A DNA stretch of 64,000 nucleotides from Echinarachnius parma. Its lineage: Eukaryota > Echinodermata > Echinoidea > Clypeasteroida > Echinarachniidae. The position numbers and the translations under genes were made by a program. This document shows positions 1 through 64,000 of this stretch, one piece after another; within the stretch, counting starts at the first letter, position 1; each line of letters begins with the position of its first letter. The DNA lies in assembly GCA_037951105.1 (NCBI GenBank), contig JBAMJV010011129.1:1-64000 (forward strand), written 5' to 3'. The notes below the pieces were generated by a model, which saw only the letters and a program-made list of their open reading frames with translations, searched no databases and had not been told where the DNA came from.

Positions 1-3000
1 CTTATATATATTTAAGTGATAATTTGATATTTTCATTTTTTTAAATATTATACGTGTCCTTTAATAATGGTCAATTTGATCACCTTAAACCACATGGACC
101 GGGTCAAGCTGACCTATTCTGTGTTCCTCTGATGATGTTTGACCACTTGAGATAGGTGGCTGCCCGGTCCATGTGGACTAGGGCACTTTGGGGCACTTAT
201 ATATATTTTAGTGATAATTTGTTATTTTCAATTTTTTTGATATTATACATGTCCTTTAATAATGGTCAATTTGACCACCTTAAACCACATGGACCGGGCC
301 AAGCTGACCTTTTCTGGGTTTCTCTGATGATGTTTGACAACTTGAGATAGGTGGCTGCCCGGTCCATGTGGACTAGGGCACTTTGGGGCACTTATATATA
401 TTTTACTGATAATTTTAAATTTTCATTTTTTAAAAAATATTATACATGTCCTTTAATACCGGTCAATTTGACCAACTCAAACCACATGGACCGGGTCAAG
501 CTGACCTATTCTGGGTTCCTCTGATGATGTTTGACCACTTGAGATAGTGGCTGCCCGGTCCATATGGACTAGGGCACTTTAGGGCACTTATATATATTTA
601 AGTGATAATTTGATATTTTCATTTTTTTAAATATTATACGTGTCCTTTAATAATGGTCAATTTGATCACCTTAAACCACATGGACCGGGTCAAGCTGACC
701 TATTCTGTGTTCCTCTGATGATGTTTGACCACTTGAGATAGGTGGCTGCCCGGTCCATGTGGACTAGGGCACTTTGGGGCACTTATATATATTTTAGTGA
801 TAATTTGTTATTTTCAATTTTTTTGATATTATACATGTCCTTTAATAATGGTCAATTTGACCACCTTAAACCACATGGACCGGGCCAAGCTGACCTTTTC
901 TGGGTTTCTCTGATGATGTTTGACAACTTGAGATAGGTGGCTGCCCGGTCCATGTGGACTAGGGCACTTTGGGGCACTTATATATATTTTACTGATAATT
1001 TTAAATTTTCATTTTTTTAAAAATATTATACATGTCCTTTAATAATGGTCAATTTGACCACCTTAAACCACATGGACCGGGTCAAGCTGACATATTCTGG
1101 GTTCCTCTGATGATGTTTGACCACTTGAAATAAGTGGCTTCCCGGTCCATGTGGACTAGGGCACTTTGGGGCACTTATATATATTTTAGTGATAATTTGT
1201 TATTTTCAATTTTTAAATATTATACATGTCCTTTAATACCGGTCAATTTGACCAACTCAAACCACATGGACCGGGTCAAGCTGACCTATTCTGGGTTCCT
1301 CTGATGATATTTGACCACTTGAGATAGGTGGCTGCCCGGTCCATGTGGACTAGGGCACTTTGGGGCACTTATATATATTTTAGTGATAATTTGTTATTTT
1401 CTATATTTAAATATTATACATGTCCTTTAATACCGGTCAATTTGACCAACTCAAACCACATGGACCGGGTCAAGCTGACCTATTCTGAGTTCCTCTGATG
1501 ATGTTTGACCACTTGAGATAGGTGGCTGCCCGGTCCATGTGGACTAGGGCACTTTGGGGCACTTAATATTAGTAATAATTTGTTATTTTCAATTTTGTTT
1601 AATATTATACATGTCCTTTAATAATGGTCAATTTGACCACCTCAAACCACATGGACCGGGTCAAGCTGACCTATTCTGTGTTCCTCTGATGATGTTCGAC
1701 AACTTGAGATAGGTGGCTGCCCGGTCCATGTGGACTAGGGCACTTTGGGGCACTTATAAATATTTTACTGATAATTTGATATTTTCACTTTTTTTTAAAA
1801 ATATTATACATGTCCTTTAATATTGGTCAAATTGACCACCTTAAACCGCATGGACCGGGTCAAGCTGACCTATTCTGGGTTCCTCTGATGATGTTTGACA
1901 ACTTGAGATAGGTGGCTGCCCGGTCCATGTGGACTAGGGCACTTTGGGGCACTTATATATATTTTAGTGATAATTTGTTATTTTCAATTTTTAAATATTA
2001 TACATGTCCTTTAATACCGGTCAATTTGACCAACTCAAACCACATGGACCGGGTCAAGCTGACCTATTCTGGGTTCCTTTGATGATGTTTGACCACTTGA
2101 GATAGGTGGCGTCCCGGTCCATGTGGACTAGGGCACTTTGGGGCACTTATATATATTTTAGTGATAATTAGTTATTTTCAATTTTTTTGATATTATACAT
2201 GTCCTTTAATAAGGGTCAATTTGACCACCTTTAACCACATGGACCGGGTCAAGCTGACCTATTCTGGGTTCCTCTGATAATGTTTGACCACTTGAGATAG
2301 GTGGCTGCCCGGTCCATGTGGACTAGGGCACTTTGGGGCACTTATATATATTTTAGTGATAATGAGTTATTTTCCATTTTTTTGATATTATACATGTCCT
2401 TTAATAATGGTCAATTTGACCACCTTAAACCACATGGACCGGGTCAAGCTGACATATTCTGGGTTCCTCTGATGATGTTTGACCACTTGAAATAGGTGGC
2501 TTCCCGGTCCATGTGGACTAGGGCACTTTGGGGCACTTATATATATTTTAGTGATAATTTGTTATTTTCAATTTTTAAATATTATACATGTCCTTTAATA
2601 CCGGTCAATTTGACCACCTCAAACCACATGGACCGGGTCAAGCTGACCTATTCTGGGTTCCTCTGATGATGTTTGACAACTTGAGATAGTGGCTGCCCGG
2701 TCCATATGGACTAGGGCACTTTAGGGCACTTATATATATTTAAGTGATAATTTGATATTTTCATTTTTTTAAATATTATACGTGTCCTTTAATAATGGTC
2801 AATTTGATCACCTTAAACCACATGGACCGGGTCAAGCTGACCTATTCTGTGTTCCTCTGATGATGTTTGACCACTTGAGATAGGTGGCTGCCCGGTCCAT
2901 GTGGACTAGGGCACTTTGGGGCACTTATATATATTTTAGTGATAATTTGTTATTTTCAATTTTTTTGATATTATACATGTCCTTTAATAATGGTCAATTG

Positions 3001-6000
3001 ACCACCGTAAACCACATGGACCGGGTCAAGCTGACCTATTCTGGGTTCCTCTGATGATGTTTGACAACTTGAGATAGGTGGCTGCCCGGTCCACGTGGAC
3101 TAGGGCACTCTGGGGCACTTATATATATTTTACTGATAATTTTAAATTTTCATTTTTTTAAAAATATTATACATGTCCTTTAATAAAGGTCAATTTGACC
3201 ACCTTAAACCACATGGACCGGGTCAAGCTGACATATTCTGGGTTCCTCTAATGATGTTTGACCACTTGAAATAGGTGGCTTCCCGGTCCATGTGGACTAG
3301 GGCACTTTGGGGCACTTATATATATTTTAGTGATAATTTGTTATTTTCTATATTTAAATATTATACATGTCCTTTAATACCGGTCAATTTGACCAACTCA
3401 AACCACATGGACCGGGTCAAGCTGACCTATTCTGAGTTCCTCTGATGATGTTTGACCACTTGAGATAGGTGGCTGCCCGGTCCATGTGGACTAGGGCACT
3501 TTGGGGCACTTAATATTAGTAATAATTTGTTATTTTCAATTTTGTTTAATATTATACATGTCCTTTAATAATGGTCAATTTGACCACCTCAAACCACATG
3601 GACCGGGTCAAGCTGACCTATTCTGTGTTCCTCTGATGATGTTCGACAACTTGAGATAGGTGGCTGCCCGGTCCATGTGGACTAGGGCACTTTGGGGCAC
3701 TTATAAATATTTTACTGATAATTTGATATTTTCACTTTTTTTAAAAATATTATACATGTCCTTTAATATTGGTCAAATTGACCACCTTAAACCGCATGGA
3801 CCGGGTCAAGCTGACCTATTCTGGGTTCCTCTGATGATGTTTGACAACTTGAGATAGGTGGCTGCCCGGTCCATGTGGACTAGGGCACTTTGGGGCACTT
3901 ATATATATTTTAGTGATAATTTGTTATTTTCAATTTTTAAATATTATACATGTCCTTTAATACCGGTCAATTTGACCAACTCAAACCACATGGACCGGGT
4001 CAAGCTGACCTATTCTGGGTTCCTTTGATGATGTTTGACCACTTGAGATAGGTGGCGTCCCGGTCCATGTGGACTAGGGCACTTTGGGGCACTTATATAT
4101 ATTTTAGTGATAATTAGTTATTTTCAATTTTTTTGATATTATACATGTCCTTTAATAAGGGTCAATTTGACCACCTTTAACCACATGGACCGGGTCAAGC
4201 TGACCTATTCTGGGTTCCTCTGATAATGTTTGACCACTTGAGATAGGTGGCTGCCCGGTCCATGTGGACTAGGGCACTTTGGGGCACTTATATATATTTT
4301 AGTGATAATGAGTTATTTTCCATTTTTTTGATATTATACATGTCCTTTAATAATGGTCAATTTGACCACCTTAAACCACATGGACCGGGTCAAGCTGACA
4401 TATTCTGGGTTCCTCTGATGATGTTTGACCACTTGAAATAGGTGGCTTCCCGGTCCATGTGGACTAGGGCACTTTGGGGCACTTATATATATTTTAGTGA
4501 TAATTTGTTATTTTCAATTTTTAAATATTATACATGTCCTTTAATACCGGTCAATTTGACCACCTCAAACCACATGGACCGGGTCAAGCTGACCTATTCT
4601 GGGTTCCTCTGATGATGTTTGACAACTTGAGATAGTGGCTGCCCGGTCCATATGGACTAGGGCACTTTAGGGCACTTATATATATTTAAGTGATAATTTG
4701 ATATTTTCATTTTTTTAAATATTATACGTGTCCTTTAATAATGGTCAATTTGATCACCTTAAACCACATGGACCGGGTCAAGCTGACCTATTCTGTGTTC
4801 CTCTGATGATGTTTGACCACTTGAGATAGGTGGCTGCCCGGTCCATGTGGACTAGGGCACTTTGGGGCACTTATATATATTTTAGTGATAATTTGTTATT
4901 TTCAATTTTTTTGATATTATACATGTCCTTTAATAATGGTCAATTGACCACCGTAAACCACATGGACCGGGTCAAGCTGACCTATTCTGGGTTCCTCTGA
5001 TGATGTTTGACAACTTGAGATAGGTGGCTGCCCGGTCCACGTGGACTAGGGCACTCTGGGGCACTTATATATATTTTACTGATAATTTTAAATTTTCATT
5101 TTTTTAAAAATATTATACATGTCCTTTAATAAAGGTCAATTTGACCACCTTAAACCACATGGACCGGGTCAAGCTGACATATTCTGGGTTCCTCTAATGA
5201 TGTTTGACCACTTGAAATAGGTGGCTTCCCGGTCCATGTGGACTAGGGCACTTTGGGGCACTTATATATATTTTAGTGATAATTTGTTATTTTCTATTTT
5301 TAAATATTATACATGTCCTTTAATACCGGTCAATTTGACCACCTCATACCACATGGACCGGGTCAAGCTGACCTATTCTGTGTTCCTCTGATGATGTTTG
5401 ACAACTTGAGATAGGTGGCTGCCCGGTCCATGTGGACTAGGGCACTTGTATATATTTTACTGATAATTGGTTTTTTTTCATTTTTTTAAATATTATACAT
5501 GTCCTTTAATTATGGTCAAATTGACCACCTTAAACCACATGGACCGGGTCAAGCTGACCTATTCTGGGTTCCTCTGATGATGTTTGACAATTTGAGATAG
5601 ATGGCTCCCCGGTCCATGTGGACTAGGGCACTTCGGGGCACTTATATATATTTTAGTGATAATTTGTTATTTTTAATTTGTTTGATATTATACATGTCCT
5701 TTAATAATGGTCAATTTGATCACCTTAAACCACATGGACCGGGTCAAGCTGACCTATTCTGGGTTCCTCTAATGATGTTTGACTACTTGAGATAGGTGGC
5801 TGCCCGGTCCATGTGGACTAGGGCACTTTGGGGCATTTATATATATTTTAGTGATAATTTGTTTTTTTCATTTTTTTTACATATTATACATGTCCTTAAT
5901 TAATGGTCAAATTGACCACCTTAAACCACATGGACCGGGTCAAGCTGACCTATTCTGGGTTTCTCTAATGATGTTTGACAACTTGAGATAGGTGGCTGCC

Positions 6001-8935
6001 CGGTCTATGTGGACTAGGGCACTTTGGGGCACTTATATATATTTTACTGATAATTTTATATTTTCAATTTTTTTAAATATTATACATGTCCTTTAATAAT
6101 GGTCAATTTGACCACCTTAAACCACATGGACCGGGTCAAGCTGACATATTCTGGGTTCCTCTGATGATGTTTGACAACTTGAGATAGGTGGCTGCCCGGT
6201 CCATGTGGACTAGGGCACTCTGGGGCATTTATATATATTTTAGTGATAATTTGTTTTTTTCATTTTTTTAAATATTATACATGTCCTTAATTAATGGTCA
6301 AATTGACCACCTTAAACCACATGGACCGGGTCAAACTGACGTATTCTGTGTTCCTCTGATGATGTTTGACCACTTGAGATAGGTGGCTGCCCGGTCCATG
6401 TGGACTAGGGCACTTTGGGGCACTTATATATATTTTAGTGATAATTTGTTATTTTCTATTTTAAAATATTATACATGTCCTTTAATAATGGTCAAATTGT
6501 ACACCTTAAACCACATGGACCGGGTCAAGCTGACCTATTCTGGGTTCCTCTGATGATGTTTGACCACTTGAGATAGGTGGCTGCCCGGTCCATGTGGACT
6601 AGGGCACTTTGGGGCACTTATATATATTTTAGTGATAATTTGTTATTTTCTATTTTAAAATATTATACATGTCCTTTAATAATGGTCATATTGTACACCT
6701 TAAACCACATGGACCGGGTCAAGCTGACCTATTCTGGGTTCCTCTGATGATGTTTGACCACTTGAGATAGGTGGCTGCCCGGTCCATGTGGACTAGGGCA
6801 CTTTGGGGCACTTATATATATTTTAGTGATAATTTGTTATTTTCTATTTTAAAATATTATACATGTCCTTTAATAATGGTCAAATTGTACACCTTAAACC
6901 ACATGGACCGGGTCAAGCTGACCTATTCTGGGTTCCTCTGATGATGTATGACCACTTGAGATAGGTGGCTGCCCGGTCCATGTGGACTAGGGCACTTTGG
7001 GGCACTTAGCTATTTCAGTGATAATTTGTTATTTTCAATTTTTTCAATATTATTCATGTCCTTTAACATTGGTCAATTTGACAACCTTAAACCACATGGA
7101 CCGGGTCAATTTGACCTATTCTGGCTTCCTCTGATGATGTTTGACCACTTGAGATAGGTGGCTGCCCGGTCCATGTGGACTAGGGCACTTGTATATATTT
7201 TACTGATAATTGGTTTTTTTTCATTTTTTTAAATATTATACATGTCCTTTAATTATGGTCAAATTGACCACCTTAAACCACATGGACCGGGTCAAGCTGA
7301 CCTATTCTGGGTTCCTCTGATGATGTTTGACAATTTGAGATAGATGGCTCCCCGGTCCATGTGGACTAGGGCACTTCGGGGCACTTATATATATTTTAGT
7401 GATAATTTGTTATTTTTAATTTTTTTGATATTATACATGTCCTTTAATAATGGTCAATTTGATCACCTTAAACCACATGGACCGGGTCAAGCTGACATAT
7501 TCTGGGTTCCTCTGATGATGTTTGACAACTTGAGATAGGTGGCTGCCCGGTCCATGTGGACTAGGGCACTCTGGGGCATTTATATATATTTTAGTGATAA
7601 TTTGTTTTTTTCATTTTTTTAAATATTATACATGTCCTTAATTAATGGTCAAATTGACCACCTTAAACCACATGGACCGGGTCAAACTGACGTATTCTGT
7701 GTTCCTCTGATGATGTTTGACCACTTGAGATAGGTGGCTGCCCGGTCCATGTGGACTAGGGCACTTTGGGGCACTTATATATATTTTAGTGATAATTTGT
7801 TATTTTCTATTTTAAAATATTATACATGTCCTTTAATAATGGTCAAATTGTACACCTTAAACCACATGGACCGGGTCAAGCTGACCTATTCTGGGTTCCT
7901 CTGATGATGTTTGACCACTTGAGATAGGTGGCTGCCCGGTCCATGTGGACTAGGGCACTTTGGGGCACTTATATATATTTTAGTGATAATTTGTTATTTT
8001 CTATTTTAAAATATTATACATGTCCTTTAATAATGGTCATATTGTACACCTTAAACCACATGGACCGGGTCAAGCTGACCTATTCTGGGTTCCTCTGATG
8101 ATGTTTGACCACTTGAGATAGGTGGCTGCCCGGTCCATGTGGACTAGGGCACTTTGGGGCACTTATATATATTTTAGTGATAATTTGTTATTTTCTATTT
8201 TAAAATATTATACATGTCCTTTAATAATGGTCAAATTGTACACCTTAAACCACATGGACCGGGTCAAGCTGACCTATTCTGGGTTCCTCTGATGATGTTT
8301 GACCACTTGAGATAGGTGGCTGCCCGGTCCATGTGGACTAGGGCACTTTGGGGCACTTATATATATTTAGTGATAATATGTAAATATTTTCCATTTTTTT
8401 AAATAATATACACGTCCTTTAATAGTGGTCAAATTGACCACCTTAAACCACATGGACCGGGTCAAGCTGACCTATTCTGGGTTCCCCTAAAGATGTTTTA
8501 CGACTTGAGATAGGTGGCTGCCCGGTCCATGTGGACTAGGGCACTTGTATATATTTTACTGATAATTTGTTTTTTTCATTTTTTTTAAATATTATACATG
8601 TCCTTTAATTATGGTCAAATTGACCACCTTAAACCACATGGACCGGGTCAAGCTGACCTATTCTGGGTTCCACTGATGATGTTTGACAACTTGAGATAGG
8701 TGGCTGCCCGGTCCATGTGGACTAGGGCACTTTGGGGGCACTTATATATATTTTAGTTAAAATATGTGTTAATATTTTTCATTTTTTAGAATAATATACA
8801 TGTCCTCTTATAATGGTCAGTTTGACCACCTTCAACCTCATGGACCTATTCTTGGTTCCTCTTACGATGTTTGACGGGGTTTGACCACTTGAGATAACTA
8901 GGTGGCTGCCCGTGCCATGTGTACAATTTTAGCGC
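1..8935. repeat. satellite array, ~195 bp monomer, nested higher-order repeats
   Basis: About 46 head-to-tail monomers of 190-196 bp fill this stretch and run off the left edge. Each monomer carries CCCGGTCCATGTGG and, roughly 115 bp on, its reverse complement CCACATGGACCGGG, so every unit can fold. A TATATATATTTT tract and a GGTCAATTTGACC near-palindrome recur as well. Higher-order copies are visible: about 586 bp (3 monomers, 1-586 repeated from 587), about 1946 bp (10 monomers, e.g. 2301 vs 4247) and about 1743 bp (9 monomers, e.g. 5601 vs 7344). The 64-residue open frames that recur arise because some monomers are a multiple of three long. I see no reason to call them genes. The last monomer (about 8740-8935) is diverged. 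Confidence 0.97.
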
Positions 8936-8948
8936 CTTCATCGGAAGC

Positions 8949-8965
8949 ACCCCCCCCCCCCCCCC
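8949..8965. repeat. poly(C) tract
   Basis: Homopolymer run of about 17 C just after the satellite edge. Confidence 0.9.
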
Positions 8966-9283
8966 TTGTGGATACGCCAATCAGAAATTATACAGCGTTT
9001 ATTTCCTTATTATGTCTACGTCTTGAGGTAGAATGCTGGATAAATGACACATAAATCGACACAAAACAGGTAAAAAAGATAACTACTTTGAAATCATGAC
9101 GATTATTTGAGCAATTGTCGGAGATTATAGTTGATTTTGAGTACGTTATACTTATGTTTAGTAGGGTACTCTTCACGAGCGCGTCACGGGCAGCTAGCGG
9201 CGTAGCGTGCCGACACCGGTAGCGCCGAATATCGAATAAGTAAACGAATATCCAATAAGGAAAAAGTAACCAACTTCAGCCCG

Positions 9284-9480
9284 GTGGTTATCTTGTGGTT
9301 TGCAAACCACAAGATAACCACAAGATAACCACGAGATTGCGCATTTTTTGCAGTGTGCGCAATCTCGTGGTTTGGAAACCACAAGATAACCACGAGTTTT
9401 GCGTGTTCAAACGAGCGCAAACCACAAGATATTCTTAAGAATTGCAAACCACAAGATAACCACAAGATAACCACGAGATT
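9284..9480. repeat. palindrome cluster upstream of FANCC
   Basis: A perfect 38 bp palindrome occupies 9284-9321, centred between 9302 and 9303. It is followed by a 17 bp perfect stem (9327-9343 with 9356-9372, 12 nt loop). Further copies of the motif AACCACAAGATAACCAC lie around 9377-9472. It ends about 230 bp before the FANCC start codon. Confidence 0.9.
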
Positions 9481-9711
9481 TGCTTTTATCGTCTGAATGC
9501 GGCTATAGTCAGCTAAGCCTAACTAGGGCGTCCGCGCCCCTAGTTATAGGCGTGATAGGACAAAATAAGAAGGGAATTCCCCTCTTTATAGCCTCAGACT
9601 GGTGTGTGCTAACAATTCGTTCTTTCAACTTACAGTACAGTGTGTGTGCGTATGGAGCTGGTTGATTTAAAAAGGAGCCCATTCATCCTCGCTAGCGCGC
9701 TAGATATCAAC
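9480..9711 (+). promoter_or_regulatory. presumed FANCC promoter / 5' UTR region
   Basis: This is the stretch between the palindrome cluster and the chosen start codon. It holds a GC-rich inverted repeat (AACTAGGGCG ... CGCCCCTAGTT, about 9521-9545). No clear TATA box is seen. Assignment rests only on position. Confidence 0.3.
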
Positions 9712-9873
9712 ATGGATCCGCTGCTCTCAACATCAATTTCTTCAGATGAGGTTGTGTTTTGGTTGGGGAAAGCAGAAGAATGGACATCGATTGAGAAGAA
9801 GGGAGATGTATCTAGTCACGTGGACGATCTGCAGCAATTCCTGTGTCGCCTGAGCACCTGGTTAGAATCTCAG
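9712..9873 (+). CDS. FANCC: FANCC exon 1 (coding part)
   Basis: 54 codons from the ATG to CAG|GTAAGT, phase 0. Encodes the N-terminal helix pair (motif VVFWLGKAEEW, then SSHVDDLQQFL). Confidence 0.9.
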
Positions 9874-12800
9874 GTAAGTTATGAATGAACAATACATTTA
9901 ATTTGAAGTAATAAATCGTGTCCGTCAGACTCGGCATCCGATCATGTCAATAACGATTTAAATAATAAACATTAAATTTTACACAACACAAAAACGCATG
10001 ACTTTTCCTTCATGAAGCATTATCATCAATATCATTATGTTTACATATACATTTTCATTGCTATTGAAATGGTGAATAAGTGAATGAATGGATGAATGAA
10101 TGAATGAATGAATAATAGAATATGCGACGATGCAATTTACAACGGTACAAGCACAATGATTAAAAGCGCAGTTACAACTTCGTCACAATATGTTGTTTTT
10201 CTGGGCCTCTTTACATTAATTGAACCATCATACATACACTGTCAGCCCCTTTGCATGACAGTTAACCCATTCAGGGCTGACTGATAATGATATTGGTATA
10301 ACATGCATTCTCCATAGACTCTGAAGCAGTCACTGATTTGGACTGCTATAGTTCAGAGATGTCTCTGTTACAATTCCTCTCTTATGTGCCAAGAATTTCT
10401 AGGGATTTGTATTGACCCGAGACTGCTTGCAGCCGGTTCTGCAAACCCTACGTTTAGGTAATAGATCGCGATAGTTTGTCGGTCTTTGACCCGTGTATTG
10501 TGTCGGACTTGACCCTGGGACCTAAAAACGGGTTTCCCGGAAGCGGGTCGAGTCCCGTAAACGCTTGTATATAGAGAGATACCGTGTGTGTCCGTCGGTG
10601 AATACCGAGGGAACACGCAGTTGACCAGCAAGCCGGAACGTGAACGGTTGTGTTTAGGAAAGTTGTCCGGAATTACATGTGCTTTTCTCCTGTGTGGAAC
10701 ACTATTATTTGCCTGTGTGGCCATAGTTATCGATAGGATATTAGTTTAGTAGACCTGTGTGGTCGTATTAGGTGCCTGTGTGGCGTTAAGTTGGATATTA
10801 GGTTAGATATTAGGTTAGGAACGAGGAAAGCTTGCGGTTTGCGAATGGGTTCGAGGCGACTCACGCCGGGGCTCGGTGCCGAGTGCCTTGCGTTGAGACC
10901 ATCGGGACGCCGGAGCTACCGGGCGGAGTCCAGGCAGTGAGACGATATAAGGTAGGCTATTATATATTCCGTGTGTGAATGATGCCTGACTGGGAGTTGA
11001 TAATTCGATATATAGTATGTTATTATTTCTATTAGAGTAACTAAAAATTACTTCAACTCTAACCTAACCAGGCGCCGTACGTAGTACGGCGCCTGGCATA
11101 CTGAGGTGTGTATACCGTGATGGTAACACTTTATAGGCTTTAACGGCAAACACACTTATAAAAAAAAGTTTTAAAAACACACAATATCATACTTTAAATA
11201 ACATATCTCGGTTCATACTTACGAATTATGTTATGCATGGACATCAATGATCCAAATCTGATGCTCCATTCGTTTCATTTATACTGAAATTTACTATAAA
11301 ACTGGCAAGATTACAGAAGTGACGAAAATGGTTTCCGAATTTGTTCGCTGCGTGCAATATCAGGTGATCAAAAACTTGTCGGCAATGCACCCCTGGCTTA
11401 TTGCCCCGCGCATGCGCTATGCATTGCCGACGAGTTTTCGGTCACCTGACATTGCATGCAGCGAACAAAGACGAAGGAAATAACAGTCATCATCATCATC
11501 ATCATCATCAATTTGAGGTAAGTTATCATTCTTTTGCAACAAATTAAATAGCAAGCAAGGTAGGTTGAAGGTTTAATTCTTGTCTAGAACTAAAAAAAAA
11601 AATAATAATAATCGATGTAAAGTTCTTGAAACCACCCGTCGCAAAATTTCTTCAAATTTGTTAACGTCTCGTCTTCACAGCGCCGGCGCTGATCACAGTT
11701 ACATAGACTCCTGCCCAAGCATATTCAGGACCAGTCTTGAACGGGTTAAGTTTTTTTTTAAAATACAGATGCCCGGAAAAGTTATATTAGTCTAGATCTT
11801 GAACTTGTATTATCCATATGCGAAACCCATGCATGGTATTGGAATTTGAGAAGTATAAGTCTTTTAGATCCTTATATCACAATTAAATTATTTGAATAAA
11901 TTCTATGCTGTTCTGTTCTGTTCTGCAGGAAAATGTAACGACTGCTCTACAGCGGCAGCCCAAATTGGGTCATTTGATGGGACGATTGTGCTCCTTACAA
12001 CACCTCTTGAGCCATGGTAAGTTGTAACTAAAGATCCTTTTTTTATTCCAAACAGTATACTGTACTATAAAAACAAAACAAAAGAGGAGTAGGATATGCA
12101 GTTTGGGGCTTTAATTATGAGCAAAAAAGTCTTCAAGAGTACTTTCTAAAAAGTATTTCTCCTTCCTCATGTAGACCTGTTCCGCATTGCAGTGGCATAG
12201 CGCCATAAAAAACGAGTGGAAAATACTTTACAAAATAAAGAAATGCATAAGAGTGTGCCCCCTAAAAATTCAGCATGAGATTTGTTTGTTGTTTAATTTT
12301 AATATATATTTATATATATATATATTTTTTTGAGAGTCCTCGGGATGAGATAGAGAGGAGATTGGGAAGGGGGGCGGGGGGGGGGGGGGGGGGGGGGGGG
12401 AGAGATGCCGACCTAGTTATACATTTCTTTTGTTTCATATTGTTATTTTGTCAAATATTTGCAATCTTACATACTGTAGATCCTGAGGTGTATGGCACTC
12501 TGCTGAGCTGTGTGCAGACTGCAGAGACTGCGCACTGAGAGACCACACAATGGGATGAATAGAAAGGAGCTAAGGTGGGGAGATCCCAAACTAGTTATAA
12601 ATATGTTTGGTTCTTATTGTTATTTGCCCAAATATTTGCAATTACACATTCATACAGATCCTGAGGTATACGGCACTCTGCTGAGCTGTGTGCAGACACT
12701 ACGTACTGAGATTCCACGGGATGGGATGCAAAAAAAGGCCAAGAACTGGGCAGAGGTAAGACTATAGTCCAGTCAAAATACGACAAAAAATGGGGTCAAC

Positions 12801-15800
12801 CCACGACTAATTGCAACAGAAACGATTCCACTTGTATTTGCTGTAGAATAGCCACTAAAACAACATACTAAAAGTTGACAAAAATTGAAGTGGTGGATAA
12901 GGGTCTAATTTGCATAAATTCAAAATGGCCGCCATACAGCCTTTTCAAGGCCATATCTCTGGATATGAAGCACTTAGAAAGTTAATTCTGGTGTCTACAC
13001 CCATGTTTTCAAGGTCAAGAAACACGATTGTAACCTAATTAGCAACATTCAGGCAACCCATCATACCTAATTTGCATAAAGTTGTAAATAATATATTCAA
13101 AATGGCCGCCATGTATCCTATATCAGCCTTTATCTCAGTATGAACCCAACAGAAAAATATTTATTGTATATAGAACTATGTTTCCAGGTTATGGAACAGA
13201 ATGTAAGTATATTTGCAACTTTTAAGCACCCCTTTATAGCTAATTTGCATATAAATATATTCAAAATGGCCGCCTTGTAGGACACTTAATCCCATATCTC
13301 AAGATATGAGACACATAAAAAGTAAATCTAAGTGTCTACACCCATGTTTTCAAGGTCAATGAACACAATTATAACCTAATTAGCAATATTCAGGCATCCC
13401 ATCATGCCTAATTTGCATAAAGTTGTAAATAATTTATTCAAAATGGCCGCCATGTATTCTATCTAAGCCTTTATCTCAGTATACAAACCCAACAGAAAGA
13501 TGTTTATTGTATATAAAACCATGTTTCTAGGTAATGGACCAGATTATAGTACATTTGCAACATTTAAGCACCCCCCCCCCCCCTTATAGCTAATTTGCAT
13601 ATATATATTTTTTTAAAGACAGCCATGTACGGCATATGTATATATCATTGGAAATAACACATGTTATTAATTCATTCTGTCGTTATTCTATATATATATT
13701 GTCAATGTCAAACACATGATTGTGGCCATTTCAAGCATATTAATCATGAATACCTAATTTGCATAAATTTTAATATACATAAAACTTAACAGACCTCCTT
13801 CCTAGCTCAGTCTGTATATTAAATATTCGTCGAAATAAATGTTTCACTTAACAGAATATTTAAGAATGTTTTCATTGTTGGCTAGAAATGCTGAAAAACC
13901 AATGATGATAACTCATTTGAAGCTAGTGTTAGTTCATAAATGGAATGACAGGAAAATGCATCACAGAGTGGAGCGGAGCATTTTACTGCAGTCTGCACAG
14001 GATCATCTGGAACAAAGGCCCATCATATAATGACATCTGCAAGCAATACGTCTTGTATGTGGAGAAACACTATGATAAGTCAACTGTGGTGTTTGATGGC
14101 TACATGAAGGGCCGGAGTACAAAATACGTCATCCACAGACGCTGAACTAGATTGCGCGTGTGTGTACCTGTACAAGTTTTCTGGTTCGATGGTATTCTAC
14201 GGGAAGTAGGAGGACTTTCTCTCCAACAGTAAAAACAAGCACAAGTTCATCATGCTGCTTGACGGACATCTAAGACACCTTGGGTGCCCTACAAAACATG
14301 ATCCAGGAGATGATGATCTATTCATTGTCCAGACTGCTATCACCATTGCTGAGGCCGAGGGTATACATATCCATACTGTTCTTGTTGCAGATGATATGGA
14401 ATGTCTGGTTCTCCTTTGTTACCATACCGAGACAACAATGCAGAACATGTTTCTTTGTCCGGAACCTCGGCACTGCATTAAGAAGGAGCAAAGATGTTCA
14501 GACATATCACTTCTGAAATCTGCACTGGGTCCACAAGTATGTAACAGTATTTTATGTATGCATGCTTTCCTTGGCTGTGACACGACATCCCATATTCATG
14601 GATTTTGGAAGGGAACAGCTCTAAAGCTTGTTCACACTAACAGGATCTTCCAGGAACAAGCAGAAGTCTTTGGAGATCAAAAGAGTACAAAGACTGATGT
14701 TGTATCAGCAGGACGGAACGCAATTGTTGGTCTATACAAAAGTTAGCCAGATGATAACCTGAAAATTCTCTGTCTTCAACGTTTTCATGAGAAGGTCAGC
14801 ACCTGTAGAGTACCACCTAGAGTGCAACTTACTTATGCAGCTGCTTCTTTTCATAGCCAGCATGTATTCTTGTCAATGCAGTAAAGGAAGGGAAATTAAA
14901 TCCAGCCATTGGCCTGGGGTTGGAGTGAGCGAGATGGAGAATTTAGTCCGATTCCTTCAGACAAAGCTCGCAGCTCCTAGGAATCTCCTGAAGCACCACA
15001 GTTGGCTTATCATAGTGTTTATCCACATAGGAGACATACTGCTTGCAGATGTCATCATAATTATGATGGACCTTTGTTCCAGATGATCCTGTGCAGACTG
15101 CAGTAATGCTCCCCTATCTGAGATGTATTGAATATACATAATATGCTCCTGGAGGCATGAAACGTCTCCAAAGTGTATCAGCCAGTTGAGATTTGTTTGC
15201 CAGTCGTGGTGTGAACTTGTTCTCCAGTCGTGGTGTGAACTTGTTCTCGAACAGTGCAGGAGGATAGCTACACAGCTCATAATCAAACGCATCTTAGAGT
15301 TGTCTTGGCGTGTTCCTTATGTTATGAGTCTATGAACAGTAGCTGATGATCGATTTGGATGGCTCCCTCTTTTGTTTGCACTGATGTGTTTTCACTCATA
15401 GTCAAGGCTTGATCTCTTCATTTGAATGTGTACTCTGTGATGCATTTTCCTGTCATTCCATTTATGAACTAACACTAGCTTCAAATGAGTTATCATCGTT
15501 GGTTTTTCAGCATTTCTAGCCAACAATGAAATGTAAAACATTCTTAAATATTCTGTTAAGTGAAACATTTATTTCGACAAATATTTAATATACAGACTGA
15601 GCTAGGAAGGAGTTCTGTTAAGTCTTATCTATATTCAAATTTATGCGAATTATGAATTCATGATTAATTTGCTTGAAATGGCCACAATCATGTGTTTGAC
15701 ATTGACAATATGTATATAGAATAACGACAGAACGAATTAATAACATGTGTTATTTCCAATGATATATACATATGCCGTACATGGCTGCCTTAAAAAATAC

Positions 15801-18800
15801 ATGTATATTTATACGCAAATTAGCTATAAGGGGGGTGCTTAAATGTTGCAAATATACTATGATCTGGTCCATAACTGGTAAACATGGTTGTATATACAAT
15901 AAACATATTTCTGTTGGGTTAGTATACTGATATGGGCTTAGATAGGATACATGGCGGCCATTTTGAATAAATTATTTACAACTTTATGCAAATTAGGCAT
16001 GATGGGATGCCTGAATGTTGCTAATTATGTTATAATTGTGTCCATTGACCTTGAAAACATGGGTGTAGACACTTAGATTTACTTTTTATGTGTCTCATAT
16101 CTCGAGATATGGGATTAAAGGGTACCACCACCCAAAAATAATAATCTTTTTATAGAAAGGTAACATCTTTAGTATTCCATTCCTTCAATAATTTCACAAA
16201 AATATGTTTTCAGAAAAAATATATAATTGGAAAACGCATCACCATTCTCAGCCATGCGGTCATGCGGTCTGAATGCGCAGACTATTATGCGAGCAGAGCC
16301 AGCGGCGCTCTATGCAGAGCGAACGAATCATCCGGGATTCTATTGACGTACGCGTGAATTGCATTGGCGCACTCGCAAATGCCTGGCCCATGTAGAACCA
16401 CGAGAAAGCCGTGGTTCCGTAAGTGGTGGAAATTAATTGCTTTGATTATGAATTACACAACCCTTTGCAAAATGTTGGGTATCTATTTGATATCACAAAA
16501 CGGTACCAAAACATATAATAATGTGTTGTCCTTTGCCTGGTGGTCCCCTTTAAGTGTCTTACATGGCGGCCATTTTGAATACATTTATATGCAAATTAGC
16601 TGTAAAGGGGTGCTTAAAAGTTGCAAATATACTAAAATTCTATTCCATAACCTGGAAACATAGTTCTATATACAAGAAATATTTTTTCTGTTGGGTTCAT
16701 ACTGAGATAAAGGCTTATATAGGATACATGGCAGCCATTTTGAATAAATTATTTACAACTTTATGCAAATTAGGTATGATGGGTTGCCTAAATGTTGCTA
16801 ATTAGGTTACAATTGTGTTCCTTGACCTTGAAAACATGGGTGTAGACACCAGAATTAACTTTCTAAGTGCTTCATATCCAGAGATATGGCCTCGAAAAGG
16901 CTGTATGGCGGCCATTTTGAATTTATGCAAATTAGACCCTTATCCACCACTCCAATTTTTGTCAACTTTTAGTATGTTGTTTTGGTGGCTATTCTACAAC
17001 AAATACAAGTGGAATCGTTTCTGTTGCAATTAGTGGTGGGTTATTTCATATTTTGACTGGACTACTAGTCAATATAAGAGTCACCAGTAAATTCAACTTC
17101 TTCAAAAAGTTTTTTTTTGTAACGTTTCAGACACTAAAATCCCTAAATGTTCTTTTTCAATAACTGTAAGTATGTTTTATGTTTATATCGACCAATCCGG
17201 TTTCAAGTCTATAGTTCTATAGTGTTGGCCATAACTGGGGGGCTTCCAAGAGTACAACAAAAGATAATTTGAACAGGTTTTTTACGGTTATGCAACATGT
17301 CAGGTGTATTATTGTCTCTCCTAAACAATCAGTGTGGTTCTAAGAGACCTTTGTTCAGCATGCTAGACATGCTTGAAGACCCCCAGTTAGGGCAGACGCT
17401 AGACTAGAAACCGGATCGGTCTATATGTGATGCTGTACCACAGCTTGGCTGTTGAAGTAATCCATTAACTTCATCAGATTTGTCCAATAGTGATATTTGA
17501 TATATTTTATTCTTAATGATGTGTGAAAGTTTCATAGAAGAACCTGTTTACCTAGTGAAAAAATGAAAATTGAAGTCAGATTTTATCATCCACAGCCCAT
17601 CAAATTGTACTACGATCAGAATGCGTTCCGGAGCGCTTTTTATTCAATCATAAATATTTTCATAAGTAGAGTGACATTTTGAAATATCACAACCCATTTG
17701 ATTATTCTGTTACCATAAGCCAAACAACAAGCCAATGAACAAGGTACGAGGGAACTGTGAAATCTCCAAGTGATGTTGTTTGAATTTGCCAAAGTTAATG
17801 GATCACTTATGTTTCAAACTCTGTAACCTTGCATCCATATTCAGTCTCAGATACGACACACCGTCTCTTTCTACAACCAAAGTAATCCTGGAGCAGAGGT
17901 TGCTGAGAGCGTGGGCTTCACAGCCTTGGAGTACAACACACTGTCAACTGACCAGGTATGTTAAGGGATGATCAGGAAGGATGATGATGCTGATAAGGAT
18001 GATTGTTATGATGATGTTAATGATGGTGATGATGGTGATGGAGATGACAATTAATGATGACGATGACAGCGATAACAAAGAGGATGGAAATTACGATAAT
18101 GTCGTGGTACGTTAAGATGAGGCCGAAGGACACACAGTAACAAGTTTGTTAGGTTGCTCTGGTTATTTATTCATCAGCCACAGTATCTCTCATAATGTCG
18201 AGATTCTCGCAGAAGACAAAAACCCTGCAATAGGCAGAATAAAACAAAACATGTCATATAACTTCAATCAAATATAAATGTCTTATTTACAAAAACATGA
18301 TTATTTATAATCTTGATGAAAAACAAAGCAACAGTAATTACTTAACAGAAATATTGTTATCCTCTTGATTAACTATTATATGAAGTAATTACTAATCAAT
18401 CTCTACATGATCAAATCCGTTTTCATCTTGATTCTCTTGTATAATCACTAAAATCAAACGTTATAATCATTTACTCGAATGACATAATTAAATCTAAACA
18501 TCAACTCACATCTTGTAATATCTATCACACAAAATCATGCACTCTGCAATATATTCGACTCAGTAAAGTTACACAAAGTCTATCACAACTATTAAACAAA
18601 ATGCAATCATCTATATAAACGTACCCAAGGTCTAATGCCGACCCACTGCAGCACACAACTACAGCTCAAGCAGCCATCTATCTGCTCAGCAACTCGTACA
18701 GCAGCTGTGTAAACAATGTAAATGTAACAATAAACATTACAAGTATTAACCCTCTAAAACACACAAATCTCAGTTCCCACATCGTCTACTTCTAAAGGGG

Positions 18801-19624
18801 AAAAGGTTAACATAAACATCACGGAAAACTATCAATCATATTCTTCATACTGTTCATCTAAAGTATTAACAGCGAACAACATCTCACATCTACGAGATAT
18901 CTATGGGCGCCGCCATCTTTTTTGGTTTGTTTACATCTCGCGCCCTCAACGTCAACTACACGGTTACTTCACACGTGCGCGAAATACAAAATTGCAACAA
19001 TTACTCTTTAAATCATTTTTGCAATCTCTCAATACATCGTTCATAATTATATGTCGACAGAAAATGTTGCATAAACAAATTTATCACATATCTCTCTATC
19101 ATTGTGTATTTAAACAGCGTAATATGATATAATGAATGCCTACTCAAAACTTCTGTTCAACATCATTAGCACAATAACAGGCATTTTAACTATCATAATT
19201 ACTTCTATCAAACATCTTTATCCACCTCAAATAATGCATTAACACTCACTCTAATACATCAATTATCTATTCTATAAACTTACTGTAAACTAGCTGCAAA
19301 GCCACGCCTCAGCAAAAGGTACATCGGAAAACTCGGGAAGTCAAGAACACAGGCACAACGCTCCGACCTTGACCGTGTCAAATATGCTTCTTCGAGGTTT
19401 CCCTATTCTAACATGTGTGCATTACAACATAAGCATGGGCGGCGTATAACACATTATCCGTCCGCGAATCTATGTGCAACATGTATTGTAAACTAATTTG
19501 CATAATTGGACTCGGTGCGGAATGTGACATTGAACTACCTTACATAATCGGACAAGTCCGCGATTTACATACGATATAAACTAGTCCGCATTCCCACAAT
19601 AAAGATGAGGAAGATGATGATAAA

Positions 19625-19703
<79 letters not shown>

Positions 19704-22700
19704 GTAAAATAATAATCTTAATAGGCCTATTGTGCACATCAATGTTGTCAATATTTGTAAATTGTTCATTTCAATTAACCAATTTATTATTTTTTGGTGA
19801 AGGTCTGATAATTTGTTTTTGTCAATAGAAAAACTTCTCTTCGCTAGAAAGATTAGTTTTTAAAAAGTGACATTGTGTTTTCCGACTTGCCTCCCATACA
19901 AATCTGGTAGAATGGAAAGGTCAATTCTGAAATCACATCATAATTTATTTTGTTTCAGTTGATCCTGTCAATACAGCAAGACCTAGAATACCTACTTGAA
20001 CAGCAAACCCAACTCTTGTTAGGGTAAGTATATGATTAATGAAAAGTAGTGACATCATATGGTATATGTAGTGCTTACATTATTTGTTTTTTTCCAATAT
20101 TAATATCACTTTGTTGTTATTCAGTCATTTACTTGCATTTATCTTTGTGTTTATTTAAACAAATATATATTTGATTTATTTATGATTATTTTCAATTGCA
20201 TTGATTTATTCTAAATCAGCATTGATTCTGGGAACAATTTGCTGGCAGAGGTATCTGAACTGTGTCTCCCTCTGCTTAGCAACGCTTCATCCAAGAGACT
20301 GCTAGAGTGTCTAATCCTTCTCAATGGACGCTCCTCTGATGGAGATAAAGTCTCGGACCTGTTTCTGGATAGAGTCACAGATTCACAGGCTTCTGCTTAC
20401 AGCCCTGATTGTAATAAAGGTGTGTCACTTAATGGTAACATGACTACATCAGTTATATAAGAATCAGAAACAAAACACTACATGTAACAGCATTGTGCAT
20501 GTTTGTGATACAATATGAGATTGCTGTAAGCGGTGATAGAGAGTCTAATCCTTCTCAATGGATGATCATCTTTCTGATCTACATGTACTTCTGGATAGAA
20601 TCGCAGGCTTGCCGGTTCCTGCATACAGCACACATTCCACTAAAGGTTTGTTACAACCGACAAGTAGCAAGTAGAGATGAATGATTGAATCATGATAACA
20701 TTATTGTTCAATAGATAATAATCAATTGGCAGAGCACTTACCAGCCAGTGTTTTCTCTCTAGAGTAAGATCTAATTAAGGTTTAGTAATTATTGGTACAT
20801 GGTTTATCTCAATATTTGGATATATCATATTACAGTGGAACCTCATTATAAGGAGCTCCTTGGGCCCATTGAATTTAAAATCTTATAACAGATATCTTGT
20901 TGTATCAGGGCTTAAAAATGATAACATACATAGTACCTGGACCTGTGAAATTACCTCGCTATATCAGGTACCTCATGACAGAGCTCATTATAAAGAGGTT
21001 CCACTATACCCACTATTTCATGTGAATTTTATGACCTTTTTTCAAAACTGTTTTGGTAGGAATCACTCAGGATCTTTAGTTTGAAGCCTAAAAGATAACG
21101 TTCACCCTCTTGTCACCTGTAGTTCTCAATTCTTTTCCTTTTATCTCATTATTACATCTAGAATCGTCGGATTGGAGCCTAGGATACGAAGCCCTTGTGT
21201 CGCTATGGTTACAGCATCTGCCTGCCTTGGAGCAAGAGATTCTGCTCCTCATCAGAGCTTATACACAACATCTCCATCATCACGGCAGGAGGACTGCCTT
21301 GGAGGTTATCCGTTCAAGAGAACTGGTAAGAATAGCAATTTAAAGGATACATTTTGATTTTTTACTTGAAATTAACTTTCTATTCTCCTAAACATTTTCC
21401 TTCTAGACTTTGATATTTATTTCGTCTTTTTAAAGGGACAGGTCCTCTTTTACAAAACGTCTGAACAGCTTTCAGTTGACGGATGGGGATCAATGTAACA
21501 CGCAAAAAAAAAATCAGAGCGAACAGCCCTCTAATTTGGATTCTACGAATGAAAAATGAATGCGTCCCTCCATTTAAACTATATATCGGTCAATAAAGGA
21601 GTTCAACTGATTTAGCATAATATTACAACAATATAGTACTAATTCTCGTAAAGGTATTGTGAAGCCGACATTTGTTAACGTATGTCACGGAAAAAGATCT
21701 CAAAAAGAAAGAATATATAATTACATGTAGTCAGTTTAAGTGATGTTTGGGTATTTTGCTTGGTAAACGCTCACACATTAGTACTTATGCGCGGGTCACG
21801 TAGGGGTCATGCATACCGATCTGGCACTCTGTGAAATCTATGTACGAACTTACTCACCGGCCGAAAATACGTATGTACCTAATTAACCGACGTCCCTCAG
21901 TTTATTCAGTTTTAGGTCTATAACTCCACGAAAAAGAGATTTCAAGCCCTAATTTTTTCAGGCATGCTATTAAATGACATTTCCTTTCATATAAGACAAT
22001 AACCTCGCAACTTTTGAATTTTGGCTTGCAAAAGTGGATCTCTCCCTTTAAATAGGGCGGCCCCATCCTAATAGAGTAAACAAGGGGCAAAACAGGTTTC
22101 CATAGACAATCCTGTTCAAGACTATTTCATTTTTGCAATACCATGCATCCTACATGGACCGCAGCCTGAGTATAATCGGGACCAGTCCTGAACGGGATAA
22201 CATTTTATTTGTACTTTTTAACAAAGAATTATTAACCGTAATCAAAACTAAATTACCAGCATAACTAATTTACCGGTATATTTGACCTAGAAAAATGAAA
22301 CCCAACATAATATCCCGACTATCCAGTGTTATAAAAGTGTTATGAAATTCCTTATTTCTCTAGCCCAGGGCATGTGCTGAGCATACAGTACTCTATAAAG
22401 CTGTAGACTTGTGCATCCAGCAGGTTCTATGGGAAAGAAGAGGCTGTCAACATGTTGTGAGATTCATGCACCTGTTCCAAGTGGCTGTTAATGAGGCTAT
22501 CCTTCAAATTCCATCACCACAGATACAGGTACAGTGTTACATAGAGATGGACAATTTTGATTACAAAATAAATACAATTCTCCTATAGTTCAATGGTTCC
22601 CTTAGCAAATAGAGACACATTTATGTGTAAAAACATCAAATGTTTTATATTTTTATTTCAAAGACAGAATTTTGTCTACACTTTTTTATGCCTCCGCAAC

Positions 22701-25700
22701 GAAGTAGCTGGAGGCATTATGTTTTCGGGTTGTCCGTCCGTACGTACGTCCCGTTCTCGTGATCGCGTTATCTCAAGAACCAATTGACGGATTTTCACCA
22801 AACTTGGGTCATGTATGTATCTTGGGGAGCCAATGAACTGATTAGATTTTGGGGTCATGAGGTCAAAGGTCACATAGCTCATTATATATGCAAAAATAGC
22901 TCGTGATTGCGTTATCTCAAGAACGGATTGACGGATTCTGACCAAACTTGGTACATGTATGTATCTTGGGGAGCCAATGAAGTGATTAGATTTTGGGGTC
23001 ATGAGGTCAAAGGTCAAATGTCACAGAGCTCATTATATATGCAAAAATAGCTCGTGATCGCGTTATCTCAAGAACGGATTGACGGATTCTGACCAAACTT
23101 GGTACATGTATGTATCTTGGGGAGCCAATGATCTGATTAGATTTTGGGGTCATGAGGTCAAAGGTCACAGAGCTCATTATATATGCAAAAATAGCTCGTG
23201 ATCGCGTTATCTCAAGAACGGATTGACGGATTCTGACCAAACTTGGTAGATGTATGTATCTTGGGGAGCCAATGATCTGATAAGATTTTGGGGTCATGAG
23301 GTCAAAGGTCACACAGCTCATTATACATGCAAAAATAGATTGCTTGTGATAGACTCAAGAATTAGTCGGTGGATTCAGACCAAACTTAGTACATGTATGA
23401 ATCTTAAAGAGCCGATGAACTGATTACATTTAGCGGTCATGAGGTCAAAAGTCACAGGGCTCATTAAAAAAAGATTGTAATTGGAAATCTCAAGAACTGA
23501 ATGTCAGATTTCAATCCAACTTGGTACCTGAATGTATCTTAAGGAGCATTTATTAGATTTTGGGGTCAAAGGTCAAGGTCACAGGACTCATTTTGTAAAA
23601 ATAACTCAAGAAATCGCGCCATGACGGAGGCATCATTTTCGACTGCGCGCAGTCGAAGATCCATCTAGTTTTTATATGTCTTTGTTTTTAGTTTTAGTAT
23701 CTTTCCAGACACTAAACAGGGCTGTTCCTTAGCAGTGGCCTGGGTGCCAATTATGGCCACCAGAAATGTAATTTGGCCACCAAAGAATTAGGATCAAGTG
23801 TATGGTGGGGGTCTATCTGATGTGTCAATTTGGCCACCTGAAAGAAAAGCTTGAAGGTGCACCTGTAAAGTGTCAGATATTGCCCAAAATTACATTTGAG
23901 ACTTCAATCCTATACCAAAATCATTGTAAGATATGTCCGAATGATGTGTGAAAGTTTCATTGAAAAATAACGCTGCTTTCCTGGTTAAAAAAGCGAAAAT
24001 TTGCGTCAGCTTTTACAACAAATTACTGTATAACGTGTATGACCGTTCATTAACGATCTTGAGCTGAATAATTATCAATGATAGATGTCGTCGTACTAAA
24101 GGGGCATTTTAAAAAATCTAACCCTATTTTATTCTTCTCTTACCATTTAAGCTAAACAACACGGTAGAAGAGAAATGTGGAAGCTCCAAGTAATTTTCGT
24201 GGAGTTAGACACTTTACTGGTTTCACTTTAAGGGAGAGTCCTGATTAATGATTTGCTTTACACATTGTATTAACCGATGTAACATCATATCGTATCTGTT
24301 CTTAGGTTACGGTGCATGCTCTCTTCCCACAAACGCTTGGTCCTCTGGTTAATCTGCTCTCAGTAGATCCTAAAGGTAAGCTTTCCAGTCAGTTCATTTT
24401 CCTCATGTAAATTAAATCCAAATGAGGATATTCTAAATGCTTGATGCACCTACAAGGCTGCTCGGGATATGCCAGGGTAATGATATAATCCATATAGCAC
24501 AATGCGCCTTGGAATAGAAGTCCTAGAATTATGGTGCAATATAATGCTGGATTATCAGTATAATCGTATAAAATACACAATTTTGTGTATGAGATTTCAG
24601 ATCCATGGGATCCATCAGTCGGCTCCAAGCCTTTTCGTTCAGTGAGGTTATCTTCCCATCTTTTCCTTTGTCTGCCTCTTTTTCTCCCTCCTTTTTACTG
24701 TACTGTATAGAACTGTATTTGCAAGTCCTGAGGATCTTGAAACGTGGCCTAACAACCGGGGTAATAATATCATCGTAAAGTGCTTAGAGATGATGATCAT
24801 TCATATTGGGTTGCTATATCATATTTAGTAAATTGAGTATACTATATTATTTGTATTTATTTATTACAAGTTTTGTTGTCTCAGCTTTCTGTACTGTACC
24901 ATGTAGAACTGTCTTGACAAGTCTTGAGGATCTTGAAACATGGCCTGACCCTTACATTATTAAAAATGTTGTTAGTTCATCTTCTGTTTTACTGTGCAGT
25001 TCTTCCAAGGGAAGCTCAAGCCTAACCGGTACATTATTACAAATTTACAAATTTTGATAATTCATCTTCTCTGTTTTTCTGTGCAGTTCTTCCAAAAGAG
25101 GCTCAAGCCATTCACCTCCCCAGCATCCACTCCACATTGTTGACTTCCCTGGAGGATGCCGTCGTTGCCAACAACCCACGGGAGATGTTCGCCGTCTGGA
25201 CCGTCCTTGTCAAGTTCCAGTCTTGGTATTATGCAGCCATCTCTGTGCTGGTCAGGGGTAGCTTTGTTGGGCAGTGCAATATAGGAGGAGTAGAAGGAGC
25301 TTGCCTGGGCCTTGTTACGTGGTTCAACTGGCCCATGGCTCACACTATGAAGAACAATGCTAAGGTTTGTTAAATAAAATTTATTTTATAAATTAAAAAA
25401 TGAACAAAGAAAATGAACTTAGCAAAATGTAAGATTTGTTGGACAGAGCAATGTAAGAGGAGCTTGTCTTGGCCTCTTTGCATGGTTCAACTGGTCCATG
25501 TCCCACTCTATGAAGAACAATGCTTAGGTTTGTTTAAACAAATAATGATTTTTAGCACCAACAAAAAATGAACACAAATACTTGGTAGTATGCATACGTT
25601 ATCAGACTCTAATGAAAGTGTTTCCTTGAAGTGTGATCTACAATTCAATTGTTTTGGTATCATGTGAATCTACCTAAAATGAAGGTTAACTTAGGAATAT

Positions 25701-26644
25701 GTTTTGTTTTTTCATGGGTGTATTCAAAATACTACTTTTTGTAAAATTTCCTCTGCTCTGAGTATACCCTTGAATATACATTTTTGTATTTATCTGATAT
25801 TTTTTGTTTGTTAATGTTATTAAATACAGGAGCTCATACAAGATATTGCCGAGACTCTGCACAGTTGCATGATGGGAAGTGTGTTCAAGTCTGCTGAACT
25901 CAAGAGGGCTCTGTCCATGTATCTTGCTGCGTTGTCTGAAACCGAGAGGAAAGGTGATTTTGTTGGTGTCTGCACAGCACTCATGATGTCAGCGTTGTAT
26001 CAGTCACCCTGTGTGTCGCCGGATAATGTGATGGAGATCCTGGATCTACTGGTAAGACAATTATTAAGGTGGTCTCCCACAAAGAGACCAAAAGCTTGCC
26101 ACAAGGCACGACTAAGATTGTATGAGACTAGCTGCAACAGTCTTGTGTGAGCATCCAACATTTTGAACATGTTCCCTCATAGCCCTCATAAGAGAGGGAC
26201 AGTGGTGATTTCTATTTAAATATATGAGAAGGCGTGTAGAAAAGCAATTACTACTTTTTTATGAAATGACCGAATATGTATTATGCCGTAATAAAAACAT
26301 ATAAAATGTTGGTTAATACAAATATTTCTGATAATATTAACAAATCAATCTTATTAATCAATATTTTTGTATTGTGTTAAACATAGCTTACTTCAGTGGG
26401 AGACTCTAACAGCATATACCACAAGCTTATCTTTCTGCTGGACTACACAGACCTCCTGCAAGCCGCACTCCCGGATGAGGTGTCGGGAGTGGGATTTCAC
26501 TCTGGCATTCCTGCACACATAAAACAAGCCGTTAGGAATCTTGTCGAGACATTGGACAAAGATGTAGCAGAGGGCAGGACTATTATGCCTGGTAAATCTG
26601 AAATAGAGGTGCTTCGCACAAGATGTAAGGATATAACTCGTTGA
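9712..26644 (+). CDS. FANCC: Fanconi anaemia group C protein (FANCC), 12 exons
   Basis: FANCC belongs to the C-E-F module of the Fanconi anaemia core complex, the nuclear ubiquitin ligase that monoubiquitinates FANCD2/FANCI at DNA interstrand crosslinks. Exons: 9712-9873, 11929-12016, 12658-12755, 17845-17955, 19959-20023, 20220-20419, 21162-21325, 22364-22528, 24306-24375, 25087-25364, 25830-26051, 26387-26644. They sum to 1881 nt (626 residues plus stop) with GT/AG junctions and unbroken phase; human FANCC is 558 residues. Residues recalled from vertebrate FANCC line up along the chain: an FW near residue 17 followed by an HV..LQ.FL block, a W-to-GF/GY spacing of 28 residues in exons 3-4, LWL.HLP.LE in exon 7 and FP.T..P...L..DP in exon 9. 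The protein is alpha-helical with no signal peptide or membrane segment. The ATG at 9712 has A at -3 and G at +4; an in-frame ATG at 9652 would add 20 residues in weaker context. The last exon is the least certain in homology. Confidence 0.92.
10095..10123. repeat. (GAAT)n microsatellite in FANCC intron 1
   Basis: About six GAAT units. Confidence 0.8.
10366..11128. mobile_element. GC-richer insertion, possible solo LTR
   Basis: A 763 bp block in intron 1 begins TGTTAC and ends GTAACA. It is richer in GC than its surroundings and has TATATAGAGAG about 200 bp in. LTRs commonly have TG...CA ends of this sort. I do not see a convincing target duplication, so the call is tentative. A 13 bp perfect hairpin (11068-11080 with 11084-11096, loop GTA) lies inside near the 3' end. 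Confidence 0.3.
11340..11469. repeat. 130 bp foldback repeat in FANCC intron 1
   Basis: Arms of about 50 bp starting TTTGTTCGCTGC and ending GCAGCGAACAAA, near-perfect inverted copies around a spacer of about 35 bp. MITE-like. Confidence 0.8.
11929..12016 (+). CDS. FANCC: FANCC exon 2
   Basis: 88 nt between TTCTGCAG and GTAAGTT, phase 0 in, 1 out. Encodes PKLGHLMGRLC, matching the TIGQLLAKAC-like helix of vertebrate FANCC. The acceptor follows a TTCTG repeat tract. Confidence 0.88.
12372..12402. repeat. poly(G) tract
   Basis: About 30 consecutive G on the + strand of FANCC intron 2. Confidence 0.9.
12412..12590 (+). pseudogene. decayed tandem copy of FANCC exon 3
   Basis: A 178 bp unit duplicates the segment carrying exon 3 (the unit recurs at 12590-12760). 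The copy keeps an AG acceptor (12478-12479) and the first codons. A TGA then follows in the FANCC frame about 60 nt in, and the donor has become a weak AAG|GTGGGG. It is either a dead exon or a cryptic poison exon. Confidence 0.85.
12658..12755 (+). CDS. FANCC: FANCC exon 3
   Basis: 98 nt between CATACAG and GTAAGAC, phase 1 in, 0 out. Encodes YGTLLSCVQTLRTEIP. The donor lies 9 bp before a large transposon-like element. Confidence 0.88.
13970..14746 (+). pseudogene. transposon-associated PIN-like nuclease family protein, C-terminal part, broken
   Basis: Successive + strand frames read YVLYVEKHYDKSTVVFDGY, then EDFLSNSKNKHKFIMLLDG, then a long open stretch (14252-14746) with HDPGDDDLFIVQTA, TVLVADDMECLVLL and HAFLGCDTTSHIHGFWKG. 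I recognise the pattern (VVFDGY / D-D-LIVQTA / HAF-GCDTTS) from uncharacterised multi-copy proteins of invertebrate and fish genomes, with acidic residues spaced as in PIN/FEN-type nucleases. A stop after the VIHRR segment and frame changes break the chain, and a stop ends it at 14746. Family naming is from memory. The nuclease function is inference. Confidence 0.6.
14994..15433 (-). pseudogene. same element protein, N-terminal part, on the opposite arm
   Basis: Reading the - strand gives AIQIDHQLLF, then in a shifted frame YELCSYPPALFENKFTPRL (with an adjacent duplicate of the last eight residues), LADTLWRRFMPPGAYY and a segment that duplicates the start of the + strand core (DICKQYVSYVDKHYDKPT). 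At least one frameshift and one stop are present. The two halves of one gene therefore lie in opposite orientation in the two arms. Confidence 0.55.
16119..16549. mobile_element. TTAA-flanked MITE, family A (nested in the long-inverted-repeat element)
   Basis: 431 bp, ends AGGGTACCACC ... GGTGGTCCCCT, with TTAA on both sides. The left arm of the host element gives the empty site (GATTAAGTGTC in the same orientation). A second copy, inverted, is at 44671-45089. Confidence 0.88.
17440..17815. repeat. dispersed repeat family B
   Basis: Ends near TCCATTAACTTCAT and AAGTTAATGGATCACT in inverted orientation, with internal AATGATGTGTGAAAGTTTCAT. Related copies: 23880-24235, 40930-41725 (interrupted), 48640-49170, 57600-58050. 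This copy ends about 30 bp before the exon 4 acceptor. Confidence 0.65.
17845..17955 (+). CDS. FANCC: FANCC exon 4
   Basis: 111 nt between CATATTCAG and GTATGTT, phase 0/0. Encodes AEVAESVGFTALEYNTLSTD. The start at 17845, not the AG six bases later, gives the spacing found in human FANCC. Confidence 0.85.
18110..19590. other. FANCC intron 4 interior, no gene seen
   Basis: AT-rich sequence without open frames of note. The edges (TGTCGTGGTACG near 18100 and CATTCCCACA near 19598) could bound an inserted retroelement, but I cannot show it. Confidence 0.4.
19603..19703. repeat. (GAT)n microsatellite
   Basis: About 28 GAT triplets after an interrupted GAT-rich stretch. The poly-Ser and poly-His reading frames here are artefacts. 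A second GAT-rich tract is near 17975-18070. Confidence 0.95.
19959..20023 (+). CDS. FANCC: FANCC exon 5
   Basis: 65 nt between TGTTTCAG and GTAAGTA, phase 0 in, 2 out. Encodes LILSIQQDLEYLLEQQTQLL. Confidence 0.87.
20220..20419 (+). CDS. FANCC: FANCC exon 6
   Basis: 200 nt between CTAAATCAG and GTGTGTC, phase 2 in, 1 out. Encodes ELCLPLLSNA and LLECLILLNGRSSDG, matching the VCVPLITLTD / LVEALLICHGR region of vertebrate FANCC. Confidence 0.86.
20535..20655 (+). pseudogene. decayed tandem copy of FANCC exon 6 (3' part)
   Basis: TCTAATCCTTCTCAATGGA and the following 100 bp repeat the exon 6 sequence 234 bp downstream, including AAAG|GTTTGT at the donor position. Small deletions and substitutions break the frame. 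Confidence 0.8.
20836..21010. mobile_element. pogo/Tc1-like MITE
   Basis: Ends CAGTGGAACCTC ... GAGGTTCCACT, TA nearby on both sides. The same family is at 27767-28236. This copy is uninterrupted. Confidence 0.7.
21162..21325 (+). CDS. FANCC: FANCC exon 7
   Basis: 164 nt between ACATCTAG and GTAAGAA, phase 1 in, 0 out. Encodes ALVSLWLQHLPALEQEILLL, the clearest match to vertebrate FANCC. Confidence 0.92.
21434..22047. mobile_element. TTAA-flanked MITE, family D
   Basis: 614 bp flanked by TTAA, left end AGGGACAGGTCC and right end ATCTCTCCCT. Related to 62402-63022. Both contain ACTCCACGAAAAAGAGATTT. Confidence 0.82.
22364..22528 (+). CDS. FANCC: FANCC exon 8
   Basis: 165 nt between TTTCTCTAG and GTACAGT, phase 0/0. 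Encodes RACAEHTVLYKAVDLC and VRFMHLFQVAVNEAI, aligning with the ACHPAIFRVVDEMF / VFTQCFVEAL region of human FANCC. Confidence 0.88.
22686..23672. repeat. minisatellite-bearing element with DR1 motifs, FANCC intron 8
   Basis: Begins with TGCCTCCG...GGAGGCATTATG and ends near GACGGAGGCATCAT. Inside are about five to six imperfect units of roughly 150 bp (ATCGCGTTATCTCAAGAACG ... GGGGAGCCAATGA ... CATGAGGTCAAAGGTCAC). The hexamer pair AGGTCAAAGGTCA is perfect at 22860-22872, 23004-23016, 23154-23166 and 23299-23311, and degenerate further on. Confidence 0.9.
23880..24235. repeat. dispersed repeat family B
   Basis: Shares GAGACTTCAATCCTATACCA, AATGATGTGTGAAAGTTTCAT and GGAAGCTCCAAGTAATTTT with the other copies. 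Confidence 0.6.
24306..24375 (+). CDS. FANCC: FANCC exon 9
   Basis: 70 nt between TGTTCTTAG and GTAAGCT, phase 0 in, 1 out. Encodes HALFPQTLGPLVNLLSVDPK, aligning with the FPYTSPSLAMVLLQDP segment of human FANCC. Confidence 0.88.
24700..24960. repeat. local duplication and possible SINE tail in intron 9
   Basis: CTGTACTGTA...AGAACTGT...TTGAGGATCTTGAAAC occurs twice (about 24698-24750 and 24890-24945). The intervening TAAAGTGCTTAGAGATGATG resembles SINE 3' tails of marine invertebrates. Confidence 0.45.
24975..25035 (+). pseudogene. duplicate acceptor and first ~25 nt of FANCC exon 10
   Basis: TTCATCTTCTGTTTTACTGTGCAG plus TTCTTCCAAGGGAAGCTCA repeats the true exon 10 start 78 bp upstream. 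In the FANCC frame this copy hits TAA after eight codons. The acceptor and pyrimidine tract look functional. Confidence 0.85.
25087..25364 (+). CDS. FANCC: FANCC exon 10
   Basis: 278 nt between TTCTGTGCAG and GTTTGTT, phase 1 in, 0 out. Encodes STLLTSLEDAVVANNPREMF, FQSWYYAAISVLV and GLVTWFNWPMAH. Confidence 0.88.
25432..25545 (+). pseudogene. decayed tandem copy of FANCC exon 10 (3' end)
   Basis: Repeats the last ~105 nt of exon 10 plus the donor (ATGCTTAG|GTTTGT). It has deletions, and TAG replaces the last AAG codon. Confidence 0.85.
25830..26051 (+). CDS. FANCC: FANCC exon 11
   Basis: 222 nt between TAAATACAG and GTAAGAC, phase 0/0. Encodes FKSAELKRALSMYLAALSE and CTALMMSALYQSPCVSPD. 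Confidence 0.86.
26387..26644 (+). CDS. FANCC: FANCC exon 12 (terminal)
   Basis: 258 nt from AACATAG to the TGA at 26642-26644, phase 0 in. Encodes KLIFLLDYTDLLQAALPD, HIKQAVRNLVETLDKD and a short basic end. The 3' end could shift if CCTG|GTAAAT (26588-26595) is used as a donor. Confidence 0.72.
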   Translation, partial: LTSVGDSNSIYHKLIFLLDYTDLLQAALPDEVSGVGFHSGIPAHIKQAVRNLVETLDKDVAEGRTIMPGKSEIEVLRTRCKDITR

Positions 26645-26649
26645 TTCTC

Positions 26650-26970
26650 AGAACCAAGTCACGCACCACATGAGGTGTCAGGAGTGGGATTTGACTGTGA
26701 TGGGATGTTCCCTCACATGTGAAAAGCCATTAAACATCTTGTAGAGACATCAGACAAAGATGTAGTAGAGGGCCGGTTGATTACACATTGGGAACCTGCT
26801 TCACACAAGATGTAATGATACAACTCGTTGATACTAAGAAGCAAGCCACACTACCACATGAGGTGTCGGGAGTGGGATTTGTCTGTGGCATTCCCTCACG
26901 TGACGAGCCTCATGCAGAGGGCAGGTTGATTTAACACGTACACCTCTTCTCCAGGTGTTTCACACAAGAT
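26650..26970 (+). pseudogene. two decayed tandem copies of FANCC exon 12
   Basis: Units beginning near 26650 and 26830 each repeat GAGGTGTCGGGAGTGGGATTT (with changes), the GTAGAGACATCAGACAAAGA type segment and CACAAGATGTAATGATACAAC. Both carry frameshifts and deletions. The second is shorter. Confidence 0.85.
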
Positions 26971-27055
26971 GTAATGTTCTTTCTCATTGAAAACAGATAG
27001 ATCATTTTGCCTCCGGCAGAAAGTTTAGGCCCTCTATTGATTTGTTTTGTTTTAA

Positions 27056-27541
27056 AGGGAATTCAGACCGGTATATTAGACGCGTGGATCCATATTGCGC
27101 ACTTTTACGCACGGTACGTAATCCCCATTGGCTCGGTTATAAGTAGCGATCACAAAATGTCCCACTTCACGAGCACCCGAGTCGAAAATGCATCAAAAAT
27201 AGCCGCGTTCGGAATGTTTGTACTAGTCGAATGGAGATCCATCAGAGATGTTTACGAGCGAAAATATTACATAACACGCTCAACCGCAGTGCCGCCGTTT
27301 GATCTGATCAGCGATGGTCAGCGATGTTTTGCCTCAGGTTACAGCTCGAGCAATTCGCATGGTATATAATAGATACCAGCTGTGTGCTGCATGTAATTTC
27401 ATAAGAAGGCCCGTGTTCAGATATTTCGAAGCACCGCTCTTCGATTGATCCAACATATATCGTGAGTTTACCTCGGGAGATTACGGTGGAGTGCGAGTTG
27501 GAATTTGCTGACTACCCATTTTAACCCACGCATATATGCCT
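27056..27541. mobile_element. TTAA-flanked element, family E
   Basis: 486 bp between TTAA sites, ends AGGGAATTCAG ... CGCATATATGCCT. An inverted copy begins at 63685 and runs off the right edge. Inverted termini are very short. Confidence 0.75.
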
Positions 27542-27766
27542 TTAAACAGATAAAATGGGGTCTTTCGATTCTATTAGTTCTGAGGGGAACTTGCATCTTT
27601 TCTCATCAATTTCCAGATATGCAACACTGTCGGGTAAATTTAGTGGTTATGAAATCAGTTGTCTGTATTGTGTATTTATATATGTGAGTATTGGATATTT
27701 TTCAGTGTTGACGCGCGCTACCACTTATGGTGATAGTTTACATGTGCTTAATATCAAATGGATATA

Positions 27767-28236
27767 CAGTGAAACCTCAGTATAATGAGCATGTTGGGTC
27801 CATTGAATTTACCTCGTTATATCAGATATATTGATGTATCAGGGCTTAAAAACAACAAAATACATACAACCTGGGGGGTGTTTCACAAAGATCCTAAGTT
27901 GAACTTAACTCTAAGTTGGACGTATCTATTATGGAAAGCCATGTGTAGCCGTAGAATAAAATATATTCAATACCAAGAATGCAAGTATTTTCGACTGTCA
28001 TAAATTTTACATCAAAAACATGGAATCTTCTTGATAATAGAAAATATTAATGATTTAAATCAACATTTTTTCCTTTGAAAAAGGACTTTTAAAACAATTT
28101 TTCAAAGAAACTAATGGCTTTCCATACTTTTTAAGTCCAACTTAGAGATAAGTTCAACACCCCCCTGGACTTGTGAAATACCTCGCTATATCAGGTATCT
28201 TGTTATTACAGAGCTTGTTATAAAGAGTTTCCACTG
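27767..28236. mobile_element. pogo/Tc1-like MITE interrupted by a foldback element
   Basis: Ends CAGTGAAACC ... GTTTCCACTG with TA on both sides. Split at 27875-28163. Confidence 0.8.
27875..28163. mobile_element. foldback MITE nested in the pogo-like MITE
   Basis: Ends GGGGTGTTTCACAAAG ... AACACCCC, with CCTGG on both sides as a likely 5 bp target duplication. Inverted arms contain GTTGAACTTAACTCTAAGTT. A second copy is at 61243-61552. The uninterrupted MITE at 20836 shows the empty site. Confidence 0.82.
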
Positions 28237-28264
28237 TATATAGCTAAGCAGTTCAACATTAATT

Positions 28265-28565
28265 TAGGGACAAAATATATTCCTTAATTGCAACGTATTT
28301 TGTAACAATTTCTCTGTAAAGTTTATGTCAAGGCAGGATTTGAACATTACTGGAAAAAAAAGCTTTGATTTGTCAAATGTCTCCTATTAACAAATATATT
28401 CCTTTTTATGGCAAGGGGGGATTTGAACATTACTGGAATAAAAAGCTTTGATTTGTCAAATGTTTCCTATTAACAAATATATTCCTTAATTGCAATGTAT
28501 TTTGTAACAATTTCTCTGTAAAGTTTATGTCAAGGGGGGATTTGCACATTACTGGAAAAAAAAAG
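28265..28565. repeat. local tandem duplication, ~120 bp units
   Basis: AAGGGGGGATTTGAACATTA, TTGATTTGTCAAATGT and TTAATTGCAATGTATTTTGT each recur two or three times. Confidence 0.85.
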
Positions 28566-29142
28566 TCTCCTATTAATGATTGGAATTCAAAAGCGTTCCA
28601 GAACACTTTTCTATCGTAGTCAAAATCAATGGGCAGTAGGTGACAGTGTTTTTTTTTTCTATGATTCATGAAACTATCATACATCATTCAGAAGAATCTA
28701 ACAATGATATTGGTGTAGGATTTAAGTCTAAAATATGACTTCCGGAAAATCCATATGAAGTAAATTGGATCGCTTTAACCCCACATGACAAACATGAATA
28801 AAGAATTCATAACAATTGCATTTTCAGTGGCCCAGCTAGGCAATATTTTATTCCTTTAAATTATTAATCTCATATTTCTCTTGAAATATAGACAGGCATG
28901 CACTGCACAAATCACAAATATTTAAAACACACACAGTTTAGTCTGATTGATTTTTTATCCTTTAGAAGTGATAAAATTAGTGAATTGTCTTCCGATAAAG
29001 TTTGAGCAAAATATACACGGACATGCAGGAAGAGAAACAGTGTAAATCCTTCTGAAGGCTAAAAAACAATTTCTTGTAACAATAATCTTCGCTTGACATC
29101 ATTGCCATTGTTGATATAACCCCTTGCCTACTTGATATTGCA

Positions 29143-29282
29143 ATTCCCATAGACTTATAGTACACAGTACACCAGGTTCCTGTAGGCAATGGGTCAACAC
29201 ACGTATCACTCTATTCCCATAGACTTATAGTACACAGTACACCAGGTTCCTGTAGGCAATGGGTCAACACACGTATCACTCT
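29143..29282. repeat. perfect 70 bp tandem duplication
   Basis: 29143-29212 and 29213-29282 are identical (ATTCCCATAGACTTATAG ... ACGTATCACTCT). Lack of divergence suggests a recent event. Confidence 0.95.
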
Positions 29283-29289
29283 ATTCGGT

Positions 29290-32200
29290 ATGTACTTCAT
29301 CTTGGAATGTGATTTGATTCGAACATTAAAGTCAGACATCACAATGACAAACTGGTCTGAATAACATACACATTGAACGTACCCTTCCATAGGAATTAAA
29401 TAATGTCATCATAGATGACACCATCATCTGATTGAACTTCATATTAAGTTGATTAAGAAATTCAAAATAAAATCTAGTTTTATTCTTTAAAATATGTTTC
29501 AGTAAATTCATTGGTTTGAATCAATATATTAAAATTTCACTTGTGCTTTTCTTATCACTGTTGTTGCATGCTAACTACTATACCTTTGGATTTATAAGTA
29601 TAGCAAAGAAATCAAATATCCGATATAAATTGTCATGGTATCATCATGCATGTTCATAATAATTCTGGCAAGATAAAGATTTGAATATTGACCAGTTGGA
29701 ATCGATTTGATTAAAGGACACACATGTACTTTTACTTCACCCATGGAACATACTTCAACTAAAGACGTTTCATATAGTATTTACAGAGATAAACAGTGAG
29801 AATCTACAGTAGAAAAAGCTGCTCTGCACTTAAAATACAAATACATAAAGCTTTGTGTCCAAGAAATTTGCCAAATAAATCTTATTTACTCTTTCTTTCT
29901 AATAAATATATTACATTTTGTGCAGGAGAGCTGGATCACAATCACACGGTACACACAAACAAAGCAGTTCTTTTTTTCTTACTTAATGTATGTATATGTT
30001 TTATATATATAGATAGATGCACATTTAATTGCCTGGAACACATAAAACATCTTATAGTTAATAGAGACCACTGTACTGTACAGTACTTCACAATATGTAC
30101 AAATGCATTCCCGGCATTAAACAAAAAACTATTTAGTGAAGGTTTTGCAAAATCAAGATTTGTTTGAAGAACGAATAGCGAACAGCCAAGACAATGCTGT
30201 GAAAAATCTCAAATGTTTCTTGACAGAAATGAACATAAATACATCTAAAAAATGCAGTAGTAAACCATGCTTTGCATGACAAAAAGAAAAAGAATGGACT
30301 TGAAATAAAAAATTGAAAGAGAACTGAATGATCTGCAAAAGATATCCAGATTTCTTGATCTCATCTTGTTTTACAAAATTAAACATTTGTGTGTGGATCT
30401 TTACAAACTGTAATCTATTATAATTCAAATTAAATGCCAAGAAACAAACTAAAACAAAACTTTTAATAGTAAAACTAGCTGAAAGAATTGATTGCAATGA
30501 ACTATACAAATTTTAGTATTTGCATTATATTCTGAGTATTTAAATTATGAATTCTCATTTATTCTACACACATGTCTTGAATACATTTCTTCATTATAGT
30601 GTTTTTTTTTGTCTTTTACCATGTAAATTCTAATACATATTTCTATTAAGTACTTCAAGAATTTCCCACTGATTTTACTCATATTTTAGGAGCCTTCATT
30701 TCTTTTATACATTGTACATGTAATTCACAAAACTCAGAGTAAGCCTGAAATTGATACATTACTATGCTATTTCTTATTTCAGATTTAAATACATTGTGTG
30801 ACATTAGTGATTGTATTACCTTTCCATTTCTACTATACAACTGTAATGATTGGTACAGAATTTAAAAACAATCTTATAAATTTCCTTCAACTTATTTCAT
30901 ATATAAAGAGATTTAAATACAGAAAAAATGTATGTAACAGAAATATCTCATAGTTTCCCCTTTGAGTTCACATATGGATCCATATTACATTGTTAATACT
31001 GGAAACCAACAAAGTAAACACTAGTCAAAGTCACAGTTAATGAAAAAATGACAACTTGAATTTTTACAAGGATGTATTCTAAAGGGTCAAGATTATCAAC
31101 ATGTTGTTGCAAGGTAAGTTTCATGTATTAAAACTATTTATAAATAGAAGTCAGTTTGTTTTAATTCTCACTTGTCAGTGCAATACGGCTCTTGTTTTGT
31201 CAAGGTCTAGTCTTGAGTTAAGACTGCTACATATACAAGCTTTAGCTTCAACATTTTCAAATATCTTATATATGTACTCATATGAAGGTAAAAATGAAAC
31301 ACTTCAGTCAGGTTTTTTGGAGTGCAAAATTTAGTTTTTACGTTTGGTAACTGCAGAAAGCGCACACACAAGTAAAGCTGCTGTCCTACGCACGTAACAT
31401 ACAAGCGTTGGCGCCGCACAAGGTTTAGATAAATAACAGTAGTTTACACACAAACTAAGCTGAGCTAGCAGTGCAATAGATGTACATGTAAAGTCTCCAA
31501 AGTAAAAAAACAAAACAAATTGTATGTCAATACATTAAAGCAACCTTCGTGTCGTAAAAAATAACAACAAAATCATGGAACAAATACACAGCTGTAAGAA
31601 GCTCCAGCTTTCCATGTCGGTGACACCCGTGTCACAAGTAGTTAATTAGTAAAATAGTTCTTCATTTTTGTCCTGTCATTTTTGTGCATCAAGTGTAGCC
31701 AGCCACTTGGAAACTAAATGGCCCAAACTCAAATCAGAGGGTTAAATTTAGCCCTAGGTTATTTCCCATCGTGTTGATTCGTAAGTGGTTTCTTTTGTTC
31801 AAGGGGGTTGATTCAATTCATTTCATTCCCCACTGGAACAAAAGACATTTTCTGAAAAAATCTATGGCAGTGTTTTTTTTAGTCCACGAGTTTGATTCGT
31901 GCATAAAATTCAGTCCACGAACTACTTTACTTTTAATAAAGTAAAATTTAAACATATTTTACTTTTAATAATGTACTTGTAATATGTAAAATGATACAAT
32001 ATAACCCAGAGTTAAATATAACCCAGAGTTAAATATAACCCAGAGTTAAATATAACCCAGTGATGATAGATTTTGGGCCAATAAGTGAACTTAACCTAGA
32101 CTATACCACTAGCCTCCGTTAAAAAATAAATTATATTTACATAAAAACAAACAAATATGTATAGACAAAACCGATCTGATAAACTAGCTCGACTCGACCT

Positions 32201-33180
32201 CTTGCTTATTCAATCAATCTTCTACAATGAAAGGTGTGGTAGTAATAGTGGTAGTAGTGAACTAAAAGGTACAAAAATAACTCGACATTCTCAATAATAC
32301 TTTCTTGTGTCTCTGGTTAGTGGCTTTTAGTCCGAGATATATATTTACAATTACAGTGACTGTCGTGAGTTCATACGTAAGTTTAAAAAAGAATGCACAA
32401 ATGTCCAACGTGAAGGAACACGTGCTTGCGCATAGGAATGTATATGTCAACAGTCCAGGCATATATATATATATATACATGTACGTATATGTTTATTTGA
32501 AAAACTATTACAGATTTCTATTCTGTACATTTCTGTCAAACCATGTCTAGCATTTCCATGTATGTCTAGCCATGTCTAGTACTCATGTCTAGGATATAGG
32601 TCTAGTCATGTCTAGCATTTATGTCTTGCAAAAACATTTCTGAAATTAAAAATCAAAAATGAATTATGCATCATGACCAAAGTACACGCACGCACATACA
32701 CTCTATACTTCACAGCGTTAGATGGATGGTGTTCTCAATACTATGAATTTGGTACAGGGCCATAGGTTATTTCTTCCCTGCAACTGTATTGAATGATTTC
32801 ACCTTTCCTACATACCATGTACTCCCTCGTGTGCATTGTACAACATCGTAAACACACTCACACCAAAAATCATAACATGGGCTTATATATCAGCACCATA
32901 AAGTTCTAAAGCATTCGATGCTCTAGCCAAATATATTCATTATTATGTAAATAATTTAGAATTGAATTTGACACATTTTGAATTGTAACCTACAATATAT
33001 ACACATTATACAAACATTGTCATAAAATACGTTGAATTGAATACTCTACTTGAACGCACACATAGAATTCTCTCCTTAACATGTTATAACTTTGTATTGC
33101 ACTACATTTTCTCCAGCTATGTACTTTGGCTTATATACACTCCTTTACTATAATGATGCATCTAAAGGGATAAGAATATC
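29290..33180. other. intergenic, no gene seen
   Basis: AT-rich, only short open frames without recognisable motifs. Holds a short ATAACCCAGAGTTAAAT tandem repeat (about 32000-32060). Confidence 0.6.
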
Positions 33181-33590
33181 TTTCCTACTCTGTGTAGAAA
33201 ATTAATGGCACTATAATAAATATATTGACATCTGTTGTGATTTCATAATCATATAATCCTTTCCTATCAATCTAGGGTTCAAATAACATATTTCTATTAT
33301 GTAAAATATTAATGGCACATACTGAATATCATACTGGCATCCTATCTACTTTGATTTCATAATCATGGGTCGATTTAAACTAATGAAGTACATGCACCTA
33401 TAAAGGGTCAACAAATATGCTTTCTTCTTTCTGTAGAAAATCAATGGCACAAATATATCGGCAGCTATTGCGATTTCAAAATCATAGAATACAGCACTAT
33501 AATGATGCACTAGCATATGAGGCCTAAGAGTTTCTTATATCCTTGTGTATAAAATCAATGGCACATACATATCACATCTATTCTGATATT
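33180..33590. repeat. imperfect tandem repeat, ~120 bp units
   Basis: AAAATTAATGGCAC / AAAATCAATGGCAC followed by a TGATTTCATAATCAT type block occurs about four times, near 33197, 33305, 33437 and 33550. Confidence 0.7.
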
Positions 33591-34571
33591 TTGACACACC
33601 TAGATTTCTAAGGATAGAAAGAATTTCTCCCAACCATATATGAAAATGTACCCCCCTAAAATATTGTAAGCTATTCTAATTTCATTACCAAGGTATAAAG
33701 GGCTTCTGAATTCTGTTGTGACAACTTTGGTATGCAGCAATATCACAGGAGGAAAAAAATGGGGAAAGTGAATACAAAGTTCTGTGTCGGCTAGATTTTG
33801 AATACAATCAAACCTGCTTTAATGGCCATCTGTGTATAAGGACCACCTGCCTGTAAAGGCTTAGCTCAATTCTCTGATAGGCAATTTGCATGTAAAGTAA
33901 TCAATTTCCTATGATTAACTGCAGGCCCATTAATCCAATTCAAATAACTTATGGACTGGAAAAATTAAATCAAACAATGCTTTGAATAATTTGACTACAG
34001 TGTCTTTTCTAATTAAATGCCAACTGACCGATTTGCATGGGTTCTACGAACCCAATTCAAACTTCCTAGCCATGAAGACCCTTTATGATCAATATGATCG
34101 ACTGTATTCTATTTCAGGAAAATATGTATAAGATTAAAAGCGCATATGCTTTGGTATCTAATGATTTAATATTATAATACAAAATACAAAGCGGAAAGAT
34201 TGTCAAGAATCAATATTAAAAGGTTAAATATACTTGAAATTGATTGAATTCTTACACATATTACGGGACCAGAGACTATACTCTTGGATGATTAATGACA
34301 AGAAACACTAATATTTCAGTTCCATTCACTGCAGCTGAAAGTTGCGCCAAGATAAGCAGAACTAACTAACATTCACATAAACAAATGCAACAGGGTCTCA
34401 AGGTAATGATAAATCAAACTTCCTATTATTCCCACCTTGAAGTCAATTAAATGGTGCTTCCCTTACCAGTGTAACTCTGTTACCGGTGTAATTCCGTTAC
34501 CAATGTTTTCATAGGAATGGGTTAAGATATTAATGAATTGGGTGTTTGGGGTTGTAAGGACACAGATTTAA

Positions 34572-34942
34572 AGGGACTTAGTAACTTGTCCAAATCCTCA
34601 AAATAAAATTTTAATTCTAGCGGTTCCCTCATACCTTGTTGTATTCGTATTAACAATAAAATCATGGGACCGGTTTTTCAAATTTCCCTTTCGTTACAAA
34701 GATATGTACGATTGAAGTATTCAGATAAGAAAAACTCAGGTGGAGTTTTGAAACCGTGTACAAAGTGAGTGCAGTGAGTTAGTGAATATCACTTTGCATT
34801 TTCGCTCATTACTTGGCCATGCAATGTCCATTTGACTTGAAATTTTCACACAATACCCTGTGGACATATGAGATAACAATAATATACATTGCATCAACCC
34901 TTCATCACTTTTTGCACATGTCAACAAAGTTACTAGATCCCT
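34572..34942. mobile_element. TTAA-flanked MITE, family C, copy 1
   Basis: 371 bp, ends AGGGACTTAGTAAC ... GTTACTAGATCCCT with TTAA on both sides. Other copies at 42218-42595 and 52079-52466. The open frame shared by the copies is not evidence of coding. Confidence 0.92.
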
Positions 34943-34946
34943 TTAA

Positions 34947-35205
34947 AGGTTCGGATTCACAAAGGAGGTTTGTACAAACCATGGTTTAAACCATGGTCTA
35001 CATCTTTGGAGTGCCATTTGTAAACTGATGGAGAAAGAATGTAAACTCCTTACTTGTTAACAATGTTGATAGTACACATTTACAAAATACACCAAATAAA
35101 TGTGTGTCTTCTCACATGGTGAAATTTGTTGGTTAGCAAGCACTAACATTTTAGACCATGGTTTAAACCATGGTTTGTACAAACCTCCTTTGTGAATCCG
35201 GGCCA
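34947..35205. mobile_element. foldback element with palindromic arms
   Basis: Arms GGATTCACAAAGGAGGTTTG ... CAAACCTCCTTTGTGAATCC extend inward through a 24 bp self-complementary stretch built from AAACCATGGTTT twice. It abuts the right TTAA of the preceding MITE. Confidence 0.85.
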
Positions 35206-36531
35206 AATAGTTGGTCATGTAAACTTGTCTAACAAACTTGTGTCTAACTTGATTATTGGAGAGACTATTTGGTTTTGGTATAACACCCACTCTCTTTAAA
35301 CCACATCCCCAGTTTCAGTCCTGAATGGGTTAATATGTCTCATTATACTCGTTTTGTATTACTTTAAATTAAGGAATGACTCTCAAGCAAAGAGAAAGAG
35401 TCTGTTTGGACTATTTAGGTAGGTTGCGGAAAAAAAACAAATTGTTCTGTGCCTATTTCAGAAAAATTGCTTGGTTTTAAGAAAAAAATGGTTAATTATT
35501 TGGGGCTTATTCATAATATAAGCAAAATTCTAGCCAAGGGCCCCTCCAAAGCAAAAATTCTCTCATTTCTAAGCAAAAGCCTATCAAAGCAAAACTGCTT
35601 TGTGGTTTTATGAATACTAAAAACCCTGGGCATTGTGTGAAAGTCTTTGCTAGGTTTATCTACGCTGATTGATTGTCTAATTTGTATGGAACTAAACAAC
35701 ATCTAGATGCTGGTGTAAAGCACGGTGAACAGAAATGACCCTGAGCAATAGGAACAACACACTGAATACCTGTCAGTACTACATGTAGACTATAAAAAAA
35801 AAACATTACTATTTATCTATCAAGGTCGCCAGAAACAAAAGTAAAAATAGATCAACAAATGCTACATATTAGTAACTTCTTCACCTTTATTATTCCCTCT
35901 TATCTTTCCTTCTATATTCCTGCCATCATAATAGCACCCATCCCCATTCTCTTGCAATTTCAATCCTGCATTAGTGATACCTTTGGTGATAATTGATTTG
36001 CTTCAAGTAAATGTCTTTTAGCTTAACTCTATCAAATTTAAAATAACATAGTTACATCTCTTTTTTAACTCCCATATGATCTACAGTGGCTCTCACTTTG
36101 TACACAATCTCTGCATATAACATAAGAGTTCCCCCAATTTCACCAATATCATGCTGTTCCCATGGAATTAATTCATGGTCCACCAGGTTCCTGTGGGCAA
36201 TGGCTTAATCCCACTTATGACACCAGTTCTGTATGCCAGGGCTCATCATTAGCACAGGCCCGCTGGCTCGAGGCCACTAAAAGTTAGTTTCGGGCCACCA
36301 ATATTTCATTAATCCTATTTGTACTTGCACAAATGGGAAACCAAAATAACAGACTTCCAGATGATTTCCAGATATCTTGATTTCCTTGCCCAACTGGGCC
36401 ACAAGGAAAGGGGATAATTCCCAGCACTATGTACTCCCATCCCCGACACTGGCAGTTCTATTTTCCTGTATCCCACTGCTTGACACCAGTTCTACTATTC
36501 TACTGTACTGTATCCCGCTCCTGACACCAGT
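35206..36531. other. probable SYDE 3' UTR / intergenic
   Basis: No open frame of note. A GGCCCGCTGGC...GGGCCACCAA dispersed fragment is at 36255-36300, with relatives near 23740, 51890 and 63030. A minus-strand AATAAA is possible near 35886. UTR extent unknown. Confidence 0.35.
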
Positions 36532-36758
36532 TCAGCAGGCAGAGACTTCAAGGTTTTCAGAGTCCCAGTTGACCTCTGACGAGTCAGATTCTTTCTTCTG
36601 CCGAGCCTCCCCGTCTGAGGGAGACGGACCGTCGTTCAGGTCATCGTTGCTATGGTAACAGCTGTCCTCCTCTTGGTTGTCCGTGGAGACTGGTTCCTCA
36701 GACGATGGCTTGTCGTCTGATCCCTTGCTGGCAGCTTCGTTGTCATCGGTCTCCAGTT
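36532..36758 (-). CDS. SYDE: SYDE last coding exon
   Basis: 227 nt from acceptor CATACAG to TGA (36534-36532), phase 1 in. Acidic, Ser-rich tail with no known domain. Confidence 0.85.
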
Positions 36759-39700
36759 CTGTATGAAAATATCAGATAAATTAAATATATTATGTACAGT
36801 GTTATTAACTTATAATGTTATAACTTGGAATGTTATGAATATTTTTGCGAGAACTAATGTAAAGCTAGAAATTGACAAGTTTCCTTGTGATTAATTTAGA
36901 CTCCAGAAAACTAATGAAACCATTGGCATAAATCGTATGGGCAACTCCAGCGTCACGGACATTACAAACAGACAGTATTTTCATGACTTTCCAATGCCAC
37001 TACTAATTCATACCTCTATCTAATGTCTAGCTTTTATTTTGATTACAAAGCAATAGCCTGGTTAAGTATGCAAAAAAAGTTTCAGAACATTTATCCAATT
37101 CGTTACTGAGTAATTCTGCAAAATGTGCGCCGTCACGGACATTACATTTTTTGGACATGACTTTTTGCATCCATATACATCTTTGCAAAAATCTGTGAGT
37201 TCTGAGACCTCACAAAGGTGATTTAGGTATTCAATTATAGACAAGGCAATGATGAATTGAATCCAAGTTGGATTTTGCGAAACGGGCCAGGTATATGTGA
37301 TCTAGACAACAAAATGTTGCGTCACGGACATTACATTTTTCAGCGTCACGGACATTACAGTTTGTCCAGAGGATTTGATTCATTAAAAAATATACTTTAG
37401 AGCACTCAAAAGACTGAAATTTTAATCTGAAAAGGTAATTTAATTATCAGTCATCAAATTTGGTGCCTTAAATAATAAAAATACCAGAAAATTTGGAAAA
37501 TATAAGGATTTTCCTGAAATTTGCACAGGGTAATCCCATGTGTGGAGTTTCATGTATGGTTTCCGTTTCTCCTATAAGGAGACACCCGAGAATTAAAAAA
37601 ATCATGTGAACTGAAAGATATAATCATAGGATCATGTTGTATGGAAAAATAATCCAGAAAAAATCAATAGGATTTGAAATAGAGCCAATTGTTTTTTTGA
37701 GTTCATGTCCACTTTTTCGTGGAATTGCCCGTATGCAAAATATTTTCTTAAGGGTAGGGGGAGTTAATGAATAACCAATCCCAACTATAATAAAAGATTT
37801 ATAAACAGACCCACACCCATGCATAAAGACTGCACATCTTGTTGGGTCACTACATTAGTCCTGTCCATGATCTGGCATGGTAGTTAACGGCTTTGAGGTC
37901 ACCTTGGGAAATGACTCTGGCAAGTCTGGGTACTGACTAGCAGTTGTTTCCTACATGTAAATCGAGGTCATTCAAATTGAGTCAACCAAAACCTACCTCT
38001 TCTGACTGGCCACACTTCAAGAAGACATGATAAGAGCTCTATGTGCTTCTCTGCGCAGTCCACCGACTTCTCTCTCGCGTCGCCCCTCGCGTCCGGTTTC
38101 ACGTCGGGGGGCCCACGCGAGCCCCGGACACCGCGGCCACCACCGTCCTCCTTCCCCGAGCTCATGAGGACCGGACCAAAGCAGACGGCCAGGTTGTAGG
38201 GTGTCATCTTGTTGGAGTCGCAGTGGATGATGACGTTCTTGAGATGGTCCAGGATGTATTCCACAGTTTCCTGCTATGATTAAACACAAGGACAGGGTGG
38301 TATTTAGAGATTGATATTGAAATGAGGAGGCGTTAAGAGGTTTTTATCAAAAATAAGCTTGAAAAGAAGCCCCTGAAAAAAACATTTAATATTTTCACTA
38401 TACAGGGTGGCCCATAAATAACGGAACGGGGCACTTGTCAAAATAAAGCAACGAAATAGCTGGGTCCATCGGATAGTGTGTCTTTTCAAATGAAAATTGA
38501 TACCAAGAACATTAATTTTGGTCCTGTAGTTTTTGTTTTAGAGCGCTGTGAGTGACACCATGTCAGGGTTCATTTTTCTTCAATTTTGACTGACCTATTG
38601 GCTAAAGAATGATCCGAACGGCGCAACATAGAATTACGGTGCTCTAGCTATTCAGTCGATTGCACATTAACAAAGGTGTCCGCATCATTGTTTACCGTAA
38701 TTCTATGACGAGCCGTTAGGGTCATTCTTTAGCCAATAGGTCAGTCAAAATTGAACAAAAATGAACCCTGACATGGTGTCACTCACAGCGCTCTAAAAAA
38801 AAAACTACACGACCAAAATTAATGTTCTTGGTATCAATTTTTATTTGAAAAGACACACTATCCAATGGACCCAGTCATTCCGTTACTTTATTTTGGGAAG
38901 TGCCCCGTTCCGTTATTTCTGGGCCACCCTGTATAAACAATATCTATTGATGATGACCAGTGAAGGTGGAAAGTAACTTGTCATCTTGTTTTAGTCGCTG
39001 TGGATCATGCCATTCTTGAGCGGGTCCATAATGTACTCTACTGTTTCCTGCTTTGATCAAACACAAAGACAGGGTGGTATTTAGAGATAAATATTTAATC
39101 TAGGTTTTTTTTTAGATAACACTAATAATTCTTCTTTAATATTTATGATAAGAACACTAAGCTGTTTTTATGCATGCAAGTTGTTGCCCAAGTTACACAG
39201 AACAAATCATTGTCAATCTTGACTCACTCTGAACTCAGAAGCATGTAAGCCATCGCTACCAGGATGGAGCATCCGGATCGTACGATATTATTTGCAAGAG
39301 CCTCAATATCACTGTAAACTACAAATAAATCAAACTACAAACAGGGTGCTACATAACTTTTTATTTTTCAAGCCATGACACTACCCAATATGGGCAAGTA
39401 TATTTCTGAACATTTTTAAAACCCCTTGTAGATTATTAAAATATGAAATTTCTATGTACTTTCCTATATTTTGCTTGTTATATTCAGAAAACTACTTTTC
39501 TTGTCTTCCGAAAATACTGTCCTGTATCTGGCTCATCCTTTCCCAGGACAATCTGTCAAGTGCCTATTATATCAAATGTAGTATTACACTGCTGTAAGAA
39601 AGACCAAAACTCACTTTATTTGGCCCACATTGGTCGATGACATTGACGGCGTCATCACCATTGCACACAGGATCATCGGGTGAGGAATGAGTGAGTGTAG

Positions 39701-42699
39701 ATAGCACCTTCTCCATCATACTGGGGGGCATCAGAGGCTCCGGTAACTCCCGCAGATAGTCCTTTAGCACCCCTGCACAAGAAATCAAGGAATATTATTG
39801 TCATCATCATCATTATCATCGTTGATCACATTATCATCATAAAAAACTCATATAATGATCAGTATTCACTGATGTTAAACAGAATATCGAGTGCCCTTTT
39901 CTATCATACTCCGGGACATGAGGGGCTCGGTATCTCCCGGAGATAGTCCTTTAGCAACCTTGCAGAAGGAATCAAGGAATTACATAATCATCATTGATCA
40001 TATTATCATCATAAAACACTCATATAAAACAAACAATATTTACTGATCAATGTTAAACAAATATCGAGTGCCCTTTTCTATCATACTCAGGGGCATGAGG
40101 AGCTCCGGTAACTCCAGAAGATAGTCCTTTAGCACCCCTGCAGAAGGCATCGAGGAATATTTTTGTCATCATTATCATTATTACCATTATTGTTGTCATA
40201 ACCATTATCATTGCATTTTTATCCTGGAATAACAAAGAATATTCATTCATGATGAACCAGTGAACATGGATAGCACCTATTCCCCCTTACTGGGGATACC
40301 AGGGGGTCTTGTAAGCTTGCGAAGATGGTCCTGTAATGCCCCTGCAGAGCGAATCAAATCATTATCATTATCATAATCAATATCAAAATATTATTATAAT
40401 TAACAAAACAAATACAAGTATATAATAATCAATGATTATTAACACGTTCCCGCACATCACAACCAAATTAAAATGACAGAAATATCAGCAAGTTGATTGT
40501 GGTAACTATATAGGGAAGAAGAAGAATTATTAATAACCATTGAGCAATCTTTTCCATCATACTAGGGGGCATGAAGTCTTTTAGCACCCTACAGGGGGAA
40601 TGAAGGACATTCATCATCACCACCACAACCACAAACGTTCTTGTCATGTGTAAGAAGAAAAAAAAGTGGATGGGTGAATATATCAGTAACAATTTCATAA
40701 AAATCATATTTCTAAAATGTTCATACAATAAGAATTTAAGCATATATCTTCACTATTAATACATACTGTATCTTGATGTCACCATACTATTAAGCCATTT
40801 ATAAACAAATGTTCAAACACAAAACCCATACTTCATGTAAGAGTCATGACATAAATGAAAACAATTCAAGTAAACATCTACACACACAGTATTTTAAGTT
40901 TACAATAAATTTTTTCATTATTTTCAAAGAAAAATCTGTAAGCTATCAAAGTGATCCAACAACTTCATGAGATTTTCCAAAAGTGTTTAATGAAGAATTA
41001 AATCATACTCCAATATCATCGTAAGATTCTTCTGAATGATGCTTGAAAGTTATGCTGTAAGTGACCTTGATGATCTGATTGTTAATCCGATAGGCAAACT
41101 TTGATTTATGATCGAAATCGGATAAAAAATTATTCTTCATTCGATGTCAATATTTAGTGTGATTTACTATGATTAAATGTTTTACTCTGTATCAATAATA
41201 TCATAACATATTTCAATTTGTGTTATCTGTAAAGATAATGTTGCATTATTGATAAAGAAAATAAATACTATTCTCGACAAGGCAAAATCTGCATTTTGTT
41301 TTAAATGCTCAGATGAAGAAAGACAAATCCTGATCTTTTTGATTTTTCTCCATGATCTGAAATCGGCAGAAATATGTCGATTAAATGCCGATCCGATGAT
41401 CAGTTACAGCATTATTTGAAAGTTTTGTAGGAAAAGAAATGAAAGAATGCAGTTCACCAAGTGAAAAGTGAAATTTCATGTTAGATTGGATCACCTACTG
41501 CCCATTAATTTTAACTACATGTACAGTATGTCCAATTAAACAGCATTCTGGAACACTTCTCATTCAATCATAAATATCTCCATAATTAGGGAGATATTTG
41601 AAGAAAAAAAATATACCAAAACATTTGATTCTTAAAAGCCACATAACAAGGTACAAGAGAACTGTGAAAGCTCCAAGTGATTTTGGTTGAATTTGACTAA
41701 GTCAATGGATCACTAACGTAATCAGCGAAAAAAATACACCGGGGAGGCGGGCGAATTCGCCCCCATTTGGATCGTGATCAAATGCTTATTAGATGACCAC
41801 TTACAGCATTAGAGCTTAATAGTAGCCCCTGAAATTCAAACAAGAGCCCAGAAATTGGTAGTCCCCGAGATGATAAAAGTAGCCCCCAAAAGTTGGAAAA
41901 GTAGCCCCCGAAAAGGAGCCCCCGAAATAAAAATATTAATTTTTTCGCTGACCGTAATTATAAACATGCAGCGTAGATGCATATTGATTTGAATTTTGTC
42001 TGTTTTAATATTTTATATATATTTAGTTTCCATAATTTATAACTTGCCACCAATGTTTAACAAATATGTTATGTAAATACATAGGGACAAGGACTATATT
42101 TACTTTTGATATATCATTGAGTTTTTTTCAATTCAATTTTATGGATATTGTTTTGCCACTAACATTACGTTATTTCATACAATAGAGAAACATGATCAAT
42201 ACATGATTTAACCTTAAAGGGACTTAGTAACATTGTCCAAATCCTCAAAATAGAATTATAATTCTAGTGGTTCCCTTATACCTTGTTGTATTCGTATTGA
42301 CAATAAAATCACAGGACAGGTTTCGTTTTTTCAAATTTCCCTTTCGTTACAAAGATATGTATGATTGAAGTATTCAGATAAGAAAAACTCTGGGCGAGTT
42401 TTTCTTCTGTGTACAAAGTGAGTGCAGTGAGTTACTGAATATCACTTTGCATTTTCGCTCATTACTTGGCCATACAATGTCCATTTGACTTGAAATTTTC
42501 ACACAATACCCTGTGGACATATGAGATAACAACAATATACATTGCATCAACCATTCATCACTTTTTGCACATGTCAACAAAGTTACTAGATCCCTTTAAT
42601 GCAGCTTAAAGAAGTGTGTAGAGTACATGTACAGTGTATGTGTATCCATGGCACAATGCCAGACATGCAATGTTGAACTACTGTATCCAGTGGCATAGC

Positions 42700-42734
<35 letters not shown>

Positions 42735-45700
42735 CTCCAATAATTGGGAAAATACAATAAAACAAACATTGAAGGGGAAATTTCCCCCCCCCCCCCAAAA
42801 AAAAAAAAAAAAAAAAAAGCACTGACCATACCAGACATCATGGTACTTAGAAAATCATTGTATAAACAAGTTGAGAAAAAAGTAAAGGCAATATTCAATG
42901 TAAAAAAAAGTTAGGGGCGTCCAAAAACTTAAATTTGAGTAATGTATTGATTGGTCAATTATGAAGAGAATGCAATTTATATTAAAACAACATTGTACAA
43001 AAACAATCATAAATGTGTGGAAACACTGGTATGTATTACAGTTTTTGCAAGCATGCATTGATCCTCATTTGTTATGGCCTGTACACCCTTAATCGAACAT
43101 ATGTATATATATTACATTTATAACACAATAAAATGCTGAGCACGAGCAAGTCTTGGATGGCCTTCGAAGCATTATTTCTCTTTACTGTGTACAATCAGTC
43201 CAAGTTGAATCTTGGGCCCCTGCTTTTTCTGCACTGCGAATTCACTGGTATTGCATTGCATTGCACATCCCATATTATAAGCACATGTACATGTATGCAA
43301 ACACACTAACACACAGACACACTGTACCCTAGTATTAAACGCACACATTGCACCCACCTTCGACTGTACACTACATCTACATAATATGCACTTGCTCTAT
43401 GCATCCAATCCAAGACAGCATTTTACCCAATACACACAACACATACCCTGTAACAGTATAATAACACTACTCCTAGATACCAACCACTGCATGCAATGCA
43501 ATGCAATGCAGCGCATACAGCGCGATACACACACCACCACTGCACTCAAATCGCGCCACCAGTATTAGAATGGAAGATGTGTGTTGAATGCATTCAATAT
43601 GCAGCAATAATACATTAGAGCTAGCAGGTTTTTAACATGAGCCCACTTCTATGGCCACTGCTACAGACTTCTGGAATAAGATTATAATGCATCCATATAG
43701 ATCTCCCGGATACATGTTAAGTTCCCTTTTCAAAAGCAATGGTCGTGTGTTTATGTGTATGTTTGTGTGTGTGTGTGTGTGTGTGTGTTTTTGAGGTGCA
43801 TGAATTGTTTACAATCTTCAGTAGATTTCCAGAGATATTTTTTCCCCCACTTGTGTCCATTTTTTGTTTTTAAAGGGAAAGAATAATATTTAATACAAAC
43901 AGGACCAAAATGTGTTCGTCAAGTAGCACCTGTAAACTCATTAACTCATTCCAAACTATAAATGCTACAACATGCATTCCCCATGGACCCTAGCATGCAT
44001 TCCACATGGACCCTAGCACAAATATTTGCAAGACCCGTCCTGAAAGAGTTAATTATAATGTTTTCCCTTTTCTTCATCTAAAATAGACTAGCTGTGTTTA
44101 CATCCTTATATTTACCCTTTTGAATGTACCTATTTACACTTTATTACTCTTTTCAATTAAAAGAGAATATTATGTTGTTCTATTATCATTTATAAGTTAT
44201 GACTTGCTAAATGCTTCAATTCATTAGTACGATTTTGTCAAAAATTGAATTGAATGGAACTAGACTGATTAAATGCAACTAGTTTTTTTACAGAAGTTTG
44301 CATTTTAATAATTCACAATTGAGCCTCTTCTGATTAGTCCATGATGATCATCTTTCCAAATGTATGCAAAATATAGGTTTATCTTATCCTTTTTTAATCA
44401 ACCTTCAAATCAAATCATACTGATTAAGGAAAACAATAATATGTGTGGAATAGCTGTCATACATCAAACTTCCACTTTAGGAGACACACTACAATGAAAA
44501 CATGTGTGTAATTGAGCATGTAATCACAATCAGGCTGGGTGAAGAAGGCATTCTATTTTTAAGCTTTAATCAAAATACAAATTACTTTTCAGGACTTCAT
44601 AGTTTTTACAAGACTATAATTTGACAACTATTTGATTTTCAAAAGATATCATGTACATGTTTATGTTTAAAGGGGACCACCAGGCAAAGAACAACACATT
44701 ATTATATGTTTTGGTACCGTTTTGTGATATCAAATAGATACCCAACATTTTGCAAAGGGTTGTGTAATTCATAAACAAAGCAATTAATTTCCACCACTTA
44801 CGGAACCAATACTATTTCCTGGTTCCATACGGGCCAACCATTTGCGAGTGCGCCAATGCTATTCACGCGTACGTTTGTAGACAATAGATTCCCGGGCGAT
44901 TCGTTCGCTCTGCACACATTAGTCTTCGCAATTCAGACCGCATGAACGCATGCTTTAGAATGGTGATGCATTTTCCAATTATATACTTTTTTTTCTGGAA
45001 ACATATTTTTGTGAACTTGTTGATGGAATGGAATACTAAAGATGTTACCTTTCTTTAATAAGAATATTATTTTTGGGTGGTGGTACCCTTTAAGCACATA
45101 GTATTTCAAATTTATGTTTATTAGCAACACAGCCTAATTAACGAAATATATCTTAGATTAAAAGCCCATGCTCTCCTATTTTGTCAAATACAAACATAAT
45201 ACTTGGCATCATCTAATTCAGAGCTTTTACAAATATAACAGGAAAAGGTTATAAATAACACTCCCAACAACTTTGCATTTCATCTCTTGTGATTGAGAAA
45301 GTTCTTTTGAATGAAAATAAAGAAGATTATAAATGACACTTACGATGTTGTACGTATAATCTTTTTCTTTTCTCATTCAAAGGTTTGTTCATACTTTGCA
45401 TTTGTTACTTGATATAGCAAAACCCTGCATTTGTCTGTAAAAATCCAAACAAAAATTCCAGCCATTACAAAGGCCTCATCACAAGCTTTCATTTGATGCC
45501 TTCTTCTAAATATTGGACAATATTTGGCAAATATATGATTTTTTCAATTTTACTAATAAAAGTCTTTTATATACATTATGTGAACTTACAATGCCCATTT
45601 CTCCAAAACAAGAATGCAGGGTTTTGCTATATCCAGTTACATTTAATTAAAATAAGTTATGAATGAAAAATGAAGGAGATAATAAATGACCCACCTGTGA

Positions 45701-46738
45701 TGATGTTGATGTCTGGATAGTTATCGTAGGAGAGATCAACCAGCGCGCTCGCCGTCTCAAATTCATCGTGCAGCTTCTTCTTCTTCTTGGCCGATCCACA
45801 CACTCGATAAATTCCAATCATTCTGATTCCACGCGACTCAATCTCGTGGATACACTTTTGGACAAGAATGGGTATTAACCTCGGCGACCCCTCCCGCCTC
45901 ACAACAACGTCCAGAGGAACACCAAACAGACCCCTTCTGTCCAGCGAAGGGACTCTCTTGAGTGTTGCGTGGCGCTCTGTGAACACCATGGAAATGTAGA
46001 GGATTCCGCGAGGTTCCATGCGGATGGCTATATTATACACATCATCACGCGCCTTGCCGTGAATCAGAATTTGAGTTAACTTGACGAGTGACTTGTGGCA
46101 GAGCTTCTGCCTACCCTCAGGGTTCCAGCCGTAGTTGTAGACCATAATGCCAATGTCCTGAGCACGCTCAAGGTCAACTTCAAAGCGCTCATCCCAGCAG
46201 AACTCGTCGCGCCCCGTCACGGTGGCCGTCTGGGCCTTGTGGACGGCGTCGATCTCCACCACGCAGTAGAGGTCTCGCACCTGGCTGCGGGAGGTCAACG
46301 TGGGTGCCATCTTGCGACCACCCTGCAAATGCAGGTTGACAATCCCGGAGAACGGGAGATGCCGGCTGTATGTCCTGGCACTCACCTCCCCCTTGATCTT
46401 GGTGAACTGGGTCACGTCGATGTCCAGGGGCTTGCTGTTGGATATCCTCCGAGACTTCTTGTCCGGCGACGGCTTGGGCACGTACTTGCTGGTACTGCCC
46501 GTGCTGTTCTCCTCCCCCAGCGACTCTGTGCTCTGCTCCGATTTCTTCCCCGCAAGGCTCGCCATGCTGATCTTGCGGCCGGGCGTCACGTTGCGCATGA
46601 GAGCCGCCAGTCGCTGCTGGCTGAAGAGGTCAAGGTAGCGTCCACCCTGGCCAGACTTCCTGGACCGACCACTGCCTCCATCCATATCAGCCGTCCGTTG
46701 CTCATCTGGTGTGGAGCGCTGTCTTGTCATGTGTGCAT
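36532..46738 (-). CDS. SYDE: SYDE / syd-1 family C2-RhoGAP protein, 3' part (four exons)
   Basis: Exons in gene order: 46738-45695, 39772-39615, 38270-37997, 36758-36532. They sum to 1703 nt with consistent phases. Numbering from the first in-frame ATG (46730): a Ser/Lys-rich disordered region (1-125), a C2-like domain (about 126-255, RDLYCVVEIDAVHKA, CWDERFEVDLERA), a RhoGAP domain (about 268-455) with GIYRVCGS giving the arginine finger R309, DYLRELPEPL and NLAVCFGPVLM, then an acidic Ser-rich tail ending SENLEVSAC (about 564 residues). Family members are Rho GTPase activators; syd-1/SYDE proteins organise presynaptic sites, and SYDE1 also acts on cytoskeleton and migration. The first visible exon starts inside a codon, so upstream exons exist; I could not find them before 64000. 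A five-lysine run after the finger and a Gly/Arg-rich insert near residue 440 are local features. SYDE1 versus SYDE2 cannot be assigned. Confidence 0.92.
36950..37359. repeat. four copies of a 16-17 bp motif in the last SYDE intron
   Basis: (G)CGTCACGGACATTACA at 36950, 37131, 37320 and 37344, same strand. The flanking sequence is not repeated. Confidence 0.9.
37997..38270 (-). CDS. SYDE: SYDE exon, C-terminal half of RhoGAP
   Basis: 274 nt from CATAGCAG to GTAGGTT, phase 0 in, 1 out. Encodes ETVEYILDHLKNVIIHCD and MTPYNLAVCFGPVLM, a Gly/Arg-rich insert, then CAEKHIELLSCLLEVW. Much richer in GC than its introns. Confidence 0.92.
38403..38931. mobile_element. 529 bp foldback MITE, TA-flanked
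   Basis: Ends CAGGGTGGCCCA ... TGGGCCACCCTG, arms of about 240 bp nearly perfectly inverted, TA immediately outside both ends. Confidence 0.9.
38985..39095 (-). pseudogene. decayed copy of SYDE RhoGAP exon (37997-38270), 5' part
   Basis: Repeats exon sequence GGATCATGCCATTCTTGAGC ... ACTGTTTCCTGC and the flanking intron CAAAGACAGGGTGGTATTTA. Its true counterpart lies 0.7 kb away on the other side of the foldback MITE. Only about 60 exonic bases survive. Confidence 0.85.
39615..39772 (-). CDS. SYDE: SYDE exon, middle of RhoGAP
   Basis: 158 nt from TTGTGCAG to GTGAGTT, phase 1 in, 0 out. Encodes VLKDYLRELPEPLMPPSMM and NVIDQCGPNK. Confidence 0.92.
39886..40602 (-). pseudogene. four decayed tandem copies of the SYDE RhoGAP exon 39615-39772
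   Basis: Copies near 39890-39965, 40068-40145, 40265-40350 and 40541-40602 each repeat the acceptor side and up to ~75 nt of exon. The one at 40068-40145 keeps a TGCAG acceptor and an open frame (VLKDYLLELPELLMPLSM). The one at 40541 joins VLKD to MPPSMMEK by an internal deletion. The first has a 1-base shift. None keeps the exon's 3' half. Confidence 0.88.
40930..41725. repeat. family B repeat interrupted by a second repeat
   Basis: Family B halves at about 40930-41055 and 41410-41725. The intervening ~355 bp starts CTGTAAGTGACC and ends GATCAGTTACAG (inverted ends). Confidence 0.55.
41815..41950. repeat. AGTAGCCCCCGAAA-type dispersed repeat
   Basis: Related blocks are at 59080-59140 and 59685-59745, each followed by AT-rich sequence. 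Confidence 0.5.
42218..42595. mobile_element. TTAA-flanked MITE, family C, copy 2
   Basis: 378 bp, same ends and TTAA flanks as copy 1, high internal identity. Confidence 0.92.
42703..42818. repeat. poly(G), poly(C) and poly(A) tracts
   Basis: About 31 G, then 45 bp on about 13 C followed by about 22 A. Reading frames across them are artefacts. Confidence 0.9.
42836..44670. other. SYDE intron, no gene seen
   Basis: Contains CA/TG-rich and GCATT-rich simple sequence (43245-43265, 43485-43510) and a (GT)n tract at 43765-43790. Confidence 0.5.
44671..45089. mobile_element. TTAA-flanked MITE, family A, copy 2
   Basis: 419 bp, ends AGGGGACCACC ... GGTGGTACCCT, TTAA both sides. Opposite orientation to 16119-16549. 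Confidence 0.9.
45695..46738 (-). CDS. SYDE: SYDE exon with C2 and N-terminal RhoGAP
   Basis: 1044 nt from CCCCCACAG to GTGGGTC, phase 1 in, 1 out. Contains the disordered N-terminal part, the C2-like domain and RhoGAP up to PDINIITG, including the arginine finger in GIYRVCGS. Confidence 0.93.
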
Positions 46739-46844
46739 CTGTGGGGGACGAGAGAAAAATTGAAAGGATATTAGTAAATAAGTCATGATTCACCTCTTTT
46801 TCATTTTAAAATATTTTGATTATACATTTGGATGCATTTTTTTT

Positions 46845-46883
46845 TTGGGGGGGGGGGTGGAGGTGGAGGTGGAGGTGGAGGTG
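46845..46883. repeat. (GGAGGT)n G-rich tract upstream of the C2 exon
   Basis: About ten G followed by GGAGGT repeats. Could form a G-quadruplex on the + strand. Confidence 0.8.
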
Positions 46884-48154
46884 CAAGCATCAACTACAGT
46901 ACTTAGTACAAATTTGAGGACTTGTGAACTATTGAATGGGTGTGTGTAAGTGGTTTGCATAATAATAGAGGAAATGGAATGGATACTTCTAATGTTCACA
47001 CAGAAGTTACATAATTACAAGAGTATATTTTGTCTAAGCTTCGAGCTTATGAAACTATGAGGAGATGTTTAGGGGAACTAACTTTTTTGTTATATTTATA
47101 TCAAGTTTTGTTTCAATATAAAGCTAACTAGCCATTTATCCAGTATGCAAGAATAAAGTTAGGTGACACCCCTGATTAACAATCACACAAATGCATTCTA
47201 AGTTTTTTAATTCAGCATGCATCATCACACAGGGTGTGGGGGTCAGTGATTTACTTTTGTCCCCGACACGATTCAAACTGCGAAGTGGTCGGCCCTAAAA
47301 ACGTGTGACAGGAAATTGGTAATCGCTACCTGTAATGACAGGATGCCTTTCGTCAAGGTGTCACACTCTGTGACTGTACAGACTCAACTGTGCCACCATG
47401 GCCAAAATAATAACAATATAGATACAATGGATTAAGGGATCCATTAAAGTGGACCACCGTGCAACGTGTACATCCTAGACAATAGACTTGTCTTCTTCTG
47501 CAGACCCATGAACACATAATTTAGTATGGTGATGAATTTTCACATTATTATCATTTGACTGGAAGCCTACATGTATAAGCCAGTTCGTAATTACAAACTG
47601 CGCATGCGCGTAATTACGATCTAGCCTTCCGGGTTCTGTGGATGAACCACAACTTGATCTCAAATGAGGTTAGCAGACGACACTGTGTGTGTGTGTCAAT
47701 GGACAATTTACTTCCTGGTATGACACCGGACACTTAATGAAGATATTTCTTCATAAATACTAATTTCATGACACTTTCAGTGCTAACTGGGCAAAAAGAA
47801 CACCATCTGGCTAACATTTCCAACATATTCGATCATTTCTGTCACATCGTACCGCAAGAAACTTAATTTGTATGAACATTTTGTAACCGGTACAGCGCGC
47901 GCGTACCACACGTTCAAGTCACCGGCTAGCTAACGGCATAGCTGCTCGTGAAGTCCCGCTATTTCGAAGCTGGTGCCTCGACGCTTTCAAAGACATCGAT
48001 TAAAGTCTCCAAAAAAATTAAAAAGTGCTTAAATGTTGACCAAAAGATTTCAACAGACCATCGAGGGATAAGGACAAAGTGCAGTGAGTTAATACGAATT
48101 ATTTAGTTGAGTTTAAAGACAAATAAAGCGTTGGGAAAAAAAGAGAAAAAAATG

Positions 48155-48186
48155 GGTACGAAAAAAAAAAAAAAAAAAAAAAAAAA
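48155..48186. repeat. poly(A) tract
   Basis: About 27 A with one interruption, directly downstream of the SAP-like frame. Confidence 0.85.
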
Positions 48187-48201
48187 GAGTACGAAAGCAC
48201 T

Positions 48202-48303
48202 TTAGCTGACTTTCAAGTTCCTTTTACGGAGAAAGTCCTTCAACGCAGCAACAGACCACAACTTAATTTCGTCGATAGATATTTCTTGATCTTCATCCGC
48301 CAT
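48202..48303 (-). CDS. 33-codon SAP-motif frame inside the nested element
   Basis: Reads MADEDQEISIDEIKLWSVAA then LKDFLRKRNLKVS and stops at TAA. The L..FL..R.LKVS pattern matches the first half of SAP DNA-binding motifs, in which a Gly/Lys segment and second helix would follow. It is probably the first exon of a longer transposon or captured host gene left in a non-autonomous element. No clear donor is seen at the end. Confidence 0.4.
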   Translation of the reverse strand: MADEDQEISIDEIKLWSVAALKDFLRKRNLKVS

Positions 48304-48639
48304 TGTAAAACAGCCAAATCACACACAAGAAACAGAGAAATACCGACATATCTTGCACTGTAAATGTCACATTTTCGATGAGGTCGATTCCACGTTCGCG
48401 AAGAAGGATTATGCATTGACAATCTACACGTGTGCGTACTCGCGCGCTGCCGTGCATTTTTCCTTTCTAGGGCTCGCGCGCGCGGGCTGGGATCTGTGGT
48501 ACAGTGACCTATGACCTGTGACGACTTCCGGGCTCCTTGCTCTAATTACGAACTGGCTTATTTGTCTGAACTTGTTGGCGGAAAGGACTAGCTATAATTA
48601 CCTTTCATTTAGTTCCTTTTAACTTCATAACATTTTTTT

Positions 48640-49170
48640 CAAAAAGTAATATTTTGAGACTTCAATCATACCAATAATATCTTTGTAAGATTCTTCTGGA
48701 TGATACGGGATAGTCTCTTAGAAAAAAATAATGTTTACCTAATAAAAAAAAGTGGAAAAGAACAAAAAAATGGAAAAAGAAAGAGAGGACGTCCTAAAAA
48801 CACTTGGCGAAGAACTGTGGAAAGTGTGATAAAAAGACCTTAACCACACATGGGGAACCATCCAGAAACTGGCCCAAAATCGAAATGAGTGGAAGACTTT
48901 TGTTGCTGCCCTATATGCCAGGATGCATGACGGGCAGTAAGAAAGTAAGTAAGTAATAAAAATAATGAACATTGATGTCAGATTTTAGCGCTTACTGCCG
49001 ATTGACGCGGTGTTCCGGGAATGCTCATTCATATCTCTATAGAAAGGGAGCCATTTGAAAATTCAAACCCATTTCATTCTTATGTTACACTTTAGCTAAA
49101 TATCAATAGGTACAAGGTAAAGGTGAACGGTCCAAGTAGTTTTGGCTGAATCAGACAAAGTTATCGCTTC
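48640..49170. repeat. family B repeat, interrupted by a LINE tail
   Basis: GAGACTTCAATCATACCAAT at the left and GTCCAAGTAGTTTTGGCTGA at the right are family B. The interruption is at about 48745-48965. Confidence 0.6.
48750..48960 (+). mobile_element. 5'-truncated non-LTR retrotransposon (LINE ORF2 C-terminus)
   Basis: Reads KRGRPKNTWRRTVESVIKR, a one-base shift, then LNHTWGTIQKLAQNRNEWK and FVAALYARMHDGQ-stop. The GRP-TWRRTVE ... LAQ-R--W---VAAL pattern is the usual C-terminus of LINE reverse transcriptase proteins. A (GTAA)n tail follows at 48941-48957. RTE/CR1-like from memory. Confidence 0.8.
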
Positions 49171-49174
49171 AACT

Positions 49175-52078
49175 GTAACAACATGGCAAAAATAATAATA
49201 TTACTGCCATTCTTTAATAAAATCAAAGTATTTCTCCCCCCCCCTCTCCCAATCACAAACTGACACTTTGAAATACAATTTACATCAAATGAATTCAATC
49301 AATATCCTGTATAACTTACCAACAATTGAGGTCATGACTAAACAACCACTGACCTATCCAGCCAGAGTAACACTCTTGTTTAATTAAAATTTCGAAGCCA
49401 TTGTAAGTAATGCAGTAAATTTCAAAATTAAAGTCACAGATCCATTTTCACAGTATCATGAAATTAAGATCTCCAATCTCCAATCCAGTCCATTGTATTC
49501 CGATTGTTACTAAAAGGTAGATCTCTAGTGTAGGACCACACAGTCTATAAAATCTTAGTCCACGTTGGCACTTTCACTCTCTCCCGCGACAATTGTCTGA
49601 CTGGCCAATTGTCTGACTGGCCGATACAGGTAAACCTGACTGTACTCAACTCGGAGCCTAACTTGTAAACACATTACACGTGAGGTGACACAGAGAGGGG
49701 AACACCTATGAATGACCTGATTGCACAAACAAACTGAACCAGTTTCAGTGGGACTACTCTGTGAGACTACGATCAGCAATCTCTCACACAACCTTCTGTT
49801 TAAGTCCATCGCACATGTATTACACGGTCTGATTCTGATTTGCCAAACAACTGCGCATCTAAACTGTACTAGCAAGACTTGTATGTATTCAAATTATGTA
49901 GTATATTAAAGTTCAGATACTTTTTTTAATGTTTGTCAGATCAGATTGGATCGTGTCATATGCAATGGGCTTTAGACTCGAGGATGCCTGGGAGTTACAA
50001 GCTGAGAGCCTGAAAACCGGATGATATCTAATTGGTATGGATAATGATAAGAATGAGCCTGAATTTCTCCGTGACCAGGGCCTGTAATCAGGCTTTTGCC
50101 TGAAAACTGGCATCCCATACTATCTAAAACAAAGCTCAAAATTGTTACAAGCTAGGTAAGTAAAGAATAAATCTTGAAGATTAAAATTAGACGAACAATA
50201 TTGACAGTGTATCAATATGGACAATGAACAAAACCAATTATGCAGCCCTAGTTATATAAATTTAATTTCCAATCAAATAACCAGTCACAGGTATATAATA
50301 TCTAGGTCAAATTATGTACTAGGAACTGTTCAGGCTGTCATTTGTGCAATCAGGGCCCAGATAGGACCTACAGTAGAAACTGTACCTCCCAAACCTGCCC
50401 ATTAAGTACCCACATCCTCTAGCTCGCTTTCAGACACACAACATTTAATAAAGTCACACATCTTTGACTAGATACGATGTGCATTTGCAAATCCTTAATA
50501 CAATGTGATACTAACATATATCCCATTCATACTTGCTTCTGGCATTGGCTCGGCACTGGCTCGGCACTGGCTTAAAGGGATCCAACACTCAAAAATAATT
50601 TTCCAATAAATGAAAGATCTATAACATTTTTAGTAATCCATTCTACCAGAAAGTTAATACAAAATAGGTTTCCAGAAAAATCCTATAAATTTAAAACTCA
50701 TCATCATTCTAAATTATGCATTCAAGGGTCTAGTCTATGACGTACGCATTATCCTAACGTACGCGTGTATAGAATTGGTGCACTCACAAACGTTTGGCGC
50801 TTACAGAAACTAAGACCCTTTTTGGTATATTCATACTTACATGGTTTGATACAGTATTTTTTACGGCATGTGTGAAAGGGATGGACAGTAACTCTTTAAT
50901 TGCCTGATAATGGAGCATTCATGAATCACTGTCAGAATAATACAGCTGGGACCCTGCATTCCTTTGTCAAACAATTTATTTTCAATCTCTATTCACTACT
51001 GTGCATTTTAGATGAACATCTTTCATCTGATATTAAAGGGAAATGACAGTAGTGGGAAATGCCCTACACACAAAAAATGAAATGTACGCTCTTATTACCA
51101 ACCATGTGAAAAAATATAATTTGAATGATATGAAATTATAAACAATTGGCCAGGAAACCGCCTACTAATGGATATATTTGCAAAATTATAAAACTGATTT
51201 ACAGTAAATTGATCGCCAACGCGGAATCGCGCATACGCTTTTGGTCTGCATGTATAAAAGATTTCTCCTTCATTACAAAGACAAAACTAGCTGAAACACT
51301 TATTATAGAAATGGTGTTGACTAAAAATGGTTGATTGCAAACAGTTAGTCTTGTGCAAGTCAGGTTCAAGTTGCAAATTATGTACTAACCCACAGAGTTG
51401 TGGGGTTGATGGGTTAAATGTATGCACTAGAACTGTGTGTGACTCATGGGTCTTGTAATCAATAAATTATGGGTTTGTTCCCAAATCGCACTGAAAATGA
51501 GTCACACCCCTCGGCCTCGACTCTACATGCATAATTGCATAATTTGCATAAATAATCCATTTCACTCTATAAATAGATGATAAATACTCCCATGTATCAT
51601 TCATTCCCTTACTGTACAGTCATCGATATAGCACCTAGGGTATATAGATATAGCACCTGTTACGGAAACAATTTCTTTCATGAACTGTGAACTGTGTTCA
51701 TTTTGTGATTGCGATCAACTCTCATTTCATTTCATTTTCATTTTTCATTTCAACTCTAACTAGTACAAACATAGAAGTAGAAGTATTTAACATAATTCAA
51801 TGCTTGAAGTTGAAATAATCTCTGTTCATTTGTGGCCTTGTTCCAAGGCAAGTACAAATTAAGACTCGTAAACTTTTGGTGGCCTGAAACATGATTTGGG
51901 TAGCCCAGAACAAAGGAAGAGTCTGTTACATTTGGTGGCCCAGTCGGGCATGAATTACATTTTTGTAGATCAAAGTTTATTTTTGGTGGCACTGGGCCAG
52001 CAAGCCAGTGTTTATTTCAAGCTTTGATACCTTACATGGAGAAGAATGATCATACTATGTATATCCAAGAACCATTAA
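49175..52078. other. no gene seen; fragment of family A at 50578-50810
   Basis: TTAA then AGGGATCCAACACTC begins a diverged family A copy without a clear right end. TTAA-AGGGAAATGACAG at 51033 may start another. A GGTGGCC-rich dispersed repeat is at 51880-52015. Confidence 0.45.
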
Positions 52079-52466
52079 AGGGACTTAGTAACATTGTCCA
52101 AATCCTCAAAATAAAATTGTAATTCTAGCGGTTCCTTTATACCTTGTTGTATTCGTATTAACAATAAAATCATGGGACAGCTTTCGGTTTTTCAAATTTC
52201 CCTTTCATTACAAAGATATGTATGATTGAAGTATTTAGATAAGAAAATCTCCGGGCGAGATTTTCATCCCTGTACAAAGTGAATGCAGTGAGTTGGTGAA
52301 TATCACCCAATATCACTTTGCATTTTCGCTCATTACTTGGCCATACATTGTCCATTTGACCTGAAATTTTCACACAATACCCTGAGGACATATGAGATAA
52401 CAACAGTATACATTGCATCAACCATTCATCAGTTTTTGCACATCTCAACAAAGTTACTAGATCCCT
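52079..52466. mobile_element. TTAA-flanked MITE, family C, copy 3
   Basis: 388 bp with the same ends and TTAA flanks as the other copies, plus a small internal duplication (ATATCACCCAATATCAC). Confidence 0.92.
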
Positions 52467-54000
52467 TTAAGGAAAACAGAAAATTCAAAATATTCCTTAA
52501 TTAATGAAGTAAACAGATACAGGTAGTCTTGAGAGCTGGTTCGAATTTTAAAAACATAAATGATAGCCCCCCAAAAGCAATTGATGGTTTTCCCTGGTGG
52601 GTTTATATTTTAGTACGAAGTACCTATAGATTCAAATCTGCTCTAGCTAGCACCTGTACATACCCGCTGACAGGGACGATTTTCTACATAATTTGCTTTC
52701 CCTGCTCCAAATTTCTAGCAACATTTCCAGCAAAATTTTACACAAAATATCAGCAAAAAATAAGGAAATTTAACTGAGCATCGCGATTGTGGGTAAGCAT
52801 TTATTATCTACTACGTTAACCCCAGTTGGAAACTAAAAGGATCTCTTGTTGCATACTTAGCCCTATCACAGGGCTCGACACTAGCACTTATTGACAAGTA
52901 AACATTGATATCGGGCAATTATTGGTCAACTATGAGAGATAATGTAATTCCTTCTAAGGTTTAAATCTCATCTAGTAAGCGGGCAAGTAAAATTTGAAAA
53001 GCTATGATTTCACTTTTAGTGGGGGCTTTTGCCTATCAATCTAAAATAGACTTAGAAAGGAACCAAGCTAGTACACTTTTAACATTCTATGTACATGAAT
53101 AGGTTCATATCCAATGAAGATTTATTTATGAAAAGTTACTATACCATTCTTTGCTCTACGGTCCATGCCAGTCTTTGCTCTATGGTCCAGACCAGTGACA
53201 TTTCATGTTAAATGTTGGTGGTCTGATTAGTTGAGTAAAATATCAATGGAAATAATGTGAGAAAATAATGCTTTCTAAAGTGTTATTCCCACCCGTTTCT
53301 CTGATTTTTTCTACCAAATTAAATTGACAAATTTGTAAAATATAATGAAACATGGCGCATGCAAGACTGGTGAATATCTGATGTGCAGCAATGGTATTGA
53401 ATAGAATGGATATTAAACAAAATCCAATCTACATCTAAAATTAATACTTTTAAATGTAAGATTACATAAAATAAACTGAAAAATTACAATTGTTAGACAA
53501 GTTAAAAAGTGAAAATGAATGATTTTGTGGGCCTGACTGAGCCACTAGAAAACAAGTATGCCCGATATAACCCAGAAAGCACACTTTCAAAGCTCTGTAA
53601 ACTATTAATTTAAAACATTAAGAAATGTTCATGTTAACCGATTGTCTATGGGAACCTGGTGGGTCCTGTATTAACTCTAGATGGAGATTGCAAAATCTAG
53701 TAGGAAACGGGGTTAAATGTTGCAACCGTCATGATGATGCACGGTCTTCGACCATATCATATCCCCCAATTTAGCATCAAGAGCTCCCTAATATACTCGC
53801 AGACACTTGGGTCTTGGCTGCGGTGCAAAATTACCCAGATTATTTAATTTAACCGGAGCCCGGAATCCCCCTAAGGTTTCCGTAAAGTAATCTAGCGCGA
53901 TGATGCGTTCCAGGCCATTCAGGACCAGTGAGTAGCCTCTAATAATCGCATTGCCGGAGAAGGTGGAAGGTTTGGGGGTATTTGGAAAGTTGAGAGAGAA
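52467..54000. other. no gene seen
   Basis: AT-rich. A fragment resembling other repeats (CTCGACACTAGCACTTATTG) is near 52875. Confidence 0.45.
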
Positions 54001-54104
54001 ATACAGTCATACTTGTCTATAAAGACCACCCAAGGGAGTCATAATATGTGGTCTTTATAAGCAGGCAGTCTCTATAGGCATGTTCACTGCTCTAAAGGGA
54101 ATAA

Positions 54105-54567
54105 CAGCGTGTTCACACACAACAAATTTTCATCCCGAAATCATGACTAAAGAATCATGATTTTAAACAAAACTAACGAACGTTCACACACACAAAAACA
54201 AGATCCCAAAACAGCTGGCATTCAGCATCGTATAAGTGCGCAGTTTGCTACTGCGCAGTGTGCTGTCTTTTTTCTGTCTGCTGTCACGTTAAGCCACGCC
54301 CAGTTATACGAGTTTCGTATAGCGAATCATGATTAGCGAATCGACCGGGCGTTCACACACAAAACGAGCGTGATTCTTTAGTCAGCTCTCGTATGAAACG
54401 ATGCTCAAACCCCCGTTTCGTTAATCATGATTCATTATACGACGTTTCGTTAGTGAGCGTTCAGACACACAATTTCCGACAATTTCCGTCGTATAGCTAA
54501 TCATGAGCTGACTAAAGAATCAGCTCCTGACTAGCTATACGATGAAATTTTTGTGTGTGAACACGGG
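54105..54567. mobile_element. foldback element with GTGTTCACACACAA termini
   Basis: Left CGTGTTCACACACAAC...TTTTCATC, right GATGAAATTTTTGTGTGTGAACACG. The interior repeats TTCACACACA and ATTCTTTAGTCA several times. It interrupts another repeat with GACCACC / GGTCTTTA ends (about 54005-54600 and 54795-54830). Confidence 0.75.
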
Positions 54568-55245
54568 GTAAGAAATAGTGGTCTTTAGTGGTCATTAGAG
54601 CAGATTTGGAAGATAACCTGAAAGGTAGGATGAGCGATGAAATAGAATGGTAGTGATAGACATGTAGTACTCTTGAGAAGGTGGAAGGTAGAACGTTTGT
54701 GGGTATAATAAAAAGTTGAGAGATAAATAGTTGCATTCAGAAATAAGAAAGGCACATGTTTGATCAAAGATGAAACAGAATGGTAGCTATGAAGTCAAAC
54801 CTGCTCTAGAGACCACCTGTCCATAAAGACCAGTATTCTTGATTAAGAATACAATGTATGTCAGAGTTATAATGGACAGATAACAGTTCAATCAAGAAAG
54901 GGAAAGAAAAGATAGAGGGGGCTGCAAAAATAATATACCTGGAAATCGCACAGGGAAGATATAGAAGCTTGCGTGAACAGTGAATGAAATAAAATGCAAA
55001 TGAAATGGATACAAAAGTATTGAACTTCGAAAATTTTTTTTTTTTTAAATACAAAAACTTGTAAGATTCTCGAGTATAAAAGGAGGTACATTGTTGTTAC
55101 ATGTTTTTACATTGGTTCCATGACATTTACTCCGGCGACAATTGCTCACTTCTGATTTCTCATAAACCAAGAAAGATTTAAAACTCTAACCCAAAAAACG
55201 ATACTATAAGTCCACTAACCCTTACCCTACCAATTCACAAAAAAA

Positions 55246-55960
55246 ATAGCATGGCAATGAACACTAGGATAAATCAAATTGTCACTGGTTACATCACTGA
55301 ATAGCATGGCAATGAACACTAGGATAAATCAAATTGTCACTGGTTACATCACTGAATAGCATGGCAATGAACACTAGGATAAATTAAATTGTCACTGGTT
55401 ACATCACTGAATAGCATGGCAATGAACACTAGGATAAATCAAATTGTCACTGGTTACATCACTGAATAGCATGGCAATGCACACTAGGATAAATCAAATT
55501 GTCACTGGTTACATCACTGAATAGCATGGCAATGAACACTAGGATAAATCAAATTGTCACTGGTTACATCACTGAATAGCATGGCAATGCACACTAGGAT
55601 AAATCAAATTGTCACTGGTTACATCACTGAATAGCATGGCAATGAACACTAGGATAAATCAAATTGTCACTGGTTACATCACTGAATAGCATGGCAATGC
55701 ACACTAGGATAAATCAAATTGTCACTGGTTACATCACTGAATAGCATGGCAATGCACACTAGGATAAATCAAATTGTCACTGGTTACATCACTGAATAGC
55801 ATGGCAATGCACACTAGGATAAATCAAATTGTCACTGGCTACATCACTGAATAGCATGGCAATGAACACTCTAGGATAAATCAAATTGTCACTGGCTACA
55901 TCACTGAACAGCATGGCAATGAACACTAGGATAAATCAAATTGTCACTGGTTACATCACT
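55246..55960. repeat. 55 bp minisatellite, ~13 copies
   Basis: Unit begins ATAGCATGGCAATGAACACT and ends TACATCACTGA. Copies differ at a few sites; one is 57 bp. The unit is not a multiple of three. Confidence 0.97.
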
Positions 55961-56030
55961 TGCATAGAGACTTAAATTTATTTTTGTGATGCGCTATATA
56001 AAAACGGTTTATTATTGTTATTATCACTGA
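55961..56030. mobile_element. possible SINE/LINE 3' tail
   Basis: GATGCGCTATATAAAAACGG followed by TTATTATTGTTATTATC matches the usual tail of marine-invertebrate SINE-like elements (from memory). Confidence 0.4.
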
Positions 56031-56902
56031 ATTTTACAAATCAACGAATATCCCTGATCTATGCAACTCTTCTGCTGTACAAAAAATACCCTATTTGCTG
56101 GTGTATTAACCACACATTTTTCCTGACGGAAGAACCCACAAAAAGGTGGGTGCAGTCCAAAGATAAGTTATGTGAAGGAAAAGCATGATAGGATTACTGA
56201 AAATGTGGTCATATTCGCGGTGCATTAATTAATTAAGTCGGCGTCCGCGAATATTAAAACCCGCAAATATAAATGCCCGATTTGCAATGCGTGTGAACAC
56301 TTGCTTGGCCGCGAATGTGTTTTAGTGTCGCTCAGCGCGAAATATTAATCGCGCGAAAATAACAACGTTTACAGTATCCGTTATGTTTCGCTCCAATCAG
56401 AAACAAGTTTGTGTTTTATGTACTAAGAGTTTACAATATTAATTAGGTTATTGAGAAAAGCCTGGAATATTTGGTTTAATTATGTTACACTGATCCCCAG
56501 CACAGTTGGATCATCTAGACCAACCATTTTCCCCTTATTTATTTGACCCCCAGCAAATGAATGCCGTTTATACACCGTAAAATGGTAATAAAACGGTAAT
56601 GCACAGTATATAAATTGTATTAAAAAATGGCTGCATGATCCTTGTGTAATGCATAGCATGCTTTTGCATTTATACAAGAAGGTGTCGAGAAAAATCTAAT
56701 TCTGGAGTATTAAAAGCTCTTAACCTTGGAAGGTCGCTAGTATTCCAAGGCAAAACATTTCGGAAAAGCTTTTTACACGGCCCATTTATTTCCTCTATTT
56801 TTTTCTTCTTCTCTCTCTCTGCTGAGTCTGACAACTTGCCACGACACCTTCCATGCATGCCCGAGTGCATTAAAATTGATTTAATATGCCTTAAGAATTT
56901 CT

Positions 56903-57342
56903 TTGCGTCTTTGGTAAGTGTCTATCTGGCAACGTATTAGTGGTATCTATGGTAGTCTTTGGTAAGTGTCTATCTGGTAACGTATTAGTGGTATCTATGG
57001 TAGTCTTTGGTAAGTGTCTATCTGGCAACGTATTAGTGGTATCTATGGTAGTCTTTGGTAAGTGTCTATCTGGCAACGTATTAGTGGTATCTATGGTAGT
57101 GTTTGGTAAGTGTCTATCTGGCAACGTATTAGTGGTATCTATGGTAGTCTTTGGTAAGTGTCTATCTGGCAACGTATTAGTGGTATCTATGGTAGTGTTT
57201 GGTAAGTGTCTATCTGGCAACGTATTAGTGGTATCTATGGTAGTCTTTGGTAAGTGTCTATCTGGCAACGTATTAGTGGTATCTATGGTAGTCTTTGGTA
57301 AGTGTCTATCTGGCAACGTATTAGTGGTATCTATGGTAGTGG
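56903..57342. repeat. 48 bp minisatellite, ~9 copies
   Basis: Unit GTGTCTATCTGGCAACGTAT plus 28 bp. Because 48 is divisible by three, both strands are open for more than 160 codons, giving a 16-residue repeat on the - strand. Treated as non-coding. Confidence 0.95.
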
Positions 57343-57388
57343 GCTGGCCCCTGTCCAGGTTAAAGTCATCCACTAACTTTGTCCAATT

Positions 57389-57600
57389 TATTGCATATAG
57401 AAAAGGAAAACAGAATACAAAAAAAAAAAAGTGGAGACCTCTCATTTGATTAAATATCACTTAATTTTGTTTGTACATGTTCAATTGTTTATTCCTAATT
57501 GTATTGTATTTGTTATGCATGTCGAATATAATGATGATCAACGATTGTAAACGTTTTTGATTTGAAGCAATAAAAAGAATTAAAAAAAAAAAAAAAAAAA
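57389..57600 (+). mobile_element. polyadenylated retro-insertion with 14 bp target duplication
   Basis: 212 bp ending in AATAAAAAGAATT plus about 20 A, flanked on both sides by AACTTTGTCCAATT (57375-57388 and 57601-57614). It looks like the 3' end of a LINE or processed transcript, inserted in a family B repeat. Confidence 0.9.
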
Positions 57601-58050
57601 AACTTTGTCCAATTCAACCAAACTCACCTGGAGCTTTTACATTTCTCAGATTGTACCTTGTTGTTTGGTTTATGGTAACAGAAGAATGAAATGGGTTGTT
57701 ATTTTGTTAATGTCTCCCTAAATATGGAGATACTTACAATTGAAAGAAAAACATTCCAGGACGCTTTTAGATTATAGCCAAAATCATTGGGCAATGGTGA
57801 TTAATCTGGCATAAATTGTACTCCTTTTCATGAGATAAACAGGGTTTTTTCTATGAAATTATCACACATCATTCAGAAAGTGGTGTCTATACGTCACCTT
57901 TTTAAAGTGATCCATTAACTTCATAATATTTTTTCAAAAGTGACATTTGAGACTTCAATCGTATACCAAAATAATTGTACGATTTTTTTCTGAATGATGT
58001 GTGATAATTTCATAATCAAAACCCATTTCATTCTTCTGTTACCATTAATT
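57601..58050. repeat. dispersed repeat family B
   Basis: Contains CACCTGGAGCTTTTACA, GTGATCCATTAACTTCATAA and TCTGAATGATGTGTGATAAT. Confidence 0.65.
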
Positions 58051-60360
58051 TAGTGTTTTAGATCCTATTCGTTGTGGCCAATACAAAAGCTTCTATTGGC
58101 CAAATGGAATTTCTGGCGGCCATTGGCACGTGGGGCAGCTACTCCTTTAAGGGCAAGCCCAGCATACATTATTGCAATGTAGCAAAATGATAGCATGTGC
58201 AGTATCACTTATAGAATCAGACAATGTCATTTCATATTTTTGACCAGTCTTTAGCACAAATTAACAAATTTCCCATCAAAAGTAAAAACATACATCGGTT
58301 CCTCTAGAACTTGCTAAACGTGGTTAAATAGTTTATTAATTAATTTTGGGCATTTTTTAAAATACAGGTCTCTAAACCCCGAGTCCCCTTCACTGGCTGG
58401 GACTGGGTGTATGACACATAGATACCAGTACTTCTTAATTCATGTGATAACAACATTTACAGCTCAGGACTACTGTAGCTACCATAACTATTTAAATAAT
58501 AATTAATAAAAGCATTTTTTTAAAGAAATTTTCAATTTATCAACAGATAGATGAATAAAATGTGATATCAAATAACAATTGAAAAGCCTACATTTCTGTT
58601 TGACTGACTACATTTTGTAGAAAAGCAAACATAGTTGGCCTAAAATCAGCTTCTCATTTCCGTCCCGACAGAGTGAAAATAGGGTTGGGTTACTGTCTGC
58701 CTTTGTCGCAGTTATTTCTCTTGCCATTTCCACTCATTCATGATAATTCATTCAGAAAGGGAACCGAAACGTAAAAACATTCTTCCACAGAATTCTGCAA
58801 CATTACACACAAAAAACCATTGGCTTTGAACTGTTCTCTGTCTCTCTTATTCCCTTTTTTCTGAGGGTGCATCCAATCGTTATAATATCAAGAAAGTTTC
58901 AAAATTTCCCTTGAAAGAGAATTTTTTTCTCTTGATAAAGATAAGCCTCAAACACGTTTCAAAAAGCTTTAAACACCTTTTTTCAAAGGCGTTTTAGCCC
59001 TCGAAAAAGCCTAAAAGAGCCCCTCTCAATTTGCATAGAGTTTAATGCAAATTTAATTTTTAAGTGCAATTTTAATGCAGGCGAGCTCGAAAAGTAGCCC
59101 ATGAAAAATACATTTTAATTTTCCCCCTGATTTAGAGAGGAAAAGATGGATTAAATATTAAATTATTGATCTGTTCACCATCAACACCATAAAGTCATGC
59201 AAATGACATGACGGTTTTTTGTTTACAATGATGAAAAATGGAATGTCAAACAGCTGTAAAAATTACACATTTTATTTTTAGATGAATCTAATCATGCGAA
59301 GTATTTAAAAATAAATGGAATTTAATGTAATGACAAAACTACATTTATGCACTAGTCTGTGGTTTCAGGAAGCGATTAAAGGGTATTAAAAGACCGATAC
59401 AAAACCACAAATTGGAAATGATCACGTAGGAAGGAAATCATCAATTATGATGGATAATAGGATGCAGCATTTCAGCCCAGTGGATGATACAATCTTCATC
59501 TTTCTCTTCATCATTTTCTCTCTTTCCTGTGCAGTTTCAAATAATACACAGGGGCTTAGGGCAATCCCGATTTGTCCCTGAAATGCTCAAAAGAGGCCCT
59601 GAAAATCATATACATTGTAAGACCCAGGGCTGTAAAATTGCATAATGTTCAATGCAAAACTAACTTTTAAGTGTTATTTTCATGCAGGCAAACTTGAAAA
59701 GTAGCCCCCGAAAAATAAATATAAATTTTTTCTCAGCTAAGTATGTGTGATCAAGTGATCGTATGGAATCGCTGAGTTATGATCACAATTATTATGTGCT
59801 TTATTTTGATACAAATTTTGACAAAAATGAGAAGGCTTGTTTAAAGAATCAATTAATGCAAATCAACAATGTACAGTACATGATCATACTTGTTAACTAT
59901 CAGTTTCTGTACCCTGGTTGTTATTATTATTTTTTTTTAAATCAACACATGGTTTGGTTTCAAGTATTTATTTTATTTACACTTTAATCTTTATGAACAT
60001 AGAACACGCTCATTATTTCCATTTTTGTACAAATAAGATTTTTTGTACAAATACAAATCTACCATACGGCACAGGCTCTCGTAATGCTCGTAACATTACA
60101 CTATACACATGTGGAATGCATGCACACATACAATGTACATATGGAATGTATGTATGAACAGATTGTACAGCACATGTATGTATGTATGCATGGGAGTAAT
60201 TCCCTGGTACACACATGTTCAGTACAGTATGCTGAACGTGTGTACTGTAGGGCAGTATGTGCATGCACGCATCCAATCCCGATTGCCGAGTTATTATGTG
60301 CGGGGCAGACATTAAAATGCAACACTTGAGGGAGCACCCTCCTGCATCTCCTGACCTTTG
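58050..60360. other. no gene seen
   Basis: AT-rich, with two AAAAGTAGCCC(C) dispersed repeats (59085, 59697) and ATGTATGTATG simple sequence near 60175. Confidence 0.45.
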
Positions 60361-60399
60361 GTATTTACAGCAATACTACGATGAGGATGGAGATGGAGA

Positions 60400-61110
60400 T
60401 GCAGATGAAGATGCCGAGTGCATCTTCCCAATCGCATCCCAGATAAGATGAGATGAGAGGAGAAGAAATACTTTTTTTTTGGGGGGGGGGGGATATTTTT
60501 CAAGCTTGTCTTCATTATTCTGATGTATGCTACACAGTACACTGTATGTGTAATTGTTCTACTGTTCATGAATTGTTTCAAGGGTCTGAAATCACAATGC
60601 AATCTCATCCCAGATAAGATGAGAAGAAATAAATATAATCTTTCTCCTTTTTTTTTTCTTTTTTTTTTTTTTTGGGGGGGGGGGGAGATATTTTTCAAGC
60701 TTGTCTGCATTATTCCAATGTATGCTACACAGTACACTGTATATTGTTATACAGTTCATGAATTGTTTCGAGGGTCTGAAATCACACTTTGTGTTTTTAT
60801 TCAAATCACAACAATAAAATGCACAATTTTGCATCTGAGACAAGATGTGGTGAGGTCAGAGAGAAAAACAAAAACTTGTTTAGAGGGAGATACTTTTCAT
60901 TTCAAGCTTGTCTGCATAATATTTGTACGACATTATGGGGCTCTTTGATAGTTTTCAGGGCTCCTTTTTTGCTTTTTGGGGGGCTACAAATTTATGCAAT
61001 CACATCAAAGATTGAGGAGAGGAGGCCAGAGATAACAAAATAAATTAATTAAAATCTTGTTTTGATGGATACTTTATTTTATCAACAAGCTTGTCTGCAT
61101 TATTTGAATA
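60400..61110. repeat. four diverged tandem units of ~190 bp
   Basis: Each has an AGATAAGATGAG-like block, a T/G homopolymer or purine stretch, and CAAGCTTGTCTGCATTATT. The first two also share TGTATGCTACACAGTACACT and GTTCATGAATTGTTTC. Units three and four are strongly decayed. Confidence 0.85.
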
Positions 61111-61236
61111 ATATGTCAGCAAAATATTTCTTTTACATCAAACTCTATGAGAATTTATGGGGGCACTTCTTCGGCTCTCAGTCTCAGGGGCTTTTTTGTA
61201 ATTTCTGGCCTCTCTGGGCTAAATCACTCTCAGTCC

Positions 61237-61555
61237 TGGGGGGGGGGGGGGGGGGGGGTTCGCAAAGATCCTAAGTTGAACTTAACTCTTATTTGGACTT
61301 AAAAAGTATGGTAAGCCATTTGTAGCCTTCGAATTAAATATATTGAAAAGCAAAAATGCAAGTATTTTAGACATTTCATATATTTTACATCAAAAACATG
61401 AAATCCACTTAATAGAAAATACCAATGATTTGAATCATCATTTTATGCCTATTAAAAGATATTTCACAAAATGTTTTTTAAAAAACTAACGGCTTGCCAT
61501 AGTTTCTAAGTCCAACTTAGAGTTAAGTTCAACTATCTTTGTGAAACACCCCCAT
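61237..61555. mobile_element. foldback MITE, second copy, with expanded poly(G)
   Basis: Same family as 27875-28163 (AAAGATCCTAAGTTGAACTT ... TTGTGAAACACCCCC). The left terminal GGGG has become about 22 G. Confidence 0.85.
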
Positions 61556-62400
61556 GGTGTATTTTGTCAATGATTGACGAACTACACAGTAGAGCTATAG
61601 GATTCCTCCCAGTATAAACATACATGTATCATACATGTATCATATACAATGACATGGGCATATTGCTCAAAAGTAGCAACAACAAATATCTAGATACGAA
61701 AAACAAAACAAGAAATGGGGAAGATCATATTAACTCTATAAATTCATATTGAGGGATGGAAAAAGGCCCTGGGATATAGGTGTGCTTGTGTGCGTGCTGT
61801 GTGTGGTTGTACCGTTGTATATTGTGTACATTGTATGTACATGTACAGTACAAATTAATGTGTTGACAAATTTTATGATTTTTTTGATTTGCAGCGTTTC
61901 ACCTCTTATATATTGTGATGGAGAAGAATTCTCCTATTTCGTGAACACACCTGCATAAACATTTCATCTGTCTACGTTTGATTTTGACATTACGTTTGAT
62001 TGACATAGTTAGCCAATGTGTCAAAGTAGAATAAATATGCAAACAAAGCTTTTATTTGCATTCAAATAAAATTGATGAGTAATGCAATGTCCTTATCTAA
62101 GATTGACACTTCATATCAATTCTTGCAATTCAGCCACTTGAACTATAAGCATCCTGTCCATTTAGAAAGATTATATTGGCATATTTGGCAGACCATATAA
62201 CTAAGGTAAAGGTAGCCGGAAAACTAAACTAAATAGTCAATGACAACTAAGTTATAAATTAAGAAATTAACCTTTTTTTCTCCTTGCGTCTCAGTCTGGC
62301 AAGTGAAATTAAGATTTCCTAAATGTTACTGGCCAAAAACAAAGAAAAATACTGACAAGTCTGTTTTGCCCATTTTTGCAAATAACATGTTGATTAATTA
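61556..62400. other. no gene seen
   Basis: TACATGTAT-rich simple sequence and AT-rich unique sequence. Confidence 0.45.
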
Positions 62401-62401
62401 A

Positions 62402-63022
62402 AGGGACTGTCCGCCTTTTACAAATCGTCTGAACAGTTTCATGTAGACGGATGAGGATGAATGTAACACACACACAAAAATTCAGATCGAACAGCCCTGT
62501 AATTTGGATTCTACGAATGAAAAACGAATGCGCCCCTCCACCAAACTATATATCGGTCAATAAAGGAGTTTAACTGATTAAGCATATAACAACAATATTG
62601 TACTTATTCTTGTAAAGGTATTGTGAAGCCGACATTTGTAAAGGTATGTCACGGAAAAGGTCTCGAAAATGAAGAATATACAATTGCATGTAGTCAGTTT
62701 TAGCGAGTTTTGGTTATTTTGTTTAGTATTCGCTTAAGCCGTTGTTCGATCACAATCTGTGCTCGGGTACGTAGTGAGCACGCACAGCAACGTGGTACTC
62801 CGCTCCGTGGAATGTGCCGTGAGCGAAATTTCGCACTAGGTGAATACTCGTATAATGCACAAACGCGCTGTGTCGTTTTATTTTTTTGAGGTCTATAACT
62901 CCACGAAAAAGAGATTTCAAGCCCTGATTTTTTCAGGCATGCTGTTAAATGACATTTTCTTTCATATAAGACAATAACCTCGCAACTTTTGAAATTTGGC
63001 TTGCAAAAGGCGGACAGTCCCT
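62402..63022. mobile_element. TTAA-flanked MITE, family D, copy 2
   Basis: 621 bp, ends AGGGACTGTCCGCC ... GGCGGACAGTCCCT (14 bp perfect), TTAA both sides. Better preserved than 21434-22047. Confidence 0.92.
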
Positions 63023-63684
63023 TTAAATTGTGGTGGCCCGAAGCACATTTTAGTGGCCTAGGGCCAGCGGGCCAGTGATAATTTCAAGCCCTATATCAGA
63101 AGTTTCAGGCAGATTTTGTATTGTAGAAAATATATGAAAAGGAGACAAACGACCCAAAACATCTTCTAGTTGGTTAATGTGTGCAGAGAAACCATGACTG
63201 TGCAGAGTAAATTTGTTTGTCTCATCTGAAATTCTCACTTTGTTTTTTGTTAGCAAAGAAGGGTACACATGTTTGCAATGAGACAAAACAAACTCTTGAC
63301 CATTTCAAACGAAGAGTAAGACTTTTTTAAATGGTTCATAAATAGGCATAAACCATCTTTCTTTTTGTTAGTGTGTGGATGTTGAATTTGGAAAGACTCA
63401 GTTTAGTCTAAGGCCAAAGGGTAAGTTTAAATAATCTTGTCTAGACCTAAATGAGTGTGTTAAAATGTGTTTCAAGCTTATCTTTTAATTGTATAAACAA
63501 ATTAGCAGCCGATTCTTTAATAGACAAGTCTATCTAAATGCACCATAACTTAAGTAATCTGAAACTGTCTGAAGTTAAACCATTATATGGGGTGGTTCAG
63601 AACAGTTTAGGAATTAACTTTACAAATTACAATCATAATGTACAGTGTCACAGTGTACATGTGTGAAAAGGCACAGGAGCTTAA

Positions 63685-64000
63685 AGGTATATATATGCGT
63701 GGGTTATAAAGGGTAGTCAGCAAATTCCAACTCGACTCCACTGTAATCTATCGAGGTAAACTCACGATATGTGTTGGATCGATCGAAGAGAGGTGCTTCG
63801 AAATATCTGAACAAAGGCCTTCTTATGAAATTGCATGCAGCAAACAAATTTCTCACGCTGTCACCTAGGCATCAAACGGCGGCACTTTGAAGTCGGTTGC
63901 GGTTAAGCGTGTTACGTGATATTATCGCTCGTAAACATCTCTGATGGATCTCCATTCGACTAGTACAAACATTCCGAACGCGACTATTTTTGATGCATTT
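63685..64000. mobile_element. TTAA-flanked element, family E, truncated by window
   Basis: Begins TTAA then AGGTATATATATGCG and is the inverted, diverged copy of 27056-27541. Continues past the right edge. Confidence 0.8.

Follow-up and report, generated by a model that had tools for sequence, protein, structure and literature searches.

Are the decayed exon copies seen in two neighboring genes of Echinarachnius parma a peculiarity of one locus, or do they reflect a tendency of the whole genome to short tandem duplication? The question is raised by a stretch of 64,000 nucleotides (assembly GCA_037951105.1, contig JBAMJV010011129.1), here called the window, in which an earlier note had described at least eleven partial copies of exons, or ghost exons, lying beside their source exons in a FANCC-like gene on the forward strand and a SYDE gene on the reverse strand. 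All 11 were recovered in the window, most of them with E values of 1e-9 or better. The reading that we favor, with a probability of about 0.7, is genome-wide tandem duplication at the scale of a nucleosome, for which exons are the best-preserved witnesses.

Ghost Exons and Other Local Duplications in the Window

Exon borders were placed by eye and are accurate to one or two bases. Intact exon 3 of the FANCC-like gene (about 12658–12755, forward strand as for all features of this gene) has an open frame and AG/GT borders; upstream of it, at a step of 178 bp, lies a ghost that keeps only the acceptor side (12481–12567, 78% identical to the exon), and the duplicated unit, 12396–12567 / 12574–12738, includes intron. 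Exon 6 (20220–20419) is followed at a step of 234 bp by a ghost of its 3' part with the donor side (20534–20645, 68% identity, four stops). Exon 10 (25088–25364) has ghosts on both sides, one consisting of the end of intron 9 and the exon start (24952–25022, step about 86 bp, 82% over 73 columns, 66.8 bits versus a null maximum of 26.8), the other of the exon end and the donor side (25432–25527, step 172 bp, 76%). Two serial ghosts follow exon 12, the last coding exon (26388–26644): the first at 26670–26831 (step 195 bp, 71%, three stops) and the second, in two pieces of 85% and 69% identity, at 26841–26990, 188 bp from the first. The assignment of the gene to FANCC is weak: it comes from two co-ordered Pfam matches that score 20.8 and 16.1 bits, short of the cut-off of 25, the second being the match of exon 10 to positions 363–418 of the Fanconi_C profile, and a PDB search with the exon 10 frame gave no relevant match.

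The predicted identity of the SYDE gene is well supported by its profile matches (C2_SYDE, 69.6 bits, plus RhoGAP). Its exon at 39613–39772 (reverse strand, as for all SYDE exons and ghosts), which matches the RhoGAP profile, adjoins a series of four ghosts, at 39895–39959 (acceptor side, step 188 bp, 83%), 40072–40137 (step 177 bp, 86%), 40250–40335 (step about 178 bp, 70%), and 40549–40607. The fourth is internally deleted, so that a piece of 24 positions (92%) and one of 34 positions (76%) are left, and it is modest: a score of 31.1 bits exceeds the null maximum of 26.8, whereas the other score, 25.4 bits, falls below it when taken alone. The last RhoGAP exon (37996–38270) has a ghost of exon positions 1–69, on the acceptor side, at 38979–39047 (81%), within a whole match of 38202–38321 to 38979–39098 (84%). 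The 777-bp spacing of this pair contains a palindromic MITE-like insertion of about 533 bp (38401–38933), which matches its own inverse at 87% over 544 columns and has ends of 12 bp; because this later insertion split the unit, the original spacing is about 242–244 bp.

Duplications with no known exon are present as well, all in forward orientation: a direct duplication between exons 9 and 10 (24679–24949, step 194 bp, 78%), young duplications at 28273–28563 (steps 202 and 83 bp, 95.5%, with an 83-bp unit), a duplication with a step of 193 bp beyond the range 9,874–42,699 (60472–60786, 90%), and the perfect 70-bp tandem duplication at 29143–29286, which was confirmed at 100% identity and 2.1 copies.

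Geometry of the Copies

Among 20 exon–ghost pairs, nine upstream ghosts share the exon start, six downstream ghosts share the exon end, and five share neither; the contrary combination, an upstream ghost with the exon end or a downstream ghost with the exon start, was found in none of the 20. The ghosts thus consist of intron plus one exon end, the acceptor side being kept upstream and the donor side downstream. Such a geometry is that of a tandem duplication in which one of the breakpoints lies within the exon. A processed (retro) copy is ruled out, since intron was copied along with one exon end. At locus L029, intron and exon were duplicated as a contiguous 191-bp unit with zero gap (760–950 / 951–1141, 87%), and at L031 the intron was likewise duplicated together with the exon. 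The few readable junction overlaps are 11, 5, −1, 21, 1, 0, −6, and −25; older units show gaps (−6, −25), and most pairs are too decayed for contiguity to be judged.

Frequency beyond the Two Genes

Each of 43 exons, 17 from the window and 26 from CCT and RhoGAP genes, was compared with its own 700-bp flanks, the threshold being the maximum of 28.3 bits reached by 258 decoys. A direct local copy above all 258 decoys was found for 15 of the 43 (one match, L027 3915–4019, is marginal at 32.6 bits and 29 bases), and the highest inverted own-flank score among the 43, 21.1 bits, lies below the threshold. One further exon copy, that of SYDE behind the 533-bp palindromic insertion, falls outside the 700-bp range. 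The loci of the 26 non-window exons were picked because they contain compact CCT genes or form contig pairs, their duplications not yet having been seen, and loci L029 and L030, fetched for a pair already seen, are excluded from the 43. Of these conserved exons, roughly one in three thus adjoins a decayed partial copy of itself.

In four Pfam families with 393 profile matches, at least 23 same-strand local pairs and no opposite-strand pair were found among the matches scored. The candidates scored were 109 of 109, 87 of 107, 65 of 273, and 122 of 312, so that the pair counts are lower bounds; RhoGAP matches were taken to E 0.001 and those of the other three families to E 10. Of the 23 pairs, two are between ghosts, one, at 568 bp, is doubtful, and one repeats another on the partner contig. 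Similar pairs were seen by eye among the HECT matches listed, multi-copy genes included, and stand outside the counts.

Clusters of local copies were collected from the window and gene loci and from 18 further regions (L005–L022), two of which, L005 and L006, extend the contig of the window, the other 16 coming from evenly numbered contigs. These regions are unannotated for exons, and "without known exon" there means that no exon was recognized, not that an exon is absent. Direct clusters outnumber inverted ones by 39 to 9 in the 18 regions and by 38 to 5 in the window and gene loci, in total by 77 to 14 at the stricter threshold; the inverted control retains real sequence, and palindromic self-matches were left out of it. 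When 167,575 bases were resampled once with a first-order Markov model, no local direct cluster resulted, versus 39 in the real sequence. At a low threshold, direct local copies were found for 79 of 400 noncoding pieces from the window and gene loci; in the other regions, 96 of 500 pieces had one. Inverted copies were found for 38 of 400 and 72 of 500. Inverted copies also being frequent in noncoding pieces, part of the local copying is repeat-element structure, and since inverted copies nearly equal direct ones outside the gene regions (72 versus 96 of 500), the background there is weaker than the exon signal.

All eleven ghosts are real. The pattern is not a local feature, as it recurs in exons of other genes. 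The earlier note had suggested that short tandem duplication is favored in this region or across the genome; this is borne out by exons, Pfam pairs, and clusters outside the window genes, and the tendency is very probably genome-wide.

Unit Size

The 38 single steps have a median of 194 bp, and 35 of them fall within 147–240 bp. They were gathered manually: 22 were measured in DNA alignments and 16 between paired profile matches. The set excludes three profile pairs that the DNA alignments already cover, the 568-bp pair, and the SYDE steps of about 242 bp (insertion removed) and about 245 bp (fourth ghost); compound spacings of 335 and 360 bp were replaced by their component steps. For unique duplications without known exon (n = 29), the median is 193 bp, with no significant difference from the exon steps (Mann–Whitney p = 0.79); this set, which is contaminated by repeat elements, is broader (15 of 29 within 147–240 bp; Levene p = 0.0015). 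Spacings of 120–260 bp occur in 51 of the 77 direct clusters versus one of the 14 inverted ones. Thus the broad size range of 70–250 bp proposed previously gives way to a peak near 194 bp. Judged by length alone, the unit is probably of nucleosome scale. The window also opens with satellite DNA (1–8846), whose unit of 194–195 bp, in direct tandem copies, has the same length as the ghost units; the satellite, however, is a long array of near-identical units, whereas the ghosts are isolated events, each of which has added between one and four copies. The size peak, the one-sided geometry, and the sharing of ghosts between paired haplotype contigs (see below) go beyond the earlier note.

Decay and Presence on Paired Contigs

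Mismatches between ghosts and exons number 88 of 625, 72 of 629, and 144 of 629 at the three codon positions (14.1%, 11.4%, and 22.9%), a pattern that reads as ghost decay combined with ordinary change of the source exon. A stop was found in 11 of 22 ghost alignments and a frameshifting indel in 10 of 22. These alignments show near-neutral decay of the ghosts.

The same ghosts are present on both members of the contig pairs L023/L024 (steps 160 and 189 bp), L025/L026 (216 bp), and C8560/C8152 (208 and 192 bp), and misassembly is therefore unlikely. Three contig pairs, with 26.5 kb aligned, differ in length by 20 bp or more at 25 places. At one of these, a 149-bp tandem unit differs in copy number between L023 and L024; its copies are 8% diverged, and the change may be a gain or a loss. 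Of the other two flagged differences, one is a simple-repeat run of 30 bp and the other, of 33 bp, lies at the edge of a locus. The proof of present-day duplication is thin.

Discussion

Both exon-overlapping and exon-free duplications occur, and exons carry local copies at least 1.8 times as often as noncoding pieces (15 of 43 versus 79 of 400; odds ratio 2.2, p = 0.03). A separate comparison gave 15 exons with copies versus 4.9 expected, and a permutation test on 38 of the 43 exons gave 15 versus 7.4 (p = 0.005); the entropy filter used in these two tests drops one L031 ghost retained in the flank test, and both tests include the SYDE ghost beyond the 700-bp range. Are exons then truly over-hit, via positioned nucleosomes, R-loops, or splicing? 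The excess exceeds the survivorship ratio of 1.42 obtained by simulation, and it may be larger in net terms, given that inverted copies inflate the noncoding counts (38 of 400, 72 of 500) and no exon has one above the threshold. However, for young duplications (whole-alignment identity of 85% or higher) the excess in exons is not significant (2 of 38 versus 1.03 expected, p = 0.28, on small numbers), the median step is the same in duplications without known exon, and loss of intronic sources by deletion, which lies outside the simulation, would raise the survivorship ratio. With young copies at this level and 6 of 17 exons versus 3.64 expected in the window alone (p = 0.14), a strong claim of exon targeting was not adopted, and duplication directed to exons seems unlikely. 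The simulation indicates that exons are over-represented at least partly because a constrained source persists and its old copies stay recognizable. This alternative had been considered in the earlier note, and it is supported here, local copies without known exon also being common; the companion statement, that exons are carried by most local duplications, is true of the older, diverged class and fails for the young one, as none of the 17 exons is overlapped by a duplication in positions 8901–48000 of the window whose whole-alignment identity reaches 85%. Only slightly less unlikely than exon targeting is ordinary background tandem duplication, visible just where exons preserve the copies. 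Short insertions in other genomes are often tandem duplications, according to two reports (PMC2374710, PMC2654908); here, however, about a third of the tested exons are affected, with a sharp peak near 194 bp, the rate coming from this genome alone.

The remaining explanations are far less probable. Tandem exon duplication is a source of alternative exons, and half of the ghost alignments have no in-frame stop, as functional, mutually exclusive exons would require; yet the copies are partial and mostly devoid of one splice side, the bias between codon positions is weak, and frameshifting indels are frequent. This very improbable reading was rejected on the one-sided geometry together with the codon-position pattern. 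False joins or haplotype stitching are equally improbable: haplotypes seem to be uncollapsed in the assembly, a situation in which false duplications can arise, but the copies are 5–32% diverged, with indels, one duplicated unit has received a later palindromic insertion, and the ghosts are common to paired contigs, and misassembly was rejected on this sharing and on the divergence. Least probable of all are internal repeats of transposable elements. Relatives elsewhere in the sample were found for 20 of 56 clusters (L005–L022 and the window), and 12894–16946 is an inverted-arm element with internal repeats; the exon-bearing units, however, are gene sequence, the other 36 clusters have no relative in the sample, itself a small part of the genome, and the size peak is absent from inverted clusters.

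In the favored process of nucleosome-scale duplication, a frequent germline mutation would place beside a unit of about 194 bp, close to one nucleosome repeat in length, a second copy of it in the same orientation. A breakpoint inside an exon would leave one intact exon and an adjoining partial one, the upstream ghost having an acceptor without a donor and the downstream ghost a donor without an acceptor; lacking one splice site, a ghost would therefore be passed over by exon definition. Repeated duplication would produce serial ghosts. The molecular step may be nicks or breaks on opposite strands in neighboring linkers, followed by fill-in and end joining, or else re-synthesis of one Okazaki-fragment length; both are suggested rather doubtfully. 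Slightly less doubtful, though still tentative, is the wider idea that germline chromatin is the ruler of a dominant mutation, which re-copies DNA by the nucleosome repeat of about 194 bp through paired linker nicks or Okazaki-length re-synthesis, leaves recognizable ghosts of about one in three conserved exons, makes introns longer, and gives rise to satellites of nucleosome length.

Exon ghosts are a clean record of tandem duplication, with a constrained source, a known frame, and breakpoints in gene sequence. If the 194-bp ruler is true, a major class of genome growth would be tied to chromatin or to lagging-strand replication; it would help to explain intron lengthening and the origin of nucleosome-length satellites, and would provide material from which new exons and introns can arise. 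Caution is due in gene prediction and in homology searches at the exon level, partial extra exons being common in such genomes.

Tandem duplication and exon duplication are already known; the ghost pattern at such frequency and size was not found among the best matches in the open-licence literature. In paired-nick duplication in plants, the unit size is set by the spacing of the nicks; the likeness lies in direct local copying without transposition, which makes it a candidate mechanism, and the difference in that it is induced there, whereas the duplications described here are natural and near 194 bp. Insertions by tandem duplication in human and fly are mostly of a few bases, in contrast to the units of about 194 bp in this study. 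Tandem-duplicated mutually exclusive exons are usually whole, spliced, and conserved, whereas the ghosts are partial, one-sided, and decayed. In the reports on human and fly, tandem duplications are described among short insertions (PMC2374710, PMC2654908), and direct adjacent copying is a source of insertions there as here; similarly, in a report on mutually exclusive exons (PMC5740500), copies adjoin their source. Finally, a direct tandem duplication across an intron–exon border, used as a new intron, is described for one gene in PMC4974935. As in our case, the intron end and the exon start were duplicated; there, however, the result is a spliced new intron, whereas here the extra copy decays, many genes are affected, and the unit is nearly constant.

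Results

All eleven exon copies claimed for the window in the earlier note were recovered by self-alignment and exon-by-region alignment, the weakest being the fourth SYDE ghost (we use ghost for a decayed partial copy of an exon adjoining its source exon). The assembly comprises a 1.2-Gb genome in 14,790 contigs. The minus strand of the window carries the SYDE gene, with profile matches to C2_SYDE (69.6 bits) and RhoGAP; the plus strand carries a FANCC-like gene with two co-ordered Fanconi_C matches, both under the curated cut-off. One Markov resampling gave no local clusters in 167,575 bases, versus 39 in real sequence. With inverted clusters as a control that keeps the real sequence, we found 39 direct versus 9 inverted clusters in 18 sampled regions (L005-L022), and 38 versus 5 in the window and gene loci.

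The pattern extends beyond the window. An exon-by-exon flank test with a range of 700 bp covered 43 exons (12 FANCC, 5 SYDE, and 26 from CCT and RhoGAP genes). A direct copy above the maximum of 258 decoys was found for 15 of the 43, or 10 of 26 (one marginal) with the window excluded, and no inverted match in the flanks of the 43 exons exceeded the 28.3-bit threshold, the best reaching 21.1. In the CCT gene of locus L031, four of the six listed exons have a ghost. Independently, profile searches with four families yielded 23 same-strand and no opposite-strand local pairs among 393 matches, counts that are lower bounds because only part of the candidates was scored in three families. Twenty of the 23 join an exon to its ghost and involve 18 exons (two are the contig pair of one gene): nine ghosts lie upstream and share the exon start, six lie downstream and share the end, five share neither, and none of the 20 shows the contrary combination (upstream with the end, downstream with the start).

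The ghosts are direct, nearby copies containing intron and one exon end. Upstream ghosts mostly retain the acceptor side and end inside the exon, and downstream ghosts mostly begin inside the exon and retain the donor side; the exceptions are mid-exon pieces at two loci (L023 and L032) and, at L030, ghosts that end short of the exon end. Such one-sided geometry is the expected product of direct tandem duplication with one breakpoint within the exon. The clearest case, outside the window, is the RhoGAP gene of L029, where a 191-bp unit spanning intron into exon (760-950) is repeated at 951-1141 with zero gap and 87% identity. A palindromic MITE-like element of about 533 bp (38401-38933; 87% inverted self-match) lies within a duplicated SYDE exon unit and thus provides a relative date; its later insertion explains why one SYDE exon and its ghost are 777 bp apart, which puts that ghost, additional to the 15 copies counted, outside the 700-bp range. 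Another element, between exons 3 and 4 of the FANCC-like gene (12894-16946), has two long inverted arms, themselves composed of internal direct repeats, that flank broken reading frames. Self-alignment also revealed dispersed repeats at 21430-22063 and 62398-63039 (79% over 654 columns) and at 34568-34946, 42214-42599 and 52075-52470 (89-93%).

Spacings of 120-260 bp account for 51 of 77 direct clusters versus 1 of 14 inverted ones. The 38 single exon-ghost steps (spacings), gathered by hand, have a median of 194 and a mean of 196, with 35 within 147-240 bp; because steps up to about 700 bp were detectable, the upper bound does not reflect a limit of detection. For unique duplications lacking a known exon the median is 193 (n = 29), with no difference in location from the exon steps (p = 0.79) and a broader size distribution (Levene p = 0.0015; 15 of 29 within 147-240). 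The satellite array at 1-8846 has a unit of 194-195 bp and higher-order structure: identity between units reaches 100% at a distance of about 1946 bp, equal to ten monomers, as for 1790-2089 versus 3736-4035. Other arrays comprise about five copies of a 144-bp repeat within a larger element-like stretch (22756-23618) and two young ones, of 13 units of 55 bp (55245-55967) and nine of 48 bp (56907-57341), with 97-98% matches.

Ghost decay is near-neutral. Mismatches across 22 ghost alignments number 88/625 at first, 72/629 at second and 144/629 at third codon positions; 11 of the alignments contain a stop codon, and frameshifting indels occur in 10. A protected pair would have changed little at first and second positions; the third-position excess is consistent with synonymous substitution in the source exon.

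The ghosts are unlikely to be an assembly artefact. The copies are diverged, with indels, and where one gene occurs on a pair of contigs, which we interpret as haplotypes, both carry the same ghosts (at 160 and 189 in both L023 and L024, at 216 in both L025 and L026, at 208 and 192 in C8560/C8152). Many haplotype pairs seem to be kept apart in the assembly (C6105/C8375, C2129/C3401, C1854/C99, C8560/C8152 and others). Three contig pairs, aligned over 8,431, 9,931 and 8,170 bases (divergence 2.3, 0.34 and 3.4%), showed many large insertions and a single copy-number difference, a 149-bp tandem unit whose gain and loss are indistinguishable because its copies are 8% diverged.

Discussion

We judge exon-ghost duplication to be unusually frequent, a judgement on one animal genome rather than a measured contrast. 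The alternative raised earlier, that exons are merely the copies that stay recognisable, holds in part. A survivorship simulation with assumed parameters let ghosts evolve neutrally and kept the source exon under constraint; duplications overlapping an exon then stayed detectable for 1.42 times as long as noncoding ones, and under this model survivorship accounts for part of the exon pattern. However, the observed excess is larger: direct copies were found for 15/43 exons versus 79/400 noncoding pieces (OR 2.2, p = 0.03), and for 15 exons versus 4.9 expected from local coverage. Inverted copies, present in 38/400 noncoding pieces and 72/500 pieces of L005-L022 (direct, 96/500), are repeat-element noise, and therefore the true exon/noncoding ratio may be higher; among young copies, few in number, the exon excess is not significant. 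Loss of intronic sources, left out of the simulation, would add to the explanation, and true targeting of exons by the duplication process could also contribute.

What emerges is direct genomic duplication, sometimes contiguous, with one-sided exon content and a size peak. The duplicated unit may mirror one nucleosome repeat, and exon definition would hide the resulting ghosts. Speculatively, paired nicks in neighbouring linkers could be followed by fill-in and end joining, or an Okazaki-length fragment could instead be re-synthesised. Overlaps at readable junctions (11, 5, -1, 21, 1, 0, -6 and -25 bases) are too few to separate end joining from slippage. Several ghost clusters, in L030 (837-1276), L031 (3240-3850, gene strand) and the window (39800-40400), lie beside long tri- or hexanucleotide runs (CAC/CAT, GAT); a link between simple repeats and duplication is possible.

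In plants, adjacent single-strand breaks reportedly give rise to tandem duplications. No description of the ghost-exon pattern was found among the top literature matches, which is weak evidence, as most subscription papers fall outside that scope. One paper describes a related event, intron gain in a potato gene via a tandem duplication spanning an intron-exon border (PMC4974935).
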